A program made the position numbers and the translations under genes. The notes under the pieces were generated by a model. It was not told the DNA's origin. It saw nothing but the letters and a program-made list of their open reading frames with translations, and ran no database searches. Of a stretch of 64,000 nt of DNA, positions 1 through 64,000 are shown in pieces; positions within the stretch are counted from its first letter, which is position 1; the number at the start of each line of letters is the position of its first letter. Source of the stretch: Allobosea caraganae (lineage in GTDB: Bacteria; Pseudomonadota; Alphaproteobacteria; Rhizobiales; Beijerinckiaceae); assembly GCF_003351345.1 (NCBI RefSeq), contig NZ_QQTO01000019.1, positions 434,001 to 498,000 of the forward strand, read 5' to 3'.

Positions 1-453
1 GAAGGCCGCCTTCTCGATCGCCTGCTTCTCGCGCGCCTTGTAGCCGCCGATGCCGAGCACGCCGAGGAAGGTGAAGCCGGACGCGATCATCAGCGGGTTG
101 TGCTGCGCCACCAGCAGGTTCTCCAGCACGGTCATGCCGCCGAACAGGCGGATGTTCTGGAAGGTGCGGGCGACCTTGGCCTTCCAGGAGATGCGGAAGT
201 CGGGCATGCGCTCGAGCAGGTAGCTGTCGCCCGGAGAGCCGTCGCTAGTCTCCTGCGTCAGCGTCATCATGCCTTCGGTCGGCTTGTAGAAGCCGGTGAT
301 GCAGTTGAACACCGTGGTCTTGCCGGCGCCGTTGGGGCCGATCAGCGCGGTGATGTCGCCCTTGCGGGCCTCGAAGGAGAGGTCGTTGACGGCGGTGAGG
401 CCGCCGAAGCGCATCGTCAGATGCTCGACCTGAAGCAGTGGGACGGTCGTCAT
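1..453 (-). CDS. livG: Branched-chain amino acid ABC transporter ATP-binding protein LivG (partial)
   Basis: This is the N-terminal 151 residues of a cytoplasmic ABC ATPase that energises uptake of branched-chain or related amino acids; the rest lies beyond the left window edge. The Walker A motif GPNGAGKTT is at residues 39-47, inside the usual LivG opening (LTMRFGGLTAVNDLSF). The Q-loop segment (ARTFQNIRLFGGMTVLENLL) follows. The signature and Walker B motifs are outside the window. The ATG overlaps the TGA of livM by one base (TGATG), so the two genes are translationally coupled in a livH-livM-livG operon. The substrate could also be an amide or another amino acid, because HAAT-family transporters vary. 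Confidence 0.93.
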   Translation of the reverse strand, partial: MTTVPLLQVEHLTMRFGGLTAVNDLSFEARKGDITALIGPNGAGKTTVFNCITGFYKPTEGMMTLTQETSDGSPGDSYLLERMPDFRISWKAKVARTFQNIRLFGGMTVLENLLVAQHNPLMIASGFTFLGVLGIGGYKAREKQAIEKAAF

Positions 454-1835
454 CAGCCGTGACCCTCCTGGACCATGTCGGCGGAGATCGCCTTCTTCTC
501 CTTGAGGAAGGCGGTCGGCTCCCTGGTCGAGATCAACCCGCGCGGCTTCCAGATCATGATCACCACCATGGCGAAGCCGAAGATCAGCATGCGGTACTTG
601 GTCGGGTCGAAGTCCTGACCGAAGATCGCCTTGAGCCATTCCAGCTCGCGCAGCAGTTCGGTGCCGCCGATCATCGCGATCGCGGCGATGGCGCAGCCCC
701 AGAGCGAGCCCATGCCGCCGAGCACGACGATGGCCAGGATCACCGCCGATTCCATGAAGACGAAGGATTCAGGCGAGATGAAGCCTTGGCGCGCGGCGAA
801 GAACGAGCCGGCGAAGCCGCCGAACATGGCGCCGAGCGAGAAGGCCGTGAGCTTGGTGTTGGTGGTGTTGATGCCGAGCGAGCGGCAGGCGATCTCGTCC
901 TCGCGCAATGCCTCCCAGGCCCGCCCGACCGGCAGGCGGCGCAGCCGCAGCGTGACGAAGGCGGTCAGCAGGGCGAGGCTGAGGATGACGTAGTAGAGGA
1001 AGATGGTTCGGTAGAGCGGCGAGAATTCGAGCCCGAACACCGCCGCGAAGCCGGTGTCGCTGGCGTTGAAGGGGATGCCGAAGAAGCTTGGGCGCGGAAT
1101 GCCGGAGATGCCGGCGTAGCCGTTCGAGAAATCCGTCCAGTTGATCAGGACGAGCCGGATGATCTCGCCGAAGGCCAGCGTCACGATGGCGAGATAGTCG
1201 CCGCGCAGGCGCAGCACCGGGAAGCCGAGCAGCATGCCCCAGAAGGCGGCGAGGATTCCGGATATCGGCAGCAGGATCCAGAAGGACAGGCCGAATTTCT
1301 GGGCGAGCAGCGCATAGGAATAGGCGCCAACGGCGTAGAAGGCGACATAGCCGAGGTCGAGCAGGCCGGCGAGGCCGACGACGATGTTCAGCCCCCAGCC
1401 GAGCATGACGTAGATCAGGATCTGGACGCCGAAATTGTCGATCCATTTCAGCGCGCCGCCCCAGCCGGTGAGCGTGATGGCGATGATCGGGAAGGTGATC
1501 AGGAAGCCCAGCCCGAAGACCGAGAAGATGCGCGAATTGCGCTGGAAGAAGGCGAAGGTGCCGTGCGGCAGGAAGCGCACCATCGACTTGCGCTCGCTGC
1601 GGCCCTGCTGGCGCAGCGCCATCAGGAAGCGGCCGACGAAGACGATGGCAACGGCCCAGGCGACCGCGTCCCAGCGCGGGTCGAGCACCAGGACGTTCTC
1701 CATGTTGGAGCGCGTGCCCCAGGCGATGATCGGGATGCACAGGCCGAAGGTCACCAGCGCGGCGAAGGCGGCTTCCTTGAGGGCCGCCTTCATGTCGAGC
1801 TGGCGCGCGGCGGGGGCAGAGACGGGGTTCGCCAT
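453..1835 (-). CDS. livM: Branched-chain amino acid ABC transporter permease LivM
   Basis: This 460-residue inner-membrane permease is one of two membrane subunits of a HAAT-family ABC importer. About the first 110 residues form the LivM-type N-terminal extension (DUF3382-like, two membrane segments). The conserved permease core follows, with [16 protein letters not shown] and the EAA-like loop near [19 protein letters not shown]. Length is typical for long LivM proteins. It starts 4 bp after the livH stop and overlaps livG by one base, so it is the middle gene of a tight operon. No periplasmic binding protein gene is visible; it may lie left of the window. Confidence 0.95.
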
Positions 1836-1839
1836 GGCG

Positions 1840-2763
1840 TCAGACCTTCTCGACTTCAGGTCGGCCGAGGATGCCCGAGGGCATGAAGACGAGCACCACC
1901 GCCAGGATGGAGAAGGCGGCGACGTCCTTGTAGTCGTTGGAGACGTAGCCCGACCAGAAGATCTCGATCAGGCCGATGAGCAGGCCGCCGATGACGGCGC
2001 CGGGTAGGGAGCCGATGCCGCCGAGCACGGCCGCGGTGAAGGCCTTCACGCCGGGGACGAAGCCGTCGGCGGAGTTCACCGAGCCGTAATAGACTAGGTA
2101 CATCACGCCGGCGACGGCCGCGAGCGCGGCGCCCATGATGAAGGTGATCGAGATGGTGCGGTCGACGTCGATGCCGAGCAGGCCGGCCATCTTGCGGTCC
2201 TGCTCGCAGGCGCGCTGGGCCCGGCCGAGCGGCGTCTTCTGCACGATGTACCAGAAGACGGCGAGCAGGATCACGGTCGTCAGGATGATGACGATCTGCT
2301 TGTAGTTGATGGTGACCGCATAGGTCGCGCTGTCGATCAGCGTGATCTTGTCGTTGAGCATCGGCTCGGTCGACTTGTTGCGCGGCCCCTGCACGACCTG
2401 GACGAAGTTGGTCAGGAAAATCGACATGCCGATCGCGGAGATCAGCGGCGCCAGCCGGAACGAGCCGCGCAGCGGGCGATAGGCCACCCGCTCGATCGTC
2501 CAGTTCCACAGCGCGGTGAAGAACATCGCCAGGAAGAGCACGATGACCAGCGCCACCATGATCATGCCGGCGCCGGTGCCGACCACGGCCGTGACCAGCA
2601 TGAAGAAGATCAGCGCGATGAAGGCGGAGAGCATGAAGACGTCGCCATGGGCGAAGTTCACCATGCCGATGATGCCGAAGACCATCGTGTAGCCGATGGC
2701 GATGAGGCCGTAGATCGACCCCAGGGTCAGCCCGTTGATGAGCTGCTGGAGAAACACTTCCAT
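1840..2763 (-). CDS. livH: Branched-chain amino acid ABC transporter permease LivH
   Basis: This 307-residue inner-membrane permease is the partner of LivM. The opening [25 protein letters not shown] and the NFAHGD motif are diagnostic of LivH. The cytoplasmic coupling loop is around [19 protein letters not shown], and eight or so hydrophobic segments are visible. It is the first gene of the operon. The 249 bp upstream (2764-3012) are AT-richer and probably hold the promoter. A TTGACA-like hexamer lies at 2894-2899 on the minus strand, but its -10 partner is poor. Confidence 0.95.
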
Positions 2764-3012
2764 TGACGACGTCTAACCCCTCGAACCAGCTCCCGTTCTT
2801 TTGGCCGGCATGAGGCCGGCGCATGCGGGATGCGATTGCTACGCAGAGCTACCAACGGCTTGCATCCTCGACAATCACTCCGTGCCATCTTTCTGTCAAA
2901 AGCAATCTGCTCCACTTTGCCGTCGAAATAGGCAGAAGACTTTGCGGTGCAGCGCTGATTTGGCGCAAGATGATTGTGGCCTGGGCAGTGCATAACTCGG
3001 GGTCAACGCCCC

Positions 3013-4023
3013 TTAATTGCGGTCGGCGAGCTGGAAGCCATGCGCCAGCGGGTCGCGATCGTCGATGAAAATCGTGTTGTAGCCGGTCATCCGGGCCCAG
3101 CCCTCGATCGAAGGTATGATGGCGTCGTGCTCGCCGACCTTGGCTGCCGCCTCGACCCGGCCGCGGAAGAGCGTGCCGATGATGCTCTCGTGGACGAAGT
3201 CGTCGCCGACCTTCAATTTTCCTTGAGCGGCCCATTGCGCCATGCGCGAAGAGGTGCCGGTGCCGCAGGGCGAGCGGTCGAGCGCCTTGTCGCCATAGAA
3301 CACGGCGTTGCGGGCATGGGCCTCGGGCTGAGTCGGCTTGCCCGTCCAGAGCACGTGGCTGAGGCCGTTGATCGCCGGGTTCTCGGGATGCTCGAACTTG
3401 TACTTGGCGTTGAGCGCGGCGCGCAGCTTCGGGCTCCAGCGCAGCAGGTCGGAGGGGTTGACGTCGGCGATGTCGCTGATCGCCTCCTGCGGATCGACGA
3501 TCGCGTAGAAATTGCCGCCATAGGCGACGTCGACCGTGACCTCGCCCAATCCGTCGACCTGCGCCGTCAGCCCGGTCGCGTGCAGGTAGGAGGCGATGTT
3601 GGTGATGCGGACGCTGTCGACATAAGGGCCGTTCTGGACATAGGTCGCGGTCACCAGCCCGGCCGGCGTGTCGATCTTGAGGACGCCCGGCGTGCGCGGC
3701 GTCACCAGCCCGCGCTCCAGCGCCATGGTGACGGTGCCGATCGTGCCATGGCCGCACATCGGCAGGCAGCCCGAGGTCTCGATGAAGAGGAAGGCGATGT
3801 CGGCATCCTCGCGCGTCGGCGGGTAGAGGATCGCGCCCGACATCATGTCGTGGCCGCGCGGTTCGAACATCAGGCCGGTGCGGATCCAGTCGAATTCAGC
3901 CAGGAAGTGCGCGCGCTTCTCGACCATGTTCCGGCCTTCCAGGCGCGGGCCGCCGCCGGCGACGAGGCGCACCGGATTGCCGCAGGTATGGCCGTCGACG
4001 CAGAAAAACGTGTGTGTGCTCAT
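3013..4023 (-). CDS. 4-hydroxyproline 2-epimerase (proline racemase family)
   Basis: This 336-residue cytoplasmic enzyme is predicted to convert trans-4-hydroxy-L-proline to cis-4-hydroxy-D-proline, the first step of bacterial hydroxyproline catabolism. Both catalytic cysteines of the two-base mechanism are present: Cys90 in LPMCGHGTIG and Cys253 in SPCGTGTS. The length fits the family (about 330). trans-3-hydroxyproline dehydratases of the same superfamily have Thr or Ser at the second position, so epimerase is the better call. The neighbouring FAD dehydrogenase and DapA-type enzyme are the next two steps of the pathway, which supports the assignment. Two small unrelated genes lie between it and the dehydrogenase. 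Confidence 0.88.
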   Translation of the reverse strand: MSTHTFFCVDGHTCGNPVRLVAGGGPRLEGRNMVEKRAHFLAEFDWIRTGLMFEPRGHDMMSGAILYPPTREDADIAFLFIETSGCLPMCGHGTIGTVTMALERGLVTPRTPGVLKIDTPAGLVTATYVQNGPYVDSVRITNIASYLHATGLTAQVDGLGEVTVDVAYGGNFYAIVDPQEAISDIADVNPSDLLRWSPKLRAALNAKYKFEHPENPAINGLSHVLWTGKPTQPEAHARNAVFYGDKALDRSPCGTGTSSRMAQWAAQGKLKVGDDFVHESIIGTLFRGRVEAAAKVGEHDAIIPSIEGWARMTGYNTIFIDDRDPLAHGFQLADRN

Positions 4024-4032
4024 GGCATCCGC

Positions 4033-4437
4033 TCAGAAGGAAACGCAGGCCGGCTTCAGGATCGTGCCGACCGACTGCTGGTTGAAACGCTGCTTGTAGG
4101 CCTCGGTGATCGCGCCAATCCGGGCACGCCCGTCCGGCTCGTCCTTCAGGGCGATGGTGACGAGCTTCGACTGCTCGCGCACCAGGGCATTGCGCTGCGC
4201 GTCGCGATACTGGCCCCTGCCGTCGAGGATCGTCAGCCCGTCCGGGAAGCGCGGCGTGATCTCTTGATCGACGAACCGGCTGAAATCAGCTTCGCTGATC
4301 CCTGGGCGGTCGCCGATATTGCGGCCGAAGAGCAACTCGGCAACGAGCATCGCTTGTTGTCCCGGCGCGCAGGCAGGAGGAGCGATGGCACAGCCGCAAA
4401 GTGACGTGAGGGCAGATAGAAACAGGAATCGAATCAT
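4033..4437 (-). CDS. DUF3574-like putative lipoprotein
   Basis: This 134-residue secreted protein is of unknown function. The N-terminus is a short hydrophobic signal (MIRFLFLSALTSLCGC), with a possible lipobox LCGC placing the lipidated Cys at position 16. The rest (GRNIG, VDQEITPRFPDGLTI, ARIGAITEAYKQRF) resembles DUF3574 proteins as I remember them. It overlaps the upstream kinase-like gene by four bases (ATGA) and lies 9 bp before the epimerase gene, so it is cotranscribed within the hydroxyproline cluster although no metabolic role is apparent. Confidence 0.7.
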   Translation of the reverse strand: MIRFLFLSALTSLCGCAIAPPACAPGQQAMLVAELLFGRNIGDRPGISEADFSRFVDQEITPRFPDGLTILDGRGQYRDAQRNALVREQSKLVTIALKDEPDGRARIGAITEAYKQRFNQQSVGTILKPACVSF

Positions 4438-5015
4438 TGCCTTGGCCCGGCCGGCTCAAGACTTGATTCAAGCGCCTCACGGCAGCGCTCCATCAGGATC
4501 GCGGCGGCATCAGCTGGCTCGAGCTCGCTGACGTCGAGCTCGATCAGCGGCACGCCCGCCGGTCGGAGCAAGTGATGTGCGGCGCGCAGCGAGGCGAGCA
4601 CCGCGGGGTCGGTCAGTTTGTGGCGTTCGGCGCGCCCGGCCGCGACAAGCCGCTCGGCATTTTTCTCCGGCGAGCAATTCAAAACGACGGAGACGAGGAG
4701 CGCGCCGCGCTGCGCGGCAAGGGCGCGATACTCCTCGAAGAGGGCGCTGTCGAAGGCGTCGTCCGAGATCGCGTCGGTCAGGATCAGCACGCCCGGCTTC
4801 ATCTGCGCGACATGGTCGAAGATCACGGCCCGCAAACCCTTGCGCAGCGGGCGGTAGAGCGGGTCGCGCCGGTCGAACAGCGCCTCGGCCGGGTTGATGA
4901 TGGTGTGGTTGTCGAGCAGCCGGGCGCCGAGAAGCGAAGCGAGTTCGCGCGCAATGGTGAGCTTGCCCGAGCCCGGCCAGCCGTTGATGTGGATGATCGC
5001 GTCCGCCACCGTCAT
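4434..5015 (-). CDS. Small P-loop NTPase / nucleoside-kinase-like protein
   Basis: This 193-residue predicted cytoplasmic NTP-binding protein has a clear Walker A, GWPGSGK, at residues 12-18. It is followed by LLDNHTIINPAEALF and a Walker-B-like stretch GVLILTDA. The fold resembles shikimate kinase or chloramphenicol phosphotransferase-like AAA proteins. The substrate cannot be told from sequence. It sits between the hydroxyproline epimerase and dehydrogenase genes, 10 bp after the latter, and its stop overlaps the next start. A housekeeping or detoxifying kinase carried in the operon is as likely as a role in the pathway. Confidence 0.72.
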   Translation of the reverse strand: MTVADAIIHINGWPGSGKLTIARELASLLGARLLDNHTIINPAEALFDRRDPLYRPLRKGLRAVIFDHVAQMKPGVLILTDAISDDAFDSALFEEYRALAAQRGALLVSVVLNCSPEKNAERLVAAGRAERHKLTDPAVLASLRAAHHLLRPAGVPLIELDVSELEPADAAAILMERCREALESSLEPAGPRQ

Positions 5016-5025
5016 CCGGGCGCCC

Positions 5026-6258
5026 TCAGAAGCGGGCCGGGCTGAAATGGTCGAGCGCTATCGGGGGCACCCGGCCGGCGATGAGATCGGCGATGAGCGC
5101 GCCGGTCGCGGCCGATTGCGTCATGCCGTAATGGCCGTGGCCGAAGGCGTAGAACACGCTCTTGTTGCGCGAGGCCGGGCCGATCACCGGCAGCGAATCG
5201 GGCAGCGACGGGCGGAAGCCCATCCAAAGATTGCCGCTGTCGAAGGCTGGCAGGCCGTCGACGAAGCCGGAGGCCTTGTCGTAGAGCGCCCGCGTGCGGG
5301 CGTGGTTGGGTGGCGCATCAAAGCCGCCGAACTCGACCGCGCCGCCGATACGCAGGCCTGAGTCGAGCGGGGTCACGACGAAGCCATGGCCCTCGAAGCC
5401 GATCGGGCGCGAGGTCAGGCCGGTCACGCCGGGGAAGCTGACATTGTAGCCACGCTCGGTGTCGAGCGGCACCTTGTCGCCCGTCGCGGCGGCGAGCGGC
5501 TTCGACCAGGCGCCGGCCGCGATCACCGCACGGTCGACGACGCGCTGCCAGCCGTCTGGGCCGATCAGGGCAGGGCGCTCGCCCAGCGAGATGTTCGTGA
5601 CCTCGGCCTTCTCATAGGTCGCGCCGCGGGCCAGCGCCGTCTCGAACAGGGCGAGCGTCAGCTCCAGCGGGTCGCTGATATGGGCGGTATCGGGGTGGAA
5701 GGCGGCGCCGACGAAGCGATCCTTCAGCGCTGGCTCGAGCTGGCGCAGTTCGTCCGGGCCGATCATGTCGACGGTGATGCCGAACTCGGCCTGGCGCTTG
5801 GCGATATGCTCGGCCTCGGCGAAGGCTGCCTTGTCGGTGAAGACGTAGAGCCCGCCATTGCGGTGAATGTGGCCGGTGACGCCGGCCGCCTCGGCCAGCT
5901 TGAGCCAGGCCGGGAGCGCGCGCTGCTGCAGCGCGCCAAGCCCCTGGACGGAGCGCTCGAAGGCCTCGGGCCGCGCCGCCAGCAGGAAGCGGATCAGCCA
6001 GGGCAGCAGCCTGGGGAAATAGGCGGGGCGGATCGCCAGCGGCCCGAGCGGGTCGAGCAGGAATTTCGGGACGTTGCGCAGGTTCTTCGGGCTGGCGATC
6101 GGCAGGATGTCGGTATGCGCCATCCAGCCGGCATTGCCGCGCGAGGGGCCGAAGGCCGGTCCCTCGCGGTCGAGAATCAGAACCTCATGGCCGTCGTCGA
6201 GGAGGGCGTGCGCGGTCGCGACGCCGACGATGCCTGCCCCGACGATCGCGATCTTCAT
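5026..6258 (-). CDS. FAD-dependent D-amino acid dehydrogenase (probable D-hydroxyproline dehydrogenase)
   Basis: This 410-residue DadA-like flavoenzyme has the FAD-binding Rossmann motif GAGIVG at residues 7-12, followed by the acidic end of strand two (LILDRE). The C-terminus carries a second FAD contact region, GFRPSLPDSLPVIGPA, and the typical YAFGHGHYGMTQSAATG. In context it should oxidise cis-4-hydroxy-D-proline to pyrroline-4-hydroxy-2-carboxylate, passing electrons to the respiratory chain. It is a single-subunit form; the multi-subunit dehydrogenase used by some pseudomonads is absent. The flanking epimerase and DapA-type deaminase make this assignment stronger than sequence alone would. 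Confidence 0.86.
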   Translation of the reverse strand: MKIAIVGAGIVGVATAHALLDDGHEVLILDREGPAFGPSRGNAGWMAHTDILPIASPKNLRNVPKFLLDPLGPLAIRPAYFPRLLPWLIRFLLAARPEAFERSVQGLGALQQRALPAWLKLAEAAGVTGHIHRNGGLYVFTDKAAFAEAEHIAKRQAEFGITVDMIGPDELRQLEPALKDRFVGAAFHPDTAHISDPLELTLALFETALARGATYEKAEVTNISLGERPALIGPDGWQRVVDRAVIAAGAWSKPLAAATGDKVPLDTERGYNVSFPGVTGLTSRPIGFEGHGFVVTPLDSGLRIGGAVEFGGFDAPPNHARTRALYDKASGFVDGLPAFDSGNLWMGFRPSLPDSLPVIGPASRNKSVFYAFGHGHYGMTQSAATGALIADLIAGRVPPIALDHFSPARF

Positions 6259-6296
6259 GGCAGGCTCGTCTCCCCGGCCGTCCAGGCCGTTTTGGT

Positions 6297-7199
6297 TCAG
6301 AGTTTCGGCAGCGCTGGCCGCTTGGCCTCAGCCGCCTTGACGATGGCCTCGACGCGGGCGCGCTCGGCTCCTGCCAGCGGCAGGCGCGGGGCGCGGCAGC
6401 GATCATTGGAGCCGATCACCAGCGCCTCGACCAGCTTGATGTTCTGCACGAGCCGGTTGGAGACGTCGAGATCGAGCAGCGGGCGGAACCAGCGATAGAT
6501 CGCGATGGCCTCTTCCATGCGGCCGGCCTTGGCGAGCTCGTAGATCACCACCGTCTCGCGCGGATAGGCGACGACGAGGCCGGCGACCCAGCCATCGGCG
6601 CCGAGCGCCAGGCTCTCCAGCGCGAGGTTGTCGACGCCGGTCAGGACCGCGAAGCGGTCGCCGCAGAGCGACTTGATCTCGCTGATGCGGCGGACGTCGT
6701 CGGAGGATTCCTTGATCGCGGTGAAGAGCGGCTCGTCGCCGAGCTCGGCCAGCATGGTCGGCGGAATGTCGACGCCGTAGCCGACCGGGTTGTTGTAGAT
6801 CATCACCGGCAGGCCGCCGGCCCTGGCGACGGTGCGGTAGTGCAGCGCGGTCTCGCGCTGGTCGGATTTATAGGGCACGCCGGGCAGGACCATGAAGCCC
6901 TCGGCGCCGGCCTTGGCGCCGGCCTCGGCCAGCTTGCTGGCGGCCTTGGTCGAACCCTGCGCGACGGTCAGCAGCACCGGAACCTTGCCGTCGGCGACGC
7001 GGATCGCGGTCTTGAGGATCTCGATCTTCTCGTCCGGCTCAAGGGTGGACGCTTCGCCGAGCGAGCCGCAGACGATCAGGCCATGGACGCCGGCGTCGAG
7101 CTGGAGCTTGAAGCAACGCTCCATCTCGGCGATGTCGAGCTTGTCGTCCTCGGTGAATTTCGTGGTCACCGCCGGTAGTACGCCGCTCCATTTCGTCAT
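6297..7199 (-). CDS. DapA-family aldolase/deaminase (probable pyrroline-4-hydroxy-2-carboxylate deaminase)
   Basis: This 300-residue (beta/alpha)8 enzyme of the dihydrodipicolinate synthase family has the Schiff-base lysine at Lys163 (AIKESS) and the catalytic Tyr135 in YNNP. The Gly-Ser-Leu-Gly-Glu motif at residues 45-49 replaces the GTTGE of DapA, as is usual in the hydroxyproline deaminases. It is predicted to open and deaminate pyrroline-4-hydroxy-2-carboxylate to 2-oxoglutarate semialdehyde. It is the first gene of the minus-strand unit, and a perfect palindrome lies about 80 bp upstream of its start. The last enzyme of the pathway, 2-oxoglutarate semialdehyde dehydrogenase, is not in the window. 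Confidence 0.85.
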   Translation of the reverse strand: MTKWSGVLPAVTTKFTEDDKLDIAEMERCFKLQLDAGVHGLIVCGSLGEASTLEPDEKIEILKTAIRVADGKVPVLLTVAQGSTKAASKLAEAGAKAGAEGFMVLPGVPYKSDQRETALHYRTVARAGGLPVMIYNNPVGYGVDIPPTMLAELGDEPLFTAIKESSDDVRRISEIKSLCGDRFAVLTGVDNLALESLALGADGWVAGLVVAYPRETVVIYELAKAGRMEEAIAIYRWFRPLLDLDVSNRLVQNIKLVEALVIGSNDRCRAPRLPLAGAERARVEAIVKAAEAKRPALPKL

Positions 7200-7274
7200 C
7201 GCAGAAAGCTCCTTGCGCGCTGGGTCGTTTCGCTTGCAGATTGCGAAGCTGCCGTCTCCGGCCTGTTCCTCATG

Positions 7275-7288
7275 GGTGATATATCAAT
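7275..7288. promoter_or_regulatory. Probable GntR operator A (hydroxyproline cluster)
   Basis: The sequence GGTGATATATCAAT contains the perfect 10-bp palindrome TGATATATCA at 7277-7286. It lies between the divergent deaminase-like and GntR genes. A near-identical site occurs at 8067-8077 on the other side of the GntR gene, so this is a good candidate for autoregulation and operon control. Confidence 0.6.
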
Positions 7289-7333
7289 GTCCGATGCCGC
7301 GTCAATCCTGAGCCCAGGGCGCCGGAGAGCTGC

Positions 7334-8041
7334 ATGAGCGGCCGTTTTGCCTCCGATACGCGCGGCAATGGCGATGATTCCGCCACGCCGCTCGCTGCTG
7401 CCGGGACGCCGAGCCTGTCCGAGATCGCCTATCACCGGCTCGAGGAGGCGATCGTGACATTGTCGCTCCGGCCGGGCGCGGTGCTCACAGAAGCGCAACT
7501 GATCGACCTCGTCGGCGTCGGCCGCACGCCGGTGCGCGAGGCGCTGATCCGCCTGGCCCAGCAGGGGCTGGTCGAGATTCTGCCGCGCAAGGGCGTGGCG
7601 GTGACCGACATCAACGCGATCGACATCATGGCGGCGCTCGACGCGCGCGAGGTGCTGGAGCGGCTGATTGCTTCCGATGCGGCCAAGCGGGCAAGCCCGC
7701 GCGAGCGCATCGCCATCGTCGAGAAGGCGAGGGCGATGCGCTCGGCCGCCGAGGCCGGCGATGCCAATGCCTATATGCGCCTCGACAAGGAGCTTGATGC
7801 GACGGTCGCTGCAGCGGCGCGCAGCCCCTATGCGACGCGGGCGGTCGAGCCGCTGCAGGCGCTGATCCGGCGGGCCTGGTACTATTTCGAGCGGCAGGAC
7901 GACCTGGTGCCGGCTGCCGCATTCCATGCCGCCTTCGCGCAGGCGCTGGCAACCGCCGATCCGGAGGCTGCGCGCGCCGCGAGCGACGCCCTGATGCTGC
8001 ATCTGCGCAACGGGCTTCTGGCCACGCTGGGGCAGGACTGA
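7334..8041 (+). CDS. GntR-family (FCD-type) transcriptional regulator
   Basis: This 235-residue DNA-binding protein has an N-terminal winged helix at about residues 30-95 (GRTPVREALIRLAQQGLVEILPRKGVAV). A C-terminal all-helical FCD ligand domain carries the metal-binding Asp and His pattern. It is transcribed away from the hydroxyproline genes, and the flavin reductase follows on the same strand. The repeated GGTGATATATC motif on both sides of the gene makes it the likely regulator of the hydroxyproline module. The effector is probably a hydroxyproline isomer or pathway intermediate, which is inferred only from position. Confidence 0.88.
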   Translation: MSGRFASDTRGNGDDSATPLAAAGTPSLSEIAYHRLEEAIVTLSLRPGAVLTEAQLIDLVGVGRTPVREALIRLAQQGLVEILPRKGVAVTDINAIDIMAALDAREVLERLIASDAAKRASPRERIAIVEKARAMRSAAEAGDANAYMRLDKELDATVAAAARSPYATRAVEPLQALIRRAWYYFERQDDLVPAAAFHAAFAQALATADPEAARAASDALMLHLRNGLLATLGQD

Positions 8042-8066
8042 CGCGATCGCACGCAATTCCAGATTT

Positions 8067-8082
8067 GGTGATATATCTCAAT
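8067..8082. promoter_or_regulatory. Probable GntR operator B
   Basis: GGTGATATATCTCAAT repeats the first eleven bases of operator A exactly and keeps nine of ten palindrome positions. It lies in the 144 bp between the GntR gene and the flavin reductase gene, about 105 bp before the reductase start, and would bring that gene into the same regulon. Confidence 0.55.
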
Positions 8083-8185
8083 TCGGCGTGCTGATCATGC
8101 CGAAGCGGCGGCGCTATGCTGGCCTTCGCACGGCAAAGCACCTACATCAGCGGCGAACCTCGCTCGTTTTCAGCAGATCGGGCCG

Positions 8186-8704
8186 ATGACCAAACTCGTA
8201 CAGGCCGAGCCGCGCGCCATCGTCGCGCCCGGCGGGCCGGCCTTCCGGCAGGCGATGGCGCAGATCGCCAGCGCCGTCCATGTCGTGACCACGCTTGGGC
8301 CTGCCGGCCGCGCCGGCATGACCGCGACCTCGGTCGCCTCCGTCTCGGACGAGCCGCCGACCATGCTGGTCTGCATCGAGGGCGCCAGCCGCACGCTGGC
8401 CGCGATCGAGTCGAGCGGTTCCTTCTGCATCAACACCTTGAGCGACACGCACGAGGAACTGGCCGCGATCTTCGCCAAGCGCCGCAACCTCGACGGCGAG
8501 GCCCGCTTCGCCACTGCCGACTGGATCACGCTCGCGACGGGGGCGCCGGTGCTGGCCGAGGCGCTGGTGTCCTTCGATTGCCGGCTGATCGACGTCCACC
8601 TTGTCGCGACGCATCGCATCCTGATCGGCGAGGTCGTGGCGCTCGGCGGTACGGGATTGGGCGGCGGGCTGGTCTATCGCCGGCGCGGGTTCGGCGCGGT
8701 CTGA
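8186..8704 (+). CDS. Flavin reductase family protein
   Basis: This 172-residue FMN-binding split-barrel protein is of the HpaC/NtaB type. Diagnostic stretches are GMTATSVASVSDEPPTMLVCI, the FCINTLS region and the C-terminal HRILIGEV. Such proteins supply reduced FMN to two-component monooxygenases, or act as FMN-dependent oxidoreductases. No partner monooxygenase is in the window. A copy of the GntR operator-like motif upstream links it to the hydroxyproline cluster, where its role is unclear. The ATG at 8186 gives a normal N-terminus, but no strong ribosome-binding site is seen. Confidence 0.85.
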   Translation: MTKLVQAEPRAIVAPGGPAFRQAMAQIASAVHVVTTLGPAGRAGMTATSVASVSDEPPTMLVCIEGASRTLAAIESSGSFCINTLSDTHEELAAIFAKRRNLDGEARFATADWITLATGAPVLAEALVSFDCRLIDVHLVATHRILIGEVVALGGTGLGGGLVYRRRGFGAV

Positions 8705-8735
8705 GTCTCCACTTTACCGAAACGGGCGCGGGGCA

Positions 8736-8870
8736 CCCTCTCCTGTAAGGAGAGGGCAGGGTGAGGTGTAGGCCAGAACACCAGTCAAGCTCAGTGGGAA
8801 GGGCGGTCAGGTTACGGCAGCAGCGTCAACCGGCCTACACCTCACCCAACCCTCTCCTTACAGGAGAGGG
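8736..8870. repeat. Long imperfect inverted repeat (intergenic palindromic element 1)
   Basis: Two 39-nt arms at 8736-8774 and 8832-8870 match in inverse orientation at 37 positions, and each arm itself contains a short hairpin (CCCTCTCC...GGAGAGGG). The element fills the space between the convergent flavin reductase and pcaC-like genes. It belongs to the same class as the elements at 9342, 41038 and 49299. It could serve as a bidirectional terminator or RNA-stabilising structure. Confidence 0.75.
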
Positions 8871-8904
8871 CTCCTGCGCTTTGCTGGTTTAACGACTATC
8901 AACC

Positions 8905-9294
8905 TCAGCCCTTCTCGGCATCGACCTCTGCAAACACGCTCATCGCCTCCTTGAAGGCGTGGTTCGCTGCGGGCACGCCGGCATAGATCGCCGCCTGCAT
9001 CAGCACTTCCTTGATCTCGTCGCGGCTGATGCCGTTGTTGAGCGCGCCGCGGACATGGATGCGGAACTCGCCCCAGGCGCCGAGCGCCGTCGCGATCGAG
9101 AGCACGATGATCGAGCGCTCGCGGCGCTCGAGGCCCGGCCGGTTCCAGACGTCGTTCCAGGCGGTGCGGGTGATGAACTCCTGCCAGTCGCGGTTGAACT
9201 CGGTGACCGCCGAGGTGGCCTTGTCGACATAGGCCTCGCCGAGCACGGCGCGGCGCGTCTTCATGCCATTGGCATAGCGGGTGGCGTCGTCCAT
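8905..9294 (-). CDS. pcaC: 4-carboxymuconolactone decarboxylase (PcaC-like)
   Basis: This 129-residue protein of the AhpD/CMD superfamily is predicted to decarboxylate 4-carboxymuconolactone to 3-oxoadipate enol-lactone in the protocatechuate branch. The opening RYANGMKTRRAVLGEAYVD and the core ATALGAWGEFRIHVRGALNNGISRDEIKE are typical of PcaC. The ATG at 9294 is preferred over longer readings because a GGAG box precedes it and the family starts here. It is the last gene of the pcaB/acnX/pcaD/pcaC-like unit, separated from pcaD by an inverted-repeat element. Confidence 0.85.
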   Translation of the reverse strand: MDDATRYANGMKTRRAVLGEAYVDKATSAVTEFNRDWQEFITRTAWNDVWNRPGLERRERSIIVLSIATALGAWGEFRIHVRGALNNGISRDEIKEVLMQAAIYAGVPAANHAFKEAMSVFAEVDAEKG

Positions 9295-9341
9295 CAGATT
9301 GTTCTCCGCGGGGCTGAATATCAGGTGCGTCGGCATTCTTC

Positions 9342-9470
9342 TCCCTCCCCCCGCTTGCGGTGGGGAGGGTCGGGGTGGGGGGACGCAAAGCCGGAGCGCG
9401 ACCATTCATCGTCGCACCAGGCCGGACTGCCCCCCACCCTAGCCCTCCCCACCGCAAGCGGGGGGAGGGA
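9342..9470. repeat. Long imperfect inverted repeat (intergenic palindromic element 2)
   Basis: Arms of 41 nt at 9342-9382 and 9430-9470 match in inverse orientation at 38 positions and are built around CCGCTTGCGG. The element lies inside the pcaD-pcaC intergenic space, so it may reduce or tune expression of pcaC rather than terminate an operon. Confidence 0.75.
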
Positions 9471-9476
9471 ACAGCC

Positions 9477-10256
9477 TCAGGCGTTCAGGAAGTCGAGCAC
9501 GGCCTTGCCGAAGGCCTCGGGCTGCTCGAGATTGGAGAGGTGGGCGGCGTCGAGCTCGACGAGTTCGGCGCCGTGGATCGTCTCGGCGATCAGCTTGCCG
9601 GCGACTGGGGGCGTCGCCGGATCGACCTTGCCGACGATGACGAGCACCGGCGTCGTCACCGAGGCGATCCCCTCGCGCTGGTCCATGTCGCGGATCGCGG
9701 CGCAGCAGCCGGCATAGCCGAGCGCCGGCGTGGTCGAGAGCATCTCGCTGACCTTGGCGATGGTCTCCCTGTCACGCTCGCGGAAGGGCTGGCTGAACCA
9801 GCGCTCCAGCGTCGCGTCGACGATCACAGCCATGCCATTGGCGCGGATGTTGCGGATGCGGCCGTTCCACAGTTCGGGTGGGCCCATGCGCGAGGCGGTG
9901 TTGGCGAGCACGACGCGGTTCAGCCGCTTGCGGGCATGGGTCGCGAGCCATTGCCCGACCATGCCGCCCTTGGACAGGCCGCACCAGTTCACCTTGTCGA
10001 GGCCGAGATGGTCCATGATCGCGATCGCGTCGCTGCCGAGTTCGGAGATCGAATAGGGCCGGTCGGGTGCGGTGGATTGGCCGTGGCCGCGGGAATCGTA
10101 GCGGACGACGCGGAACTGCTTGGACCATTCCGGGATCTGCGGGTCCCACATGTGCAGATTGGTGCCGAGCGAGTTGGAGAGCATCAGCACCGGCGCGTCG
10201 GCGGCACCATCGATCTGGATGTTGAAGGGCTCGCCCCGAATGGTCTCGATCGGCAT
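9477..10256 (-). CDS. pcaD: 3-oxoadipate enol-lactonase (PcaD-like alpha/beta hydrolase)
   Basis: This 259-residue alpha/beta hydrolase has nucleophile Ser95 in GLSKGG, acid Asp212 in GKVDPATPP and His239 in DAAHLSN. The N-terminal SNSLGTNLHMWDPQIP and VVRYDSRGHGQS motifs are those of 3-oxoadipate enol-lactonases. It would open the enol-lactone to 3-oxoadipate. The CoA transferase and thiolase of the pathway (PcaIJ, PcaF) are not in the window. The upstream neighbours are the two aconitase X subunits, which have no place in the standard protocatechuate route. Confidence 0.87.
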   Translation of the reverse strand: MPIETIRGEPFNIQIDGAADAPVLMLSNSLGTNLHMWDPQIPEWSKQFRVVRYDSRGHGQSTAPDRPYSISELGSDAIAIMDHLGLDKVNWCGLSKGGMVGQWLATHARKRLNRVVLANTASRMGPPELWNGRIRNIRANGMAVIVDATLERWFSQPFRERDRETIAKVSEMLSTTPALGYAGCCAAIRDMDQREGIASVTTPVLVIVGKVDPATPPVAGKLIAETIHGAELVELDAAHLSNLEQPEAFGKAVLDFLNA

Positions 10257-10274
10257 CGGCGTTTCTCCTGGATC

Positions 10275-10691
10275 TTATTCTGCTTCTGTCGTGATTGCGC
10301 CCTGGCTCGATACCAGAACCCGCCGCCCGGAGAGAGCCTGCTGCTGCGCGGCGGGCAGGCGCAACGCCGGAGGCGTCGGCCAGCCCATCTCGCGCGCCAC
10401 CACCAGACCGAGCAGCAGGATGGCGTCGGGCGCGTCCATCAGGATCGCGACCGGGGCCTTGCCGGCATGGACGAGTTCGAGCAGCACGGCGGAAGCCGAA
10501 GACGAGCCGATCGTGCCGGGCAGGGCCAGCACGGTGCCGGCGATGTTGCGGCCACGCTCGGGATGGCGGGCGTCGATGATGTCGCCGGTTCGCGGATCGA
10601 CGCCGCCCCAGAAGCTGATCGGGGCGGTCAGGGCCAGGCATGGGCCGGCGGCATCTTTGCCCGGGATCAGGATATCGGCGATCAGGCCCAT
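10275..10691 (-). CDS. Aconitase X small (swivelling, DUF126) subunit
   Basis: This 138-residue protein matches the AcnX swivelling domain: ISFWGGVDPRTGDIIDARHPERGRNIAGTVLALPGTIGSSSAS. Two-subunit bacterial AcnX enzymes are known as cis-3-hydroxy-L-proline dehydratases, and an archaeal version dehydrates phosphomevalonate. The ATG at 10691 is chosen because it removes an Arg-rich non-homologous extension and gives a 10-bp overlap with the large subunit, as is usual for coupled pairs. Its presence inside a pca-type operon is unusual. The hydroxyproline cluster 2 kb away suggests a proline-analogue substrate, but this is inference. Confidence 0.86.
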   Translation of the reverse strand: MGLIADILIPGKDAAGPCLALTAPISFWGGVDPRTGDIIDARHPERGRNIAGTVLALPGTIGSSSASAVLLELVHAGKAPVAILMDAPDAILLLGLVVAREMGWPTPPALRLPAAQQQALSGRRVLVSSQGAITTEAE

Positions 10692-11941
10692 GCGCGCGGT
10701 TCCCTGACGAGATGGCCGGCGACGGCGCTCTCGACGCATTCGGCGAGCGAGCCATAGGTCACGGCATAGCCGGTGTTGCCGGGCGCGTAATGGGCGAACT
10801 TGCCTGAGTTGGTCATCAGCACGGCGCCCGCGATCTCGGGCAGGATCGGCGTCACCACCACGCAGGTATCGGCGACGAAGATCACGCCGGCCTCCTCCAG
10901 CGCCTTGCGGCGGCCGCCGGCTTCGAGCGGGCGCAGCACATGGCGGCCGGTATTGGCGTAGAGGGGGGTCTTGAGGCTTCGGCCGGCCAGCAGACGCTCG
11001 ACCTCGTCGATCTCGGCCAGCGAGAGATGCGGCGAGCCGATCGCGACCGCATCGACGCGCTCGGTCGGACCGGCCGTGGAGAGCCGGGCGAGGGCGGCCT
11101 GCACCTCCGGCGCCGTCAGGACGATGCGCTCGCGCGGCGGCTGGCGGCCGAGCGCAGTGGCGAGATCGGGCGCCTCGGGCGTGACGCCGGCGATGTGGAA
11201 GAGGCCGACGCCGCCGGCCGAGGCGGCGGCTGCTCCGAGCGCCTTCAGGCGGTCTTCCGTGGTGCAGCCTTGCAGGCCGTCTATGACCGCGACGGCGCTG
11301 CCGGCGGTGCGGCCCAAGATCGTGCCGAGTACGGGGTAGAAGACATCGGAGGCGCGCAGGGCCTGCGACAGGCCACGGACATCGATCACCAGCGTCGCCA
11401 GCCGGTTCTCCGGCTGGTGCAGGCCGTAATCGGGGGCGCGGCCAGCGATGGCGCAGGCGATGTCGAGGAAGTCGCCATAGCGGTTGGTGCGGGCGCCCAG
11501 CACCGAATTGCAGAAGACGACGGCGTTGGATTCGCCCCAGGCGACGTCGCTGCCGAGCTTGGGCCGGTGGCCGGCCTGATAGGGCGCGCAGGTCCAGCTC
11601 GGCTCGCAGCCCATCGCCTCGTAGGCGCGCATCATGCGGGCGGCCATGTCGCGCTCATGCGCGGCTAAGCGGATCGCGGCGCAGCCGGCCGGGGCGAGCG
11701 CGCCGACATTCAGCGTGGCGCGAACCGCGACCTTGGCGCCGCCCTCGACCAGCTTCTCGGCGAAGAGCGTGCCGGAATCGCCATGATAGAGCGCGCCGTC
11801 GATATGGGCGGAGGCGACCGGGATCAGCTTCGGGGCGCCCATCAAGCGCGCCGACTCGGCGACGATGCGCATGGCCATCGCCGCGCCTTCGCCCTGCGTG
11901 CCCGCGGCGATGGCCCGCTCTTCAGGGGAGAGCTCAACCAT
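10682..11941 (-). CDS. Aconitase X catalytic (large, DUF521) subunit
   Basis: This 419-residue catalytic subunit of an AcnX dehydratase holds an Fe-S cluster in studied members. Recognisable segments are MGAPKLIPVASAHIDGALYHGDSG near the N-terminus, ESNAVVFCNSVLGARTNRYGDF with a conserved Cys, and the C-terminal VFVADTCVVV and MTNSGKFAHYAPG. The ATG at 11941 is used; upstream residues of the longer frame are only the shadow of the pcaB-like gene. The start overlaps the pcaB-like gene by 8 bp, and the end overlaps the small subunit by 10 bp. The likely reaction is dehydration of cis-3-hydroxy-L-proline or a related acid. Confidence 0.86.
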   Translation of the reverse strand: MVELSPEERAIAAGTQGEGAAMAMRIVAESARLMGAPKLIPVASAHIDGALYHGDSGTLFAEKLVEGGAKVAVRATLNVGALAPAGCAAIRLAAHERDMAARMMRAYEAMGCEPSWTCAPYQAGHRPKLGSDVAWGESNAVVFCNSVLGARTNRYGDFLDIACAIAGRAPDYGLHQPENRLATLVIDVRGLSQALRASDVFYPVLGTILGRTAGSAVAVIDGLQGCTTEDRLKALGAAAASAGGVGLFHIAGVTPEAPDLATALGRQPPRERIVLTAPEVQAALARLSTAGPTERVDAVAIGSPHLSLAEIDEVERLLAGRSLKTPLYANTGRHVLRPLEAGGRRKALEEAGVIFVADTCVVVTPILPEIAGAVLMTNSGKFAHYAPGNTGYAVTYGSLAECVESAVAGHLVREPRAWA

Positions 11942-13322
11942 CGCTGACCATGTGTTCGCGCTCCCCTTCGTAGAGGGCGAGGATGCGGTCGATGATGGCG
12001 TCCGTCGCGCCGCGATAGGTCGCGGGGTCGAAGAGCCGGTCGAGCTCGTCCGGGGCGAGCTTGCCGGCAAGGGCGGGGTTATCGGCCAGCACGTCCTTGA
12101 GATGGCGGCCGCTGGCGACGCAGGTCCTGCTCGCCTCCTCCAGCAGGTGGTGAGCCTCGCCGCGGCCGATCGCACCTGCGAGCGCGAGCGAGACGCGCTC
12201 GGCCATGACGAGCCCGTTGGTGAGGTCGAGATTCCGGCGCATCCGCTCCGGGAAGACCTGAAGCCCTTCGATCAGCGTCACCATCTGGCCCAGCGCCGAG
12301 CCGGTGATGGTGAAGAGCTCCGCCATGGTGCGCCATTCGGCGTGCCAGCCGCCCATGGCGCGCTCGTGCTCCTGCGGCATGGCGGCGAGCATGGTCGAGA
12401 CCAGTCCGGGGCTGCGCTTGGCGGCGGCGAGGATCAGCGTGCACAGCACCGGATTGCGCTTGTGCGGCATGGCGGAGGAGCCGCCCTTGCCGGGCGCTTC
12501 CGGCTCGGCCAGCTCGCCGATCTCGGTCTGCGCCATCAGCGCGATGTCCTGCGCCATCTTGCCGAGATGGCCCATGACGATGCCGAGCTTGGCGGCAATG
12601 CGCGCCGGGCGGTGCCGCTGCGTGTGCCAGGGCGTGTAGACGGCGCCGATGGACGGCATGATCGGTCCAAAGGCCTGAAGCACGGCCACCGCCTGGTCGC
12701 CGAGCGAGGCGAGCGTGCCCGCCGCACCGCCGAGCTGATGCGCCGACTGCCCGTAGAGCATGAAGTCGTCATGGAAGGAGACGACGGGGTCGAGCCAGTT
12801 CGCGGCCTTGATGCCGAAGGAGATCGGCACGGCATGCTGGAGGAAGGTGCGGCCGATCATCGGCGTGTGCCGATGAGCCCTGGTCAGAGCGGCAAGGGCG
12901 TGGGCGAGGCGCGCCGTGCGCTTCAGGATCAACCGGTAGGCCGCGCCATATTGCTGGGCGTGGCCGGAATCGATCACGTCCTGGCTGGTTGCGCCGTAAT
13001 GCACCCATTTCGCGGCTTCGGGGTCGATCGCGGCGACGCGCGCCGTCAGCGCCTTGACCAGCGGGATCGCCGGATTGCCGGCCAGCGTCGCCGCCTTGCC
13101 GATCGCCGCGACGTCGTAGAGCTCGGCCTTGCACTGCGCGCCGATCGCGTCTGCGGCTCTGGCGGGAATGACGCCCGCCGCGGCTTCCGCGCGCGCCAGC
13201 GCCACCTCGAAGTCGAGCATGCCTTGCAGCGCCGCCCGGTCGTCGAGCAGGGCTGCCATCTCCCGGTCGGCGAAGAGTTCGCCGTAGAGGCCGTTGCCGT
13301 CATTCATGAGGGGATGCGCCAT
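11934..13322 (-). CDS. pcaB: 3-carboxy-cis,cis-muconate cycloisomerase-like lyase (PcaB family)
   Basis: This 462-residue member of the fumarase/aspartase superfamily has the signature loop GGSSAMPHKRNP, the VHYGATSQDVIDSG region and the family-specific HTPMIGRTFLQHAVPISFG. It is predicted to cyclise 3-carboxymuconate to 4-carboxymuconolactone. The ATG at 13322 is preferred over the upstream TTG at 13343; a second ATG at 13307 is possible. It is the first gene of the unit and overlaps aconitase X, and no protocatechuate dioxygenase (pcaGH) is present. Another lyase substrate, compatible with an AcnX product, cannot be excluded. Confidence 0.82.
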   Translation of the reverse strand: MAHPLMNDGNGLYGELFADREMAALLDDRAALQGMLDFEVALARAEAAAGVIPARAADAIGAQCKAELYDVAAIGKAATLAGNPAIPLVKALTARVAAIDPEAAKWVHYGATSQDVIDSGHAQQYGAAYRLILKRTARLAHALAALTRAHRHTPMIGRTFLQHAVPISFGIKAANWLDPVVSFHDDFMLYGQSAHQLGGAAGTLASLGDQAVAVLQAFGPIMPSIGAVYTPWHTQRHRPARIAAKLGIVMGHLGKMAQDIALMAQTEIGELAEPEAPGKGGSSAMPHKRNPVLCTLILAAAKRSPGLVSTMLAAMPQEHERAMGGWHAEWRTMAELFTITGSALGQMVTLIEGLQVFPERMRRNLDLTNGLVMAERVSLALAGAIGRGEAHHLLEEASRTCVASGRHLKDVLADNPALAGKLAPDELDRLFDPATYRGATDAIIDRILALYEGEREHMVSDG

Positions 13323-13474
13323 TCCGGCAAGCGCTCGCCGCAAACCATAGCCAAGCTTCGTCCCCTTGTGCGTCCAGGCGCTTTCCGATCATGGATAGGC
13401 GGACTTGGATAGACCCGAGGCGGGGCCGGCTGCAACAGACCGGCCGCTCCGGCGAGACGAAGGAGTGTTCGGCC

Positions 13475-13927
13475 ATGGCGATGACGATGAGTGGCGAGGC
13501 AGTGCTGCCCGCCGGCAAGGACGTGGTGTGGGCCAAGTTGAACGATCCCGAGGTGCTCAAGACCTGCATTCCTGGCTGCGAGACGCTGAGCAAGGACGAC
13601 GACACGCATTTCTCCGCGGTGGTGAAGGTCAAGCTCGGCCCGGTGAAGGCGACCTTCCGCGGCAAGGTCGAGCTGCAGGACCTCGACCCGCCGAACGGCT
13701 ACCACATCGTCGGCGAAGGCGAGGGCGGCATTGCCGGCTTCGCCAAGGGCGGCGCCAAGGTCATGCTCAGCGAGGCCGAGGGCGGGCAGACCCTGCTGCG
13801 CTACGAGGTCGAGGCGCAGGTCGGCGGCAAGCTGATGCAGCTTGGCTCGCGGCTGATCGATTCGGTCTCGAAGAAGCTCGCCGACGAGTTCTTCGGCAAT
13901 TTCGCCAAGGCCGTGAGCGAAGGCTGA
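13475..13927 (+). CDS. coxG: CoxG-like SRPBCC protein (CO dehydrogenase subunit G)
   Basis: This 150-residue START/SRPBCC-fold protein has MSGEAVLPAGKDVVWAKLNDPEVLKTCIPGCE at the N-terminus, the standard opening of CoxG proteins. CoxG is thought to anchor or assist molybdenum hydroxylases at the membrane, although this copy ends early at AVSEG and lacks the hydrophobic tail of longer versions. The ATG at 13475 follows an AGGAG box at 13460. It lies apart from coxSLM, with a chemoreceptor gene on the opposite strand between them. Confidence 0.85.
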   Translation: MAMTMSGEAVLPAGKDVVWAKLNDPEVLKTCIPGCETLSKDDDTHFSAVVKVKLGPVKATFRGKVELQDLDPPNGYHIVGEGEGGIAGFAKGGAKVMLSEAEGGQTLLRYEVEAQVGGKLMQLGSRLIDSVSKKLADEFFGNFAKAVSEG

Positions 13928-13934
13928 GCTCCGC

Positions 13935-15278
13935 TCACGAGGCCCGGCGCAGCGAGGTCAGCGCCTCGCTGACGGTCGCCTCGGCCGCGCCGACCTGAAG
14001 CGCGATGTCGGAAGCGGCGGCATTGGCGCGCTCCAGGGCCTTCGCCTGCGTCTCCAGGCTGTCATTGACGGCGTCGGCGCTGGCGATGGCCTCGTCGGAA
14101 CTGTCGGCGACCTCGGCGGCGTCGCGGGCGATGCTGCTGGTCACGATGCTCTGCTGCGCCACCGCATCGGAGATCGCCTCCGAGTCGATCAGGATCTCGC
14201 CGATCGTCGCGCCGATCGAAGCGGCGTGCGTGCTGCAGGCTTCGGCGCTGGCGGCGAGGTCGGAGATGTGGCGGGCGATGTCCTGGGTCGCGCCGGCGGT
14301 CTGGGCGGCCAGCGTCTTGACCTCGGCGGCGACGACGGCGAAGCCGCGGCCGGCCTCGCCGGCGCGGGCCGCCTCGATGGTGGCGTTGAGCGCCAGCAGG
14401 TTGGTCTGCGCGGCGATGTCCGAGATCAGGCCGACCACGGTGCCGATGCTGTGCGTGACCGCGTGCAACTCCATGATCGCGTCGTTCATGGCCTCCGCGT
14501 CGACGGCGGCCCGGTTGGCGACCTGCAGGCTCTGCCGGGCGCGCTGGCCGATCTCGGCGATGTTCGCCGACATTTCCTCGGTGGCCGAGGCGGTCTGGAT
14601 CGCCTTGCCGCGCACGAGCGAGGAGGCGCGCGCGACGCCGCCGAGCAGCTCCTTGATGAAGGCCGTCGCCTGCGTCGTCTCGGCCGAGGTCACGACGAAT
14701 TGCTCGACCGCGCCGCTGATCGCGGTGTCGAGCAGGCCGATGCGCGACTTCAGCGTGGCCGCGGCCTGGTCGAGCGCCATGCCGCGCCGCTCGGCCTCCT
14801 CGGCGGCGATCTGCTGGTCGATGGTGATGGCGGAGTTGACGTCGTAGGTCAGGATTCGCTCGATGATGTAGAGGTCGCGCGCCACCCGCTTCGGCGTCAG
14901 GAACAGCCTGATGCGGCTCGCGACCGAGACGGCCTGGAACACGGCCATCGCAAGCGAGGTGCGTGGCCGGGGGCCGACCTTGGCGGCGCGTTCGAGCCGG
15001 CAGAGATGTTCGAGCGAGGCGCTGTAGCGATCGTCGAAGTCGCCGTCGAAGAGCAGGCGGAAATGCGCGGCCTCGGCCGCGTAGAGATCGCCCGCGACGG
15101 GCCTGACCGAGTCGCGCAGGCCCGCGTGAATGGCGAAGGCGCGGTCGAAATCGGTTTCGACCAGGCGCTCGATGATGCGGTCGACGACCCTGCGATAGAA
15201 GCGCAGCCTTGCGCGCTGCGCATCGTCGTACCCGATTGCACGCAGGCGCTGCTGGATCTGATCGGAGATGGTCGGCAC
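13935..15278 (-). CDS. Soluble methyl-accepting chemotaxis protein with degenerate globin-like sensor
   Basis: This 447-residue chemoreceptor has no membrane segment. The C-terminal half holds the signalling hairpin ([36 protein letters not shown]). Residues 1-170 resemble the protoglobin sensor of HemAT-like receptors ([29 protein letters not shown]). The proximal His normally seen three residues before the IG-P-W motif is not found; the region reads [11 protein letters not shown]. The sensor may therefore not bind haem, or may use another ligand. The start is GTG at 15278 with no convincing ribosome-binding site. It converges on coxG, 8 bp apart. Confidence 0.83.
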
Positions 15279-15633
15279 CGCGGAACCCGTGATCCAGGCG
15301 AGGGAGGGTCGCCATCAAGCGATAACTCTACGTAAGCGGCGTTAAAATTCAGCGAAGATGCCTCAGGACGAGGCCGAGCGGCCGTTGTCGCGATTTCGAC
15401 ATAATCAGGGTGCGCCGCACAAAAAAGTCCGGGAAACAGGGCCAAACGCCCCTTCTTCGAGACTACCGGAGCGCTTGACCGCGCAAAACCGCGGGTCCAC
15501 AGTCCGTTTCGAGCTATTCCAAGGAAAGGCTGCCCGATGGGGCTAGCTGTTTGGGTGGATGGCTCCGGCTCCGGATTCAGTGGCTAGCGAGTCACCGGCT
15601 GGGCTCGGACATACGGTCACAGGAGATATGCTC
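15279..15633. other. Intergenic region between the chemoreceptor and coxS
   Basis: These 355 bp separate divergent genes and should hold both promoters. I see no strong sigma-70 or sigma-54 match, no clear inverted repeat and no credible gene; a 62-codon frame at 15358-15546 looks random. A ribosome-binding site for coxS (AGGAGA, 15621-15626) lies at the right end. Confidence 0.6.
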
Positions 15634-16146
<513 letters not shown>

Positions 16147-16236
16147 TGCGTCCGGCCCGCGCCATCCGGCGCGAGCCCGTTCTCAAGCGATAGCGATAAC
16201 ACGCCCGCCAGAGGCGCCGTGCAGGGAGGGAGCACC

Positions 16237-18600
16237 ATGTCCGCAACCGGAATCGGCGTCGCCGTGCGCCGCAAGGAAGACCACCGCTTCATCACGGGGC
16301 AGGGCCACTACACCGACGACATCAACCGCCCCGGCCAGGCCCATGCCTATTTCCTGCGCTCGCCGCACGCCCATGCCACCATCACGTCGATCGACGCCAA
16401 GGACGCCGCCGGAATGCCCGGCGTGCTCGGCATCTTCACCGGCGACGATCTGACGGCCGACAAGGTCGGCGGGCTGATCTGCGGCTGGATGATCCATTCC
16501 AAGGACGGCTCGCCGATGAAGGCCGGCCCGCATCCGGCGCTCGCCCTCGGCAAGGTGCGCTATGTCGGCGACCACGTCGCCGTGATCGTGGCCGAGACGC
16601 TGGCGCAGGCGCGCGATGCCGCCGAGGCGATCACAGTCGACTACGCGGTGCTGCCGGCCGTGGTCGACACCGCGACCGCGGCGCAGGCGAAGACCCAGGT
16701 TCATGCCGAGGCGCCGGGCAACACGGTGTTCAACTGGCATCTCGGCAACAAGGACGAGACCGAGAAGGCGTTCAAACTCGCCAAGCACGTCACGAAGCTC
16801 GACATCGTCAACAACCGCCTCGTGCCGAATGCGATGGAGCCGCGCGCGGCCGTCGGCGACTATGACCGCGGCGACGGCGTCTTCACGCTCTACACCACCA
16901 GCCAGAACCCGCATGTTGCCAGGCTCGTGCTCTCGGCCTTCATCGGCATCGCGCCGGAGAACAAACTGCGCGTGATCGCGCCCGACGTCGGCGGTGGCTT
17001 CGGCTCGAAGATCTTCATCTATGCCGAGGAGACGGTTTGCGTCTGGGCGGCGAAGAAGGTCGGCCGTCCCGTGAAATGGACCTCGGACCGCACCGAGGCC
17101 TTCCTCTCCGACGCGCATGGCCGCGACCACGTCACCCATGCCGAGCTGGCGACCGATGCCGAGGGCAAGATCCTGGCGCTCCGGGTCAAGACCACGGCCA
17201 ATCTCGGCGCCTATCTCTCGACCTTCTCCTCCTCGGTGCCGACCTATCTCTACGCGCCGCTGCTCTCGGGCCAATACGACATCCCGGCTATCTACGCCGA
17301 GGTCGACGCGGTCTACACCAACACCGCCCCGGTCGATGCCTATCGCGGCGCCGGGCGGCCGGAGGCGACCTTCGTGGTCGAGCGGCTGGTCGAGGTCGCG
17401 GCGCGCGAGCTCGGCAAGGACCCGGCAAAGTTCCGAATGCAGAACTACATCCGGAAGTTCCCGCACCAGACGCCGGTCATCATGATGTACGACGCCGGCA
17501 ACTATGCCGCGTCGATGAAGAAGGCGCTGGAGATCATCGACTACAAAGGCATCGGCAAGCGCAAGCGCGACTCGGCCCGCAACGGCAAGCTGCGCGGCAT
17601 CGGCTTCTCCTCCTATATCGAGGCCTGCGGCATCGCCCCGTCGGCTGCGGTCGGCTCGCTCGGCGCCGGCGTGGGCCTGTGGGAATCGGCCGAGGTCCGG
17701 GTCAACCCGGTCGGCACGGTCGAGGTTCTGACCGGCTCGCACAGCCACGGCCAGGGCCATGAGACGACCTTCGCCCAGCTCGTCAGCGATCGGCTCGGCA
17801 TCCCCATCGACAACGTCTCGATCATCCATGGCGACACCGACAAGGTGCAGATGGGCATGGGCACCTATGGCTCGCGCTCCGGCGCAGTCGGCATGTCCGC
17901 CATCTTCAAGGCTCTCGACAAGGTCATCGCCAAGGGCAAAAAGGTCGCCGCCCATGTGCTCGAGGCCGACGAGGCCGATATCGACTTCAGCGACGGCACC
18001 TTCAAGGTGAAGGGCACCGACCGCACACTCGATTTCGGCTCCTGCGCCCTGCAGGCCTATGTCGCGCACAAGTTCAACGGCCAGGAACTGGAGCCGGGGC
18101 TGAAGGAGGGCGCGTTCTACGACCCGACCAATTTCACCTTCCCGGCCGGCGTCCATATCTGCGAGGTCGAGATCGATCCCGAGACCGGCGTGACCAGGAT
18201 CGAGCGCTGGGCGGCGGTCGATGATTTCGGCAACGTCATCAACCCGATGATCGTCGAGGGGCAGGTCCATGGCGGCATCGCCCAGGGCATCGGCCAGGCG
18301 CTGCTCGAAGCCGCCCGCTACAATGCCGACGGCCAGCTCGTGACCGCGAGCTTCATGGATTACTGCATGCCCCGGGCCGACGACCTGCCCTCCTTCCAGG
18401 TCGGGATGACGGTGACGCCGTGCCCATCGAACCCGCTCGGCATCAAGGGCTGCGGCGAGGCCGGCGCCATCGCCGCCCCGCCGGCTGTCATCAACGCCAT
18501 CACCGACGCGCTCGGCCATGAGGACATCGCCATGCCGGCGACGCCCCAGGCCGTCTGGCGCGCGGCGCAGAAGACCATCGGGCGCCTGGCCGCCGAGTGA
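16237..18600 (+). CDS. coxL: CO dehydrogenase-family molybdopterin large subunit, form II
   Basis: This 787-residue catalytic subunit binds the molybdenum cofactor. Family landmarks include [22 protein letters not shown] at the start, GGGFGSK and the C-terminal GCGEAGAI with its catalytic Glu. The active-site loop at residues 368-374 reads AYRGAGR, the form II pattern, not the AYxCSFR of genuine CO oxidisers. So the true substrate may be another small organic molecule. The ATG at 16237 is chosen because a purine-rich GGGAGGGAG precedes it. Products of coxG, coxD, coxE and the XdhC-like genes nearby are the expected helpers. Confidence 0.93.
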
Positions 18601-18618
18601 GCTGAAAGGACCGAGACC

Positions 18619-19422
18619 ATGTACGCCTTCACCTATCATCGCCCGGCCACGGCGCGGCAGGCCGCCGGCCTCCTCGCCAAGAAGGAGGACGCCAAGCTGC
18701 TCGCCGGCGGCCATACGCTGCTGCCGACCATGAAGCAGCGGCTGGCCTCGCCGACGCATCTGGTCGACCTCAGCGCCTGCGCCGACCTCAAGGGCATCGA
18801 GCGCAAGGGCCGCAACGTCGTCATCGGCGCGATGGCGACCCATGCCGAGGTGGCCGACTCAGCCATCGTCAAGGAGGCGATCCCGGCGCTGGCCTTCCTC
18901 GCCGGCCATATCGGCGACCCGCATGTGCGCCATCGCGGCACGATCGGCGGCTCGGTCGCCAATAACGACCCGGCGGCGGATTATCCGGCGGCGCTGCTGG
19001 CGCTCAGTGCGATCGTCACCACCAACAAGCGCAAGCTCACCGCCGACGAGTTCTTCACCGGGCTCTACGAGACGGCGCTGGAGGAGGGCGAGATCATCAC
19101 CAAGATCGCCTTCCCGGCCGCCTCGAAGGCCGGCTACGCCAAGTTCCGCAACCCGGCCTCGCGCTATGCGCTGGTCGGCGTCTTCGTCGCCAAGCGCGGC
19201 TCGGAGGTGCGCGTCACGGTGACCGGCGCTGGCGAGGGCGGCGTCTTCCGCTGGCCGGAGGCGGAGGCCGCGCTTTCCGCGCGCTTCGCGGTGAAGTCGC
19301 TCGATGGCCTCAAGCACAAAGCCGATGGCATCAACGCCGACATGCATGCCGATGCCGAGTATCGCGCCCATCTGATCGGCGTGATGGCCAAGCAGGCGGT
19401 GGCGCAGGCGACGGGCAAGTAA
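18619..19422 (+). CDS. coxM: CO dehydrogenase-family medium (FAD) subunit
   Basis: This 267-residue FAD-binding subunit has the two FAD motifs AGGHTLLP (residues 29-36) and [17 protein letters not shown]. The first is the AGGHS/T form usual in CoxM. The length is slightly shorter than the 280-300 residues of many homologues but is complete to its C-terminal domain. It completes the S-L-M trio, starting 18 bp after coxL with a GAAAGGA ribosome-binding site. Electrons would leave from here to quinones or another acceptor. Confidence 0.92.
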
Positions 19423-19485
19423 TCCAGCGCGCTCTTTCAGGCAGAGGCCGGCGGTTTCAGGCGAAGCCGCTGGCCTTTGCACATC

Positions 19486-19839
19486 TCAGTAGAAGAAGCG
19501 CTCTTCGACGATTTTGCCGTGATCGACGGTGTAGAGGCCGATCTCGGTCATCTTGCGCCGCTCGCCGGTCTCCTTGACGGTGACGTCGACGTAGAAGCTG
19601 ACGGCGAACTGGTCGCCGTTGAGATAGGGCCCCTCGGTCTTCATCTCGTGCACCTCGTGCGCGCCGACCCACCACTCGCTCTTCTTCTTCACGGCCTCCT
19701 TGCCGTGGCAGACGGCCATCGGCCCGTCCATGTTCTCGTAGCTGGCGATATTCTCGGCGTTATGAGCCGCCGCCGCCTCGTCATGGCGCCCTTCCTTGAG
19801 CAATGCGACAAAATCCCTGGCGATGTCCTGCGTCTTCAT
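19486..19839 (-). CDS. NTF2/SnoaL-like protein
   Basis: This 117-residue protein has a cone-shaped NTF2-type fold pattern: MKTQDIARDFVALLKEGRHDEAAAAHNAENIASYEN, then VCHGKEAVKKKSEWW, and the closing GLYTVDHGKIVEERFFY. The function is unknown. The ATG at 19839 has a GGAGGAG box about 8 nt upstream; the much longer frame behind it is antisense shadow of coxD and coxE. It is on the strand opposite to the cox genes and lies between coxM and coxD. Confidence 0.8.
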   Translation of the reverse strand: MKTQDIARDFVALLKEGRHDEAAAAHNAENIASYENMDGPMAVCHGKEAVKKKSEWWVGAHEVHEMKTEGPYLNGDQFAVSFYVDVTVKETGERRKMTEIGLYTVDHGKIVEERFFY

Positions 19840-19962
19840 GTCTTTTTGCTCCTCCGTGAGGCGCATGGCGCCGCAGTGCAGGCTCCGCCTCAACTGCGTC
19901 ATCGCGATGACCTGATGTGGCAGCGCCTTCCTTCTCGCCGGGGGCCGCGTTAGAGGTCGACC

Positions 19963-20883
19963 ATGCTGACACCATCCCGCATTCCCGCCTCGATCGATGC
20001 CACCCTCGCCCTGCTCCAGTCGCAGGGCTACGTCGCCGACCGTGCTCTCGCGACCGTGCTCTTCCTGGCGCTGCGGATGAAGCGGCCGCTGCTGCTCGAA
20101 GGCGAGGCCGGTACCGGCAAGACCGAGATCGCCAAGGTGCTTGCCGCGGGCCTGGGCCGCCGGCTGATCCGGCTGCAATGCTACGAGGGGCTCGACCTGG
20201 CGTCGGCCGTCTACGAGTGGAACTATGCCGGGCAGATGATGGCGATCCGCCTGGCCGAGGCCGGTGGCGCGGTGGGTGATCGCGACAGGCTCGAAGCCGA
20301 CCTGTTCTCGGAGAAGTACCTGGTCAAGCGGCCGCTCCTGCAGGCGCTGGAGCCGCAGGAGGGCGGGGCGCCGATCCTGCTGATCGACGAGCTCGACCGC
20401 ACCGACGAGGCCTTCGAGGCGTTCCTGCTCGAAGTGCTGGCCGATGCCCAGGTGACCATCCCCGAGCTCGGCACGATCAAGGCGGCCGAGCCGCCGATCG
20501 TGATCCTGACCTCGAACCGCACCCGCGAGATCCACGACGCGCTGAAGCGGCGCTGCCTCTACCATTGGGTCGGCTATCCCGACGCTGCCCGCGAGCTCGC
20601 GATCCTGAAGGCGCGCGCGCCCGATGCCCCGGCCAAGCTGGCGAAGCAGGTCGTCGGCTTCGTGCAGGCGATCCGCAAGGAGGAGCTGTTCAAGGCGCCG
20701 GGCGTCGCCGAGACGCTGGACTGGGCGACGGCGCTGGTGGAGCTCGACGCAGTGGCGCTCGACCCGGCGATCGTCTCCGACACGCTGGGCGCGCTGCTGA
20801 AGTACCAGGACGACATCCAGGCGATGCAGGGCTCGAAGGTGCGCGAACTGCTCGACCAGGTGAAGGCCGAGGCGCGGGCGTGA
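19963..20883 (+). CDS. coxD: MoxR-type AAA+ ATPase CoxD
   Basis: This 306-residue AAA+ chaperone has Walker A GEAGTGKTE at residues 47-55 and Walker B ILLIDE at 138-143, with the sensor Asn in LTSNRTREIHDALKRR. CoxD-type MoxR proteins work with the VWA protein CoxE to insert or sulfurate the metal centre of CO dehydrogenase-like enzymes. CoxE is encoded 390 bp downstream, so the pair is intact. It is divergent from the NTF2-like gene to its left. Confidence 0.9.
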   Translation: MLTPSRIPASIDATLALLQSQGYVADRALATVLFLALRMKRPLLLEGEAGTGKTEIAKVLAAGLGRRLIRLQCYEGLDLASAVYEWNYAGQMMAIRLAEAGGAVGDRDRLEADLFSEKYLVKRPLLQALEPQEGGAPILLIDELDRTDEAFEAFLLEVLADAQVTIPELGTIKAAEPPIVILTSNRTREIHDALKRRCLYHWVGYPDAARELAILKARAPDAPAKLAKQVVGFVQAIRKEELFKAPGVAETLDWATALVELDAVALDPAIVSDTLGALLKYQDDIQAMQGSKVRELLDQVKAEARA

Positions 20884-20904
20884 CGACGCCGCAGGGAGCA
20901 AGCC

Positions 20905-21279
20905 ATGAACGACGACATCAAGGCGATCGAAGCCGCGACCTGGACCTATCTCGACGGCCTCTATGAGGGCGATGTCGAGAAGCTCGGCCAGGTCTTCCAT
21001 CCGACCAGCGCGCTGACGCAGTCGCTCGACGGCGAGTTGAAGATCGTGCCGCGCGAGGATTGGTTCAACGCTGTCCGCAACCGCCCGGCGCCGAAGGCTA
21101 CGGGGTTGGAACGCGGCGACCATATCCTCGCCATTGACCTCGTCGGGCCCGGCATGGCGCTGGTGAAGGTCAAGTGCCAGATGCCGCCGCGCTATTTCAC
21201 CGACCTGCTCTCCTTCCTGAAGGTCGAGGGCAAATGGGTGATCGCGCAGAAGGTGTTCATGACCGAGATGGGGCGGTGA
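20905..21279 (+). CDS. NTF2-like (putative lumazine-binding type) protein
   Basis: This 124-residue small protein has an NTF2-like pattern: EAATWTYLDGLYEGDVEKLGQVFHPTSAL, DHILAIDLVGPGMALVKVKC and YFTDLLSFLKVEGKWVIAQKVF. The family is often called putative lumazine-binding, but its ligand is unproven. It lies between coxD and coxE and its stop overlaps the coxE start (GTGA), so it is part of the maturation operon. With the 19486-19839 gene it is the second NTF2-fold protein in the cox cluster. Confidence 0.83.
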   Translation: MNDDIKAIEAATWTYLDGLYEGDVEKLGQVFHPTSALTQSLDGELKIVPREDWFNAVRNRPAPKATGLERGDHILAIDLVGPGMALVKVKCQMPPRYFTDLLSFLKVEGKWVIAQKVFMTEMGR

Positions 21280-22475
21280 GCGGCAAGCTCCCCGAAAATG
21301 TCGCCTATTTCGCCCGCGCCCTGCGGATCGCCGGCGTGAAGGTCGGGCCCGGCGCGGTGGTCGAGGCGGTCGAGGCCTTGGCCGATGGCGCGCTCGGCCA
21401 GCGCGAGGACGTCTATTGGGCGCTGCATGCGATCTTCGTGAAGCGGCACGAGGACAGCGTGATCTACGATCAGGCCTTCCGCCTGTTCTGGCGCCGGCGG
21501 GCGCTGATCGAGAAGCTGATGGCGCAGATGTCGCCGATCGCTCCCGGCGGCGACAGCAAGCCCGAGAAGGCCGAGGCCGGAGCGCTGCGCGTCGCGGAGG
21601 CCTTCGCGCCGCCGGAGCAGGATCGCGGCGAGCCGACCGAACTCACCGAGCTGACGGCGCGGCTGACGGTCTCCGACCGGGAGATGCTGAAGTCGCGCGA
21701 CTTCGCCCAGATGAGCGCAGCGGAGATCGCGAAGGCGAAGCAGCTCATCGCCGAATTGCGCCTGCCGGAGGACAAGGTGCCGACGCGCCGCTTCCAGGCG
21801 GCCCATGCTGGCGCCCGCATCGATCCGCGCCGGACTTTTCGGCGCTCGCTGAGGGGCGGCGGCGCCTCGATCGACCTCGCCTTTCGCGAGCGGGCGCAGG
21901 TCCATCCGCCGGTGGTGGCGCTGGTCGATATCTCCGGCTCGATGGCGGAGTACTCGCGCATCTTCCTGCATTTCCTGCATGCACTCACCGACAAGCGCCG
22001 GCGGGTGCACAGCTTCGTCTTCGGCACGCGGCTGACCAACGTCACGCGCATGCTGCGGGCCCGCGATCCCGACGAGGCGCTGGAGCTCGCCGGGCAAGCC
22101 GCGCCGGACTGGGAGGGCGGCACGCGCATCGCCACCGCGCTTCATACGTTCAACCGCATCTGGTCGCGGCGTGTGCTGGCGGGCGGGGCGGTGGTGCTGC
22201 TCTTCACCGACGGGCTGGAGCGGCATCTCGACGACGAGCTCGGCTTCGAGATGGACCGGCTGCAGCGCTCCTGCCGGCAACTGGTCTGGCTAAATCCCCT
22301 GCTGCGCTATGACGGCTTCGAGGCGCGCGCCAGCGGCATCCGGGCGATGCTGCCGCATGTCGACTCGTTCCGGCCGATTCACAACCTTGCCGCGATGGCC
22401 GATCTCTGCGCAGCGCTGTCGCTGGATGCGGCGCGGCAGGGCGATCCGAGGCTGTGGTTGAAGAGGGCGGGGTAG
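21276..22475 (+). CDS. coxE: VWA domain protein CoxE
   Basis: This 399-residue protein has a C-terminal von Willebrand A domain; the MIDAS motif DISGSM is at residues 218-223. It is the partner of the MoxR ATPase CoxD in maturation of molybdenum hydroxylases. The start is taken as GTG at 21276, which overlaps the preceding stop as GTGA; an upstream ATG reads through the shadow of the NTF2-like gene. The residues before the VWA domain (VAYFARALRIAGVKVGPG) are the typical CoxE N-terminus. Confidence 0.88.
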   Translation: MSGKLPENVAYFARALRIAGVKVGPGAVVEAVEALADGALGQREDVYWALHAIFVKRHEDSVIYDQAFRLFWRRRALIEKLMAQMSPIAPGGDSKPEKAEAGALRVAEAFAPPEQDRGEPTELTELTARLTVSDREMLKSRDFAQMSAAEIAKAKQLIAELRLPEDKVPTRRFQAAHAGARIDPRRTFRRSLRGGGASIDLAFRERAQVHPPVVALVDISGSMAEYSRIFLHFLHALTDKRRRVHSFVFGTRLTNVTRMLRARDPDEALELAGQAAPDWEGGTRIATALHTFNRIWSRRVLAGGAVVLLFTDGLERHLDDELGFEMDRLQRSCRQLVWLNPLLRYDGFEARASGIRAMLPHVDSFRPIHNLAAMADLCAALSLDAARQGDPRLWLKRAG

Positions 22476-22926
22476 GTCGCAAATCGACCCGTTGCAGATG
22501 GTTGGAAGCATCCCGCCAAACTTTGCTTGCCATTCGGAGATGCAGGCATCGCTCACGCTGTGCTTGCGACGTGGCTCGGCGACCGAGATCCCGGAAGCCC
22601 GTTCCTTGAAGAATGCGGCGATCTACTCTTCTGAAGAGTGACTGCGCTTCATGTTCTACTCCGCTTGCGGAGTTAGAACGAACTTCATCTGGATTAGGAG
22701 CGAACGGCAACGTCAGCAGAGCTACCTCGGAAGAGCGTTAGCTCGACGCCCGAATTAAGACAACATTCAGCTCAACGCGGGTGAAGCAGGCGACAACCGG
22801 GTACCCCTCGGTTTGGCGGCGGGGCAGCACCGTTCCACCCGCTCCAAATGGCTGATCTGGGGCGGCCGGAGGCTTCGTGCGCGTCCGGTATGTTTCAAGG
22901 TGATTGATGAGGCTTTCGACGGCGGG
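22476..22926. other. Intergenic region with two hairpins at the left edge of the glycosyltransferase island
   Basis: These 451 bp hold no credible gene. Two hairpins stand close together: ACTCTTC-T-GAAGAGT at 22625-22639 and ACTCCGC-TT-GCGGAGT at 22658-22673. The second extends to GTTCTA/TAGAAC with one bulged base. No T-run follows, so they are weak terminator candidates. The region becomes visibly AT-richer towards the glycosyltransferase gene and may mark the boundary of acquired DNA. Confidence 0.5.
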
Positions 22927-24018
22927 ATGACTATGGAAAGTAGATTCGATTACTTCTTGTGTCGCCACGGACACAAACCCGTCGAGATCAACATATTCCA
23001 GTATACCGACCCGTTCGATGATGTCTGTCTGACGTATTGGGTTCGCGTCTTAAGGGAGTTGGAACCGCTCCTCAATGCCAAGGATCTCGTCTTCTACATC
23101 GTCTGGGACTCGGAGACGGTGCGCGAGCTGCCATCCTACGGTAAAAACGTCGTGGTCTTGCTCCTCATGGAGGAGTTCTGCGATATACCGCCCTATTTCG
23201 ACAAGGTACTTTACGTATTCAAGACGTACGGGTTCTATCCCTATGTAAATGCGTCCCAGCGAAAACTGAGCGTGGCGCTGATGGTGAAGGCCATCAGAGA
23301 CGCCGGACGCTGGGTCTGTCGAAGCGGCCTGCAGGCGGTTCTGCACGGGTCCGCGATCGCCCGGGAGGAGGGCGGCATGGTCGTTCCGCTCGGCTATGCC
23401 CGGCAGACGGATCTGCCCGGCAAGCCGTTTGCAGAGCGCCGCTACACGATCTCCTTCATTGGCAGCGTGAAGCAGCGCGCCTACCATCCCGTCTCCCTCC
23501 GGGCCCTTCTCGGGACGCCGAAGGACATCGCGCGATCACGCATGCTCGATGAACTACGGCAGCTTGCCGTGGGCATGCCGGACGAGGTGTTTTGGGCCGA
23601 TACGGGATCCTACATGGACGGGATCCTGTCCGATGGGGTCCGCTATTCGGAGCTGATGGCCGACTCCAAGATCTGCCTGGCTCCGCGGGGTTCCTCGACG
23701 GAAACCTTTCGGATGTTCGAGGGCATGCGCCAGGGCTGCGTCGTCATTTGCGACCGGGTGCCCCGGCATTGGTTTTTCGAGGATTGTCCCTTCATCCAGC
23801 TCGACGATTGGGCTGAGTTGGGGCCATGCGTGAACGCATTGCTGTCCGATCCGGAGCGCCTGGTCGAACTGCACAGGAGCACGCTCGATTGGTGGGAGCG
23901 ACGCTGCTCGGCACCTGCTCTCGCTGGCGTCATGGCGAACCGGCTCTCGCGCGCTACGCAGGCTGGGCGTGTGATTGAAGACGCGGGGGAGGCTTCCGAA
24001 CTGGAACTGCAGGTTTAA
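22927..24018 (+). CDS. Exostosin-like (GT47-type) glycosyltransferase
   Basis: This roughly 363-residue protein is predicted to add a sugar to a glycan. The C-terminal half carries the exostosin pattern: RYTISFIGSVKQR, then YSELMADSKICLAPRGSSTETFRMFEGMRQGCVVIC and DCPFIQLDDW. No signal peptide or membrane segment is seen. The start is uncertain: ATG at 22927 or 22933; a longer reading from 22813 has no homologous look. Codon use and base composition are less GC-rich than in the cox genes on either side. It has no glycan-biosynthesis neighbours, which suggests recent insertion as a single cargo gene. Confidence 0.75.
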   Translation: MTMESRFDYFLCRHGHKPVEINIFQYTDPFDDVCLTYWVRVLRELEPLLNAKDLVFYIVWDSETVRELPSYGKNVVVLLLMEEFCDIPPYFDKVLYVFKTYGFYPYVNASQRKLSVALMVKAIRDAGRWVCRSGLQAVLHGSAIAREEGGMVVPLGYARQTDLPGKPFAERRYTISFIGSVKQRAYHPVSLRALLGTPKDIARSRMLDELRQLAVGMPDEVFWADTGSYMDGILSDGVRYSELMADSKICLAPRGSSTETFRMFEGMRQGCVVICDRVPRHWFFEDCPFIQLDDWAELGPCVNALLSDPERLVELHRSTLDWWERRCSAPALAGVMANRLSRATQAGRVIEDAGEASELELQV

Positions 24019-24089
24019 GCTGGCAGTGCTTCAGTGATTTTTGGCCGGTGCTATCTGGCAATTTATCACGATGATCCCGCGCCCCAGTG

Positions 24090-24511
24090 TCAGCTATTGG
24101 CGTAGTTCAGCCCATCCGGGATGGCCGTCAGCAACTCCACCCCGCCCCGGCCGGGCCGAAGAAGGCGCGATAGAGCGGGTTGCGATGCAGCAGGTCGGCG
24201 ATCTCGCTGCCTTCATTCGGGGGTGCCAGCATCACGACATGGCCGAGCCGCTCCGGGCGGTGGCGGGTGATATAGGCTCGCGCGACCAACCCGCCCATCG
24301 AATGGGTGACGAAATGCAGCTTGCCGGCGAGACCGGCGCCGAAGCGCTCAATCGGCTGGCGCAGTCCGGAGGCGATATCCTGCAGTTGGCTATGGCGCGC
24401 GGGATAGTCGAGATTGAGCGTCGCGTAGCCCTCGGTGGCGAGGGCCCGTTCCAGTCCGGCGAGCGAGTGCGCGCGTCGCGCTATGCCGTGCAGCAGGACG
24501 ACGCCGTCCAT
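24090..24511 (-). pseudogene. Broken alpha/beta hydrolase (lipase-like) gene
   Basis: The intact part encodes MDGVVLLHGI, the nucleophile motif THSMGGLVARAYI and VVMLAPPNEGSEIADLL, typical of a small bacterial esterase/lipase of about 220 residues. The frame stops after FFGPAGAGWSC. If one base is added in the G-rich tract near 24140-24150, the reading continues as VELLTAIPDGLNY before another stop at 24090. The catalytic Asp and His portion is missing altogether. The loss coincides with the end of the glycosyltransferase island, so insertion or deletion there probably removed the 3' half. Confidence 0.65.
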
Positions 24512-24698
24512 GTCCCGTCGTTTCTCCCTGGCCGGCAAAGGCGATATCGGGATCGTCATCGGAATCCAAGACGATGCGTAGCGTCAACATGCTCGAATCC
24601 GGCGGCGACTATGCTTAAGTAGGCAGGCGGAGCCGGCTCGCCAGCGCTTATGATGTGCTGGTTCGAGCGGTGCGTGCTTTGCATAGGGATCGACGATC

Positions 24699-25037
24699 AT
24701 GATCAGCACCGATAGCGACATCCTCGCCACCGCCGAGACCTGGGCCAAAGACGGCCGCGGCGTGGCGCTCGCCACCGTGGTCGAGACCTGGGGCTCGGCG
24801 CCGCGGCCGGTGGGCTCGCATCTCGTCATCGACGGGGAGGGGAATTTCCTCGGTTCGGTCTCGGGTGGCTGCGTCGAGGGCGCGGTCGTCACCGAGGCGG
24901 TCGACGTCATCGCCGACGGCAAGTCGCGCACGCTCGAATTCGGCGTCGCCGACGAGGCCGCCTGGAAGGTCGGGCTCTCCTGCGGCGGGCGCATCAAGGT
25001 CTATGTGGAGCGAATCTTGGCGGAGGAAGCGAACTGA
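24699..25037 (+). CDS. XdhC/CoxI family protein, N-terminal domain only
   Basis: This 112-residue protein corresponds to the first domain of XdhC/CoxI proteins: DILATAETWAKDGRGVALATVVETWGSAPRPVGSHLVI, the SGGCVEGAV motif and the Cys-containing GLSCGGRIKVYVE. XdhC proteins bind molybdenum cofactor and help its sulfuration and insertion. The Rossmann half is encoded separately at 25670-26362, with a LysE-type exporter gene in between. The stop overlaps the exporter start (TGATG). Split XdhC pairs are known in cox clusters, so this need not be decay. Confidence 0.88.
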   Translation: MISTDSDILATAETWAKDGRGVALATVVETWGSAPRPVGSHLVIDGEGNFLGSVSGGCVEGAVVTEAVDVIADGKSRTLEFGVADEAAWKVGLSCGGRIKVYVERILAEEAN

Positions 25038-25666
25038 TGGCCTCCTGGGAGACCCTGACCGCGTTTGCGGTGCTGACGCTCGCCGTCGCCTATTTCCCCG
25101 GGCCGGCCTTGCTCTACACCGCGGCGCAGACCATCGCGCATGGCAGGCGGGCCGGCTTCATGGCGATGCTCGGCATCCATCTCGGCTGCTATGTCCACGT
25201 CGCCGCCGCGGCCTTCGGCCTCTCAGCCGTGTTCAAGCATGTGCCGGAACTCTATGTCGCGGTGAAGCTTGCCGGCGCGCTCTACCTGGTCTGGCTCGGC
25301 ATCGGCATGATCCGCTCCAAGCTCGGCGGGGAGGAGGTCGTCGCCTCGCCGCCGAAGACGGTGAAGCGGGCGCTGCGCGATTCCTTCGTCGTCGAGATCC
25401 TGAACCCGAAGGTCGCGCTGTTCTTCATTGCGCTGCTGCCGCAGTTCGTCGATCCGGCGGCGTCGCTGCCGGTCTGGGTGCAGTTCCTGATCCTCGGCAC
25501 GATCGTCAACTTCGCCTTCTCCTCGGCCGATTTCGTCACGGTGCTCGGCGCTTCCGCCGTGGTCCAGACGATGAAGAAGACCAAGGCCGGCTTCGCCTTC
25601 GGCCGCTGGCTCGGCGGCTCGCTGATGATCGGGCTCGGCGTCAAGCTCGCGACCGACAGGGGCTGA
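25037..25666 (+). CDS. LysE/RhtB-family exporter
   Basis: This 209-residue inner-membrane protein has about six hydrophobic segments. The N-terminal FPGPALLYTAAQTIAHGRRAGFMAMLGIHLGC and LYLVWLGIGMIRSKL are typical of LysE/RhtB amino acid exporters. It is translationally coupled to both XdhC halves, with overlap at its start and a 3-bp gap at its end. Whether it has a job in the molybdoenzyme system or simply sits in the operon is unknown. Confidence 0.87.
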   Translation: MASWETLTAFAVLTLAVAYFPGPALLYTAAQTIAHGRRAGFMAMLGIHLGCYVHVAAAAFGLSAVFKHVPELYVAVKLAGALYLVWLGIGMIRSKLGGEEVVASPPKTVKRALRDSFVVEILNPKVALFFIALLPQFVDPAASLPVWVQFLILGTIVNFAFSSADFVTVLGASAVVQTMKKTKAGFAFGRWLGGSLMIGLGVKLATDRG

Positions 25667-25669
25667 GCG

Positions 25670-26358
25670 ATGGATCTCGCCCTATTATCCGCGCTGAATG
25701 CCGAGCGCGCCGCCAGGCGTGCGACCGTGCTGGTCACCGAGACGGCCAGCGGCGTGCAACGGCTGGTGAAGGAGGCCGATCTCGCGGCCGATCCGCTGGC
25801 CGCGCTGCTCGACAAGCAATTGCGCAGCGGCAAGAGCGGCGCGGTCGAGGCCGAGGGTGTCAGCTATTTCCTGACCGTGCAGGCCCCGCCGCCGCGCGTC
25901 GTCGTCACCGGCGCGGTGCATATCTCGCAGGCGATGGCGCCGATGGCCGAGATGCTCGACCTCGACCTCGCGATCATCGATCCGCGCACCGCCTTCGCCA
26001 CGCCCGAGCGCTTTCCCGGCGTGACGCTGCTGCCGGAATGGCCGGACGAGGCGATCAAGACACTCGGCCTCGACGGGTACACCGCCTTCGTCGCGCTGAC
26101 CCATGATCCAAAAATCGACGATCCCGGGCTCGAGGCGGCGCTGCGCTCGGAGTGCTTCTATATCGGCGCGCTCGGCAGCCGGAAGACGCATGGCCGCCGC
26201 GTCGAGCGGCTGATGGCAGCGGGCTTCGATGAGGTCGCGATCGGCCGCATCCATGCGCCGATAGGGCTCGATATCGGCGCGGTCTCGCCGGCCGAGATCG
26301 CGCTTGCCATCCTGGGCGAGATCGTCAGCACCCTGCGCGGGCCGCGCCGGCATCTGTC

Positions 26359-26362
<4 letters not shown>
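25670..26362 (+). CDS. XdhC/CoxF family protein, Rossmann domain
   Basis: This 230-residue second half of an XdhC-type protein has a divergent N-terminus of about 70 residues. The Rossmann-like core follows: VVVTGAVHISQAMAPMAEMLDLDLAIIDPRTAF, then YIGALGSRKTHGRRVERL and IHAPIGLDIGAVSPAEIALAILGEI. The closing motif is the usual XdhC C-terminus. Together with the 24699 gene it should form the Mo-cofactor insertion factor for the coxSLM product. Its end overlaps the next gene (ATGA). Confidence 0.9.
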
Positions 26363-27960
<1,598 letters not shown>

Positions 27961-27983
27961 GGCGCGCAAAACCCACTTCCTTG

Positions 27984-28008
27984 AAATAGACCATTCGATG
28001 GTCTATTT
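27984..28008. terminator. Hairpin between the molybdopterin gene and vapB: terminator and possible VapBC operator
   Basis: Perfect 11-bp arms AAATAGACCAT and ATGGTCTATTT surround a TCG loop, with a short T-run after it. This fits a Rho-independent terminator for the upstream operon. The same palindrome lies 30 bp before the antitoxin start, where VapB-type antitoxins commonly bind, so it may do both. Confidence 0.6.
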
Positions 28009-28038
28009 TTATCAGGCTGAATGATCGAAGGGCACCCC

Positions 28039-28296
28039 ATGCGCGTCTCCGTCTCCGATGCCAAGGGTCAATTGACCGATCTGGTCCGCCGGGCCGAGGC
28101 CGGCGACGAGGTCATCCTGACGCGCCATGGTCAGCCGGCGGCGCGGATCGTGCCGATTCACGCGGTGCCGGACCGGGCCAAGCGGCGCGCCTTGATCGAG
28201 ACGGTGCAGGCGGCCGCGGCGCGCAAGACACTGCCGGGGGTGGATGCCGCCCGCAGCCAGGATTTCCTCTATGATGACGATGGCGTTCCGAAGTGA
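28039..28296 (+). CDS. vapB: Type II antitoxin, Phd/YefM-like VapB
   Basis: This 85-residue antitoxin has the N-terminal DNA-binding fold MRVSVSDAKGQLTDLVRRAEAGDEVILTRHGQPAARIVP typical of Phd/YefM proteins. The disordered C-terminal tail (SQDFLYDDDGVPK) would wrap the toxin. The ATG at 28039 is preferred over 28021 because GAAGGG lies 7 nt upstream and the family begins with this Met. It overlaps vapC by four bases (GTGA). Confidence 0.88.
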   Translation: MRVSVSDAKGQLTDLVRRAEAGDEVILTRHGQPAARIVPIHAVPDRAKRRALIETVQAAAARKTLPGVDAARSQDFLYDDDGVPK

Positions 28297-28682
28297 TCGC
28301 CGTCGATACGTCTGCGCTCATGGCCGTGCTGCTGCGCGAGCCGGCTGCCGATACTTGCCGCGCCGTGCTGGAAGAGGCGGATGAGCTGATCATCTCGGCC
28401 GGCACTCTTGCCGAGGCGCTGATCGTGGCCGGGCATCGGAACATCGCGGAAGAGATGGCGGCGCTCGTCGAGGGGCTTGCGGTCACCGTCGTCGCGGTGA
28501 CGCCGGCCGCGGCGCGCCGGGTTGCCGATGCCTATGCGCGCTGGGGCAAGGGCCGCCATGCCGCTGCGCTGAACTTCGGCGACTGCTTCGCCTATGACCT
28601 TGCCAAGGAGCACGACTGCCCGCTGCTCTTCGTCGGAGACGATTTCTCACGGACGGATCTGAGGCCTGCGCTGGAACGGTAG
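28293..28682 (+). CDS. vapC: VapC-type PIN-domain toxin (ribonuclease)
   Basis: This 129-residue PIN-domain ribonuclease has the acidic active site Asp5 (MIAVDTSAL), the Glu in GTLAEALIVA and the Asp pair in LNFGDCFAYDLA and VGDDFSRTD. It presumably cleaves tRNA or rRNA when VapB is degraded. It starts with GTG overlapping the antitoxin stop. Its last 36 bp overlap the end of the convergent bcsS-like gene. Confidence 0.9.
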   Translation: MIAVDTSALMAVLLREPAADTCRAVLEEADELIISAGTLAEALIVAGHRNIAEEMAALVEGLAVTVVAVTPAAARRVADAYARWGKGRHAAALNFGDCFAYDLAKEHDCPLLFVGDDFSRTDLRPALER

Positions 28683-29447
28683 CGGCAGCGATCCGGCCGG
28701 CAGCGCCGTGCTGCTCTCCGTCCAGTGCACGCCGAGCGTCGCATAGGCGCCGACGTCGCGGTCGCTGGTGTCCTCCCAGCCGCCGGAGAGGCGCCAGGTC
28801 GCGCCGAACAGGCGCAGGCCGGTGAGGTGCAGGCCGACGCGCAGCTTGTCGTAGCCGCTCTGGCGGTAGAGCTCGACCTCTGGTCCGAGGTGGAGCCCGC
28901 GGTCGATCTTGTGGCCCAGCGCCAGGCGGCCCCAGGCGCGCCGGTCGAGCCCCGAGACATAGGCGCTGAGCTGGACCATGGTCGCGTCGGTCGGCGTCGC
29001 CCAGAGATCGGCCTGAAGTCGGGCGCTGATGCGACTGACGCCGTAGTAGCAGCCGCACCCGAGCTCGCGATACTCCGCCTCGATGTCGGGGCCGGCATAG
29101 AGCGAGAAGAAGCTGTCGCTGAAGCGCCATTCGTAGCCGATCAGGAACTGGCTCTCGACCTTGTAGGCCTTGCCGCGCGGCACGAGGCGCCTTGCTTGCT
29201 CGCGGGAGAGGCCGAGCTTGTTCATCAGGCGGAAGCCGCCGGCATCGAGCCCATCGGCGCCGAAGGCTTGTTTCGAGCCGAAGGAGGTGAAGGTCTTGCC
29301 GGGGCCGGCCTCGAGCGAGCCGAAGAAGACGATCTTTGCCGGATCGGGCTCGTCGTCATCGTCGTCGGCCAGAACCGGAGATGCGAAGAGCACGCCCGCG
29401 AGGGCGGCCAGGCAGAGTCTGCCGACCTCTCCGCAACCAAACGCCAC
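28647..29447 (-). CDS. BcsS-like cellulose-biosynthesis-associated outer-membrane protein
   Basis: This 266-residue secreted protein has a signal peptide (cleavage near SPVLA/DDDDD). The mature part is a beta-rich pattern (FLIGYEWRFSDSFFSLYAGPDIEAEY, SAYVSGLDRRAWGRLALGHKIDRGLHLGPEVELYRQSGYDKLRVGLHL) like the BcsS family associated with cellulose synthesis in Rhizobiales. No bcsA or bcsB genes are nearby, so its role here is open. The start is GTG at 29447 with a G-rich ribosome-binding site. The C-terminus overlaps vapC. Confidence 0.8.
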   Translation of the reverse strand: MAFGCGEVGRLCLAALAGVLFASPVLADDDDDEPDPAKIVFFGSLEAGPGKTFTSFGSKQAFGADGLDAGGFRLMNKLGLSREQARRLVPRGKAYKVESQFLIGYEWRFSDSFFSLYAGPDIEAEYRELGCGCYYGVSRISARLQADLWATPTDATMVQLSAYVSGLDRRAWGRLALGHKIDRGLHLGPEVELYRQSGYDKLRVGLHLTGLRLFGATWRLSGGWEDTSDRDVGAYATLGVHWTESSTALPAGSLPLPFQRRPQIRP

Positions 29448-29602
29448 TCACGCCCCCCGACGCCGGCGACCGCGATACGCCGCGATCACGCCCAATGATT
29501 GCAGCAGGTTGGCAGGAGGCTTGCAAGCTTTTGTTAACCAAGCAGGCGCAGCCTCAAGAAATCGGCTAAGCTTTCATCGCGTGGCGACGAAGGAGGATGA
29601 CG

Positions 29603-29872
29603 ATGGTGTCAGAGGACTTCATCCGGCAACTCAAGGGCTACGGGCTGACAACGGCGACGATTCATTATCGCATGCCGGATCACCCCAGCGTCCTGCAGAC
29701 CTTCATCTGGCAGCAATATGATTTGGCGCCGCGCTTCCCGGTGCTGCACGATTTCCTCGACTTCTGGAAGCGCGAGCTCGACGGACCCTTGCACTCGGTC
29801 ATCGTCGCGCATGCGCGGCTGATCCGGCCGGCCGAGATCGTGAATGTGAACGGCGTGCTGACGCTGCATTGA
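29603..29872 (+). CDS. Usg-family small protein
   Basis: This 89-residue protein matches the rhizobial usg protein: MVSEDFIRQLKGYGLTTATIHYRMPDHPSVLQTFIWQQYDLAPRFP, then LDGPLHSVIVAHARLIRPAEI. Homologues often lie near tryptophan or aspartate-semialdehyde genes, but their function is unknown. The ATG at 29603 is chosen over 29597 because AGGAGG ends 6 nt before it. It stands alone here. Confidence 0.85.
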   Translation: MVSEDFIRQLKGYGLTTATIHYRMPDHPSVLQTFIWQQYDLAPRFPVLHDFLDFWKRELDGPLHSVIVAHARLIRPAEIVNVNGVLTLH

Positions 29873-29951
29873 GCGTCTGCGCCGTTCGGCCTTGTTGCAT
29901 CAAGCGGGCCCGTGCTAGGCCGCTGCTCCCGCCACGGCTCGGCCACGACGC

Positions 29952-30548
29952 TTGTCATCACCCCTTCGCACGTCCGGATTGCTGACGGCGCTCGCCGCCT
30001 TGCCCGGAGACCGGATTCTCGTGGGGACGATCGTCGCCGCGCTGAAGGACCGGGCCTATGCGCTGCTCGTCGTGCTGCTCGGCCTGCCGAACTGCCTGCC
30101 GATGCCGCCGCCGATCCCGCTGGTCTGCGGGCTGGTGCTGGCCTTCGTCGGCATGCAGATGCTGGCCGGCCGCGCCACGCCCTGGCTGCCGCAGAGGCTG
30201 CTGCAGAAGAGCATCGGCAAGCCCGAGCTGGCGAAGGCCGTGGGGCGCGCCCTGCCGCCGCTGGTCTGGCTGGAACGCTTCTCGCGGCCGCGGCTGACCA
30301 TGCTGGGCAGCCCCGTCGCGGTGCCGGTCCTCGGCCTTGTGATGCTCATCCTGGCGCTGGGGCTTATCGTCGCGGCGCCGTTCATCGGCCAGATTCCGCT
30401 CGGCCTTGCGGTTTGCCTCGTCGGCCTCGGGCTGGTCGAGCGCGACGGGCTGTTCATGATCGCCGGGGCGCTGGTCGGCGTCGTCGGGCTGCTGCTCAGC
30501 GCCGGCTTCGCCTATGCGATCGTCAGCGGCATCGCCGAGCTGTTCTGA
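29952..30548 (+). CDS. exoD: ExoD-like exopolysaccharide synthesis protein
   Basis: This 198-residue inner-membrane protein is of the ExoD family: SGLLTALAALPGDRILVGTIVAALKDRAYALLVVLLGLPNCLPMPPPIPLV, followed by WLPQRLLQKSIGK and three to four hydrophobic segments. ExoD is linked to exopolysaccharide production and alkaline tolerance in rhizobia; its biochemical role is not known. The best start seems to be TTG at 29952, since no ATG precedes the conserved region. Confidence 0.82.
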   Translation: MSSPLRTSGLLTALAALPGDRILVGTIVAALKDRAYALLVVLLGLPNCLPMPPPIPLVCGLVLAFVGMQMLAGRATPWLPQRLLQKSIGKPELAKAVGRALPPLVWLERFSRPRLTMLGSPVAVPVLGLVMLILALGLIVAAPFIGQIPLGLAVCLVGLGLVERDGLFMIAGALVGVVGLLLSAGFAYAIVSGIAELF

Positions 30549-30660
30549 GACTTCCACTGGCGAGCTCCGAAGCTTTCGCGAGCCGTCAGCTCCCTCCTGC
30601 CATCAGGTGACGCCGGCCGGGCGGATCATGCTCTCAGAAGCAGGGAGGGATCGCGCAGCC

Positions 30661-31491
30661 ATGTCGGACCTCGCAGTCGAGCCTCTCCTGAGCACCCGGA
30701 CCGTCACGGTCAACAACGTCACCTGCTGCGGCGCATGCCGGCAGAAGGGCGTCGAGGAATGCTCGCACGCCACGCATCTGGTCTTTCCCTATCGCGGCGT
30801 CTTCGTGCGCCATCTCGGCCGCAGCGACGTGGTGGCCGAGGCCAACCAGGTGCTGTTCTTCAACGAGGCGGAGGGCTACCGGATCAGCCATCCCGTCACT
30901 GGGGGCGATGCCTGCCTGTCCCTGACGCTCGGCGAGCCGCTGCTGCGCGAACTGGCGCCGAAGGAGCAGCTGCGCGAGGGTGGCAAGGCGGCGTTCCACC
31001 GGCCGCGCCGGCGCATCGACCCGCGCGCGCAGGCGCTGGTCGCGCTGCTCCGGCACAGCCTGAGCCGCAAGGTCGCCGAGCCGCTGGAGGCTGAGACCCT
31101 GGCGCTGACGCTGGTGCGGCGCGCGCTGGGCGAGCGGACCTCGCATGCCGCCGGCGCGAGCCAGGGCCGGCAGAAGCTCGTCGACCGCGCCAAGCTGGCG
31201 CTGGCCTCGGACCCGGCCCGGCGCTGGACCCTGGCCGAGATCGCGGCGGAGGTCGGCGTTTCGCCGGTCTACCTGACGCAGGTGTTCCAGCAGGTCGAGG
31301 CGATGCCGCTCTACCGCTATCAGCTGCGCCTCAGGCTGGCCCGCGCGCTCGACCTGCTCGGCCACTATGACGACCTCACCAGCCTGGGGCTTGATCTGGG
31401 CTTCTCCAGCCACAGCCATTTCAGCTCCGCCTTCCGGCAGGTCTACAGCCGCACGCCGGCCGAGTTCCAGCGCGCCATCCAGCGACGCTGA
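30661..31491 (+). CDS. AraC-family transcriptional regulator
   Basis: This 276-residue regulator has the C-terminal double helix-turn-helix: WTLAEIAAEVGVSPVYLTQVFQQVEAMPLYRYQLRLRLARALDLL and LGLDLGFSSHSHFSSAFRQVYSRTPAEFQ. The N-terminal sensing domain begins with a Cys-rich patch, TCCGACRQKGVEECSH, which could bind metal or sense redox state. The ATG at 30661 is used, with GGGAGGG upstream; ATG at 30628 is the alternative. The next gene is also Cys-rich, so a metal-response pair is possible, but this is a guess. Confidence 0.87.
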   Translation: MSDLAVEPLLSTRTVTVNNVTCCGACRQKGVEECSHATHLVFPYRGVFVRHLGRSDVVAEANQVLFFNEAEGYRISHPVTGGDACLSLTLGEPLLRELAPKEQLREGGKAAFHRPRRRIDPRAQALVALLRHSLSRKVAEPLEAETLALTLVRRALGERTSHAAGASQGRQKLVDRAKLALASDPARRWTLAEIAAEVGVSPVYLTQVFQQVEAMPLYRYQLRLRLARALDLLGHYDDLTSLGLDLGFSSHSHFSSAFRQVYSRTPAEFQRAIQRR

Positions 31492-31553
31492 GCGGAAGCA
31501 GATCGCTAAAGAATCTGACAGCGGCGGGGCCGCGAAAGGGCTTTTCTCTCCCT

Positions 31554-31567
31554 ACCCGATATCGGGT
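31554..31567. promoter_or_regulatory. 14-bp perfect palindrome before the Cys-rich gene
   Basis: ACCCGATATCGGGT is a perfect palindrome 18 bp upstream of the small Cys-rich ORF, just before its AAGGAG ribosome-binding site. It may be a repressor or activator site, perhaps for the adjacent AraC protein. Confidence 0.4.
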
Positions 31568-31585
31568 CCACAAGGAGATCGAGCC

Positions 31586-31741
31586 ATGACCGAGAAAACC
31601 TGTGCTGCCTGCGATTGCGAGCTCGGGGCCGAGCCCATCAGCGTCGACCTCGGCGGCAAGGCCGTGGAGGTGTGCTGCGAGGAGTGCGCCGAGCAGTTGA
31701 GGGAGGCGCACGCCGCCGCGAAAGATGGCAAGGAGGACTGA
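31586..31741 (+). CDS. Small Cys-rich (metal-binding-like) protein
   Basis: This 51-residue protein has two CxxC knuckles: Cys6/Cys9 (with Cys11) and Cys30/Cys31/Cys34 in EVCCEECAEQL. The arrangement resembles TRASH or YHS-like metal-binding modules. A good ribosome-binding site AAGGAG precedes the ATG. It is followed after 3 bp by the DUF1127 gene, so the two form a unit. The function is unknown; metal storage or sensing is the natural guess. Confidence 0.75.
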   Translation: MTEKTCAACDCELGAEPISVDLGGKAVEVCCEECAEQLREAHAAAKDGKED

Positions 31742-31744
31742 ACG

Positions 31745-32080
31745 ATGACCTGTTCCGATCACGCCACAAGCCTGGCGCCGGCGCCAGTGCGTCTATCCGC
31801 AGCCCCGGCACACGCCCTGGGAGAACTGCTCTCACGGCTCCTGGCCGGGGTCGGGGCCTTCGTCATGGCGCGCCGCAACCGGCGCGCCATCGCCGAACTG
31901 GCCGAGTGCGAGGACCGCATGCTCAGGGATATCGGCCTCAACCGCTCCATCGTGGATGGCGTGCTCGAAGTCGGCTTCGGCAGGGATCCCTCAGCGGTGC
32001 TCGAGCGCCCGTCGCCGTCCTATGCCGCATGCGAGGTCGAGCGTGCCAAGCAGATCTCGTGGATGCGGATCCACGGCTAG
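31745..32080 (+). CDS. DUF1127 domain protein
   Basis: This 111-residue protein carries the short DUF1127 motif RNRRAIAELAECEDRMLRDIGLNRSIVDG at about residues 44-72, flanked by low-complexity ends. In alphaproteobacteria, DUF1127 (YjiS-like) proteins are small Arg-rich regulators linked to RNA turnover and phosphate or carbon responses. This copy is longer than the usual 45-75 residues. Confidence 0.85.
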   Translation: MTCSDHATSLAPAPVRLSAAPAHALGELLSRLLAGVGAFVMARRNRRAIAELAECEDRMLRDIGLNRSIVDGVLEVGFGRDPSAVLERPSPSYAACEVERAKQISWMRIHG

Positions 32081-32131
32081 ATCGCCGTGCGTCCTACCGG
32101 ACGCAAAGTGGCGATCCAGGCTTTTGTTATT

Positions 32132-32177
32132 GCACCGGATCGTTCCGAAAACCGGATTCCACTTTTCGGTCTGGTGC
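32132..32177. repeat. Rhizobiales-type palindromic element (copy 1)
   Basis: A stem-loop has arms GCACCGGATCG/CTGGTGC and CCGAAAA/TTTTCGG around a CCGGATTCCAC loop. The core CGAAAACCGG(A/T)TTCCAC is shared with the element at 54651-54693, which identifies a dispersed family. It lies between the DUF1127 gene and the convergent GGDEF/EAL gene. Confidence 0.75.
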
Positions 32178-32192
32178 TCTGGCGCGTCTGGC

Positions 32193-34409
32193 TCAGGCCG
32201 CGAGATTGGCGGCGAAGGGCGCGTCAAGTTCGAGCAGCCGGTCGATCTCCTCGGCCGGGACGCCCTTCGAGAACAGGAAGCCCTGCAGCTCGTGGCAGCC
32301 GATCGCCTGGAGGAAGCGGTGCTGCTCGGCGGTTTCGACGCCCTCGGCGCAGACGCGCAGGCCGAGCGCCCGGCCGAGATGCACGACGGAATGGACGAGG
32401 ATCGCCGATTCCCCGGTCGTCTCCATGTATTCCAGGAAAGAGCGGTCGATCTTGATCTTGTCGAAGGCGAAGCGGCGCAAATAGATCAGGCTGGAATAGC
32501 CGATGCCGAAATCGTCGAGCGCCAGGCCGATGCCATGGGCGCGCAGCTCCATCAGCGCGTTCTCGGCCGCGTCGGCATCCTCGACGACGACGCCTTCGGT
32601 CAGCTCCAGCTCGAGCCTGGTCGGATCGAAGCCGGTCTCCTCGACGATGCGGATGACGTCGCCGACGAAGTCCTTGTGGCGGAACTGCACCGGCGAGATG
32701 TTGACCGCCAGCCGCAAGCCCTCCCAGCGCTTGGCCTCGAGGCAGGCGCGGCGCAGCACCCAGTCGCTCAGCGGCACGATCAGCCCGCGCTCCTCGGCGA
32801 TGCTGATGAATTCCGAGGGCGGCACCATGCCGTGGACCGGGTGGGGCCAGCGCACCAGCGCCTCGACCCCGACGATGGTGCCGCCATCGACCGAGACCTG
32901 CGGCTGGTAGTGCAGCACGAGCTCGTCCCGGGCGATGGCGTTGCGCAGGTCCTCCTCGACCATGCGCTTCAGCTGCAAGGAGCGGTTCATCCGCGCCTCG
33001 AAGAAGGAGAAGCGGTTCCGCCCCTCGTTCTTCGACTGGTAGAGCGCGGTGTCGGCGAGCTTGAGCAGGGTCTCGCGGTCGGTGCCGTCCTGCGGCGCGA
33101 GCGCGATGCCGATCGAGCAGCCGATGATCGTGTCGATGCCCATGACCGAGAAGGGGCGGGTCAGCGCCTCCAGGATGCGCTCGCCCAAGGCCGCGCAGCC
33201 GCCGACATCGTGCAGGTTGGTCTGGATGATGCCGAACTCGTCGCCGCCGAGCCGCGCCACGGTGTCGCCGACGCGCATCATGCCGGAGAGGCGCTCGGCG
33301 ACCTGGCGGATCAGCTCGTCGCCGGCCGTGTGGCCATAGGTGTCGTTGACGGCCTTGAAACGGTCGAGGTCGAGCAGCAGCACCGCGAGCCCGTTACCGT
33401 GGCGGTTGAGCTGCGCGAGCTCCTGGTCGAGCCTGAGGTCGAAGGTGCGGCGGTTCGGCAGCAGCGACAATTCGTCATGGGCGGCGAGGCGCTGGATCTG
33501 GTGCTCGCGCAGGCCGATCTCCCTGGCGGCACCGCGCAGGCGCTGGATCACATAGGCGAAGATCGCCACGACCAGCAGGCCCACGACGACCAGCGCCCAG
33601 GCGAACTGCTCGATGATGGCGTTGCCCGGGCGGCTCGGCGTCCAGGTCAGCCAGGCTGCGACGCTGCCGTCCGGCGCGGCGACGTCGCGGCGCATCATCG
33701 GGTCGACGGGCATCCGGCTGGTGATCGCGAGGCCGGCGATGCGGTAGCGCCGCGCCATGTCGGAGAGCAGGCCGGGCGTGACGCGGTTATAGCCGACGAG
33801 GACGATCGGGCGGGCCAGGCCGGCCTCCTCGACATTCGGCCGCAGCGGCAGTTCGGTGACCGTGACCGCCAGCGTCTCCTGGCCGTCGAAGACCATCTCG
33901 GCCTGGACGTCCTGCGGCGGCGCGGCGTCTTCGGTGCCGGCGGCGCGCACGGCGGCGGGGCCGGGGACCCTGCTGCTGAAATGCTTGAGCCCGTCATAGC
34001 CGGCCTGTCCGGCCGGGCGACCGCCTTCGAGCCCGGCGAGCACGCGGCCCGACGGCGTCACCAGATAGGCGCCGTCGAAGGTGAGGAAGCGGTAGCTGAG
34101 CCGGGTGAAGATGCCCTGGAGCGCCTCTGTCGATCCGCCCATGGCGATCGCGGCCTGCAACTCGCCGCTCGAGGCCAGGCTGTCGAAGCGCAGGCGGCGC
34201 AGGCGCGTCTGGCTTTCGAACGCGGCCTCCAGGCGGTCGCGCTGGCGCTCGTTCTCGGTCTGGTTGGCGTCGTGCGTGATCGCGATCATCGCCGCGACGG
34301 CGGCGATCACCACCAGCAGAAAGGCGCAGCCAAGCGTCGCCACGGTGCTGGTGAGCATACGCGCCGAGGAATCCGCGTTGGTCATCTTCGCGACAGTAGG
34401 CGAATGCAT
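32193..34409 (-). CDS. Membrane-bound GGDEF/EAL cyclic-di-GMP protein with extracytoplasmic sensor
   Basis: This roughly 738-residue protein has two membrane segments (about residues 25-45 and 270-290) enclosing a periplasmic domain that resembles CHASE4. Next come a GGDEF domain with intact LGGDEF and an EAL domain with VGVEALVRW, the NISPVQF region and DDFGIGYSSL. Both catalytic motifs look complete, so it could make and degrade cyclic-di-GMP. The start is uncertain: ATG at 34409, ATG at 34385 or GTG at 34439; none has a strong ribosome-binding site. The nearby bcsS and exoD genes fit a link to surface polysaccharide, but they are not in one operon. Confidence 0.87.
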   Translation of the reverse strand: MHSPTVAKMTNADSSARMLTSTVATLGCAFLLVVIAAVAAMIAITHDANQTENERQRDRLEAAFESQTRLRRLRFDSLASSGELQAAIAMGGSTEALQGIFTRLSYRFLTFDGAYLVTPSGRVLAGLEGGRPAGQAGYDGLKHFSSRVPGPAAVRAAGTEDAAPPQDVQAEMVFDGQETLAVTVTELPLRPNVEEAGLARPIVLVGYNRVTPGLLSDMARRYRIAGLAITSRMPVDPMMRRDVAAPDGSVAAWLTWTPSRPGNAIIEQFAWALVVVGLLVVAIFAYVIQRLRGAAREIGLREHQIQRLAAHDELSLLPNRRTFDLRLDQELAQLNRHGNGLAVLLLDLDRFKAVNDTYGHTAGDELIRQVAERLSGMMRVGDTVARLGGDEFGIIQTNLHDVGGCAALGERILEALTRPFSVMGIDTIIGCSIGIALAPQDGTDRETLLKLADTALYQSKNEGRNRFSFFEARMNRSLQLKRMVEEDLRNAIARDELVLHYQPQVSVDGGTIVGVEALVRWPHPVHGMVPPSEFISIAEERGLIVPLSDWVLRRACLEAKRWEGLRLAVNISPVQFRHKDFVGDVIRIVEETGFDPTRLELELTEGVVVEDADAAENALMELRAHGIGLALDDFGIGYSSLIYLRRFAFDKIKIDRSFLEYMETTGESAILVHSVVHLGRALGLRVCAEGVETAEQHRFLQAIGCHELQGFLFSKGVPAEEIDRLLELDAPFAANLAA

Positions 34410-34494
34410 CAGCCGTCTCAGAAGCGTCGGGACGGCCACTCTCGCAAGGGAATGTTGATATCCCGTTTCCAGACAACGGCGTAGTTCGAGAATC

Positions 34495-35244
34495 TCAACC
34501 TGTGGTCGGCCCGTAGGGCGGGCGCGGGATGGCGGTGTGGGCGGCGCGCAGGGCGGCCGACCAGCGCTCGCGCAGATCGTGGAAATAAGGCTCGCCGGCC
34601 TCGATCCGGCGGTTCAGCTCGGGCTCGTCGGCGTCGCGGCGCATGACGATGAAGTCGATCGGCAGGCCGACGCCGAGATTCGAGCGCATGGTCGAATCCA
34701 TCGAGATCAGGCCGACCTTGAGCGCGTCGTAGAGATGGGTGCGGAAGGTCACGGCGCGGTCGAGGATCGGCTTGCCGTATTTGTGCTCGCCGATCTGGAG
34801 GAAGGGCGCGTCCATGCCGCATTCGATGAAGTTGCCGGCGCCGTAGACCATGAAGAGCCGCATCGGCTGGCCCTTGATCTGGCCGCCGAACAGCATGGAG
34901 ATGTCGAACTTCACGCCGGCTTCGCTGAGCGCCTCGCCATCCATCTCGCGCACGGCCCGCACCGCCCGCCCGACGAGCTGGGCGGCGCGGAACATCGAGG
35001 TGACGCCGATCAGCGTATCGAGCTCGCCGGTCTCGGGGTTGTGCACGCCTTCGTGCAGCAGGCTCACCACCGACTGGGTGACGGAGAGGTTGCCCGCCGT
35101 CGCCAGGGCGAAGGTGCGCTCGCCCGGCCAGGAGAAGACGTGCAGCTTGCGGAAGGTCGAGATGTCGTCGAGCCCGGCATTGGTCCGGGTGTCGGCGATC
35201 ATCACCAGCCCATCCTGCACGAGAAGTCCGGCGCAATAGGTCAC
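34495..35244 (-). CDS. Anbu-type proteasome-like peptidase
   Basis: This 249-residue protein of the Ntn-hydrolase proteasome superfamily has MTYCAGLLVQDGLVMIADTRTNAGLDDISTFRKLHVF, which is characteristic of Anbu (ancestral beta subunit). The mature enzyme would begin at Thr2. Anbu forms a helical or ring assembly whose substrates are poorly known. The three upstream genes (transglutaminase-like, alpha-E, circularly permuted ATP-grasp) are its standard companions, so the cluster is complete. Confidence 0.9.
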   Translation of the reverse strand: MTYCAGLLVQDGLVMIADTRTNAGLDDISTFRKLHVFSWPGERTFALATAGNLSVTQSVVSLLHEGVHNPETGELDTLIGVTSMFRAAQLVGRAVRAVREMDGEALSEAGVKFDISMLFGGQIKGQPMRLFMVYGAGNFIECGMDAPFLQIGEHKYGKPILDRAVTFRTHLYDALKVGLISMDSTMRSNLGVGLPIDFIVMRRDADEPELNRRIEAGEPYFHDLRERWSAALRAAHTAIPRPPYGPTTG

Positions 35245-35362
35245 GGGCTTTCAATCCTTCTTATTCGTCGGCCGGGCGTTTGCGTGCGCCGATACGAGAC
35301 TGCCTCGCTGCTAGCAGCCGATTGCGACAGTCGCAATCACGCCGGGCGGCGCCGTCCCGCGC

Positions 35363-36190
35363 TCATTGATTGGTCTGCTGGCTTCCGGCCACGCGGGCGG
35401 TGACGCTGACGGCGAGGTTCTCGCCGCTGCCGCCCTTGCGGGCGCCACGCACCGGCGCGGCATCGGCGAAGTCGAGCCCGGCGGCGATGCGGACATGGGT
35501 GTCGGTCGGGCACTGGCCATTGGCGCAATCGAAGCCGATCCAGCCGTAATCGTCGAGATGGACCTCGGCCCAGGCATGGGCGCCCTCGGCCAGCGGCAAG
35601 GCGTCGGAGGCGGCGACGTAGCCGGAGACGTAGCGGGCGGGCAGGCCGAGCTGGCGGGCGCAGGTCATGAAGACATGGGCGAGGTCCTGCGGGATGCCCT
35701 CGCGCGCCGTGAAGGCCGCAGCCGCGCCGATGCCGGTGCGCTTGCCGGAGCGGTCGCAGCTCATCTCGTCATGGAGCGCCTCGGTCAGCGCATGCATCTT
35801 GGCGAGCGGCGCGCCATCGGCCTGCGTCGCCTTCACCGCGAAGTCGCGCAAAGCCTCGTCGGGGGTGGTCAGCAAGGTGTCGCGGCGGAACACGTCCGGC
35901 GGCACGCGCTCCAGCGCGCCGCGCACCGCGCCGGCGAGGTCGATCGTCTCGACCACGCCATCGACCCGGATCGACAGGCCGGAGATCGAGCCATCGGCGG
36001 AGAAGGTATGGACGATGTTGCCGTAGGGGTCCTGGCCGGCGCGCAGGCGGCCGTCGATATTGGGCTCGATGCGCCAGGACATGACGTGCTGGCCGTCATG
36101 GTCGCGCGGCGTCAGGCGCAGGATCTGCGTGAGCTGCCGCACCGGCTCGTCATAGGCGTAGGTGATCGAGTGGGAGATCTTGATCCGCAT
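35363..36190 (-). CDS. Transglutaminase-like protein of the Anbu cluster (nucleophile Cys apparently replaced)
   Basis: This 275-residue protein has the bacterial transglutaminase-like layout: an N-terminal beta domain (ISHSITYAYDEPVRQLTQILRLTPRDHDGQ), then the papain-like core. The His and Asp of the triad are present at His205 (EGAHAWAEVH) and Asp221 (GWIGFDCANG). The nucleophile position, normally G-V-C-Q-D, reads GIPQDLAH with Pro167 in place of Cys. A Cys ten residues later (Cys177) is in a different part of the helix. It may be a pseudoenzyme or scaffold. It is cotranscribed with Anbu, alpha-E and ATP-grasp genes. Confidence 0.85.
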   Translation of the reverse strand: MRIKISHSITYAYDEPVRQLTQILRLTPRDHDGQHVMSWRIEPNIDGRLRAGQDPYGNIVHTFSADGSISGLSIRVDGVVETIDLAGAVRGALERVPPDVFRRDTLLTTPDEALRDFAVKATQADGAPLAKMHALTEALHDEMSCDRSGKRTGIGAAAAFTAREGIPQDLAHVFMTCARQLGLPARYVSGYVAASDALPLAEGAHAWAEVHLDDYGWIGFDCANGQCPTDTHVRIAAGLDFADAAPVRGARKGGSGENLAVSVTARVAGSQQTNQ

Positions 36191-36265
36191 GGCGCTCGCG
36201 AGAAGGCGGGTCTTTCTGTGGTTGTTCTAGCGTCCGGCGGCCGCTTGCGCGAGCCCACCTGACGC

Positions 36266-37207
36266 TCACTGCAGATATTGCTCGGAGATGGTGTGGCCGA
36301 GCCGGTTGTTCTCGGTGATGAAGTCCTCGATGAACTCGTGCAGGCCGCGCTGGAAGACCGAGTCGATATGGGTGTTCGACATGTTGGCGAGCGTCTTGCG
36401 CGCCTGGCGCTGGGCCGGGCCCTGCCGGCCATAGGCGTCGCCGAGCGCGTCGAGGAAACGCGAGATGTTCTCGTAGCAGCTCGCCAGCGAGCGCGGCATG
36501 CGCCGGTTCAGGATCAGCAGGTCGGCGATCAGCAGCGGCTTCACCGCCTGGCGGTAGACCCAGTGATAGGCGGTGAGCGCCGAGACCTCGCGCAGCATCG
36601 TGGTCCATTGGAAATAGTCGAGCGAGCCGCCGACCTGCTCGTTCTCCGGCAGCAGGACGTGGTACTTCACGTCGAGGATGCGCGCCGTGTTGTCGGCGCG
36701 CTCGAGATACATGCCGAGCCGCGAGAACCAGTAGCCGTCGTCGCGCAGCATGGTGCGGTAGGCCGAGCCGTCGAAGACCAGCGAGACGTTCTTCACCCAG
36801 TCGAGGAAGCGGGCGAACTCCTCGCGGTCCATGCGCTTCTTCTCGAAGCGCTGCAGTTCGAGCCAGGCGCTGTTGAGCGCGTCCCACATCTCCGAGGTCA
36901 GCGCGGTGCGCACGGCGCGCGCATTCGAGCGCGCCAGCGCGAAGCAGTTGCGGATCGAGGAGGGGTTGTCCGGGTTGAAGGTCAGGAAGTCGCAGACATT
37001 GCGCTCGTTGGCCTCGCCATAGGCCTTGGCGAAGGTGTCCTCGCAGCCGGCGGTCGCGACCGCGCTCTGCCATTCCGTGCCGGCGCCGCCATAGGAGGAG
37101 GGCAGGTTGGTCAGGCGCGTCGTGGCGTCGAGGATGCGGGCGAGGTACTCGGCCCGCTCCACATAGCGGGAAACCCAATAGAGGCTGTCGGCTGTGCGCG
37201 AGAGCAT
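36266..37207 (-). CDS. Alpha-E domain protein
   Basis: This 313-residue all-helical protein begins MLSRTADSLYWVSRYVERAEYLARILDAT, the signature opening of the alpha-E family. These proteins pair with circularly permuted ATP-grasp enzymes and transglutaminase-like proteins, and are suspected to take part in making or attaching a small peptide-like modification. The enzyme activity is undefined. It lies 66 bp after the ATP-grasp gene and 75 bp before the transglutaminase-like gene. Confidence 0.9.
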   Translation of the reverse strand: MLSRTADSLYWVSRYVERAEYLARILDATTRLTNLPSSYGGAGTEWQSAVATAGCEDTFAKAYGEANERNVCDFLTFNPDNPSSIRNCFALARSNARAVRTALTSEMWDALNSAWLELQRFEKKRMDREEFARFLDWVKNVSLVFDGSAYRTMLRDDGYWFSRLGMYLERADNTARILDVKYHVLLPENEQVGGSLDYFQWTTMLREVSALTAYHWVYRQAVKPLLIADLLILNRRMPRSLASCYENISRFLDALGDAYGRQGPAQRQARKTLANMSNTHIDSVFQRGLHEFIEDFITENNRLGHTISEQYLQ

Positions 37208-37273
37208 GGTCAGGTCAGGCCTTTTCGCAGCGTGCGGGGGCGTTGTTCTTGTGGGCCATTCCGGAGCTCGCCG

Positions 37274-38689
37274 TCATGCATCGATGACCCAGGTGTCCTT
37301 GGTGCCGCCGCCCTGGCTCGAATTGACCACGAGCGAGCCCTCCTTCAGCGCGACGCGGGTCAGCCCGCCCGGCACGCAGGAGATGCCGTTGGCGCCGGAG
37401 AGCACATAGGGCCTGAGGTCGACATGGCGCGGTGCCACGCCGGAGGCGACGAAGGTCGGGCAGGTCGAGAGCGCCAGCGTCGGCTGGGCGATGAAGCCCT
37501 CGGGCTGGGCCTTGAGCTTGCGCCGGAAGGTCTCGATCTGGGCCTTGTTGGCATGGGGGCCGACCAGCATGCCGTAGCCGCCGGAGCCGTTGACCTCCTT
37601 GACCACCAGCTTCTCGAGATTGTCGAGCACATAGGCGTTGGCCTCGGGCTCGCGGCAGCGCCAGGTCGGGACGTTCTTCAGGATCGGCTCCTCGCCGGTG
37701 AAGAACTTCACGATCTCGGGCATGTAGCTGTAGACCGCCTTGTCGTCGGCGACGCCGGTGCCGACCGCGTTGGCCAGCGTGACGTTGCCAGCCTTGTAGG
37801 CGCCGATGATGCCGGGCACGCCGAGCACGGAATCGCCGCGGAAGACGAGCGGGTCGATGAACTCGTCGTCGATGCGGCGGTAGATCACGTCGACGCGCTT
37901 CGGCCCCTGCGTCGTGCGCATGTAGACGACGTCGTCCTTGACCAGCAGGTCGGAGCCCTCGACCAGCTCGACGCCGAGCTTGTCGGCCAGGAAGGAGTGC
38001 TCGTAGAAGGCCGAGTTGTACTGGCCGGGCGTCAGCAGGCAGATGTTGGGGTCGGCGGAGGCGCTGCGCGGGGCGACAGAGCGCAGGGTCGCGAGCAGCT
38101 GGTCGGGATAGTTGTCGACCGGCGCGACGCGGTGCGTGGCGAACAGCTCGGGGAAGAGCCGTAGCATCACCTCGCGGTTCTCCATCATGTAGGAGACGCC
38201 GGACGGCGTGCGGGCGTTGTCCTCCAGCACGTAGAAGGTGTCGGCGTCGACGCGGACGATGTCGATGCCGGCGATGTGGCAGTAGATGCCGTGCGGCACC
38301 TGGAAATCGACCATCTCCAGCTGGTAGCAGGCATTGCGGTAGACGAGGTCGGGCGGGATGATCCCGGCCTTGAGGCATTCCTTCGGGCCGTAGACATCGG
38401 CCAGGAACATGTTCAGCGCCGTGACGCGCTGGCGCAGCCCCTTCTCCAGCTTGCTCCATTCCGGCTTGGTCAGGACGCGCGGGATGATGTCGAAGGGAAT
38501 CAGGCGCTCGGTCGATTCCTCGTCGCCGTAGACGGCGAAGGTGATGCCGATGCGCCGGAAGAAGAGTTCGGCCTGGCTGCGGCGCAAGGCCAGCATTTCC
38601 GGCGGCGCTTCCTTTAGCCAACGATCGAGCGCGTCGTAAGCCGGCCGCAGCTCGCTCCCCATGCCGGTCATTTCGTCGAACGCGACCAT
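37274..38689 (-). CDS. Circularly permuted ATP-grasp type 2 protein
   Basis: This 471-residue protein has DIIPRVLTKPEWSKLEKGLRQRVTALNMFLADVYG and VLEDNARTPSGVSYMMENR, both diagnostic of the circularly permuted ATP-grasp family. The ATP-binding lysine region is LVVKEVNGSGGYGMLVGP. It is expected to form an amide or peptide bond on an unknown substrate. The ATG at 38689 follows a GGAGAAG box and is preferred over a longer reading. It is the first gene of the four-gene Anbu operon. Confidence 0.9.
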   Translation of the reverse strand: MVAFDEMTGMGSELRPAYDALDRWLKEAPPEMLALRRSQAELFFRRIGITFAVYGDEESTERLIPFDIIPRVLTKPEWSKLEKGLRQRVTALNMFLADVYGPKECLKAGIIPPDLVYRNACYQLEMVDFQVPHGIYCHIAGIDIVRVDADTFYVLEDNARTPSGVSYMMENREVMLRLFPELFATHRVAPVDNYPDQLLATLRSVAPRSASADPNICLLTPGQYNSAFYEHSFLADKLGVELVEGSDLLVKDDVVYMRTTQGPKRVDVIYRRIDDEFIDPLVFRGDSVLGVPGIIGAYKAGNVTLANAVGTGVADDKAVYSYMPEIVKFFTGEEPILKNVPTWRCREPEANAYVLDNLEKLVVKEVNGSGGYGMLVGPHANKAQIETFRRKLKAQPEGFIAQPTLALSTCPTFVASGVAPRHVDLRPYVLSGANGISCVPGGLTRVALKEGSLVVNSSQGGGTKDTWVIDA

Positions 38690-38911
38690 GTCAGGCTTCT
38701 TCTCCGTTTGAATCAACCTATGCGCATTCGCGATGGTTCGAAAAGGGGGTGATTGGTGATGCCTTTGGCGTACCTGCCCGTTTCGTGGGCAGTGCCCATT
38801 GGGCAGCAAGCAAGCGCCGCGCCGGCCTGACCTATCGCGATATCAACGCAATGTTGCGGCATCCTCGCCGGCTGCGGCGAGGGACGCGAGGCCGGTTGTC
38901 TCTCGCCAAAT

Positions 38912-38932
38912 TCTGGCATAATGTATGCCAGA
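38912..38932. promoter_or_regulatory. Inverted-repeat operator of the C2-acid regulon, site 1 (divergent sucC)
   Basis: Perfect 8-bp arms TCTGGCAT and ATGCCAGA are separated by AATGT. The core TGGCAT-N5-ATGCCA recurs, exactly or nearly, at 42241, 53002, 57290 and 57376. It lies 44 bp before the divergent sucC start, where an FCD-type GntR repressor could block transcription. Confidence 0.7.
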
Positions 38933-38975
38933 CATAAAACGATGCCGCTCACGGCACGATCAGAGGGAGCGAACC

Positions 38976-40145
38976 ATGAAGATCCATGAGTTCCAGGCGA
39001 AGCAGCTGCTGGCCCCCTATGGGCTGGTGGCGCCGGAGGGCAGCGTCGCCATCACGCCGCACGAAGCCGGCGAAATAGCGCGGCGGCTCGGCGGGCCGGT
39101 GGTGGTCAAGGCGCAGATCCATGCCGGCGGGCGCCAGAAGGCCGGCGGCATCCACCATGTCGACGCCTCCGGTTCGGCCGAGGGCGTCGCGTCGCGGCTG
39201 CTCGGGCGCAAGCTGGTCACGGCCCAGACCGGAGCCCATGGCGAGAAGGTCAAGCGCCTGCTGATCGAGAGCGCCGTTGCGGCAACGCGCGAACTGCACA
39301 TCGCGCTGCTGATCGATTCGTCCTCCGGCGAGCTGATGCTGATCGGCAGCGCCAAGGGCGGCGCCGATATCGAGGAGCAGGCGGCGCGCGGCGAGATCAG
39401 GGTGAACCAGCTCAGGCTCGGCGCCGGGACCGAGCCGCATCGCTACGAGATCGCGGCCTTCATCGCCGGGCTCGGCCTCGAGGGCGCGCTGCACGAGCAG
39501 GGCTGCGCGCTGGTCGACGGGCTCAGGCGCGCCTTCCTCGAACTCGACGCCAGCCTGATCGAGATCAACCCGCTGGCGGTGACGGAGGAGGGCACGCTGG
39601 TCGCCCTCGACGTCAAGATGGTGCTCGACGACAACGCCATGTTCCGGCACCCGGACCTCGCCGTGCTGCGCGACGACGAGGAGGTCAGCGATATCGAGCT
39701 GCACGCGCAGCTCCACCAGCTCAACTATGTCCAGCTCGACGGCAATATCGGGCTGGTCGCGAACGGGGCGGGCCTGGGCCTGGCGACGCTCGACATGGTG
39801 GTCGCGGCCAAGGGCCGGCCGGCGAACTTCATGGATATCCGCACGACAGCGAAGAGCCTCGACATCGCCCAGGGCTTCAAGCTGCTGCTCGACAACCCGG
39901 CGACCAAGGCGATCCTGATCAACGTCCATGGCGGCGGCATGCAGCCTTGCGACACGATTGCCGAGGGGCTCGGCATCGCCGTGCGCCGCTCCGGCCGCTC
40001 GCTGCCGCTGGTGGTCAGGCTCGCCGGCAACAATGCCGATTTCGCCCGCTCGCGCCTGAAGAATTTCGGCTGCGCGATTGTCGATTGCCCGGACATGTGG
40101 ACCGCGGCCGCGAAGGCCGTCGCCATCGCCGCGAAGGGAGCCTGA
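38976..40145 (+). CDS. Divergent succinyl-CoA synthetase beta-like subunit (acid-CoA ligase)
   Basis: This 389-residue ATP-grasp subunit is related to SucC and MtkA (KIHEFQAKQLLAPYGLVAPEG, VVKAQIHAGGRQKAGGI, SLIEINPLAVT). It differs clearly from the canonical SucC encoded at 51472. At residues 286-292 the canonical LDVGGGA is MDIRTTA, and VNIFGGI is VNVHGGG. It probably activates an organic acid other than succinate, for example malate or a C2/C3 acid of this island, with ATP and CoA. The partner alpha subunit follows after 3 bp. A TGGCAT-N5-ATGCCA operator lies just upstream. Confidence 0.85.
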   Translation: MKIHEFQAKQLLAPYGLVAPEGSVAITPHEAGEIARRLGGPVVVKAQIHAGGRQKAGGIHHVDASGSAEGVASRLLGRKLVTAQTGAHGEKVKRLLIESAVAATRELHIALLIDSSSGELMLIGSAKGGADIEEQAARGEIRVNQLRLGAGTEPHRYEIAAFIAGLGLEGALHEQGCALVDGLRRAFLELDASLIEINPLAVTEEGTLVALDVKMVLDDNAMFRHPDLAVLRDDEEVSDIELHAQLHQLNYVQLDGNIGLVANGAGLGLATLDMVVAAKGRPANFMDIRTTAKSLDIAQGFKLLLDNPATKAILINVHGGGMQPCDTIAEGLGIAVRRSGRSLPLVVRLAGNNADFARSRLKNFGCAIVDCPDMWTAAAKAVAIAAKGA

Positions 40146-40148
40146 GCC

Positions 40149-41030
40149 ATGGCCGTGTTTCTCGATCGCGACACCCGCGTCGTCTGCCAGGGCATGACCG
40201 GCTGGGCCGGCACCCACCATGTCGCCCGCATGATGGAATATGGCACGCAGGTCGTCGGCGGCGTCACCCCCGGCAAGGGTGGGCGCTCGCATCTCAACCT
40301 GCCGATCTACGACAGGGTCGCGCAGGCGCGCGCCCAGACTGGTGCCAATGCCAGTATCGTCTTCGTGCCGCCCGCCAACGCTGCTGCCGCGATGCTGGAG
40401 GCGATCGAGGCCGAGATGCCGCTCGTCGTCGCCGTGACCGAGCGCGTGCCGACGCTCGACATGGTCCGCGTCAAGGACGCGCTGAAGGGCTCGCGCACCA
40501 CGCTGGTCGGCGCCAACTCGCAGGGCATCCTGGTGCCTGGCATCGGCAAGCTCGGCGTGATGGCGACGGGCAGCGAGCGGCCGGGCGGCATCGGCATCGT
40601 CTCGCGCTCGGCTTCACTCACCAGTGAGGTCGTCGCCCAGATCACGGCGGTCGGTCTGGGACAATCGACCACGGTCGGCGTCGGCGGCGATCCGATCCAC
40701 GGCATCGGCATGCGCGACTGCCTCGACCTTCTGCTGAAGGATGCCGACACCGAGGGCGTCGTCCTGATCGGCGAGATCGGCGGCACCGAAGAGGAGGAGG
40801 TCGCAGACTACATCGCCGGCCTGAAGCCCTCGAAGCCGATCGTCGCGCTGATCGTCGGTCGCGAGGCGCCGCCCGAGCGCCGCATGGGCCATGCCGGCGC
40901 GCTGACGCTGGGTGGCCGGGGCGATGCCGCGGGCAAGGTCAAGGCGCTGGAGGCGGCCGGCGTGCTGATCGCGCCGAGCGCGCATCTGGTCGGCGAGACG
41001 ATCCGGCAGGCCCTGGCGGGGCGAGGCTAG
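40149..41030 (+). CDS. Divergent succinyl-CoA synthetase alpha-like subunit (acid-CoA ligase)
   Basis: This 293-residue CoA-binding subunit is related to SucD/MtkB. The CoA-binding N-terminus is VVCQGMTGWAGTHHVARMMEYGTQVVGGVTPGKGG. The phosphohistidine is His248 in RRMGHAGAL, where canonical SucD has GHAGAI. It also differs at GANSQGIL, where SucD has GPNCPGI. It therefore keeps the catalytic machinery with an altered acid-binding site. It forms a two-gene operon with the beta subunit; a large inverted-repeat element follows. Confidence 0.85.
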   Translation: MAVFLDRDTRVVCQGMTGWAGTHHVARMMEYGTQVVGGVTPGKGGRSHLNLPIYDRVAQARAQTGANASIVFVPPANAAAAMLEAIEAEMPLVVAVTERVPTLDMVRVKDALKGSRTTLVGANSQGILVPGIGKLGVMATGSERPGGIGIVSRSASLTSEVVAQITAVGLGQSTTVGVGGDPIHGIGMRDCLDLLLKDADTEGVVLIGEIGGTEEEEVADYIAGLKPSKPIVALIVGREAPPERRMGHAGALTLGGRGDAAGKVKALEAAGVLIAPSAHLVGETIRQALAGRG

Positions 41031-41037
41031 GGTCTTT

Positions 41038-41200
41038 CCTTCTCCCTCTTGCGGGAGAAGGTGCCCCAAAGGGGCGGATGAGGGGTCGCGCTGGCCTTTC
41101 CGATCACCGAGCATGTCACAGACCGAATCTTGAAATGTTGAGCGACCCCTCATCCGTCTCGGCTTCGCCGAGCCACCTTCTCCCGCAGGGGGAGAAGGGA
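41038..41200. repeat. Long imperfect inverted repeat (intergenic palindromic element 3)
   Basis: Outer arms around CCTTCTCCC...GGGAGAAGG at 41038-41090 and 41143-41200 mirror each other and share the GGATGAGGGGTCG/CGACCCCTCATCC segment. It sits between the convergent sucD-like and iclR genes. Element 4 at 49299-49460 is a close relative of the same family. Confidence 0.75.
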
Positions 41201-41221
41201 AGGGCGCGGCTCGCTCGCGCC

Positions 41222-42052
41222 TTATTCCCGCCCGGGCAAATGCCCGCCGATCGAGGTGGTGATCTCGTCGGCGGCGCGGCGCACGATCGGGCCGAACTCG
41301 TCGAGCTTGCGCAAGGTGATGCGCACGCTCGGCCCGGAGATCGAGACGCCGGCGATCGGCTCGCCATGCTCGTTGAAGATCGGGGCGGCGACGCAGCGCA
41401 TGCCGAGCGTGCGCTCCTCGTCGTCGATGGCCCAGCCGCGCCGGCGGCTCTCGTCGAGCTCACGCAGCAGCTCGGCGAGATCGGTGCGGGTCTTCTCCGT
41501 GAAGCGTTCGAGCCGGCGCGCGCCGCAGATCTGGCGGACATGGTGCTCGGGAAACTCGGCCAGCAGGGCCTTGCCGACGCCGGACGAGTGCATCGCGCCG
41601 CGGCTGCCGGCGCGGAAGAAGGCGCGCAAGGTGTCGTGGCTCTCGACCTGCGAGATGAAGACGACCTCGCCATTATCCTCGATGCCGAGATTGACGGTCT
41701 CGCCGGTCGCCTGCATCAGCTCGCGCATGGTGAGCCGGCCCATGCTGGCGACGCGGCGGTTGCGCAGGAAGGCCGAGCCGATCTTGAAGGCCTTGATCCC
41801 GATCAGCCAGTAGCCGCGCTCGGTGTCGTTCTGCACGAAGCCGCGGCTCTCCAGCGTCAGCAGGATGCGGTGCACGGTCGAGGGCGAGAAGCCGGATTTG
41901 CGGGCGAGGTCGGTCAGGGTCAGCCCGTCCTCTTCCGCCAGGATCGTCAGCAGCGCCAGGCCGCGGTCGAGCGCCTGCACGGAGCCGCCGGCCAGCGCCG
42001 CCTTCAGCGAACGCGGGCGGCCGCGGGTCTTGCGTTGGTCGGTCAGGGTCAT
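41222..42052 (-). CDS. IclR-family transcriptional regulator
   Basis: This 276-residue regulator has an N-terminal winged helix (SVQALDRGLALLTILAEEDGLTLTDLARKSGFSPSTVHRILLTLESRGFV) and a C-terminal effector domain (GAMHSSGVGKALLAEFPEHHV, GMRCVAAPIFNEHGEPIAGVSISGP). It is divergent from gcl. IclR relatives such as AllR respond to glyoxylate, which fits control of the gcl-hyi-glxR genes. CTGAAA-type inverted repeats in the shared intergenic region are its likely binding sites. Confidence 0.9.
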   Translation of the reverse strand: MTLTDQRKTRGRPRSLKAALAGGSVQALDRGLALLTILAEEDGLTLTDLARKSGFSPSTVHRILLTLESRGFVQNDTERGYWLIGIKAFKIGSAFLRNRRVASMGRLTMRELMQATGETVNLGIEDNGEVVFISQVESHDTLRAFFRAGSRGAMHSSGVGKALLAEFPEHHVRQICGARRLERFTEKTRTDLAELLRELDESRRRGWAIDDEERTLGMRCVAAPIFNEHGEPIAGVSISGPSVRITLRKLDEFGPIVRRAADEITTSIGGHLPGRE

Positions 42053-42109
42053 GGGCGGGGCTCCTTTCGGGTCCAGAAAAGCACGTCCGCCGCCATCTGC
42101 AAATTAAAA

Positions 42110-42218
42110 CTGAAATAGTTTTTCAGAATGCGTGGTCCGCAATTTGTGGAATAAATACAAGATATTGATTTATATAGATTTTCCATCTTACGCAGTCTGC
42201 CGAAAAAACATTCTGAAA
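42110..42218. promoter_or_regulatory. Candidate IclR boxes between iclR and gcl
   Basis: CTGAAA-TAGTT-TTTCAG at 42110-42126 is a perfect 6-5-6 inverted repeat of the IclR-box type. In addition TTTCAGAATG (42121-42130) and CATTCTGAAA (42209-42218) are perfect inverse copies 78 bp apart, suggesting two operators that could be bridged by a regulator tetramer. The region is strongly AT-rich. Confidence 0.5.
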
Positions 42219-42240
42219 TAAATTGACCCCTCGGCGTTTA

Positions 42241-42257
42241 TGGCATCTGGTATGCCA
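42241..42257. promoter_or_regulatory. Inverted-repeat operator of the C2-acid regulon, site 2 (gcl)
   Basis: TGGCAT-CTGGT-ATGCCA, with perfect 6-bp arms and a 5-bp spacer, lies 31 bp before the gcl start. It matches the motif found at four other promoters in the island, so gcl may answer to both the IclR and a GntR regulator. Confidence 0.7.
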
Positions 42258-42288
42258 ATCAACTTGCATCTCGTCGGGAGAATGCGCC

Positions 42289-44061
42289 ATGGCTAAAATG
42301 AGGGCCGTCGAGGCCGCTGTCCGGGTTCTGGAGCGTGAGGGCGTCACGCAGGCCTTCGGTGTGCCGGGAGCGGCGATCAATCCGCTCTACGCCGCGCTGA
42401 AGAGCCGCGAGTCGATCCACCATATCCTGGCGCGCCATGTCGAGGGCGCCTCGCATATGGCCGAGGGCTATACCCGGGCCAAGGCCGGCAATATCGGCGT
42501 CTGCATCGGCACCTCCGGCCCGGCCGGCACCGACATGATAACCGGGCTCTACTCGGCCATCGCCGATTCCATCCCGATCCTCTGCATCACCGGGCAGGCG
42601 CCGCGCGCCCGGCTCTACAAGGAGGATTTCCAGGCCGTCGACATCGAGTCGATCGCCAAGCCGGTGACCAAGTGGGCCGTGACGGTGCGCGAGCCGGCTC
42701 TGGTGCCGCGCGTCTTCCAGCAGGCCTTCCACGTCATGCGCTCGGGCCGCCCGGGTCCGGTGCTGATCGACCTGCCGATCGACGTCCAGATGGCCGAGAT
42801 CGAGTTCGACGACGAGACCTATGAGCCGCTGCCGGTCTACAAGCCGGGCGCCTCGCGCCGCCAGATCGAGAAGGCGATGGCGATGCTGGACTCAGCCGAG
42901 CGGCCGCTGATCGTCGCCGGCGGCGGCATCATCAACGCCGATGCCTGCGATCTCCTGGTCGAGTTCGCCGAGCTGACCGGCGTGCCGGTCGTGCCGACGC
43001 TGATGGGCTGGGGCTCGATCCCGGACGATCACCCGCTGCAGGCCGGCATGGTCGGCCTCCAGACCAGCCATCGCTACGGCAACGCGACGATGCTCGCCTC
43101 CGATTTCGTGATGGGCATCGGCAACCGCTGGGCCAACCGGCACACGGGCTCGATCGAGACCTACACCAAGGGGCGCAAGTTCGTTCACGTCGACATCGAG
43201 CCGACCCAGATCGGCCGCGTCTTCAACCCGGATTACGGCATCGTCTCCGACGCCAAGGCGGCGCTCGAGCTCTTCGTCGAGGTGGCGCGCGAGCGGGAAG
43301 GCAAGGGGCTGCTCAGGAACCGCAGCGACTGGGCCCAGTCCTGCCGCGACCGGCGCGCGACCATGCTGCGCAAGAGCCATTTCGACAACGTGCCGCTGAA
43401 GCCGCAGCGCGTCTACGAGGAGATGAACGAGGCCTTCGGCCGCGACGTCTGCTACATCTCGACCATCGGCCTGTCGCAGATCGCCGGCGCGCAGTTCCTG
43501 CGGGTCAACAATCCGCGCCACTGGATCAATTGCGGCCAGGCCGGCCCACTCGGCTGGACCTTGCCCGCCGCTCTCGGCGTGCGCGCCGCCGATCCCGAGC
43601 GCGAGATCGTGGCGCTGTCGGGCGACTACGACTTCCAGTTCCTGATCGAGGAGCTTGCGGTCGGGGCGCAGTTCAAGCTGCCCTACATCCACGTCGTCGT
43701 GAACAACTCCTATCTCGGCCTGATCCGCCAGGCACAGCGCGGCTTCGACATGGATTTCCAGGTCGGCCTCGCCTTCGAGAACATCAACGCGCCCGATCTC
43801 GCCGGCTACGGCGTCGACCATGTCGCGGTCGCCGAAGGGCTCGGCTGCAAGGCGATCCGGGTCAAGAGCCCGAACGAGTTCAAGGCCGCCTTCGCCCAGG
43901 CCAAGGCCTGGCTCAAGGAGCACCAGGTGCCGGTGGTGATGGAATTCATCCTGGAGCGGGTGACGAACATCGCGATGGGCACCGAGATCGACAACGTCGT
44001 CGAGTTCGAGGAGGTGCTCGATTTGCCTCTGCCCGAGCCCGAGCTGCAGCCCGCTCAGTAA
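42289..44061 (+). CDS. gcl: Glyoxylate carboligase (tartronate-semialdehyde synthase)
   Basis: This 590-residue thiamine-diphosphate enzyme joins two glyoxylate molecules with loss of CO2 to give tartronate semialdehyde. The identifying feature is [16 protein letters not shown] with Val51 where other family members have the cofactor-activating Glu, as in E. coli Gcl. The ThDP motif [29 protein letters not shown] is intact. The ATG at 42289 follows GGGAG. It leads a gcl-hyi-glxR-panE-like-pyk-FAH run on the plus strand. Confidence 0.95.
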
Positions 44062-44095
44062 CCTCGATCATTCTGCGCCATCAGGGGAGAGACCC

Positions 44096-44881
44096 ATGCC
44101 ACGTTTCGCTGCAAACCTGACGATGCTGTTCAACGAGCTGCCCTTCCTGGAGCGTTTCCAGGCGGCAGCCGAGGCCGGCTTCCGCGGCGTCGAGTACCTG
44201 TTCCCCTACGAGTACGACAAGTACGAGCTGGCGGGGCGTTTGAAGCGCTGGAACCTGACGCAGGTGCTGCACAACCTGCCGGCGGGCAATTGGGGCGCGG
44301 GCGAGCGCGGCATCGCGATCCTGCCCGACCGGATCAGCGAGTTCCAGAGCGGCGTCTTCCAGGCGATCGACTACGCCACGCAGCTCGGCTGCAAGCAGGT
44401 CAACTGCCTCGTCGGCATCGCGCCGAAGGATGTCGAGCGCGGCAGGCTGCACGAGACGCTGGTCAACAACCTGCGCTTCGCCGCCCATGAGCTGAACCAG
44501 GAGGGCATCGCGCTCCTGGTCGAGCCGATCAACACCCGCGACATCCCCGGCTTCTTCCTGAACAGTACGAAGCAGGCGCTGGCGCTCCTCGACGACGTCG
44601 AGTCGCCTAACCTCTTCATCCAGTACGACATCTACCACATGCAGATCATGGAGGGGGATCTGGCCCGGACGATCGAGGCCAATCTCGACCGGATCGCGCA
44701 TGTCCAGCTCGCCGACAATCCCGGCCGCAACGAGCCCGGCACCGGCGAGATCAACTTCCCCTTCCTGTATCGGCATCTCGACGCCATCGGCTACGCTGGC
44801 TGGGTCGGCTGCGAATACAAACCCGCACGCACCACGAGCGACGGCCTGACCTGGCTGCCGAGCACCACGTTGGCTGCATGA
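44096..44881 (+). CDS. hyi: Hydroxypyruvate isomerase
   Basis: This 261-residue TIM-barrel enzyme interconverts hydroxypyruvate and tartronate semialdehyde. It opens with MPRFAANLTMLFNELPFLERFQAAAEAGFRGVEYLFPY. The metal and substrate ligands are in LLVEPINTRDIPGFFL, FIQYDIYHMQIMEGD and HVQLADNPGRNEPGTGEINF. It lies 34 bp after gcl. A short 15-bp tandem duplication follows its stop codon. Confidence 0.94.
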   Translation: MPRFAANLTMLFNELPFLERFQAAAEAGFRGVEYLFPYEYDKYELAGRLKRWNLTQVLHNLPAGNWGAGERGIAILPDRISEFQSGVFQAIDYATQLGCKQVNCLVGIAPKDVERGRLHETLVNNLRFAAHELNQEGIALLVEPINTRDIPGFFLNSTKQALALLDDVESPNLFIQYDIYHMQIMEGDLARTIEANLDRIAHVQLADNPGRNEPGTGEINFPFLYRHLDAIGYAGWVGCEYKPARTTSDGLTWLPSTTLAA

Positions 44882-44891
44882 TTTGGGCAGC

Positions 44892-44921
44892 GTGATCTTG
44901 GGCCGCGTGATCCTGGGCCGC
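44892..44921 (+). repeat. 15-bp tandem duplication
   Basis: GTGATC(T/C)TGGGCCGC occurs twice in a row at 44892-44906 and 44907-44921, with a degenerate third copy before it overlapping the hyi stop. It lies in the 90-bp gap before glxR and probably arose by replication slippage. Confidence 0.7.
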
Positions 44922-44971
44922 GTGACGGGACGAGACGGTCGACGCTTCAGTCGAACGGAGGATATGGCGAC

Positions 44972-45856
44972 ATGACGACTATCGGTTTCATCGGGCTCGG
45001 CATCATGGGCCGCCCCATGGCGGAACACCTGATTGCGGGCGGCCACACGCTGCACGCATCGAGCCACCACAAGGCGGTCGCGCCGGACCTCGTCGCGAAG
45101 GGCGTCACCGTCCACCCGACGCCGAAGGCGGTCGCCGCTGCGAGCGAGATCGTCGTCCTGATGCTGCCCGATACGCCGCAGGTCGAAGAGGTGCTGTTCG
45201 CCACCAACGGCGTCGCGCTCGGCCTGAGCAAGGGCAGCATCGTCGTCGACATGAGCTCGATCTCGCCGATGGCGACGAAGGAGTTCGCCGCGAAGATCGA
45301 GGCTGGCGGCAGCCATTATCTCGACGCACCGGTCTCCGGCGGCGAGGTCGGCGCCAAGGCTGCCAGCCTGACCATCATGGTCGGCGGCCCCGAGGAGACC
45401 TTCGCCAAGGTGAAGCCGCTCTTCGAGCTGATGGGCAAGAACATCACGCTGGTCGGCGGCAATGGCGACGGCCAGACCACCAAGGTCGCCAACCAGATCA
45501 TCGTCGCGCTGACGATCGAGGCGGTCGCCGAGGCCCTGCTCTTCGCCTCGAAGGCGGGGGCCGATCCGGCCAAGGTGCGCCAGGCGCTGATGGGCGGCTT
45601 CGCCTCCTCCAAGATCCTGGAGATTCATGGCGAGCGCATGGTCAAGCGCACCTTCAACCCGGGCTTCCGCATCGGGCTGCACCAGAAGGACCTGAACCTC
45701 GCGCTGCAAAGCGCGCGCGCCATCGGCGTGTCGCTGCCCAACACCGCGACGGCACAGGAACTGTTCAACGCCTGCGTCGCCCATGGCGGCAAGGACTGGG
45801 ATCACTCAGCCATGGTGCGGGCGCTGGAGATCATGGCGAACCACGAAGTCGCCTAG
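44972..45856 (+). CDS. glxR: 2-hydroxy-3-oxopropionate (tartronate semialdehyde) reductase
   Basis: This 294-residue beta-hydroxyacid dehydrogenase reduces tartronate semialdehyde to D-glycerate. The NAD(P) motif is GFIGLGIMGRPM near the N-terminus. The substrate loop is DAPVSGGEVGA and the catalytic lysine lies in GNGDGQTTKVANQI. It is placed directly after gcl and hyi, which settles the choice among the family. Glycerate kinase, needed to enter central metabolism, is not in the window. Confidence 0.93.
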   Translation: MTTIGFIGLGIMGRPMAEHLIAGGHTLHASSHHKAVAPDLVAKGVTVHPTPKAVAAASEIVVLMLPDTPQVEEVLFATNGVALGLSKGSIVVDMSSISPMATKEFAAKIEAGGSHYLDAPVSGGEVGAKAASLTIMVGGPEETFAKVKPLFELMGKNITLVGGNGDGQTTKVANQIIVALTIEAVAEALLFASKAGADPAKVRQALMGGFASSKILEIHGERMVKRTFNPGFRIGLHQKDLNLALQSARAIGVSLPNTATAQELFNACVAHGGKDWDHSAMVRALEIMANHEVA

Positions 45857-45881
45857 CCAAATAAGACAGGGGGAAAAGCCC

Positions 45882-46910
45882 ATGAAGATCTGCATCTACG
45901 GCGCCGGGGCGATCGGCGGCTATATGGGTGTCATGCTCAAGCGCGGCGGGCTCGATGTCTCGCTCGTGGCGCGCGGCGCCCATCTGGAAGCGATCAAAGC
46001 CAAGGGCCTGACCCTCGTCACCAAGACGGAGACGATCACCGAGGAGATGCCGGCGAGCCGCGATCCGCGCGATCTCGGCCGCCAGGACGTGGTGATCATC
46101 GCGCTCAAGGCGCACCAGGCCTGGGAGGCGGCCGAGGAGCTGAAGCCGCTTCTGGGCCCGCAGACGGCGGTGGTCACCGCCCAGAACGGCGTGCCCTGGT
46201 GGTATTTCCACGGCTTGGAAGGGCCCCACGCCGACCTGCGCCTGCGCAGCGTCGATCCGGGCGACCGGCAGTGGAACGCGATCGGCCCCGAGCGCGTCAT
46301 CGGCTGCACCGTCTACCCGGCGACCGAGATCACCGAGCCCGGCGTGATCAAGCATATCTATGGCGACCAGTTCGGCCTCGGCGAGCCCAACCGCCAGGAG
46401 AGCGAGCGGCTGACCCGCTTCGCCGATGCGCTGACCGCGGGCGGGATGAAGCCGCGCCTGTTCTCGGACATCCGCGACGACATCTGGCTGAAGCTCTGGG
46501 GCAATCTCTGCTTCAACCCGATCTCGGCCCTGACCCATGCGACGCTCGACATCGTCGCGACCGAGCCCGGCACGCGGGCGCTCGCCCGCAACATGATGCT
46601 GGAGGCGCAGGAGATCGGCGAGACGCTGGGCGCGCGCTTCCGCGTCGACGTCGACCGCCGCATCGACGGCGCGGCCGGCGTCGGGGCGCATCGCACCTCG
46701 ATGCTGCAGGACCTCGACAAGGGCAGGCCGCTTGAGATCGACGCATTGCTGACCGCCGTCCAGGAGATGGGCCGGCTGGTAAAGCTTCACACTCCCTATA
46801 TCGATGCCGTGCTAGGGCTCGTGCAGCAGATGGGGCGTGCGAAGGGCGTCTACCCAACCTTCCCGGAGCAAAGCTCCGTGGTGGACGATCGCCAGTTGGT
46901 CGCCTCATGA
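45882..46910 (+). CDS. PanE/ApbA-family 2-ketoacid reductase, candidate oxalyl-CoA reductase
   Basis: This 342-residue ketopantoate-reductase-family protein has the NADP motif GAGAIGGYMG at residues 7-16 and conserved AQNGVP. The catalytic Lys and Asn are in WLKLWGNLCFNPISALTHATL. Housekeeping PanE is not expected in a glyoxylate cluster. In Methylobacterium extorquens a PanE-type protein (PanE2) is the oxalyl-CoA reductase that turns oxalyl-CoA into glyoxylate. The same role here would connect frc/oxc with gcl. This is inferred from context. It lies 25 bp after glxR. Confidence 0.8.
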   Translation: MKICIYGAGAIGGYMGVMLKRGGLDVSLVARGAHLEAIKAKGLTLVTKTETITEEMPASRDPRDLGRQDVVIIALKAHQAWEAAEELKPLLGPQTAVVTAQNGVPWWYFHGLEGPHADLRLRSVDPGDRQWNAIGPERVIGCTVYPATEITEPGVIKHIYGDQFGLGEPNRQESERLTRFADALTAGGMKPRLFSDIRDDIWLKLWGNLCFNPISALTHATLDIVATEPGTRALARNMMLEAQEIGETLGARFRVDVDRRIDGAAGVGAHRTSMLQDLDKGRPLEIDALLTAVQEMGRLVKLHTPYIDAVLGLVQQMGRAKGVYPTFPEQSSVVDDRQLVAS

Positions 46911-46973
46911 TGCGCGAAGCGGTAGGGTCGGCGCGGATTCGGGCCGCCTAAGCCAAAGCATTGTGAGGATATC

Positions 46974-48386
46974 GTGAAAAGAGATCGACGCGCAAAGATC
47001 GTTGCGACGCTCGGGCCTGCGAGCTCGGACGCCGACACCATTCGGCGCCTGTTCCATGCCGGGGTCGACGTCTTCCGGCTGAATTTCAGCCATGGCACCC
47101 ATGAGGACCACCGCGCGCGCTACGACATCATCCGCGGGCTCGAGAAGGAGGCGAATTATCCGATCGCCATCCTCCAGGACCTGCAGGGGCCGAAGATCCG
47201 GCTCGGCGCGGTGCATGGCGGCAAGGTGACGCTGCCCACGGGCTCGACGATCAAGCTCGTGCTCGACAAGGCCGCGAGCGACGCGGAGCACCTGCCGCTG
47301 CCGCATCCCGAGATCTTCGAGGCGGTGCTGCCCGGCCACAACCTGCTCGTCGACGACGGCAAGGTCCGGCTCCAGGTCACCGGCTGCACCAGCGACGTGA
47401 TCGAGGCGAAGGTCATCGTCGGCGGCGTGGTCAGCGACCGCAAGGGCGTCAACCTGCCCGACACCGTGCTGCAGCTCTCGCCGATCACCGAGAAGGACCG
47501 CGTCGACCTCGCCTTCGGCCTGGAACTCGGCGTCGACTGGGTCGCCTTCTCCTTCGTGCAGCGGGCTTCGGACCTGATCGAGGCGCATCAGCTCGTCGGC
47601 GGCCGCGCCGGCGTGATGTCGAAGATCGAGAAGCCCTCGGCGCTCAGCGCCATCGACGACATCATCGCGCTCTCGGACGCGGTCATGGTGGCGCGCGGCG
47701 ATCTCGGCGTCGAGATCCCGACCGAGGACGTGCCGGGCGCGCAGAAGGACCTCGTCCGCCTCTGCCGCCTCGCCGGCAAGCCGGTGATCATCGCGACGCA
47801 GATGCTGGAATCGATGATCCTGACGCCGACGCCGACCCGCGCCGAAGCTTCCGACGTCGCGACCGGCATCTATGACGGTGCCGATGCGGTGATGCTTTCG
47901 GCCGAGAGCGCCTCTGGCCAGTTCCCGATCCAGGCGGTCGAGACCATGGACCGCATCATCCGCCGCACCGAGCAGCACCATTCCTACCGCCCGATCATCG
48001 AGGCGCTGAAGCCGACCATCGAGCCGATGCCGCAGCATGCGGTCGCGGCCGCGGCGGCCGAAGTCGCCGACGTGATCGGAGCGTCGGCCATCGTCGCCTA
48101 TACCGAGAAGGGCACGACCGCCTATCGCATCGCCCGCCAGCGCTCGCCGGTGCCGATCCTCGGACTGACGCCACAGCTGGAGACGGCGCGCCGGCTCGCG
48201 CTGCTCTGGGGCACCTACAGCATCCAGACCGAGGAGGTCTCGGACTACTCGGAGATGGTCGACCAGGCGGTCAAGCAGGCGCTGGCGGCCGACTACGTCA
48301 AGCGCGGCGAGCAACTCGTCGTCGTCGCCGGCATTCCGTTCCGGCGCGCCGGCAGCACCAATAATCTGAGGGTGGTCGCGGTCTGA
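46974..48386 (+). CDS. pyk: Pyruvate kinase
   Basis: This 470-residue glycolytic enzyme has RRAKIVATLGPASSD at the start, the metal and substrate segment MSKIEKPSALSAIDDII, MVARGDLGVEIP and the catalytic ATQMLESMI. It starts with GTG at 46974 after an AGGAT box. In this cluster it would take phosphoenolpyruvate from the glycerate pathway to pyruvate; dedicated pyk copies (for example ttuE) occur in similar hydroxyacid operons. The C-terminal domain is slightly short but complete. Confidence 0.94.
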   Translation: MKRDRRAKIVATLGPASSDADTIRRLFHAGVDVFRLNFSHGTHEDHRARYDIIRGLEKEANYPIAILQDLQGPKIRLGAVHGGKVTLPTGSTIKLVLDKAASDAEHLPLPHPEIFEAVLPGHNLLVDDGKVRLQVTGCTSDVIEAKVIVGGVVSDRKGVNLPDTVLQLSPITEKDRVDLAFGLELGVDWVAFSFVQRASDLIEAHQLVGGRAGVMSKIEKPSALSAIDDIIALSDAVMVARGDLGVEIPTEDVPGAQKDLVRLCRLAGKPVIIATQMLESMILTPTPTRAEASDVATGIYDGADAVMLSAESASGQFPIQAVETMDRIIRRTEQHHSYRPIIEALKPTIEPMPQHAVAAAAAEVADVIGASAIVAYTEKGTTAYRIARQRSPVPILGLTPQLETARRLALLWGTYSIQTEEVSDYSEMVDQAVKQALAADYVKRGEQLVVVAGIPFRRAGSTNNLRVVAV

Positions 48387-48445
48387 GAGCGACGATCTGA
48401 GATCGTCGATCGCTTGCGCCGCGCCGCCAGATAGGGAGAGAGACC

Positions 48446-49270
48446 ATGTCCACCTCACCAATCCGGCACGCGGCGCATGAGGAGCGCGCCAGCGCTGCGG
48501 CCCTCTGGGTCCGCTTCACGCTCGATGACGGCGAAGGCTTCGGCATCGTGGATGGCGAGGCCATCGCCATCCACGACGGCGACATGTTCGCCGGGGCCGA
48601 GCCGACCGGCGAGACCGTCGCGCTCTCGGCGGTGACGCTGCTGCCGCCGGTGGCGCCCTCGAAGATCATCGCGCTGTGGAACAATTTTCACGCGCTCGCC
48701 AGCAAGCTCGCCGTGCCGGTGCCGCCCGAGCCGCTCTATCTGATGAAGGCGCCCTCCAGCATCGCGGCGCCGGGCGCAACGATCCCGCGGCCGGCTTCTT
48801 ATGCCGGCAAAGTTGTCTATGAGGGCGAGCTCGGCATCGTCATCGGCCGGACCTGCACCGGCGTCAGCCCGGAGGAGGCCGGCGATTTCATCTTCGGCTA
48901 TACCTGCGTCAACGACATCACCGCCGCCGACCTGATCGCGGCCGACCCGACCTTCGCGCAATGGGTGCGGGCCAAGAGCTTCGACGGGTTCGGGCCGTTC
49001 GGGCCGGTGGTGGCGAGCGGGATCGACCCGAGCGCGCTGACCATCCGCACCGTGCTCAACGGCCAGGAGCGGCAGAACTATCCGATCGCCGACATGATCT
49101 TCCAGCCGCACGAGCTGGTCAGCCGCATCTCGCACGACATGACCCTGCTGCCGGGCGACCTGATCTGCTGCGGCACCTCGCTCGGCGTCGGCACGATGAA
49201 GGAGCCGACGAACACGATCGAGGTGACGATCGACGGCATCGGCACGCTGTCGAATGGCTTCGTGCAGTAG
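48446..49270 (+). CDS. Fumarylacetoacetate hydrolase (FAH) family protein
   Basis: This 274-residue FAH-fold protein has metal ligands in VYEGELGIVIGR and GYTCVNDITAADL, and the motif AKSFDGFGPFGPVV. Family members hydrolyse or decarboxylate 3-oxoacids, and some act as oxaloacetate decarboxylases or tautomerases. In this position it might deal with oxaloacetate or an enol by-product. It is the last plus-strand gene of the gcl run and is followed by a large palindromic element. Confidence 0.87.
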   Translation: MSTSPIRHAAHEERASAAALWVRFTLDDGEGFGIVDGEAIAIHDGDMFAGAEPTGETVALSAVTLLPPVAPSKIIALWNNFHALASKLAVPVPPEPLYLMKAPSSIAAPGATIPRPASYAGKVVYEGELGIVIGRTCTGVSPEEAGDFIFGYTCVNDITAADLIAADPTFAQWVRAKSFDGFGPFGPVVASGIDPSALTIRTVLNGQERQNYPIADMIFQPHELVSRISHDMTLLPGDLICCGTSLGVGTMKEPTNTIEVTIDGIGTLSNGFVQ

Positions 49271-49298
49271 GGCGGGCGCGACTGGGCGCGCGGCCCTC

Positions 49299-49460
49299 TT
49301 CCCTTCTCCCCCTGCGGGAGAAGGTGCCCCGGCAGGGGCGGATGAGGGGTCGCGCGACGATGGCAGTGTCGGCGGATAGCATTCTCAGTCATCGGATAGG
49401 GCAGCGCGACCCCTCATCCGGCGCTGCGCGCCACCTTCTCCCGCAGGGGGAGAAGGGAAG
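49299..49460. repeat. Long imperfect inverted repeat (intergenic palindromic element 4)
   Basis: Arms at 49299-49353 and 49404-49460 mirror each other (CTTCCCTTCTCCCCC...GGGGGAGAAGGGAAG outside, GGATGAGGGGTCGCGC/GCGCGACCCCTCATCC inside). It separates the convergent FAH and gntR genes and is a close relative of element 3. Confidence 0.78.
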
Positions 49461-49497
49461 AGCCTGCTTGCCCGCGCCCGATCCGGCTCGCGATCGC

Positions 49498-50223
49498 CTA
49501 TTCGAAGATGTCGGCGTGCTGGTCGACATAGGCCGCGAGGCCGAGCGTGTGGTCGCGCGACAATTGCTCGGCTGCCACGGTGTCGCGGCGCTCCAGCGCC
49601 TCGATGATGTTGAGATGGTCGACGATCGAGCGGCTGGCGCGGTCGTCGCGGCCGATGGTCATCTGCCGGATGCCGCGGACATGCAGCAGCAGGTTGTCGG
49701 TCATCTCGACCAGCAGCTGCGACCGGCTCAGGCCGATCAGCGTCTGGTGGAAGGCGAGGTTGGCCGAGGAGTACTCCGCCGCGTGGTCGGAGGGCCGATG
49801 CGCTTCGCCGAAGGCCCGAAACAGCGTGCGCAGCTCGGCGATCTCGGGGTCGGTGGCGCGCTGGATGGCGAGGCGGACCGCCATGCTCTCCAACGCCGCC
49901 CAGGCCTGGATCATCTCGACGACTTCGTTCTTGGTCTTCTTCAGCACCATGATGCCGCGGCGGGGCAGCGACTTCACGAAGCCTTCCTGTTCCAGCATGG
50001 CGACGGCCTCGCGCACCGGGGTGCGGCTGACGCCGAGCTTCTCGGAGAGCTGGCGCTCGTCGATCCAGGTCGGCTCGCGCGTGCCGTAGATATCCATGTT
50101 GATGATGGCGTGCTTCAGCGCGGCGTAAACCTTGGTCTTGAAGGTCTCTTCCGGCGCGAAGCGCTCAAGCACGAGTTTCTGCGTCACGGTTTCCGAGGAA
50201 GACGTCTGCCTTGGAGCTCTCAA
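49498..50223 (-). CDS. GntR-family (FCD-type) regulator, copy 1
   Basis: This 241-residue regulator has a winged helix at about residues 30-90 (LSEKLGVSRTPVREAVAMLEQEGFVKSLPRRGIMVL) and an FCD effector domain. It is a close paralogue of the regulator at 56539: [17 protein letters not shown] here against [17 protein letters not shown] there. The start appears to be TTG at 50223, with AGGAG 10 nt upstream; GTG at 50187 is the alternative. A perfect 9-3-9 palindrome lies 208 bp upstream of its start. Confidence 0.88.
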   Translation of the reverse strand: MRAPRQTSSSETVTQKLVLERFAPEETFKTKVYAALKHAIINMDIYGTREPTWIDERQLSEKLGVSRTPVREAVAMLEQEGFVKSLPRRGIMVLKKTKNEVVEMIQAWAALESMAVRLAIQRATDPEIAELRTLFRAFGEAHRPSDHAAEYSSANLAFHQTLIGLSRSQLLVEMTDNLLLHVRGIRQMTIGRDDRASRSIVDHLNIIEALERRDTVAAEQLSRDHTLGLAAYVDQHADIFE

Positions 50224-50530
50224 CGGTTGCTACTCCTGCATGCGCGGCCGGATGTCCGTGAGTCGGCGGCTCGTCGTCGCAGATGCTCTAACAGCTAGAA
50301 GGCTTCGTTTGAAATGCAGATATAGGCCAAATCGGTGGATTTTCGCGGGTTCGGGTCTAAGGCGTCAGAATTCCGCTATGCATCGGATGCATTGCACCGC
50401 CAGATTCCAGCTATTTGCCGGCTCCGGGAAGATATGACCATAGGTCATATCCGTCGCGGCCGGAAAGATGACCGCATCAATGCGAATCGCTTTTCACGGG
50501 CGCCGCGGAAGTAAAAGACGAGGCGGCGCC
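50224..50530. other. Intergenic region between sucD and gntR
   Basis: These 307 bp hold no credible gene. The left part is AT-richer and should contain the gntR promoter. The one clear element is the palindrome at 50431-50451, listed separately. No terminator with a T-run for sucD is visible, so read-through from sucCD into gntR is possible. Confidence 0.55.
50431..50451. promoter_or_regulatory. Perfect 9-bp inverted repeat upstream of gntR copy 1
   Basis: GATATGACC and GGTCATATC are perfect inverse arms around ATA. The base composition and lack of a T-run fit an operator rather than a terminator. It is unlike the TGGCAT-N5-ATGCCA motif, so gntR copy 1 may be controlled by itself or by another factor. 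Confidence 0.55.
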
Positions 50531-51460
50531 TCAGAACGACCATTCGATCTCGGCGCAGCGCTTCTTGATCGCCGGCTCGCCGCTGAGCACCTCGACCAGA
50601 GTCTTGCCGAGCCGGGCAGGCGAGGGCGAGACCCGGATGCCGGCGGCTTCCATCGCCGCGATCTTGTCTTCCGCGCCGCCCTTGCCGCCCGAGATGATCG
50701 CGCCGGCATGGCCCATGCGGCGGCCGGGAGGGGCGGTACGGCCGGCGATGAAACCGACCATCGGCTTGGAGCGGCCACGCCTGGCTTCGTCGCGAAGGAA
50801 CTGCGCCGCGTCCTCCTCGGCCGAGCCGCCGATCTCGCCGATCATCACGATCGATTCCGTCCAGGGATCGGCGAGGAAGAGTTCGAGCACCTCGATGAAC
50901 TCGGTGCCCTTGACCGGATCGCCGCCGATGCCGACCGCGGTGGTCTGGCCGAGACCCTCGCGCGTGGTCTGGAACACCGCCTCATAGGTCAGCGTGCCCG
51001 AGCGCGAGACGATGCCGACCGAGCCCTTCTTGAAGATGTTGGCGGGCATGATGCCGATCTTGCTCTCGCCGGCCGTGACGATGCCGGGGCAGTTCGGTCC
51101 GACGAGGCGCGATTTCGAGCCGGTCAGCATGCGCTTGACCTTGACCATGTCCATCACCGGGATGCCCTCGGTGATGCAGACGATCAGGGGAATCCCGGCA
51201 TCGATCGCCTCGCAGATCGCGTCCGCCGCGCCCGGCGGCGGGACGTAGACGACGGAGGCATCGGCTCCCGTCTTGGCCTTCGCCTCGGCGACCGTGTTGA
51301 AGACCGGCAGGTCGAGATGGGTCTGGCCGCCCTTGCCGGGGGCGACGCCGCCGACCATGCGGGTGCCGTAGGCGACGGCCTGCTCGGAATGGAAGGTGCC
51401 GTTCTTGCCGGTGAAGCCCTGGCAGATGACCCGGGTCGTCTTGTCGATCAGGATAGCCAT
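50531..51460 (-). CDS. sucD: Succinyl-CoA synthetase alpha subunit
   Basis: This 309-residue canonical ADP-forming succinyl-CoA ligase alpha subunit has the CoA-binding [40 protein letters not shown], and the phosphohistidine motif [14 protein letters not shown] tail of about a dozen residues after the usual end ([17 protein letters not shown]) is unusual. The ATG at 51460 is chosen; the longer frame is sucC shadow. It follows sucC by 11 bp. It lies in the oxalate island rather than beside sucAB or mdh, so it may be a second, inducible copy that supplies succinyl-CoA as CoA donor. Confidence 0.9.
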
Positions 51461-51471
51461 GTCGTTTCCCC

Positions 51472-52668
<1,197 letters not shown>

Positions 52669-53195
52669 CGCAATCTCTCTCGGGGTTCGGGGAGAGCGGC
52701 CGGGGCGTTCTGCGGCGCCGGCCATTCGGTGCGGATCAGGGATGGTGTCGGCCGGCGGATGCGGCGAGACGGCAGACGGAGTCGGCGCGTCGATGCGCCA
52801 GCCGGCCGCGAGCGCATGCTCAGGCGGGGCTTGCGTGCCTGCCCGCGCCAGGGCCTGGAAATGCACGGATTGCCGCCCTGCGGGCAGCGAATTGACAGAT
52901 ATCTGGAGCCGGTCGGACCATGCTCAATTTCCTCCCGTGGAAATCGACGCCCCTGATTTTCCCGCTGCGCCGTTGGCCGGCGCATGCATCTGGAGCGATG
53001 TTGGTATTTGGCATGCCAACCCTTCGCCCTGTCAAGCGAAAGATTGGAACTGGAGAATTTTAGTAGGCCATTCCTATTGGAGAGCTTCGGCGCAGGATTG
53101 CCAATGGGCAGGCCGGGCAATTTTCTCCACCCGGCGCGGGCGCAGGACCTGCTTGCGCCCCCTGGCAGGGGAGTCGTCCGGCGGGTGCGCCCCAT
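52669..53195. other. Intergenic region upstream of sucC
   Basis: These 527 bp contain no credible gene. The operator-like site at 53001-53019 is the only clear signal. If transcription of sucCD starts near it, the mRNA has an untranslated leader of about 300 nt, long enough for a regulatory RNA structure, although I see no known riboswitch pattern. Confidence 0.5.
53001..53019. promoter_or_regulatory. Inverted-repeat operator of the C2-acid regulon, site 3 (sucC)
   Basis: TTGGTAT-TTGGC-ATGCCAA has one mismatch between its arms. An overlapping perfect palindrome, TTGGCATGCCAA, lies at 53008-53019. It matches the motif at 38914, 42241, 57290 and 57376 in arm sequence and 5-bp spacing. Confidence 0.65.
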
Positions 53196-53234
53196 AAAAA
53201 AGGGGCGGAGCCTCGTTGCCGAGGGCCCCGCCCC
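53196..53234 (-). terminator. Rho-independent terminator after frc
   Basis: On the minus strand the GC-rich stem GGGGCGG...CCGCCCC, with an inner CCTCG/CGAGG pairing, is followed directly by six T. It lies 40 bp beyond the frc stop and ends the gntR-oxc-frc unit. Confidence 0.85.
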
Positions 53235-53273
53235 AAGTCGCTCTCGAGGAGGTCGAGGAGCGTCTGGGAAACT

Positions 53274-54548
53274 CTATTCGGCTGCGGCCCGGGTCAGGGC
53301 GCCGGTGGCGCCGGATTCCGTGACCGCGGCGATGCGGCGTTCGTCGAATTTCAGTACGTCGCGCAGGATCTCGTCGGTGTGCTCGCCGAGCAGGGGCGAG
53401 CGCGTCACCACGGTCGGGCTGTCGGAGAGCTTGATCGGGTTGCCGACCGAGAGGTACTTGCCGCGCACGGGATGATCGACCTCGACCACCGTGCCGGTCT
53501 CGCGCAGCGACTTCTCCTCGGCGATCTCCTTCATCGAGAGGATCGGCCCGCAGGGGATGTCGTACTCGTTGAGGATGTCCATGGCTTCGAACTTGGTCTT
53601 GGTCATGGTCCATTGCTCGACCCGCGCGAAGATCTCGTTCAGGCGCGGCAGGCGGGCGAGCGGCTTGGCGTAGTTCGGGTCGGTCTTCCAGCCCGGCTCG
53701 CCGATGATGTCGCAGATCTTCTCCCAGACCGGGGCCTGGGTGATGAAGTAGAGATAGGCGTTGGGGTCGGTCTCCCAGCCCTTGCACTTGACGATGCGGC
53801 CGGGCTGGCCGCCACCGGAATCGTTGCCGGCGCGCGGCACGGCGTCGTCGAACGGAATGCCCTCGCCATACTGGCTGTATTCCTTCATCGGCCCGCGCTC
53901 GAGCCGCTGCTGGTCGCGCAGCTTGACGCGGCAGAGGTTGAGCACGCCGTCCTGCATGGCGCAGTCGACCTTCTGGCCGAGGCCGGAATGGGTGCGGTGG
54001 TAGAGCGCCGTGACGATGCCGAGCGCCAGGTGCAGCCCGGTGCCGGAATCGCCGATCTGCGCGCCGGTGACCATCGGCAGCCCGTCGCGGAAGCCGGTGG
54101 TCGAGGCGGAGCCGCCGGCGCATTGCGCGACGTTCTCGTAGACCTTGCAGTCCTCATAGGGGCCGGGGCCGAAGCCCTTGACCGAGGCGACGATCAGGCG
54201 CGGGTTGACCGCGTGGATCTTGTCCCAGGTCAGGCCCATGCGGTCGAGCACGCCGGGGGCGAAGTTCTCGACCAGCACGTCGCAGATCTTCACCATCTCC
54301 CAGAGCACTTCCATGCCCTTGGGGTTCTTGGTGTCGAGCGTGATCGAGCGCTTGTTGTGGTTCAGCATCGTGAAGTAGAGGCTGTCCGCATCCGGCACGT
54401 CGCAGAGCTGGCTGCGCGTGATGTCGCCCGTGCCCGGGCGCTCGACCTTGATCACGTCTGCGCCGAACCAGGCCAGCAACTGCGTGCAGGTCGGTCCCGA
54501 CTGGACATGGGTGAAGTCCAGAACCTTGACGCCTTCGAGCGCTTTCAT
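53274..54548 (-). CDS. frc: Formyl-CoA:oxalate CoA-transferase
   Basis: This 424-residue class III CoA-transferase makes oxalyl-CoA from oxalate and formyl-CoA (or succinyl-CoA). The N-terminus [33 protein letters not shown], the nucleophile Asp167 in [13 protein letters not shown] and the glycine loop SGGGQPG match Frc. It lies downstream of oxc in the same direction, with a hairpin and a palindromic repeat in the 164-bp gap, and is followed by a strong terminator. Confidence 0.94.
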
Positions 54549-54585
54549 AGGTCCCCTCCCTTGTTCTTCTCGCTAGCGCCGGCCG

Positions 54586-54622
54586 CCTTCAGATGGAATC
54601 GCGCAGCGCTTCCATCTGAAGG
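54586..54622. repeat. Perfect 13-bp hairpin between oxc and frc
   Basis: Arms CCTTCAGATGGAA and TTCCATCTGAAGG pair perfectly across an 11-nt loop. No T-run follows in either direction. It may act as an RNA-processing or attenuation structure that sets the oxc to frc ratio. Confidence 0.7.
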
Positions 54623-54650
54623 TCGAATCCGCCTCTCATCAGCAGTTAGA

Positions 54651-54693
54651 GCAGGATTCATGCGAAAACCGGTTTCCACTTTTCGCATCCTGC
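54651..54693. repeat. Rhizobiales-type palindromic element (copy 2)
   Basis: The stem is GCAGGA...TGCGAAAA against TTTTCGCATCCTGC with loop CCGGTTTCCAC and a small bulge. The core matches the element at 32132-32177. It abuts the 3' end of oxc and lies in the oxc-frc gap. Confidence 0.78.
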
Positions 54694-54712
54694 CCTGGCG
54701 ACGTCCGTCCCC

Positions 54713-56449
54713 TTATTTTTTGCGGACGACGCTCTGCGGGTTGAGGTTGCCGATGCGGCCGCTCTCGGTGCCGGCGGACGGGTCGATCACGGCGTTGATG
54801 AGGGTCGGCTTGCCCGAATCCATCGCCTCGTCGACGGCGCGCTTCAGCTCGTCGGGGGTCGTGACGTTGACGCCGACGCCGCCGAAGGCCTCCATCATCT
54901 TGTCGTAGCGCGAGTCCTTGACGAAGACGGTGGTGGCGACGTCGCCGCCGTTCGGATTGACGTCGGTGCCGCGGTAGATGCCGTTATTGTTGAAGATGAC
55001 GATGCAGACCGGCAGGTTGTACCGGCAGATCGTCTCGACCTCCATGCCGGAGAAGCCGAAGGCCGAATCGCCCTCGACCGCGAGCACCGGCTTGCCGGTC
55101 TCGATCGCGGCGGCGACGGCGAAGCCCATGCCGATGCCCATGACGCCCCAGGTGCCGACGTCCAGGCGCTTGCGCGGCTGGTACATGTCGATGATGCCGC
55201 GGGCGAGGTCGAGCGTGTTGGCGCCCTCGTTGACCAGGATCGCGTCCGGCCGCTCCTTGATGACCGTGCGCAGCGCGCCGAGCGCGCCGTGGAAGTCCAT
55301 CGGAGCGGTGTTCTTCATCAGGCGCGGCGCCATCTTGGCGATGTTCTCGTCGCGCTTGGCGTTGACGGTCGCGACCCAGTCGGCCGGCGGGGCCTGCCAC
55401 TTGCTGCCCATGCCCTCAAGGAGAGCGGAGACGCAGGAGCCGATATCGCCGACCAGCGGGGCGACGATCTCGACGTTGGAGTCCATCTCCTTGGGCTCGA
55501 TGTCGATCTGGATGAACTGCTTGGGGGCGTCGCCCCAGGTCTTGCCCTTGCCGTGCGAGAGCAGCCAGTTGAGGCGGGCGCCGACCAGCATGACGACGTC
55601 CGAATCCTTCAGCACGGTCGAGCGCGCGGCGCCGGCCGATTGCGGATGGGTGTCGGGCAGCAGGCCCTTGGCCATGCTCATCTGCAGGAACGGGATGCCG
55701 CTCGTCTCGACCAGCGCGCGGATATCGTCATCGGCCTGCGCGTAGGCCGCGCCCTTGCCGAAGATGATCAGCGGGCGCTTGGCGCCCTTCAGCACGTCGA
55801 GCGCGCGTTTGACCGCGGACGGGGCGGGGATCTGGGCCGGAGCGGCGTCGATGACCTTGACCAGCGACTTCTCGCCGGCCTCGGCATCCATCACCTGCGA
55901 GAACAGCTTGGCCGGCAGGTCGAGATAGACGCCGCCGGGGCGGCCGGAGACGGCGGCGCGAATCGCGCGGGCCACGGCGATGCCGATATCGGCGGCGTGC
56001 AGCACGCGGAAGGCGGCCTTGCAGAGCGGCTTGGCGATGGCGAGCTGGTCCATCTCCTCATAGTCGCCCTGCTGCAGGTCGACGATCTCGCGCTCGGAGG
56101 AGCCGGAGATCAGGATCATCGGGAAGCAGTTGGTCGTGGCGTTGGCGAGCGCGGTGAGGCCGTTGAGGAAGCCGGGCGCCGAGACGGTCAGGCAGATGCC
56201 GGGCGCCTTGGTCAGGAAGCCGGCAATCGCGGCGGCGTTGCCGGCGTTCTGCTCGTGGCGGAACGAGATGACGCGGATGCCCTCGGCCTGGGCCATGCGG
56301 CCGAAATCCGTGATCGGGATGCCGGGCACGCCATAGATCGTCTTGACGCCATTGAGCTTGAGCGCGTCGATGACGAGGTGAAAGCCGTCCGTGAGCTCGC
56401 GCTCGGCGTCGACGGCATTTCCGGTGATGCTTTGAACTACGGCGGACAT
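54713..56449 (-). CDS. oxc: Oxalyl-CoA decarboxylase
   Basis: This 578-residue thiamine-diphosphate enzyme converts oxalyl-CoA to formyl-CoA and CO2. The activating Glu66 is in [12 protein letters not shown]. The cofactor motif is [67 protein letters not shown] is the typical Oxc opening. It lies between gntR copy 2 and frc on the same strand, which gives a regulator-oxc-frc operon for oxalate use. Confidence 0.95.
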
Positions 56450-56538
56450 TCCGCTCCCTCCCTCAAAATCGTTCTTGAAGCTGGTTGTTTCTTGGGTCGT
56501 GTTGCTTTGGGTCGCGTCGCTACTGGTGATGGCTTGAT

Positions 56539-57225
56539 TCAGGCGAGCTGGACGAATTGCTCGACATGATCCCGGAGTTTGAGCGTGTGCTCGCGTACGA
56601 GCCGCTCGGCACGCTCGCCGTTGCGCGCTTCCAGCGCCTCGACGATTTCCTTGTGGTCGATGATCGAGCGGCGGGCCCGGTCCTTCTCGAAGATCGTGCG
56701 CTGCCGAATCGCGCGCACATGCGTGAACAGGCCATGCGTGATGTCGCTGATCAGCCTGCAGCCGGAGAGCGCGATGATGGCGGCGTGGAAACGGATGTTG
56801 GCGTCCGAATACTCGCCCATATGGGCGTCGAGATCGGCGCTGTCGAAGGTGTCGACGAGCTTGTGCAGGCTGGCGATCTCGTCATCCGAGGCGACCTGGG
56901 TGACCAGGCGCGCGGCCATGCTCTCGAGCGCGGCCCAGACCGTGATCATCTCGATGACCTCGGCCTTGGTCTTGCGCACGATGAAGATGCCGCGGCGCGG
57001 CGCGATTCGGACCAGGCCTTCCTGCTCGAGCTGGGCGAGGGCCTCGCGCAGCGGCGTGCGGCTCACGCCGAACTGGAGCGACAGGGCGCGCTCGTCGAGC
57101 CGCAATTCGGCGCCGGCGTCATAGATCTTCATCGTGCCGATCGCGACCTTCAGAGCGTCGTAGGTACGGCTCTTGAGGCTCTGGACCTCCTCGATCGGCT
57201 GAATGTCTAAGCGCGCTCTGGCCAT
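56539..57225 (-). CDS. GntR-family (FCD-type) regulator, copy 2; candidate master regulator of the C2-acid island
   Basis: This 228-residue regulator has its winged helix at about residues 25-85 ([36 protein letters not shown]), followed by an FCD domain with the His ligands in FHAAIIAL and HKEIVEAL. The ATG at 57225 is preferred; the longer frame runs through an operator site. It is divergent from tctA and lies upstream of oxc-frc. Two inverted repeats of the shared motif (57290, 57376) lie in the divergent region. This makes it the best candidate to bind all five sites, with oxalate, glyoxylate or a CoA ester as a possible effector. Confidence 0.88.
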
Positions 57226-57289
57226 TGCGAGCCCGGTTCCCCTGCTTGGTATTTTTGACCGCATGGGCGCAGCGTGCATCCCATCTCGG

Positions 57290-57306
57290 TGGTTTCTGGC
57301 ATACCA
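57290..57306. promoter_or_regulatory. Inverted-repeat operator of the C2-acid regulon, site 4 (gntR-oxc-frc)
   Basis: TGGTTT-CTGGC-ATACCA has one arm mismatch and the same 5-bp spacing as the other sites. It lies 64 bp before the gntR start. A further half-site, TTGGTAT, occurs at 57246-57252. Confidence 0.55.
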
Positions 57307-57375
57307 TATAACGAAACAAACGACACGCGCAATGGGCATTTTACTGCAATAAAATTGCTGCGACGCACCCTTAAA

Positions 57376-57392
57376 TGGCATATTGCATGCCA
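57376..57392. promoter_or_regulatory. Inverted-repeat operator of the C2-acid regulon, site 5 (tctA)
   Basis: TGGCAT-ATTGC-ATGCCA has perfect 6-bp arms and lies about 100 bp before the tctA start. It is 70 bp from site 4, so a dimer at each could control the divergent promoters together. Confidence 0.7.
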
Positions 57393-57491
57393 GAGAGTTT
57401 CATCCTAGGCTAACTCGAATAAGGCCAGTCGGTTCCGCGTTTCGGCTACGCGCGGTCCCAGAACATGACCAATTTTGGGGATACAAGCGCC

Positions 57492-59006
57492 ATGGAAGAA
57501 CTGAATGCCCTCTTTGGCGGCTTTGCCGTCGCGCTGAGCGCCTATCACATCCTGTTGATGGTGATCGGCATCACGCTCGGCGTCATCATCGGCGTGTTGC
57601 CGGGCCTGGGTGGCGCCAACGGTGTCGCCATTCTTCTGCCGCTGACATTCACGATGCCGCCGACCTCGGCGATCATTCTTCTCACCAGCATCTACTGGGG
57701 CGCGCTGTTCGGCGGCGCCATCACCTCGATCCTGTTCAACATCCCGGGCGAGCCCTGGTCGGTCGCGACGACGTTCGACGGCCACCCGATGGCGCAGAAC
57801 GGCAAGGCCGACGAGGCGCTGGTCGGCGCCTTCACCTCGTCCTTCATCGGCGCGATCTTCGCTGTGGCCCTGATCACGTTCCTGGCGCCGGTGGTCGCCA
57901 AATTCGCCTTGAAATTCGGTCCAGCCGAGTTCTTCGCGGTGCAGTTCCTCACCTTCGCCAGCTTCATCGGCATGGGGCGCGGCTCGGCGATGAAGACGGT
58001 CGCCTCGATGTGCCTGGGCTTCGCGCTGGCTTCGGTCGGCCTCGACAACGTCACCGGCACGCTGCGCATGACCTTTGGCCAGGACGAGCTGCTGAACGGC
58101 TTCAAGTTCCTCGTCGCGGTCATCGGCCTGTTCGGCATCGGCGAGATCCTGTCCTCGATGGAGGATGGCCTGAAGTTCAACGGCGCCACCGCCAAGCTGC
58201 GCATGGATGCGGTCATCCGCACCTGGAAGCAGCTGCCGCGGATGTGGATGACCTTCATCCGCAGCTGCATCGTCGGCTGCTGGATGGGCATCACGCCGGG
58301 CGGCGCGACGCCAGCCTCCTTCATGGGCTACGGCATCGCCAAGCGCCTTTCCAAGCGCGGCGACAATTTCGGCAAGGGCGAGCTCGAAGGCGTGGTCGCG
58401 CCGGAGACCGCCGCCCATGCCGCCGGCACCGCCGCGCTGCTGCCGATGCTGACGCTCGGCATTCCCGGCTCGCCGACCGCGGCGGTCCTGCTCGGCGGCC
58501 TGCTGATCTGGGGCCTGCAGCCTGGGCCGTTGCTCTTCGTCGAGCAGAAGGACTTCGTCTGGGGCCTGATCGCCTCGATGTATCTCGGCAACGTCGTCGG
58601 CCTGATCATGGTGCTGACCTGCGTGCCGCTCTTCGCCGCGATCCTGCGGGTGCCGTTCTCGATCATCGCGCCGGCCATCGTCTTCGTCTGCGCCATCGGC
58701 GCCTACACCGTGAACAACGCAATGTTCGACGTCTGGATGATGCTGGTCTTCGGCATCATGGGCTACCTGTTCAACAAGCTGCGCTACCCGCTGCCGCCGC
58801 TGGTCCTGGCGCTGGTGCTGGGCGACCAGGCCGAGAGCTCCTTCCGGCAGGCGATGCTGGTCTCGCAGGGCAATGTCGGCATCTTCTGGTCGAACTGGCT
58901 CTGCGGCGGCATCATGACCCTTGGCGTCGTGATGGCCTTCTGGCCGGCCCTGCAGGCCCTGCGCAACAAGTTCGCGGGAAACGGCGCGGTCGCCCGGGCG
59001 GCGTGA
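57492..59006 (+). CDS. tctA: Tripartite tricarboxylate transporter large permease TctA
   Basis: This 504-residue inner-membrane protein has about twelve hydrophobic segments. The signature IGVLPGLGGANGVAILLPLTF near the N-terminus and its inverted partner GIPGSPTAAVLLGGLLIWGLQPGP are the substrate-binding loops of TctA. The ATG at 57492 is preferred over 57465 for its family-like start. It heads a tctA-tctC-tctB unit divergent from gntR-oxc-frc, so oxalate or another C2/C3 acid is the likely substrate. This is inferred from context only. Confidence 0.93.
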   Translation: MEELNALFGGFAVALSAYHILLMVIGITLGVIIGVLPGLGGANGVAILLPLTFTMPPTSAIILLTSIYWGALFGGAITSILFNIPGEPWSVATTFDGHPMAQNGKADEALVGAFTSSFIGAIFAVALITFLAPVVAKFALKFGPAEFFAVQFLTFASFIGMGRGSAMKTVASMCLGFALASVGLDNVTGTLRMTFGQDELLNGFKFLVAVIGLFGIGEILSSMEDGLKFNGATAKLRMDAVIRTWKQLPRMWMTFIRSCIVGCWMGITPGGATPASFMGYGIAKRLSKRGDNFGKGELEGVVAPETAAHAAGTAALLPMLTLGIPGSPTAAVLLGGLLIWGLQPGPLLFVEQKDFVWGLIASMYLGNVVGLIMVLTCVPLFAAILRVPFSIIAPAIVFVCAIGAYTVNNAMFDVWMMLVFGIMGYLFNKLRYPLPPLVLALVLGDQAESSFRQAMLVSQGNVGIFWSNWLCGGIMTLGVVMAFWPALQALRNKFAGNGAVARAA

Positions 59007-59160
59007 CGCCGGGCGGCAAGTGATATGGCCGCGCCGTTCGCGCGGCCATTGACGACGGCAAGTCGTCCAAAAACGTCCTCATGGGAGGGGACGCCTAAAA
59101 CCAAAAACAGACTTCATGACTGCCAACCGCGGCAACAAGCCGCCACCAAGGAGAAGCATG

Positions 59161-60180
59161 ATGATCCGGAGGGGAACGTTTAAGGCCACGGGCATTGCGG
59201 GGGTTCTGGCGGCAAGCGCCGGCCTGGCCTCGCCGGCCCTGGCGCAAGGGTGGGAGCCAGTGAAGCCGGTGACCTTGGTCATTCCGGCTGGCACGGGCGG
59301 CGGCGCCGACCAGATGGCGCGCTTCGTTCAGGGTGTGGTGCAGAAGCACAACCTGATGAAGCAGCCGCTGATCGTCATCAACAAAGGCGGCGGCGCCGGC
59401 GCCGAAGGCTTCCTGGAGATGAAGGCCAGCGCCAACGACCCGCACAAGATCGCGATCACGCTGTCGAACCTGTTCACGACGCCGCTCGGCACGGGCTCGC
59501 CGTTCAACTGGAAGGACATGAAGCCGGTCTCGATGCTGGCGCTCGACCAGTTCGTGCTCTGGGTGAACGTCGAGAAGCCCTACAAGACCGCGAAGGAGTA
59601 TGTCGACGCGGTGAAGGCCGGCGAAGACCGCCAGTTCAAGATGGGCGGCACCGGCTCGAAGCAGGAAGACCAGATCGTCACGGCGGCGATCGAGCAGCAG
59701 ACGGGCGGCAAGAAGTTCACCTACGTACCTTATGCCGGCGGCGGCCAGGTCGCGGTGCAGCTCGTCGGCAACCACGTCGATTCGACCGTCAACAACCCGA
59801 TCGAGGCCGTCGGGCAATGGCGCGCCGCGCAGCTTCGCCCGCTCTGCATCTTCGATGCGCAGCGCTCGACCTACACCCAGAAGGTCACCGACAAGGAAGC
59901 CTGGAGCGACATCCCGACCTGCAAGGAATCAGGCCTGCCGGTCGAATACCAGATGCTGCGCGGCATCTTCACCACGAAGAACGCCACGCCGGCGCAGGTG
60001 AACTACTATGTCGAGCTGTTCAAGAAGGTGATGGCGACGCCGGACTGGAAGGAGTTCATGGAGAAGGGCGCCTTCAACCAGACCTCCATGAGCGGCGCCG
60101 ACTTCGACAAGTGGCTGGTCAGCGCCGAGGCGCTGCATGCCGACCTGATGAAGAAGGCCGGCTTCCTCGCGACGCAGTGA
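59161..60180 (+). CDS. tctC: Tripartite tricarboxylate transporter substrate-binding protein TctC
   Basis: This 339-residue periplasmic solute-binding protein of the Bug family has a signal peptide that ends near SPALA/QGWEP. The mature start KPVTLVIPAGTGGGADQMARFVQ and GGTGSKQEDQIVTAAI follow the family pattern. The ATG at 59161 sits 6 nt after AGGAG and is chosen over 59158 and 59116. It delivers the substrate to TctAB. The gene order A-C-B differs from the usual C-B-A. Confidence 0.92.
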   Translation: MIRRGTFKATGIAGVLAASAGLASPALAQGWEPVKPVTLVIPAGTGGGADQMARFVQGVVQKHNLMKQPLIVINKGGGAGAEGFLEMKASANDPHKIAITLSNLFTTPLGTGSPFNWKDMKPVSMLALDQFVLWVNVEKPYKTAKEYVDAVKAGEDRQFKMGGTGSKQEDQIVTAAIEQQTGGKKFTYVPYAGGGQVAVQLVGNHVDSTVNNPIEAVGQWRAAQLRPLCIFDAQRSTYTQKVTDKEAWSDIPTCKESGLPVEYQMLRGIFTTKNATPAQVNYYVELFKKVMATPDWKEFMEKGAFNQTSMSGADFDKWLVSAEALHADLMKKAGFLATQ

Positions 60181-60299
60181 GCGCGAAGCGAGTCTGACCG
60201 AACCGGATCGCGAGCGGGCCTCAGCCCCTCGCGATCCGTCTTCCCCCCAAATTGCAGCGCTGGCGCGGGGACACGCGAGATCCAGCGAGGAGCACTAAA

Positions 60300-60812
60300 A
60301 TGAGCAGCAACGAAGAAGCCGAAGGCCGGCCGCTCGTCAGCTACCGCACGCTCGATATCGCGGTCACGTTCTTCTTCCTGATCGTCTGCGCGATCGTGAC
60401 GGTCGACAGCGTGCGCCTCGGCATCGCCTGGAAGCCGAATGAAGGGCCGATGCCCGGCCTGTTCCCGTTCTACATGGTCCTGGCGATGGGGATCGCGAGC
60501 CTGTTCAACCTCTGGCGCGCGCTGCCGCAGAGCGAGGAAGGCTCGGAGACGGCCGTGACCTCCGTCGGGCTTGGCCGTATGGCGGCGATCTTCGTCCCCG
60601 CCGTGATCTTCGTGCTGGCGACCAATTATATCGGCATCTACGTCTCGGCCACGATCTATATCGGCGCCTTCATGATCTTCTTCGGCAAGTTCCCGATCTG
60701 GAAGGCGGCTGCGGTCTCGCTCGGCATCGCGATCGTCAACTTCATGATGTTCGAGGTCTGGTTCCTGGTGCCGCTGCCGAAGGGCCCGCTTGAGGCCGCG
60801 CTCGGCTATTGA
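60300..60812 (+). CDS. tctB: Tripartite tricarboxylate transporter small permease TctB
   Basis: This 170-residue membrane protein has four hydrophobic segments: LDIAVTFFFLIVCAIVTVDS, GPMPGLFPFYMVLAMGIASLFNL, MAAIFVPAVIFVLATNYIGIYVSATIYIGAFM and the last helix before FEVWFLVPLPKGP. This is the usual TctB layout. GAGGAG precedes the ATG. It is the last gene of the transporter operon, and a perfect terminator follows 28 bp after the stop. Confidence 0.9.
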   Translation: MSSNEEAEGRPLVSYRTLDIAVTFFFLIVCAIVTVDSVRLGIAWKPNEGPMPGLFPFYMVLAMGIASLFNLWRALPQSEEGSETAVTSVGLGRMAAIFVPAVIFVLATNYIGIYVSATIYIGAFMIFFGKFPIWKAAAVSLGIAIVNFMMFEVWFLVPLPKGPLEAALGY

Positions 60813-60839
60813 GGCACCCACTCGTTTGATGCGGGGAGA

Positions 60840-60867
60840 GGCCGCGACCGAAAGGTCGCGGCCTTTT
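60840..60867 (+). terminator. Rho-independent terminator after tctB
   Basis: A perfect 10-bp stem, GGCCGCGACC/GGTCGCGGCC, with a GAAA tetraloop is followed by TTTT. It ends the tctACB operon. Confidence 0.9.
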
Positions 60868-60878
60868 CCATGGGCGTC

Positions 60879-60925
60879 GTCCCGTGCGCGCTGCGGCGCA
60901 CAGTGCCGCTGCGCAGGCACGGGAC
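60879..60925. repeat. Imperfect palindromic repeat
   Basis: GTCCCGTGC...GCGGC and GCCGC...GCACGGGAC form inverse arms with a few mismatches. It resembles the perfect palindrome 64 bp downstream (shared GCTGCGGCGC) and probably belongs to the same REP-like family. Confidence 0.65.
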
Positions 60926-60988
60926 CGTGTGCCGGAAAGGCGTCTTGTTCCGAACGGCCCCGGAAAGGATGCTCTATCCTGAGGACGG

Positions 60989-61035
60989 TCCCGCATCTGC
61001 GCCGCAGCATTGCATGCTGCGGCGCAGATGCGGGA
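60989..61035. repeat. Perfect 22-bp palindromic (REP-like) element
   Basis: Arms 60989-61010 and 61014-61035 are exact inverse copies across a TGC loop, with GCTGCGGCGCAG in the stem. Such perfect long stems are typical of mobile REP elements kept by a dispersed transposase. It lies downstream of the convergent tctB and RTX-protein genes. Confidence 0.85.
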
Positions 61036-61096
61036 TGACACGCGGCATCAGCGGGCTGCGGCGCGAGTGCCGCGGCCCGCCGTCGTCAGACATCCC

Positions 61097-62845
61097 TCAC
61101 AGGATGAAGTCGTTCGCCGTCAGGGTGACGAGGCCGGTCAGCTCGATCTGGAAGTCGGATTGCGAGTCGCCATCGACATCCCCGCTTATCAAGGTCCAGT
61201 CCTCGTCGGTGCCGAACCAGTCTATCTGGGTCCAGATGAGCTCACCCGCGGCGCCGCTGAAAGCGGGGGTCGCGGCGATGAAGGTGAAGGCCTGGTCGCC
61301 GCCGACAAGCGTATTGGCGTCGATGCTGGCAAGGTCGATCTTGTCGGGCGTGCCGAACAGGCGCAGGTCCGTGATGACGTTGCGGGTGGCCGCGCTGTTG
61401 CCCATCTCGCTGAGCTTATTGAAGTCGAAGCGGTCGGCTCCGAGGCCACCGCTGAAGACGTCCTTGCCCTCGCTGTCGGTGAGCTTGTCGTCGCCGTCGC
61501 CGCCGTTCATCCGGTCGTTGCCGGCGCCGGCGAAGAGCTGGTCGTTGCCCTCGTCGCCGTTGAGGATGTCGTCCCCATTTCCGCCGTTGAGGCTGTCATT
61601 GCCGATGCCGCCGTCGAGCGTGTCGTCGCCGATGCCGCCATCGATGGTGTCGTCGCCATAGCCGCCTTGCAGCCAGTCATTGCCGCCATTGCCAAGGATG
61701 GTGTCGTTGCCGAAACCGCCCTGCACCACGTTGCGCGAGCCGTTGCCGACGATGTGGTCGGCGAAAGACGTGCCGTTGATATCCTCGACATTGGAGAGCT
61801 TGTCGATGTTGCCGTAGCTGTCATAGGCCGAGTAGGGGCCTAGCTCGGTGATGGCGATGCCCGGCACGTTCAGGTTCCGCAGCGTGTCGCCGGTCAGGTT
61901 GACCACGATGCCGTGCCCGCCCTTCTCCGAGCTGTAGTCGACCAGGTCCTGGCCGGCGCGGCCATTGATCAGGTCGGCGCCGTCCATGCCCTCGAAGACA
62001 TTGTCCTGGCCGTCGCCGAGCAGGTCGTCGCCAAGGTTGGTGCCGCGCACGCCCTCGATGTTCTGGAAGCTGTCGGTGTCGCCATGGGTGTCGGTCGCCG
62101 TTCCCTGCGCGAGGTCGACCCTCACCCTGCCGTTCCCGCCATCGATCAGGTAGGACACCATGTCGATGCCGAAGCCGCCGATGAAGGTGTCGTCGCCGCC
62201 CGCGCCGGTATAGGTGTAGCGGCCGGTCTCGCTCGGGTTGAGGCTGCTTGCGCCCCGGAAGAGGTCGTCCCTGTCGGTGCCCCTGAACTCCTCGATGCTC
62301 CTGACCTGATCGAGAAAGCCCCAGGCGTCCCTGACGAAGCCCGCGGTCAAATCGACCTCGATGCCGTTATTCGGCACCTCGTAGATATAGTCGAGCAGAT
62401 CGCTGCCGAAGAGGCCGTAGAACGAGTCCGCGCCGATGCCGGGGCGGAAATAGTCGTCCCCTTCCTCGCCCCCGACCACGAGCGGTTCGGCGAACATGAA
62501 GTTCGCCAAAAGCACATTATAGACGAAGTCGTGAAAGCCGGTGTCGAGGAAGTCGAGAAGCGCTTGGAACACTTCCGCTCTCGGCGGGGAGATGAAGTCG
62601 TACTCGTAAAGGACCGTCTCGTTCTGGTGCAGCAGCGTGAAGCTGGTGATGGTGCCGCCGGAGAGCGTGCGGGCGTCGCCGACGACGAGGTCTACGCCCT
62701 GGAAGATCAGGACCAGGCTGTCATCTTCCTTGCCGAAGATCAGAAAGTCCGTGGGGGTATTGAACGGTTCGTCAAAGGTGCCGATTTGAAGAACTTGCTG
62801 AAGCAAGGGCGGCCAATTTTCAAATTTCGTTCTGAACTGTGCCAC
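61097..62845 (-). CDS. RTX-type calcium-binding repeat protein
   Basis: This 582-residue protein has GGxGxDxLx nonapeptide repeats, scattered in residues 180-360 and dense in about 375-465 (GGFGNDTIL, GGIGDDTLD, GGNGDDILN). The C-terminal DLRLFGTPDKIDLASIDANTLVGG...QIELTGLVTLTANDFIL is the serralysin-type secretion end. It has no N-terminal signal, so type I secretion is expected, but no ABC or HlyD genes are nearby. The N-terminal 100 residues match no family I recognise. The start is GTG at 62845 with GGAGG upstream. Confidence 0.85.
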   Translation of the reverse strand: MAQFRTKFENWPPLLQQVLQIGTFDEPFNTPTDFLIFGKEDDSLVLIFQGVDLVVGDARTLSGGTITSFTLLHQNETVLYEYDFISPPRAEVFQALLDFLDTGFHDFVYNVLLANFMFAEPLVVGGEEGDDYFRPGIGADSFYGLFGSDLLDYIYEVPNNGIEVDLTAGFVRDAWGFLDQVRSIEEFRGTDRDDLFRGASSLNPSETGRYTYTGAGGDDTFIGGFGIDMVSYLIDGGNGRVRVDLAQGTATDTHGDTDSFQNIEGVRGTNLGDDLLGDGQDNVFEGMDGADLINGRAGQDLVDYSSEKGGHGIVVNLTGDTLRNLNVPGIAITELGPYSAYDSYGNIDKLSNVEDINGTSFADHIVGNGSRNVVQGGFGNDTILGNGGNDWLQGGYGDDTIDGGIGDDTLDGGIGNDSLNGGNGDDILNGDEGNDQLFAGAGNDRMNGGDGDDKLTDSEGKDVFSGGLGADRFDFNKLSEMGNSAATRNVITDLRLFGTPDKIDLASIDANTLVGGDQAFTFIAATPAFSGAAGELIWTQIDWFGTDEDWTLISGDVDGDSQSDFQIELTGLVTLTANDFIL

Positions 62846-63004
62846 GATAGTCCTCCCTCCCGTTGCGCGCGTTATGCGCGAACATCGCCGCCTCCATGGC
62901 GCTGGGGCGGCATGATAGCGAGCCTTGGCGGTGCCCCTGTCGAGGGCCACGCGTCGCGAAGATTGGGGAAGCCGTCATCAGAAGATAACGAGGAGGTCTA
63001 TACC

Positions 63005-63151
63005 ATGTCTCAAGTAATAAATGAAGGAATGGCGCTGCACATTGTTTTAGCTTTTCCTGCCGGAGCGCAGGGATCACGCTCGCCGAAAGTCGTTGTGGGA
63101 CTTGGCTGGTGGCGGTGGAGCATTGGCGACAAGCGCCGGGCCGCTAGATGA
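63005..63151 (+). CDS. Possible 48-residue small protein
   Basis: An ATG preceded by a near-perfect ribosome-binding site (AGGAGG at 62991-62996, 8-nt spacing) opens a 48-codon frame, [20 protein letters not shown]... ending KRRAAR. The first 20 codons are AT-rich compared with the surroundings. It is divergent from the RTX gene and overlaps the radC end by 8 bp. No family is recognised. It could be a small hydrophobic or leader peptide, or a remnant 5' end of a lost gene. Confidence 0.35.
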
Positions 63152-63905
63152 ACTTCAGCCCCTTCAGACTGGCATGGCCGTCCTTGCCGACGATGATGTG
63201 GTCGTGCACGGCGATGCCGAGCGGCTTGGCCGTTTCGATGACCTGCTGCGTCATCAGGATGTCGGTGCGCGAGGGCGTCGGGTCGCCGGAAGGATGGTTG
63301 TGCACCAGGATGACCGCGCTCGCCGAGAGCTCGAGCGCCCGCTTCACCACCTCGCGCGGATAGACCGGGGTATGGTCGACCGTGCCGGTCTGCTGCACCT
63401 CGTCGGCGATCAGCGCATTCTTCTTGTCGAGGAACAGGATGCGGAACTGCTCGCGCTCGGCGAAGGCCATCGCCATCCGGCAATAGTCGATCACCGAGGA
63501 CCAGGACGACAGCACCGGCCGCTTCGAGACCTTGCCCTTGGCCATGCGCTGCAGCGAGGCGGCGACGATCTTCAAGTCGAGCGCCACGCCGTCGCCGACG
63601 CCCTTGACCTCGGTCAGCCGCGAGGCAGGCGCGCCGAGCACTTCGGCGAAGGAGCCGAAGCGCTGGATCAGCTCCTTGGCGAGCGGCTTGACGTCGCGCT
63701 GCGGGATCGAGCGGAAGAGCAGGAGCTCGAGCAGCTCATAGTCGGGCAGGGCGTCCGCACCCGCCTCCTGGAAGCGGGCGCGCAGGCGCTCGCGATGGCC
63801 GTGATAGTGCGGGACGGCGATGTCGGAGAGGACGCCGGGGAGCGGCGGGGCCTTGGCCTTGCGGCCGTTGAGCTTGCGCCCGCCCTGGCCGCCCTCGGCG
63901 CTCAT
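63144..63905 (-). CDS. radC: RadC-family JAB/MPN domain protein
   Basis: This 253-residue protein has a helix-hairpin-helix-like N-terminal part ([29 protein letters not shown]) and a C-terminal JAMM metalloprotease-like core with [14 protein letters not shown]. Despite its name it is not required for known DNA repair; its function is uncertain. The start overlaps the map stop (ATGA), an arrangement seen in other alphaproteobacteria. Confidence 0.92.
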
Positions 63906-64000
63906 TGCCTGGCGAGCGGATTGTCGCGGCCGGCCGGCGAGAGCGTGAAGATCTCGCAGCCGGTTTCGGTGACGCCGATCGTGTGCTCGAATTGGGCCGA
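63902..64000 (-). CDS. map: Methionine aminopeptidase (partial, C-terminus)
   Basis: Only the last 32 residues are in the window, reading [25 protein letters not shown] and ending [13 protein letters not shown] contains the metal-ligand Glu of type I methionine aminopeptidases and is followed by the usual short tail. The rest of the gene lies beyond the right edge. Its stop overlaps the radC start. Confidence 0.85.

Follow-up and report, generated by a model that had tools for sequence, protein, structure and literature searches.

Which regulator and which operator hold the genes of oxalate breakdown together? The enzymes themselves are well known, and no regulator with its operator was found for the pathway among the literature matches listed (subscription papers being outside scope). 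The question is raised here by a window of 64,000 nucleotides of Allobosea caraganae DNA, in which copies of the motif TGGCAT-N5-ATGCCA stand before genes of oxalate and glyoxylate metabolism (Table 1).

Five copies of one motif in the window

A pattern search returned exact copies of TGGCAT-N5-ATGCCA at 38914, 42241 and 57376, as claimed in an earlier note on this DNA, and the distances to start codons given there agree within one base with those of Table 1. A single arm mismatch had been claimed for the two remaining sites; this holds at 53002 (TGGTAT), whereas the site at 57290 departs from TGGCAT-N5-ATGCCA at three positions and from the degenerate form TGGYAT-N5-ATRCCA at one, and contains the perfect inner palindrome TGGCATACCA. 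The 17 bp of operator 5 recur identically in Bosea sp. Root483D1 (locus L112), and operator 3 lies within a 19-bp stretch that is identical upstream of a ligase-sucC-sucD-gntR run in genome G051.

Table 1. Genes and operator sites of the window; operator scores are from the foreign-genome matrix.
Feature	Position	Strand	Sequence	Description
Operator 1	38914..38930		TGGCATAATGTATGCCA	exact TGGCAT-N5-ATGCCA; 45 bp upstream of sucC1; 26.7 bits
sucC1	38976..40145	+		succinate--CoA-ligase-like beta subunit, divergent; NF001913 385.9 bits (cut-off 370); 40% to SucC2
sucD1	40149..41030	+		alpha subunit; NF004230 340.9 bits (cut-off 336)
bhcR-type IclR regulator	41222..42052	-		divergent from gcl; NF045644 373.4 bits (cut-off 350)
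Operator 2	42241..42257		TGGCATCTGGTATGCCA	exact TGGCAT-N5-ATGCCA; bhcR-gcl gap, 31 bp upstream of gcl; 26.7 bits
gcl	42289..44061	+		glyoxylate carboligase; TIGR01504 1166.7 bits
hyi	44096..44881	+		hydroxypyruvate isomerase; TIGR03234 390.9 bits
glxR	44972..45856	+		tartronate semialdehyde reductase; TIGR01505 401.1 bits
PanE/ApbA-type reductase	45873..46910	+		NF005089 482.4 bits
pyruvate kinase	46974..48386	+		NF004886 657.7 bits
gntR-A	49498..50223	-		FCD GntR paralogue, last gene behind sucC2-sucD2; Pfam FCD 88.6, GntR 44.6 bits
sucD2	50531..51466	-		NF004230 460.1 bits
sucC2	51472..52668	-		NF001913 579.3 bits; 82% identity to further sucC at C5:80297
Operator 3	53002..53018		TGGTATTTGGCATGCCA	one mismatch (TGGTAT); 333 bp upstream of sucC2 (minus strand); 25.4 bits
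frc	53274..54548	-		formyl-CoA transferase; TIGR03253 708.9 bits
oxc	54713..56449	-		oxalyl-CoA decarboxylase; TIGR03254 1026 bits
gntR-B	56539..57225	-		FCD GntR, heads oxc-frc; Pfam FCD 87.9, GntR 51.4 bits
Operator 4	57290..57306		TGGTTTCTGGCATACCA	64 bp upstream of gntR-B; 21.1 bits
Operator 5	57376..57392		TGGCATATTGCATGCCA	exact TGGCAT-N5-ATGCCA; gntR-B/tctA gap, 72 or 99 bp to tctA start (two possible starts); 26.1 bits
tctA, tctC, tctB	57465-59006, 59116-60180, 60294-60812	+		tripartite transporter; Pfam TctA, TctC, TctB

The window holds four exact degenerate sites and one with a single mismatch, and 60 first-order Markov copies of it gave no exact site and a mean of 0.17 one-mismatch sites; two-mismatch sites carry no meaning, since five were found against 2.9 expected. 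Across the 6.17-Mb genome, TGGCAT-N5-ATGCCA is exact at six places and TGGYAT-N5-ATRCCA at nine places on four contigs, with none for the reversed pattern in either case; the motif is rare in the genome. With one mismatch allowed, the degenerate pattern occurs at 28 places against 2 for its reversed control. Eighteen places with exactly one mismatch fall beyond the window: 13 are within ORFs, four have a promoter-proximal position (C11:751490, C41:94858, C22:345873 and C41:276627), and the setting of the last, C3:16563, is ambiguous. That the sites are chance palindromes, or mark RNA hairpins or terminators, has a negligible probability: TGGCAT-N5-ATGCCA with two mismatches does appear about 2.3 times per shuffled window, and two distal sites in other loci (L016:9031 and L018:9371) were flagged as terminator-like, but exact sites are absent from the Markov copies, the scan of four regions of the window gave no such flag for any of its sites, and the motif is conserved across orders. 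The five sites are thus confirmed as a real, shared motif.

The genes behind the sites extend beyond the window. Its own sites precede sucCD1, gcl, sucCD2-gntR-A and gntR-B/tctA, and five further exact sites on three other contigs stand before the genes of two OxlT antiporters, before PAS-frc2 and before what is probably a formate dehydrogenase, several of these outside genes being named by eye from their N-termini. The regulon is therefore larger than the single 18-kb island that had been described. The pair on contig C42 is probably an NAD formate dehydrogenase, an enzyme type that joins a fused beta subunit to a molybdopterin alpha subunit, and the name is taken from the gene pair; the alpha subunit has molybdopterin domains, and the best model for the beta subunit is NuoF at 360.2 bits, below its cut-off of 558.65.

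Architecture of the operator

De novo EM on stretches upstream of relatives' gntR genes (66 of 69 kept, near copies removed) yielded TGGYATACCANATRCCA, the same motif as that of the window sites. TGGYATACCANATRCCA is a compact GntR-type palindrome with a further half-site, and this third half-site is conserved as well as the palindrome's own arms. The full operator would consist of the 10-bp palindrome TGGYATRCCA (GT-N2-AC) and a third half-site ATRCCA 7 bp further on, with the two arms first noticed, TGGCAT and ATGCCA, corresponding to the first and third half-sites. The constant 5-bp spacing between those arms stands, but the spacer is not neutral: its middle reads CCA or TGG in 33 of 55 exact sites of the named relatives (the best 80 of 582 loci, L181-L191 being distant outgroups), which completes the inner palindrome, so that it is often part of the site. 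TGGYATACCANATRCCA has the palindromic form and the TKGT/ACMA boxes of FadR-subfamily operators, and binding by a regulator of this subfamily is predicted; both the GT-N2-AC spacing and additional half-sites have been described for the subfamily in the available passages of PMC4494728.

For scoring, a matrix was built from 26 foreign site strings hand-picked from the better-scoring EM sites, some of which, from Bosea (L112 is a close relative) and others, are letter-identical to window sites; the cut-offs of 12 and 15 bits were our own choice. At 12 bits or more this matrix, which holds none of this genome's own sites, finds exactly the five sites in the 64-kb window, in agreement with the claim that there is no further copy. 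On 20 stretches of relatives it gave 73 matches, against 0 for the reversed and 6 for the shuffled control.

Recurrence of the motif with gntR in relatives

The motif tracks gntR across a drawn sample of 119 genomes of the family: the 24 gntR-bearing genomes have a mean of 2.83 exact sites and the 95 others 0.58, the control pattern totalling 3 and 12, respectively. Genomes and loci are related, and p-values are therefore guides only. In 20 gntR-bearing relatives, 44 of 49 strict sites stand before genes of the types in the window, a CoA ligase or a PAS protein, with names at 13 places that lacked a tblastn match assigned by eye from N-termini. Sites are found upstream of genes that lead a run (gntR, 66/81; OxlT, 19/26) and are absent upstream of later genes (sucD, 0/16; FdhA, 0/10); these per-gene counts use tblastn starts and include the loci of the present genome, Bradyrhizobium loci that are nearly identical to each other, and a contig counted twice (L158 = L221). 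Outside the Burkholderiales set, however, 15 of 81 gntR genes lack a site. For gcl, a site within 350 bp was seen in one case of six, that of the window itself, and additionally in G036, where panE leads the run. GntR homologues in three genomes without oxc (G043, G079, G106) are accompanied by 0, 1 and 1 exact sites, and in G019 and G059, the genomes with the closest relatives of gntR-B (85-87%), the exact sites number just 1 and 0, although both show the pair of near-sites before gntR. The gntR-A-sucCD1-panE runs of L114 and L122 likewise have no site upstream (6.5 and 7.1 bits).

Candidate readers of the operator

GntR-B and GntR-A share 49% identity, and both contain FCD and GntR domains above the Pfam cut-offs (24.3 and 27), which places them in the FadR (FCD) subfamily. 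Residues N143, H147, H191 and H213 are invariant in 16 GntR sequences and align with the D/H/H/H of 3sxy, which we take to bind metal; Asp/Asn and three His ligands define the metal-binding type of FCD domain. Two more specific identities were rejected, NanR (73.1 bits for GntR-B and 60.3 for GntR-A; cut-off 260) and the phosphonate regulator phnR_burk (TIGR03338, 114.6 and 96.1 bits; cut-off 271.5).

Among possible readers an FCD-type GntR is much the strongest candidate, with gntR-B in the lead, and from sequence comparison we consider it very likely that the motif is a shared oxalate operator read by such a protein. That the reader is some other regulator, for example the BhcR-type IclR encoded beside gcl, is most improbable. 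Genes for BhcR adjoin a site in 2 of 11 cases, and Paracoccus BhcR binds the bhc promoter, with binding weakened by glyoxylate and strengthened by oxalate (passages of PMC11323563); against this, gntR has a site in the far larger share of cases given above, the presence of gntR predicts the number of sites over the 119 family genomes, and the motif has the GT/AC boxes of the GntR type described in the accessible part of PMC4494728. BhcR was rejected as the reader on these gene counts.

The earlier note had proposed a single FCD GntR, probably that at 56539-57225; an FCD GntR remains the best candidate, but the restriction to one regulator does not follow, because the tree places both paralogues (49498 and 56539) among regulators whose genes carry the motif. 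GntR-A sits in a well-supported set of 10 rows, five with the motif, within a wider set of 25 rows, 20 with the motif and some oxc-linked, and it groups with oxc-linked regulators that bear the same operator in other genera. This suggests that both paralogues may bind, a reading to which we give slightly better than even chances. It is less probable, though a serious alternative, that only GntR-B reads the operators and that the target of GntR-A is a different one, its gene simply travelling behind sucCD2. In keeping with such a division, gntR-B stands at the head of oxc-frc, and two operators fall within its own promoter region, while no site lies directly upstream of gntR-A (1.6 bits) or of its nearest tree relatives (L213_17142, L114_3376, L122_3347 and L165_9971). 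The tree sets argue for binding by both, as do the helix regions of the two proteins, which are much alike, and the position of gntR-A behind operator 3 within the sucCD2 run.

CoA ligases behind the operator

The position of the operator before ATP-dependent CoA ligases in relatives suggests an ATP-driven activation of oxalate. Of 30 genes for a fused NDP-forming ligase, 23 have it at most 400 bp upstream (22 of 29 without the duplicate contig L158/L221; reversed control, 0), and of 18 sucC genes 9 have it in front. The fused ligase occurs in 13 of 22 oxc-bearing family genomes (counting G007, whose oxc is split over contigs) and in none of the 97 others. Among 77 oxc/frc loci, 43 show the fused ligase, sucC or both, and 34 show neither within their limited flanks; the six with both indicate that the two ligase builds are not mutually exclusive. 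Like the per-gene counts above, the counts of ligase genes and of oxc/frc loci use tblastn starts and take in the present genome, the near-identical Bradyrhizobium loci and the duplicated contig. We tentatively propose, as a minority expectation, that the oxalate regulon of oxalate-degrading proteobacteria includes an ATP-dependent CoA ligase dedicated to it, as a 716-aa fused NDP-forming enzyme or a SucCD-type pair, which would make oxalyl-CoA directly or supply the CoA donor. Since Frc and Oxc alone only recycle formyl-CoA, such a ligase would replace the thioester that is lost when oxalyl-CoA is turned into glyoxylate for growth by a PanE-type reductase. A ligase that runs backwards to gain ATP fits as well: in Pseudomonas fluorescens this direction is reported for succinyl-CoA synthetase working with an oxalate CoA-transferase (excerpts of PMC2752808). 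YfdE and UctC gave no product from succinyl-CoA and oxalate (excerpts of PMC3720670), which also speaks against the proposal.

SucCD1 passes the succinate--CoA ligase cut-offs only barely and is below both TIGR subfamily cut-offs, its substrate being a prediction. A malate--CoA ligase was rejected for both pairs (NF010647, 335 bits for SucC1 and 485.8 for SucC2; cut-off 604). Proteins of the SucC1 type (E<=1e-85) occur in only 3 of 119 family genomes, and only the present genome has oxc as well; the sucC of a G077 run, read by eye as mdh-sucCD-sucA, has an operator 44 bp upstream. The 333-bp leader before sucC2 gave no tblastn match better than E 0.5 to a ligase remnant, and only its operator (19 bp) and sucC start (43 bp) match G051.

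Predicted regulation

The sequence-level evidence consists of the sites themselves and how rare they are, of their positions across the genome in front of genes for oxalate, glyoxylate and formate metabolism, and of their return alongside gntR-oxc-frc in relatives; from this, the five 17-bp sites are likely to be operators of one oxalate regulon, read by GntR-B, GntR-A or both. A GntR dimer would bind the operator, the third half-site perhaps taking up additional subunits, and would repress until its FCD domain is occupied by a small carboxylate, either oxalate itself or one of its derivatives. Release would let the whole route rise together: uptake by OxlT and Tct, activation by Frc and CoA ligases, decarboxylation by Oxc, oxidation of formate, and assimilation of glyoxylate through PanE and Gcl.

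By analogy with the family, a repressor released by oxalate or a derivative is the somewhat favored mode. It is unlikely that GntR acts instead as an activator, or as activator and repressor both. A promoter scan meant to separate repression from activation found no sigma-70-like promoter in the seven operator regions scanned, and the distance from site to start codon reaches 333 bp, a picture that an activator with weak promoters would produce; the known FCD regulators NanR (PMC8012715) and GlcR (PMC11323563) are, however, repressors in the passages available.

A conserved 17-bp operator with a candidate reader would make the oxalate regulon readable from sequence in such genomes and offer a starting point for an oxalate sensor. 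The operator also flags candidate members of the regulon, namely the fused CoA ligase, SucCD pairs, the PAS protein before frc2 and an HPP membrane protein.

Comparison with known systems

FadR-subfamily GntR sites as described in part of PMC4494728 likewise have TKGT/ACMA boxes 2 nt apart, with a weaker extra half-site 7-12 nt away in 13 groups; here, by contrast, the third half-site is as conserved as the arms and the targets are oxalate genes, a word absent by count from the available text of that paper. E. coli NanR (PMC8012715, in part) is also an FCD GntR with several half-sites per operator, each close to GGTATA, but its operator is built of (GGTATA)3 direct repeats and the protein is extended by 32 residues at the N-terminus, whereas the core of the operator here is a palindrome with one added half-site.

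In the Cupriavidus necator study PMC7486775, a text count finds no GntR named in the main text, and the passages at hand describe no shared operator. The same passages show a similar set of oxalate genes, with frc-oxc, the PanE-type ApbA2 and a glycerate pathway with gcl; ApbA2 is a CoA-acylating glyoxylate dehydrogenase there, and by analogy the PanE/ApbA-type reductase of the window is a candidate oxalyl-CoA reductase. Paracoccus denitrificans, in the sections of PMC11323563 available, combines a GntR repressor for the entry step (GlcR) with an IclR regulator for glyoxylate use (BhcR), and in the window, too, gntR is accompanied by a BhcR-type gene; glycolate is the signal for GlcR, whose target is glycolate oxidase, whereas the GntR sites here also stand before the gcl run.

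Operator sites in the window and across the genome

The operator had been described in the earlier note as TGGCAT-N5-ATGCCA, exact at window positions 38914, 42241 and 57376, and all three sites are present in the sequence. The single mismatch reported for two further sites holds at 53002 but not at 57290, where TGGTTTCTGGCATACCA differs from this pattern at three positions and from the degenerate form TGGYAT-N5-ATRCCA at one. The window contains four exact degenerate sites and one one-mismatch site, while 60 first-order Markov copies of it contained no exact site and a mean of 0.17 one-mismatch sites. A weight matrix made from 26 foreign sites (threshold 12 bits) picks up only the same five in the window; the earlier note saw no further copy in the promoter regions it read. 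The motif is rare across the genome, with the degenerate form exact at nine places in 6.17 Mb and its reversed control at none.

The motif had been thought to tie together one 18-kb island. The window sites stand, with two exact sites before sucCD pairs, one before the gcl run and one in the gap between tctA and gntR-B, the regulator gene heading oxc-frc, but the other five exact sites are on three other contigs (see table), so that the regulon is genome-wide. The gene pair behind the C42 site is read as a putative formate dehydrogenase. Outside the window, 13 of 18 one-mismatch places fall within ORFs and four are promoter-proximal, two of these scoring 13.0 and 14.8 bits and two being tabulated. 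The HPP-domain membrane protein is a possible transporter; a relative (45%) is also found in the oxalate locus of genome G049 (L212:14077). Proteins similar to the PAS protein occur in eight of the loci searched and lie behind sites in G049, G008 and G083 (the last two by eye).

Sites and features in the A. caraganae genome and its relatives (C, contig; G, family genome; L, extracted locus)
Feature	Position	Context	Score
Exact site	C7:5943	Before small PAS protein and second frc (frc2)	frc2 720.8 bits, TIGR03253
Two exact sites	C7:9031, C7:9107	Before OxlT antiporter	647.7 bits, TIGR04259
Exact site	C22:57781	55 bp before second OxlT	641.4 bits
Exact site	C42:185370	108 bp before fused NuoE/NuoF-like subunit, then molybdopterin subunit	
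One-mismatch site	C11:751490 (L019:9491)	64 bp before HPP-domain membrane protein, L019:9572-10255	site 24.4 bits
One-mismatch site	C41:94858 (L228:4859)	34 bp before permease-like gene, TauE/SafE-type by eye	site 19.0 bits
PAS protein before frc2	L016:6117-6644 (C7)	Exact operator in front	
PAS protein	L212:16391-16831	Exact operator in front	
Strict sites without recognised oxalate gene	G092:C76:47392, G008:C1:4137846, G049:C7:177502, G049:C2:733347, G092:C165:8546		
Variant operator	e.g. L141, L142, L147, L153, L157, L180		
Fused CoA ligase	L223:12882-15032; relatives, e.g. L207, L209-L211, L213, L215-L217, L219, L224, L112, L113, L166-L177		
Leader between operator 3 and sucC2	window 52669-53001	333 bp	
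Inverted repeat, by eye	window 42119-42220	Gap between BhcR-type gene and gcl	
Protein rich in glycine/aspartate repeats, by eye	window 61097-62950 (-)	Resembles calcium-binding RTX repeats	

Operator conservation and linkage to GntR

Among 119 family genomes, exact sites averaged 2.83 in the 24 with a GntR (E<=1e-30) versus 0.58 in the 95 without, and the control pattern totaled 3 and 12, respectively. The Mann-Whitney p for this comparison, 1e-9 (3e-9 without A. caraganae), serves only as a guide because the genomes are related. An oxc above cut-off was found in 21 of the 119, and GntR is present in 20 of these 21. Across 20 gntR-bearing relatives there are 49 exact matches to the strict pattern TGGYATRYNNNATRCCA (reversed control, 0 forward and 2 reverse). 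Of these, 36 lie no more than 600 bp ahead of window-type genes, five are followed by a fused CoA ligase and three by a PAS protein, and the remaining five are tabulated. Mapped onto a 107-row tree of the regulators, the motif (>=15 bits, <=400 bp upstream) precedes 72 of 96 main-clade regulators and 2 of the 11 outside. Counted per gene in a non-Burkholderiales set, the operator is positioned before many of the genes searched (gntR 66/81, OxlT 19/26, sucC 9/18, TctC 8/20, TctA 7/31, FdhB 5/16; reversed control gntR 4, sucC 2, others 0) and before none of those that follow later in runs (sucD 0/16, FdhA 0/10, Hyi 0/4, GlxR 0/3).

In a GntR-alignment scan of named genomes, of which the best 80 of 582 loci were used, the closest was Bosea sp. 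Root483D1 (89%). Many Hyphomicrobiales have the motif ahead of gntR-oxc-frc, as do Rhodobacterales and some Gammaproteobacteria loci, with the reversed pattern nearly absent. No-prior EM on 66 non-redundant gntR upstream regions returned TGGYATACCANATRCCA, a 10-bp palindrome of GT-N2-AC spacing plus a third half-site. The 5-bp spacer reported earlier is not neutral: CCA or TGG occupies mid-spacer in 33 of 55 exact outer-arm sites in relatives' loci, so the spacer often belongs to the site. Only some A. caraganae sites carry these triplets. At >=12 bits the matrix gave 73 matches in 20 stretches of relatives (reversed 0, shuffled 6). A variant of unchanged length with one altered arm, TGGTATNTNNTATATCA, precedes some oxc, frc, panE, oxlT and gntR genes in fourteen loci, mostly Burkholderiales.

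Which GntR probably reads the operator

A single regulator, probably GntR-B (56539-57225), had been credited with the control of all sites. The link to GntR is well supported, since site number follows GntR presence, but a sole reader is less favored. Two operators lie in the promoter region of gntR-B, the gene that leads oxc-frc; GntR-A, 49% identical to GntR-B, is encoded after operator 3 (53002) and sucC2-sucD2, and clusters in the tree with regulators of which many are operator-bearing and some head oxc. From these sequence comparisons, we lean toward both proteins reading the operator. Against this count the absence of an own operator upstream of GntR-A's nearest tree relatives and three genomes with a GntR relative and no oxc (G043, G079 and G106; 0, 1 and 1 exact sites). 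That GntR-B reads it alone is the less likely alternative.

CoA ligases behind the operator

In G077 the operator is 44 bp ahead of the sucC in a gene run judged by eye to be mdh-sucCD-sucA. The fused NDP-forming acyl-CoA ligase (Pfam ATP-grasp_5, CoA_binding_2, Succ_CoA_lig and Ligase_CoA_2) has 4-hydroxybutyrate and 3-hydroxypropionate CoA ligases as its nearest solved structures. It occurs in 13 of the 22 family genomes that carry oxc (including G007, with oxc split over contigs) and in 0 of 97 others, and the operator precedes 23 of 30 of its genes; it is a candidate oxalate or formate CoA ligase. At the cut-off used for the family genomes, it was not found in A. caraganae. G051 has the order operator, fused ligase, sucC, sucD, gntR; in the window, 19 bp identical to the G051 operator are followed by the leader and sucC2-sucD2-gntR-A. 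This leader is unusually long, and G051 and G010 hold the fused ligase there; ligase loss is a possible explanation, though no ligase remnant was found in the leader.

Proposed pathway, control and relation to known systems

Oxalate would be imported by OxlT and by Tct, the latter inferred to be an oxalate carrier, activated by Frc and Frc2 and decarboxylated by Oxc, with formate oxidized by the putative formate dehydrogenase. PanE, like its Cupriavidus necator analogue ApbA2 (PMC7486775), may reduce oxalyl-CoA to give glyoxylate, and gcl, hyi and glxR would provide for glyoxylate assimilation. In G036 a site lies directly before panE in a run that continues by eye as gcl-hyi-glxR. In G019 a site separates bhcR from a run composed of glyA (620.2 bits), an aminotransferase whose BhcA score of 635.5 bits falls slightly below the cut-off of 650 and, as judged by eye, panE plus a sucCD pair. 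The operator is therefore found on varied glyoxylate outlets. The inverted repeat before gcl, TTTCAGAATG / CATTCTGAAA, is a possible IclR operator candidate, and gcl may therefore have two switches.

Residues N143, H147, H191 and H213 of GntR-B are invariant across 16 sequences and align with D/H/H/H of 3sxy, the metal ligands of that structure. The natural candidate for the effector would be oxalate or a derivative; FadR-subfamily proteins bind small carboxylic acids (PMC4494728). No promoter hexamers were found at the seven operator regions scanned, and family habit favors repression over activation. An oxalate GntR operator was not described among the open-access literature matches listed, which is no proof of novelty. 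The oxalate enzymes are known, as are the GntR regulator family, its 2-nt spacing and extra half-sites (PMC4494728).
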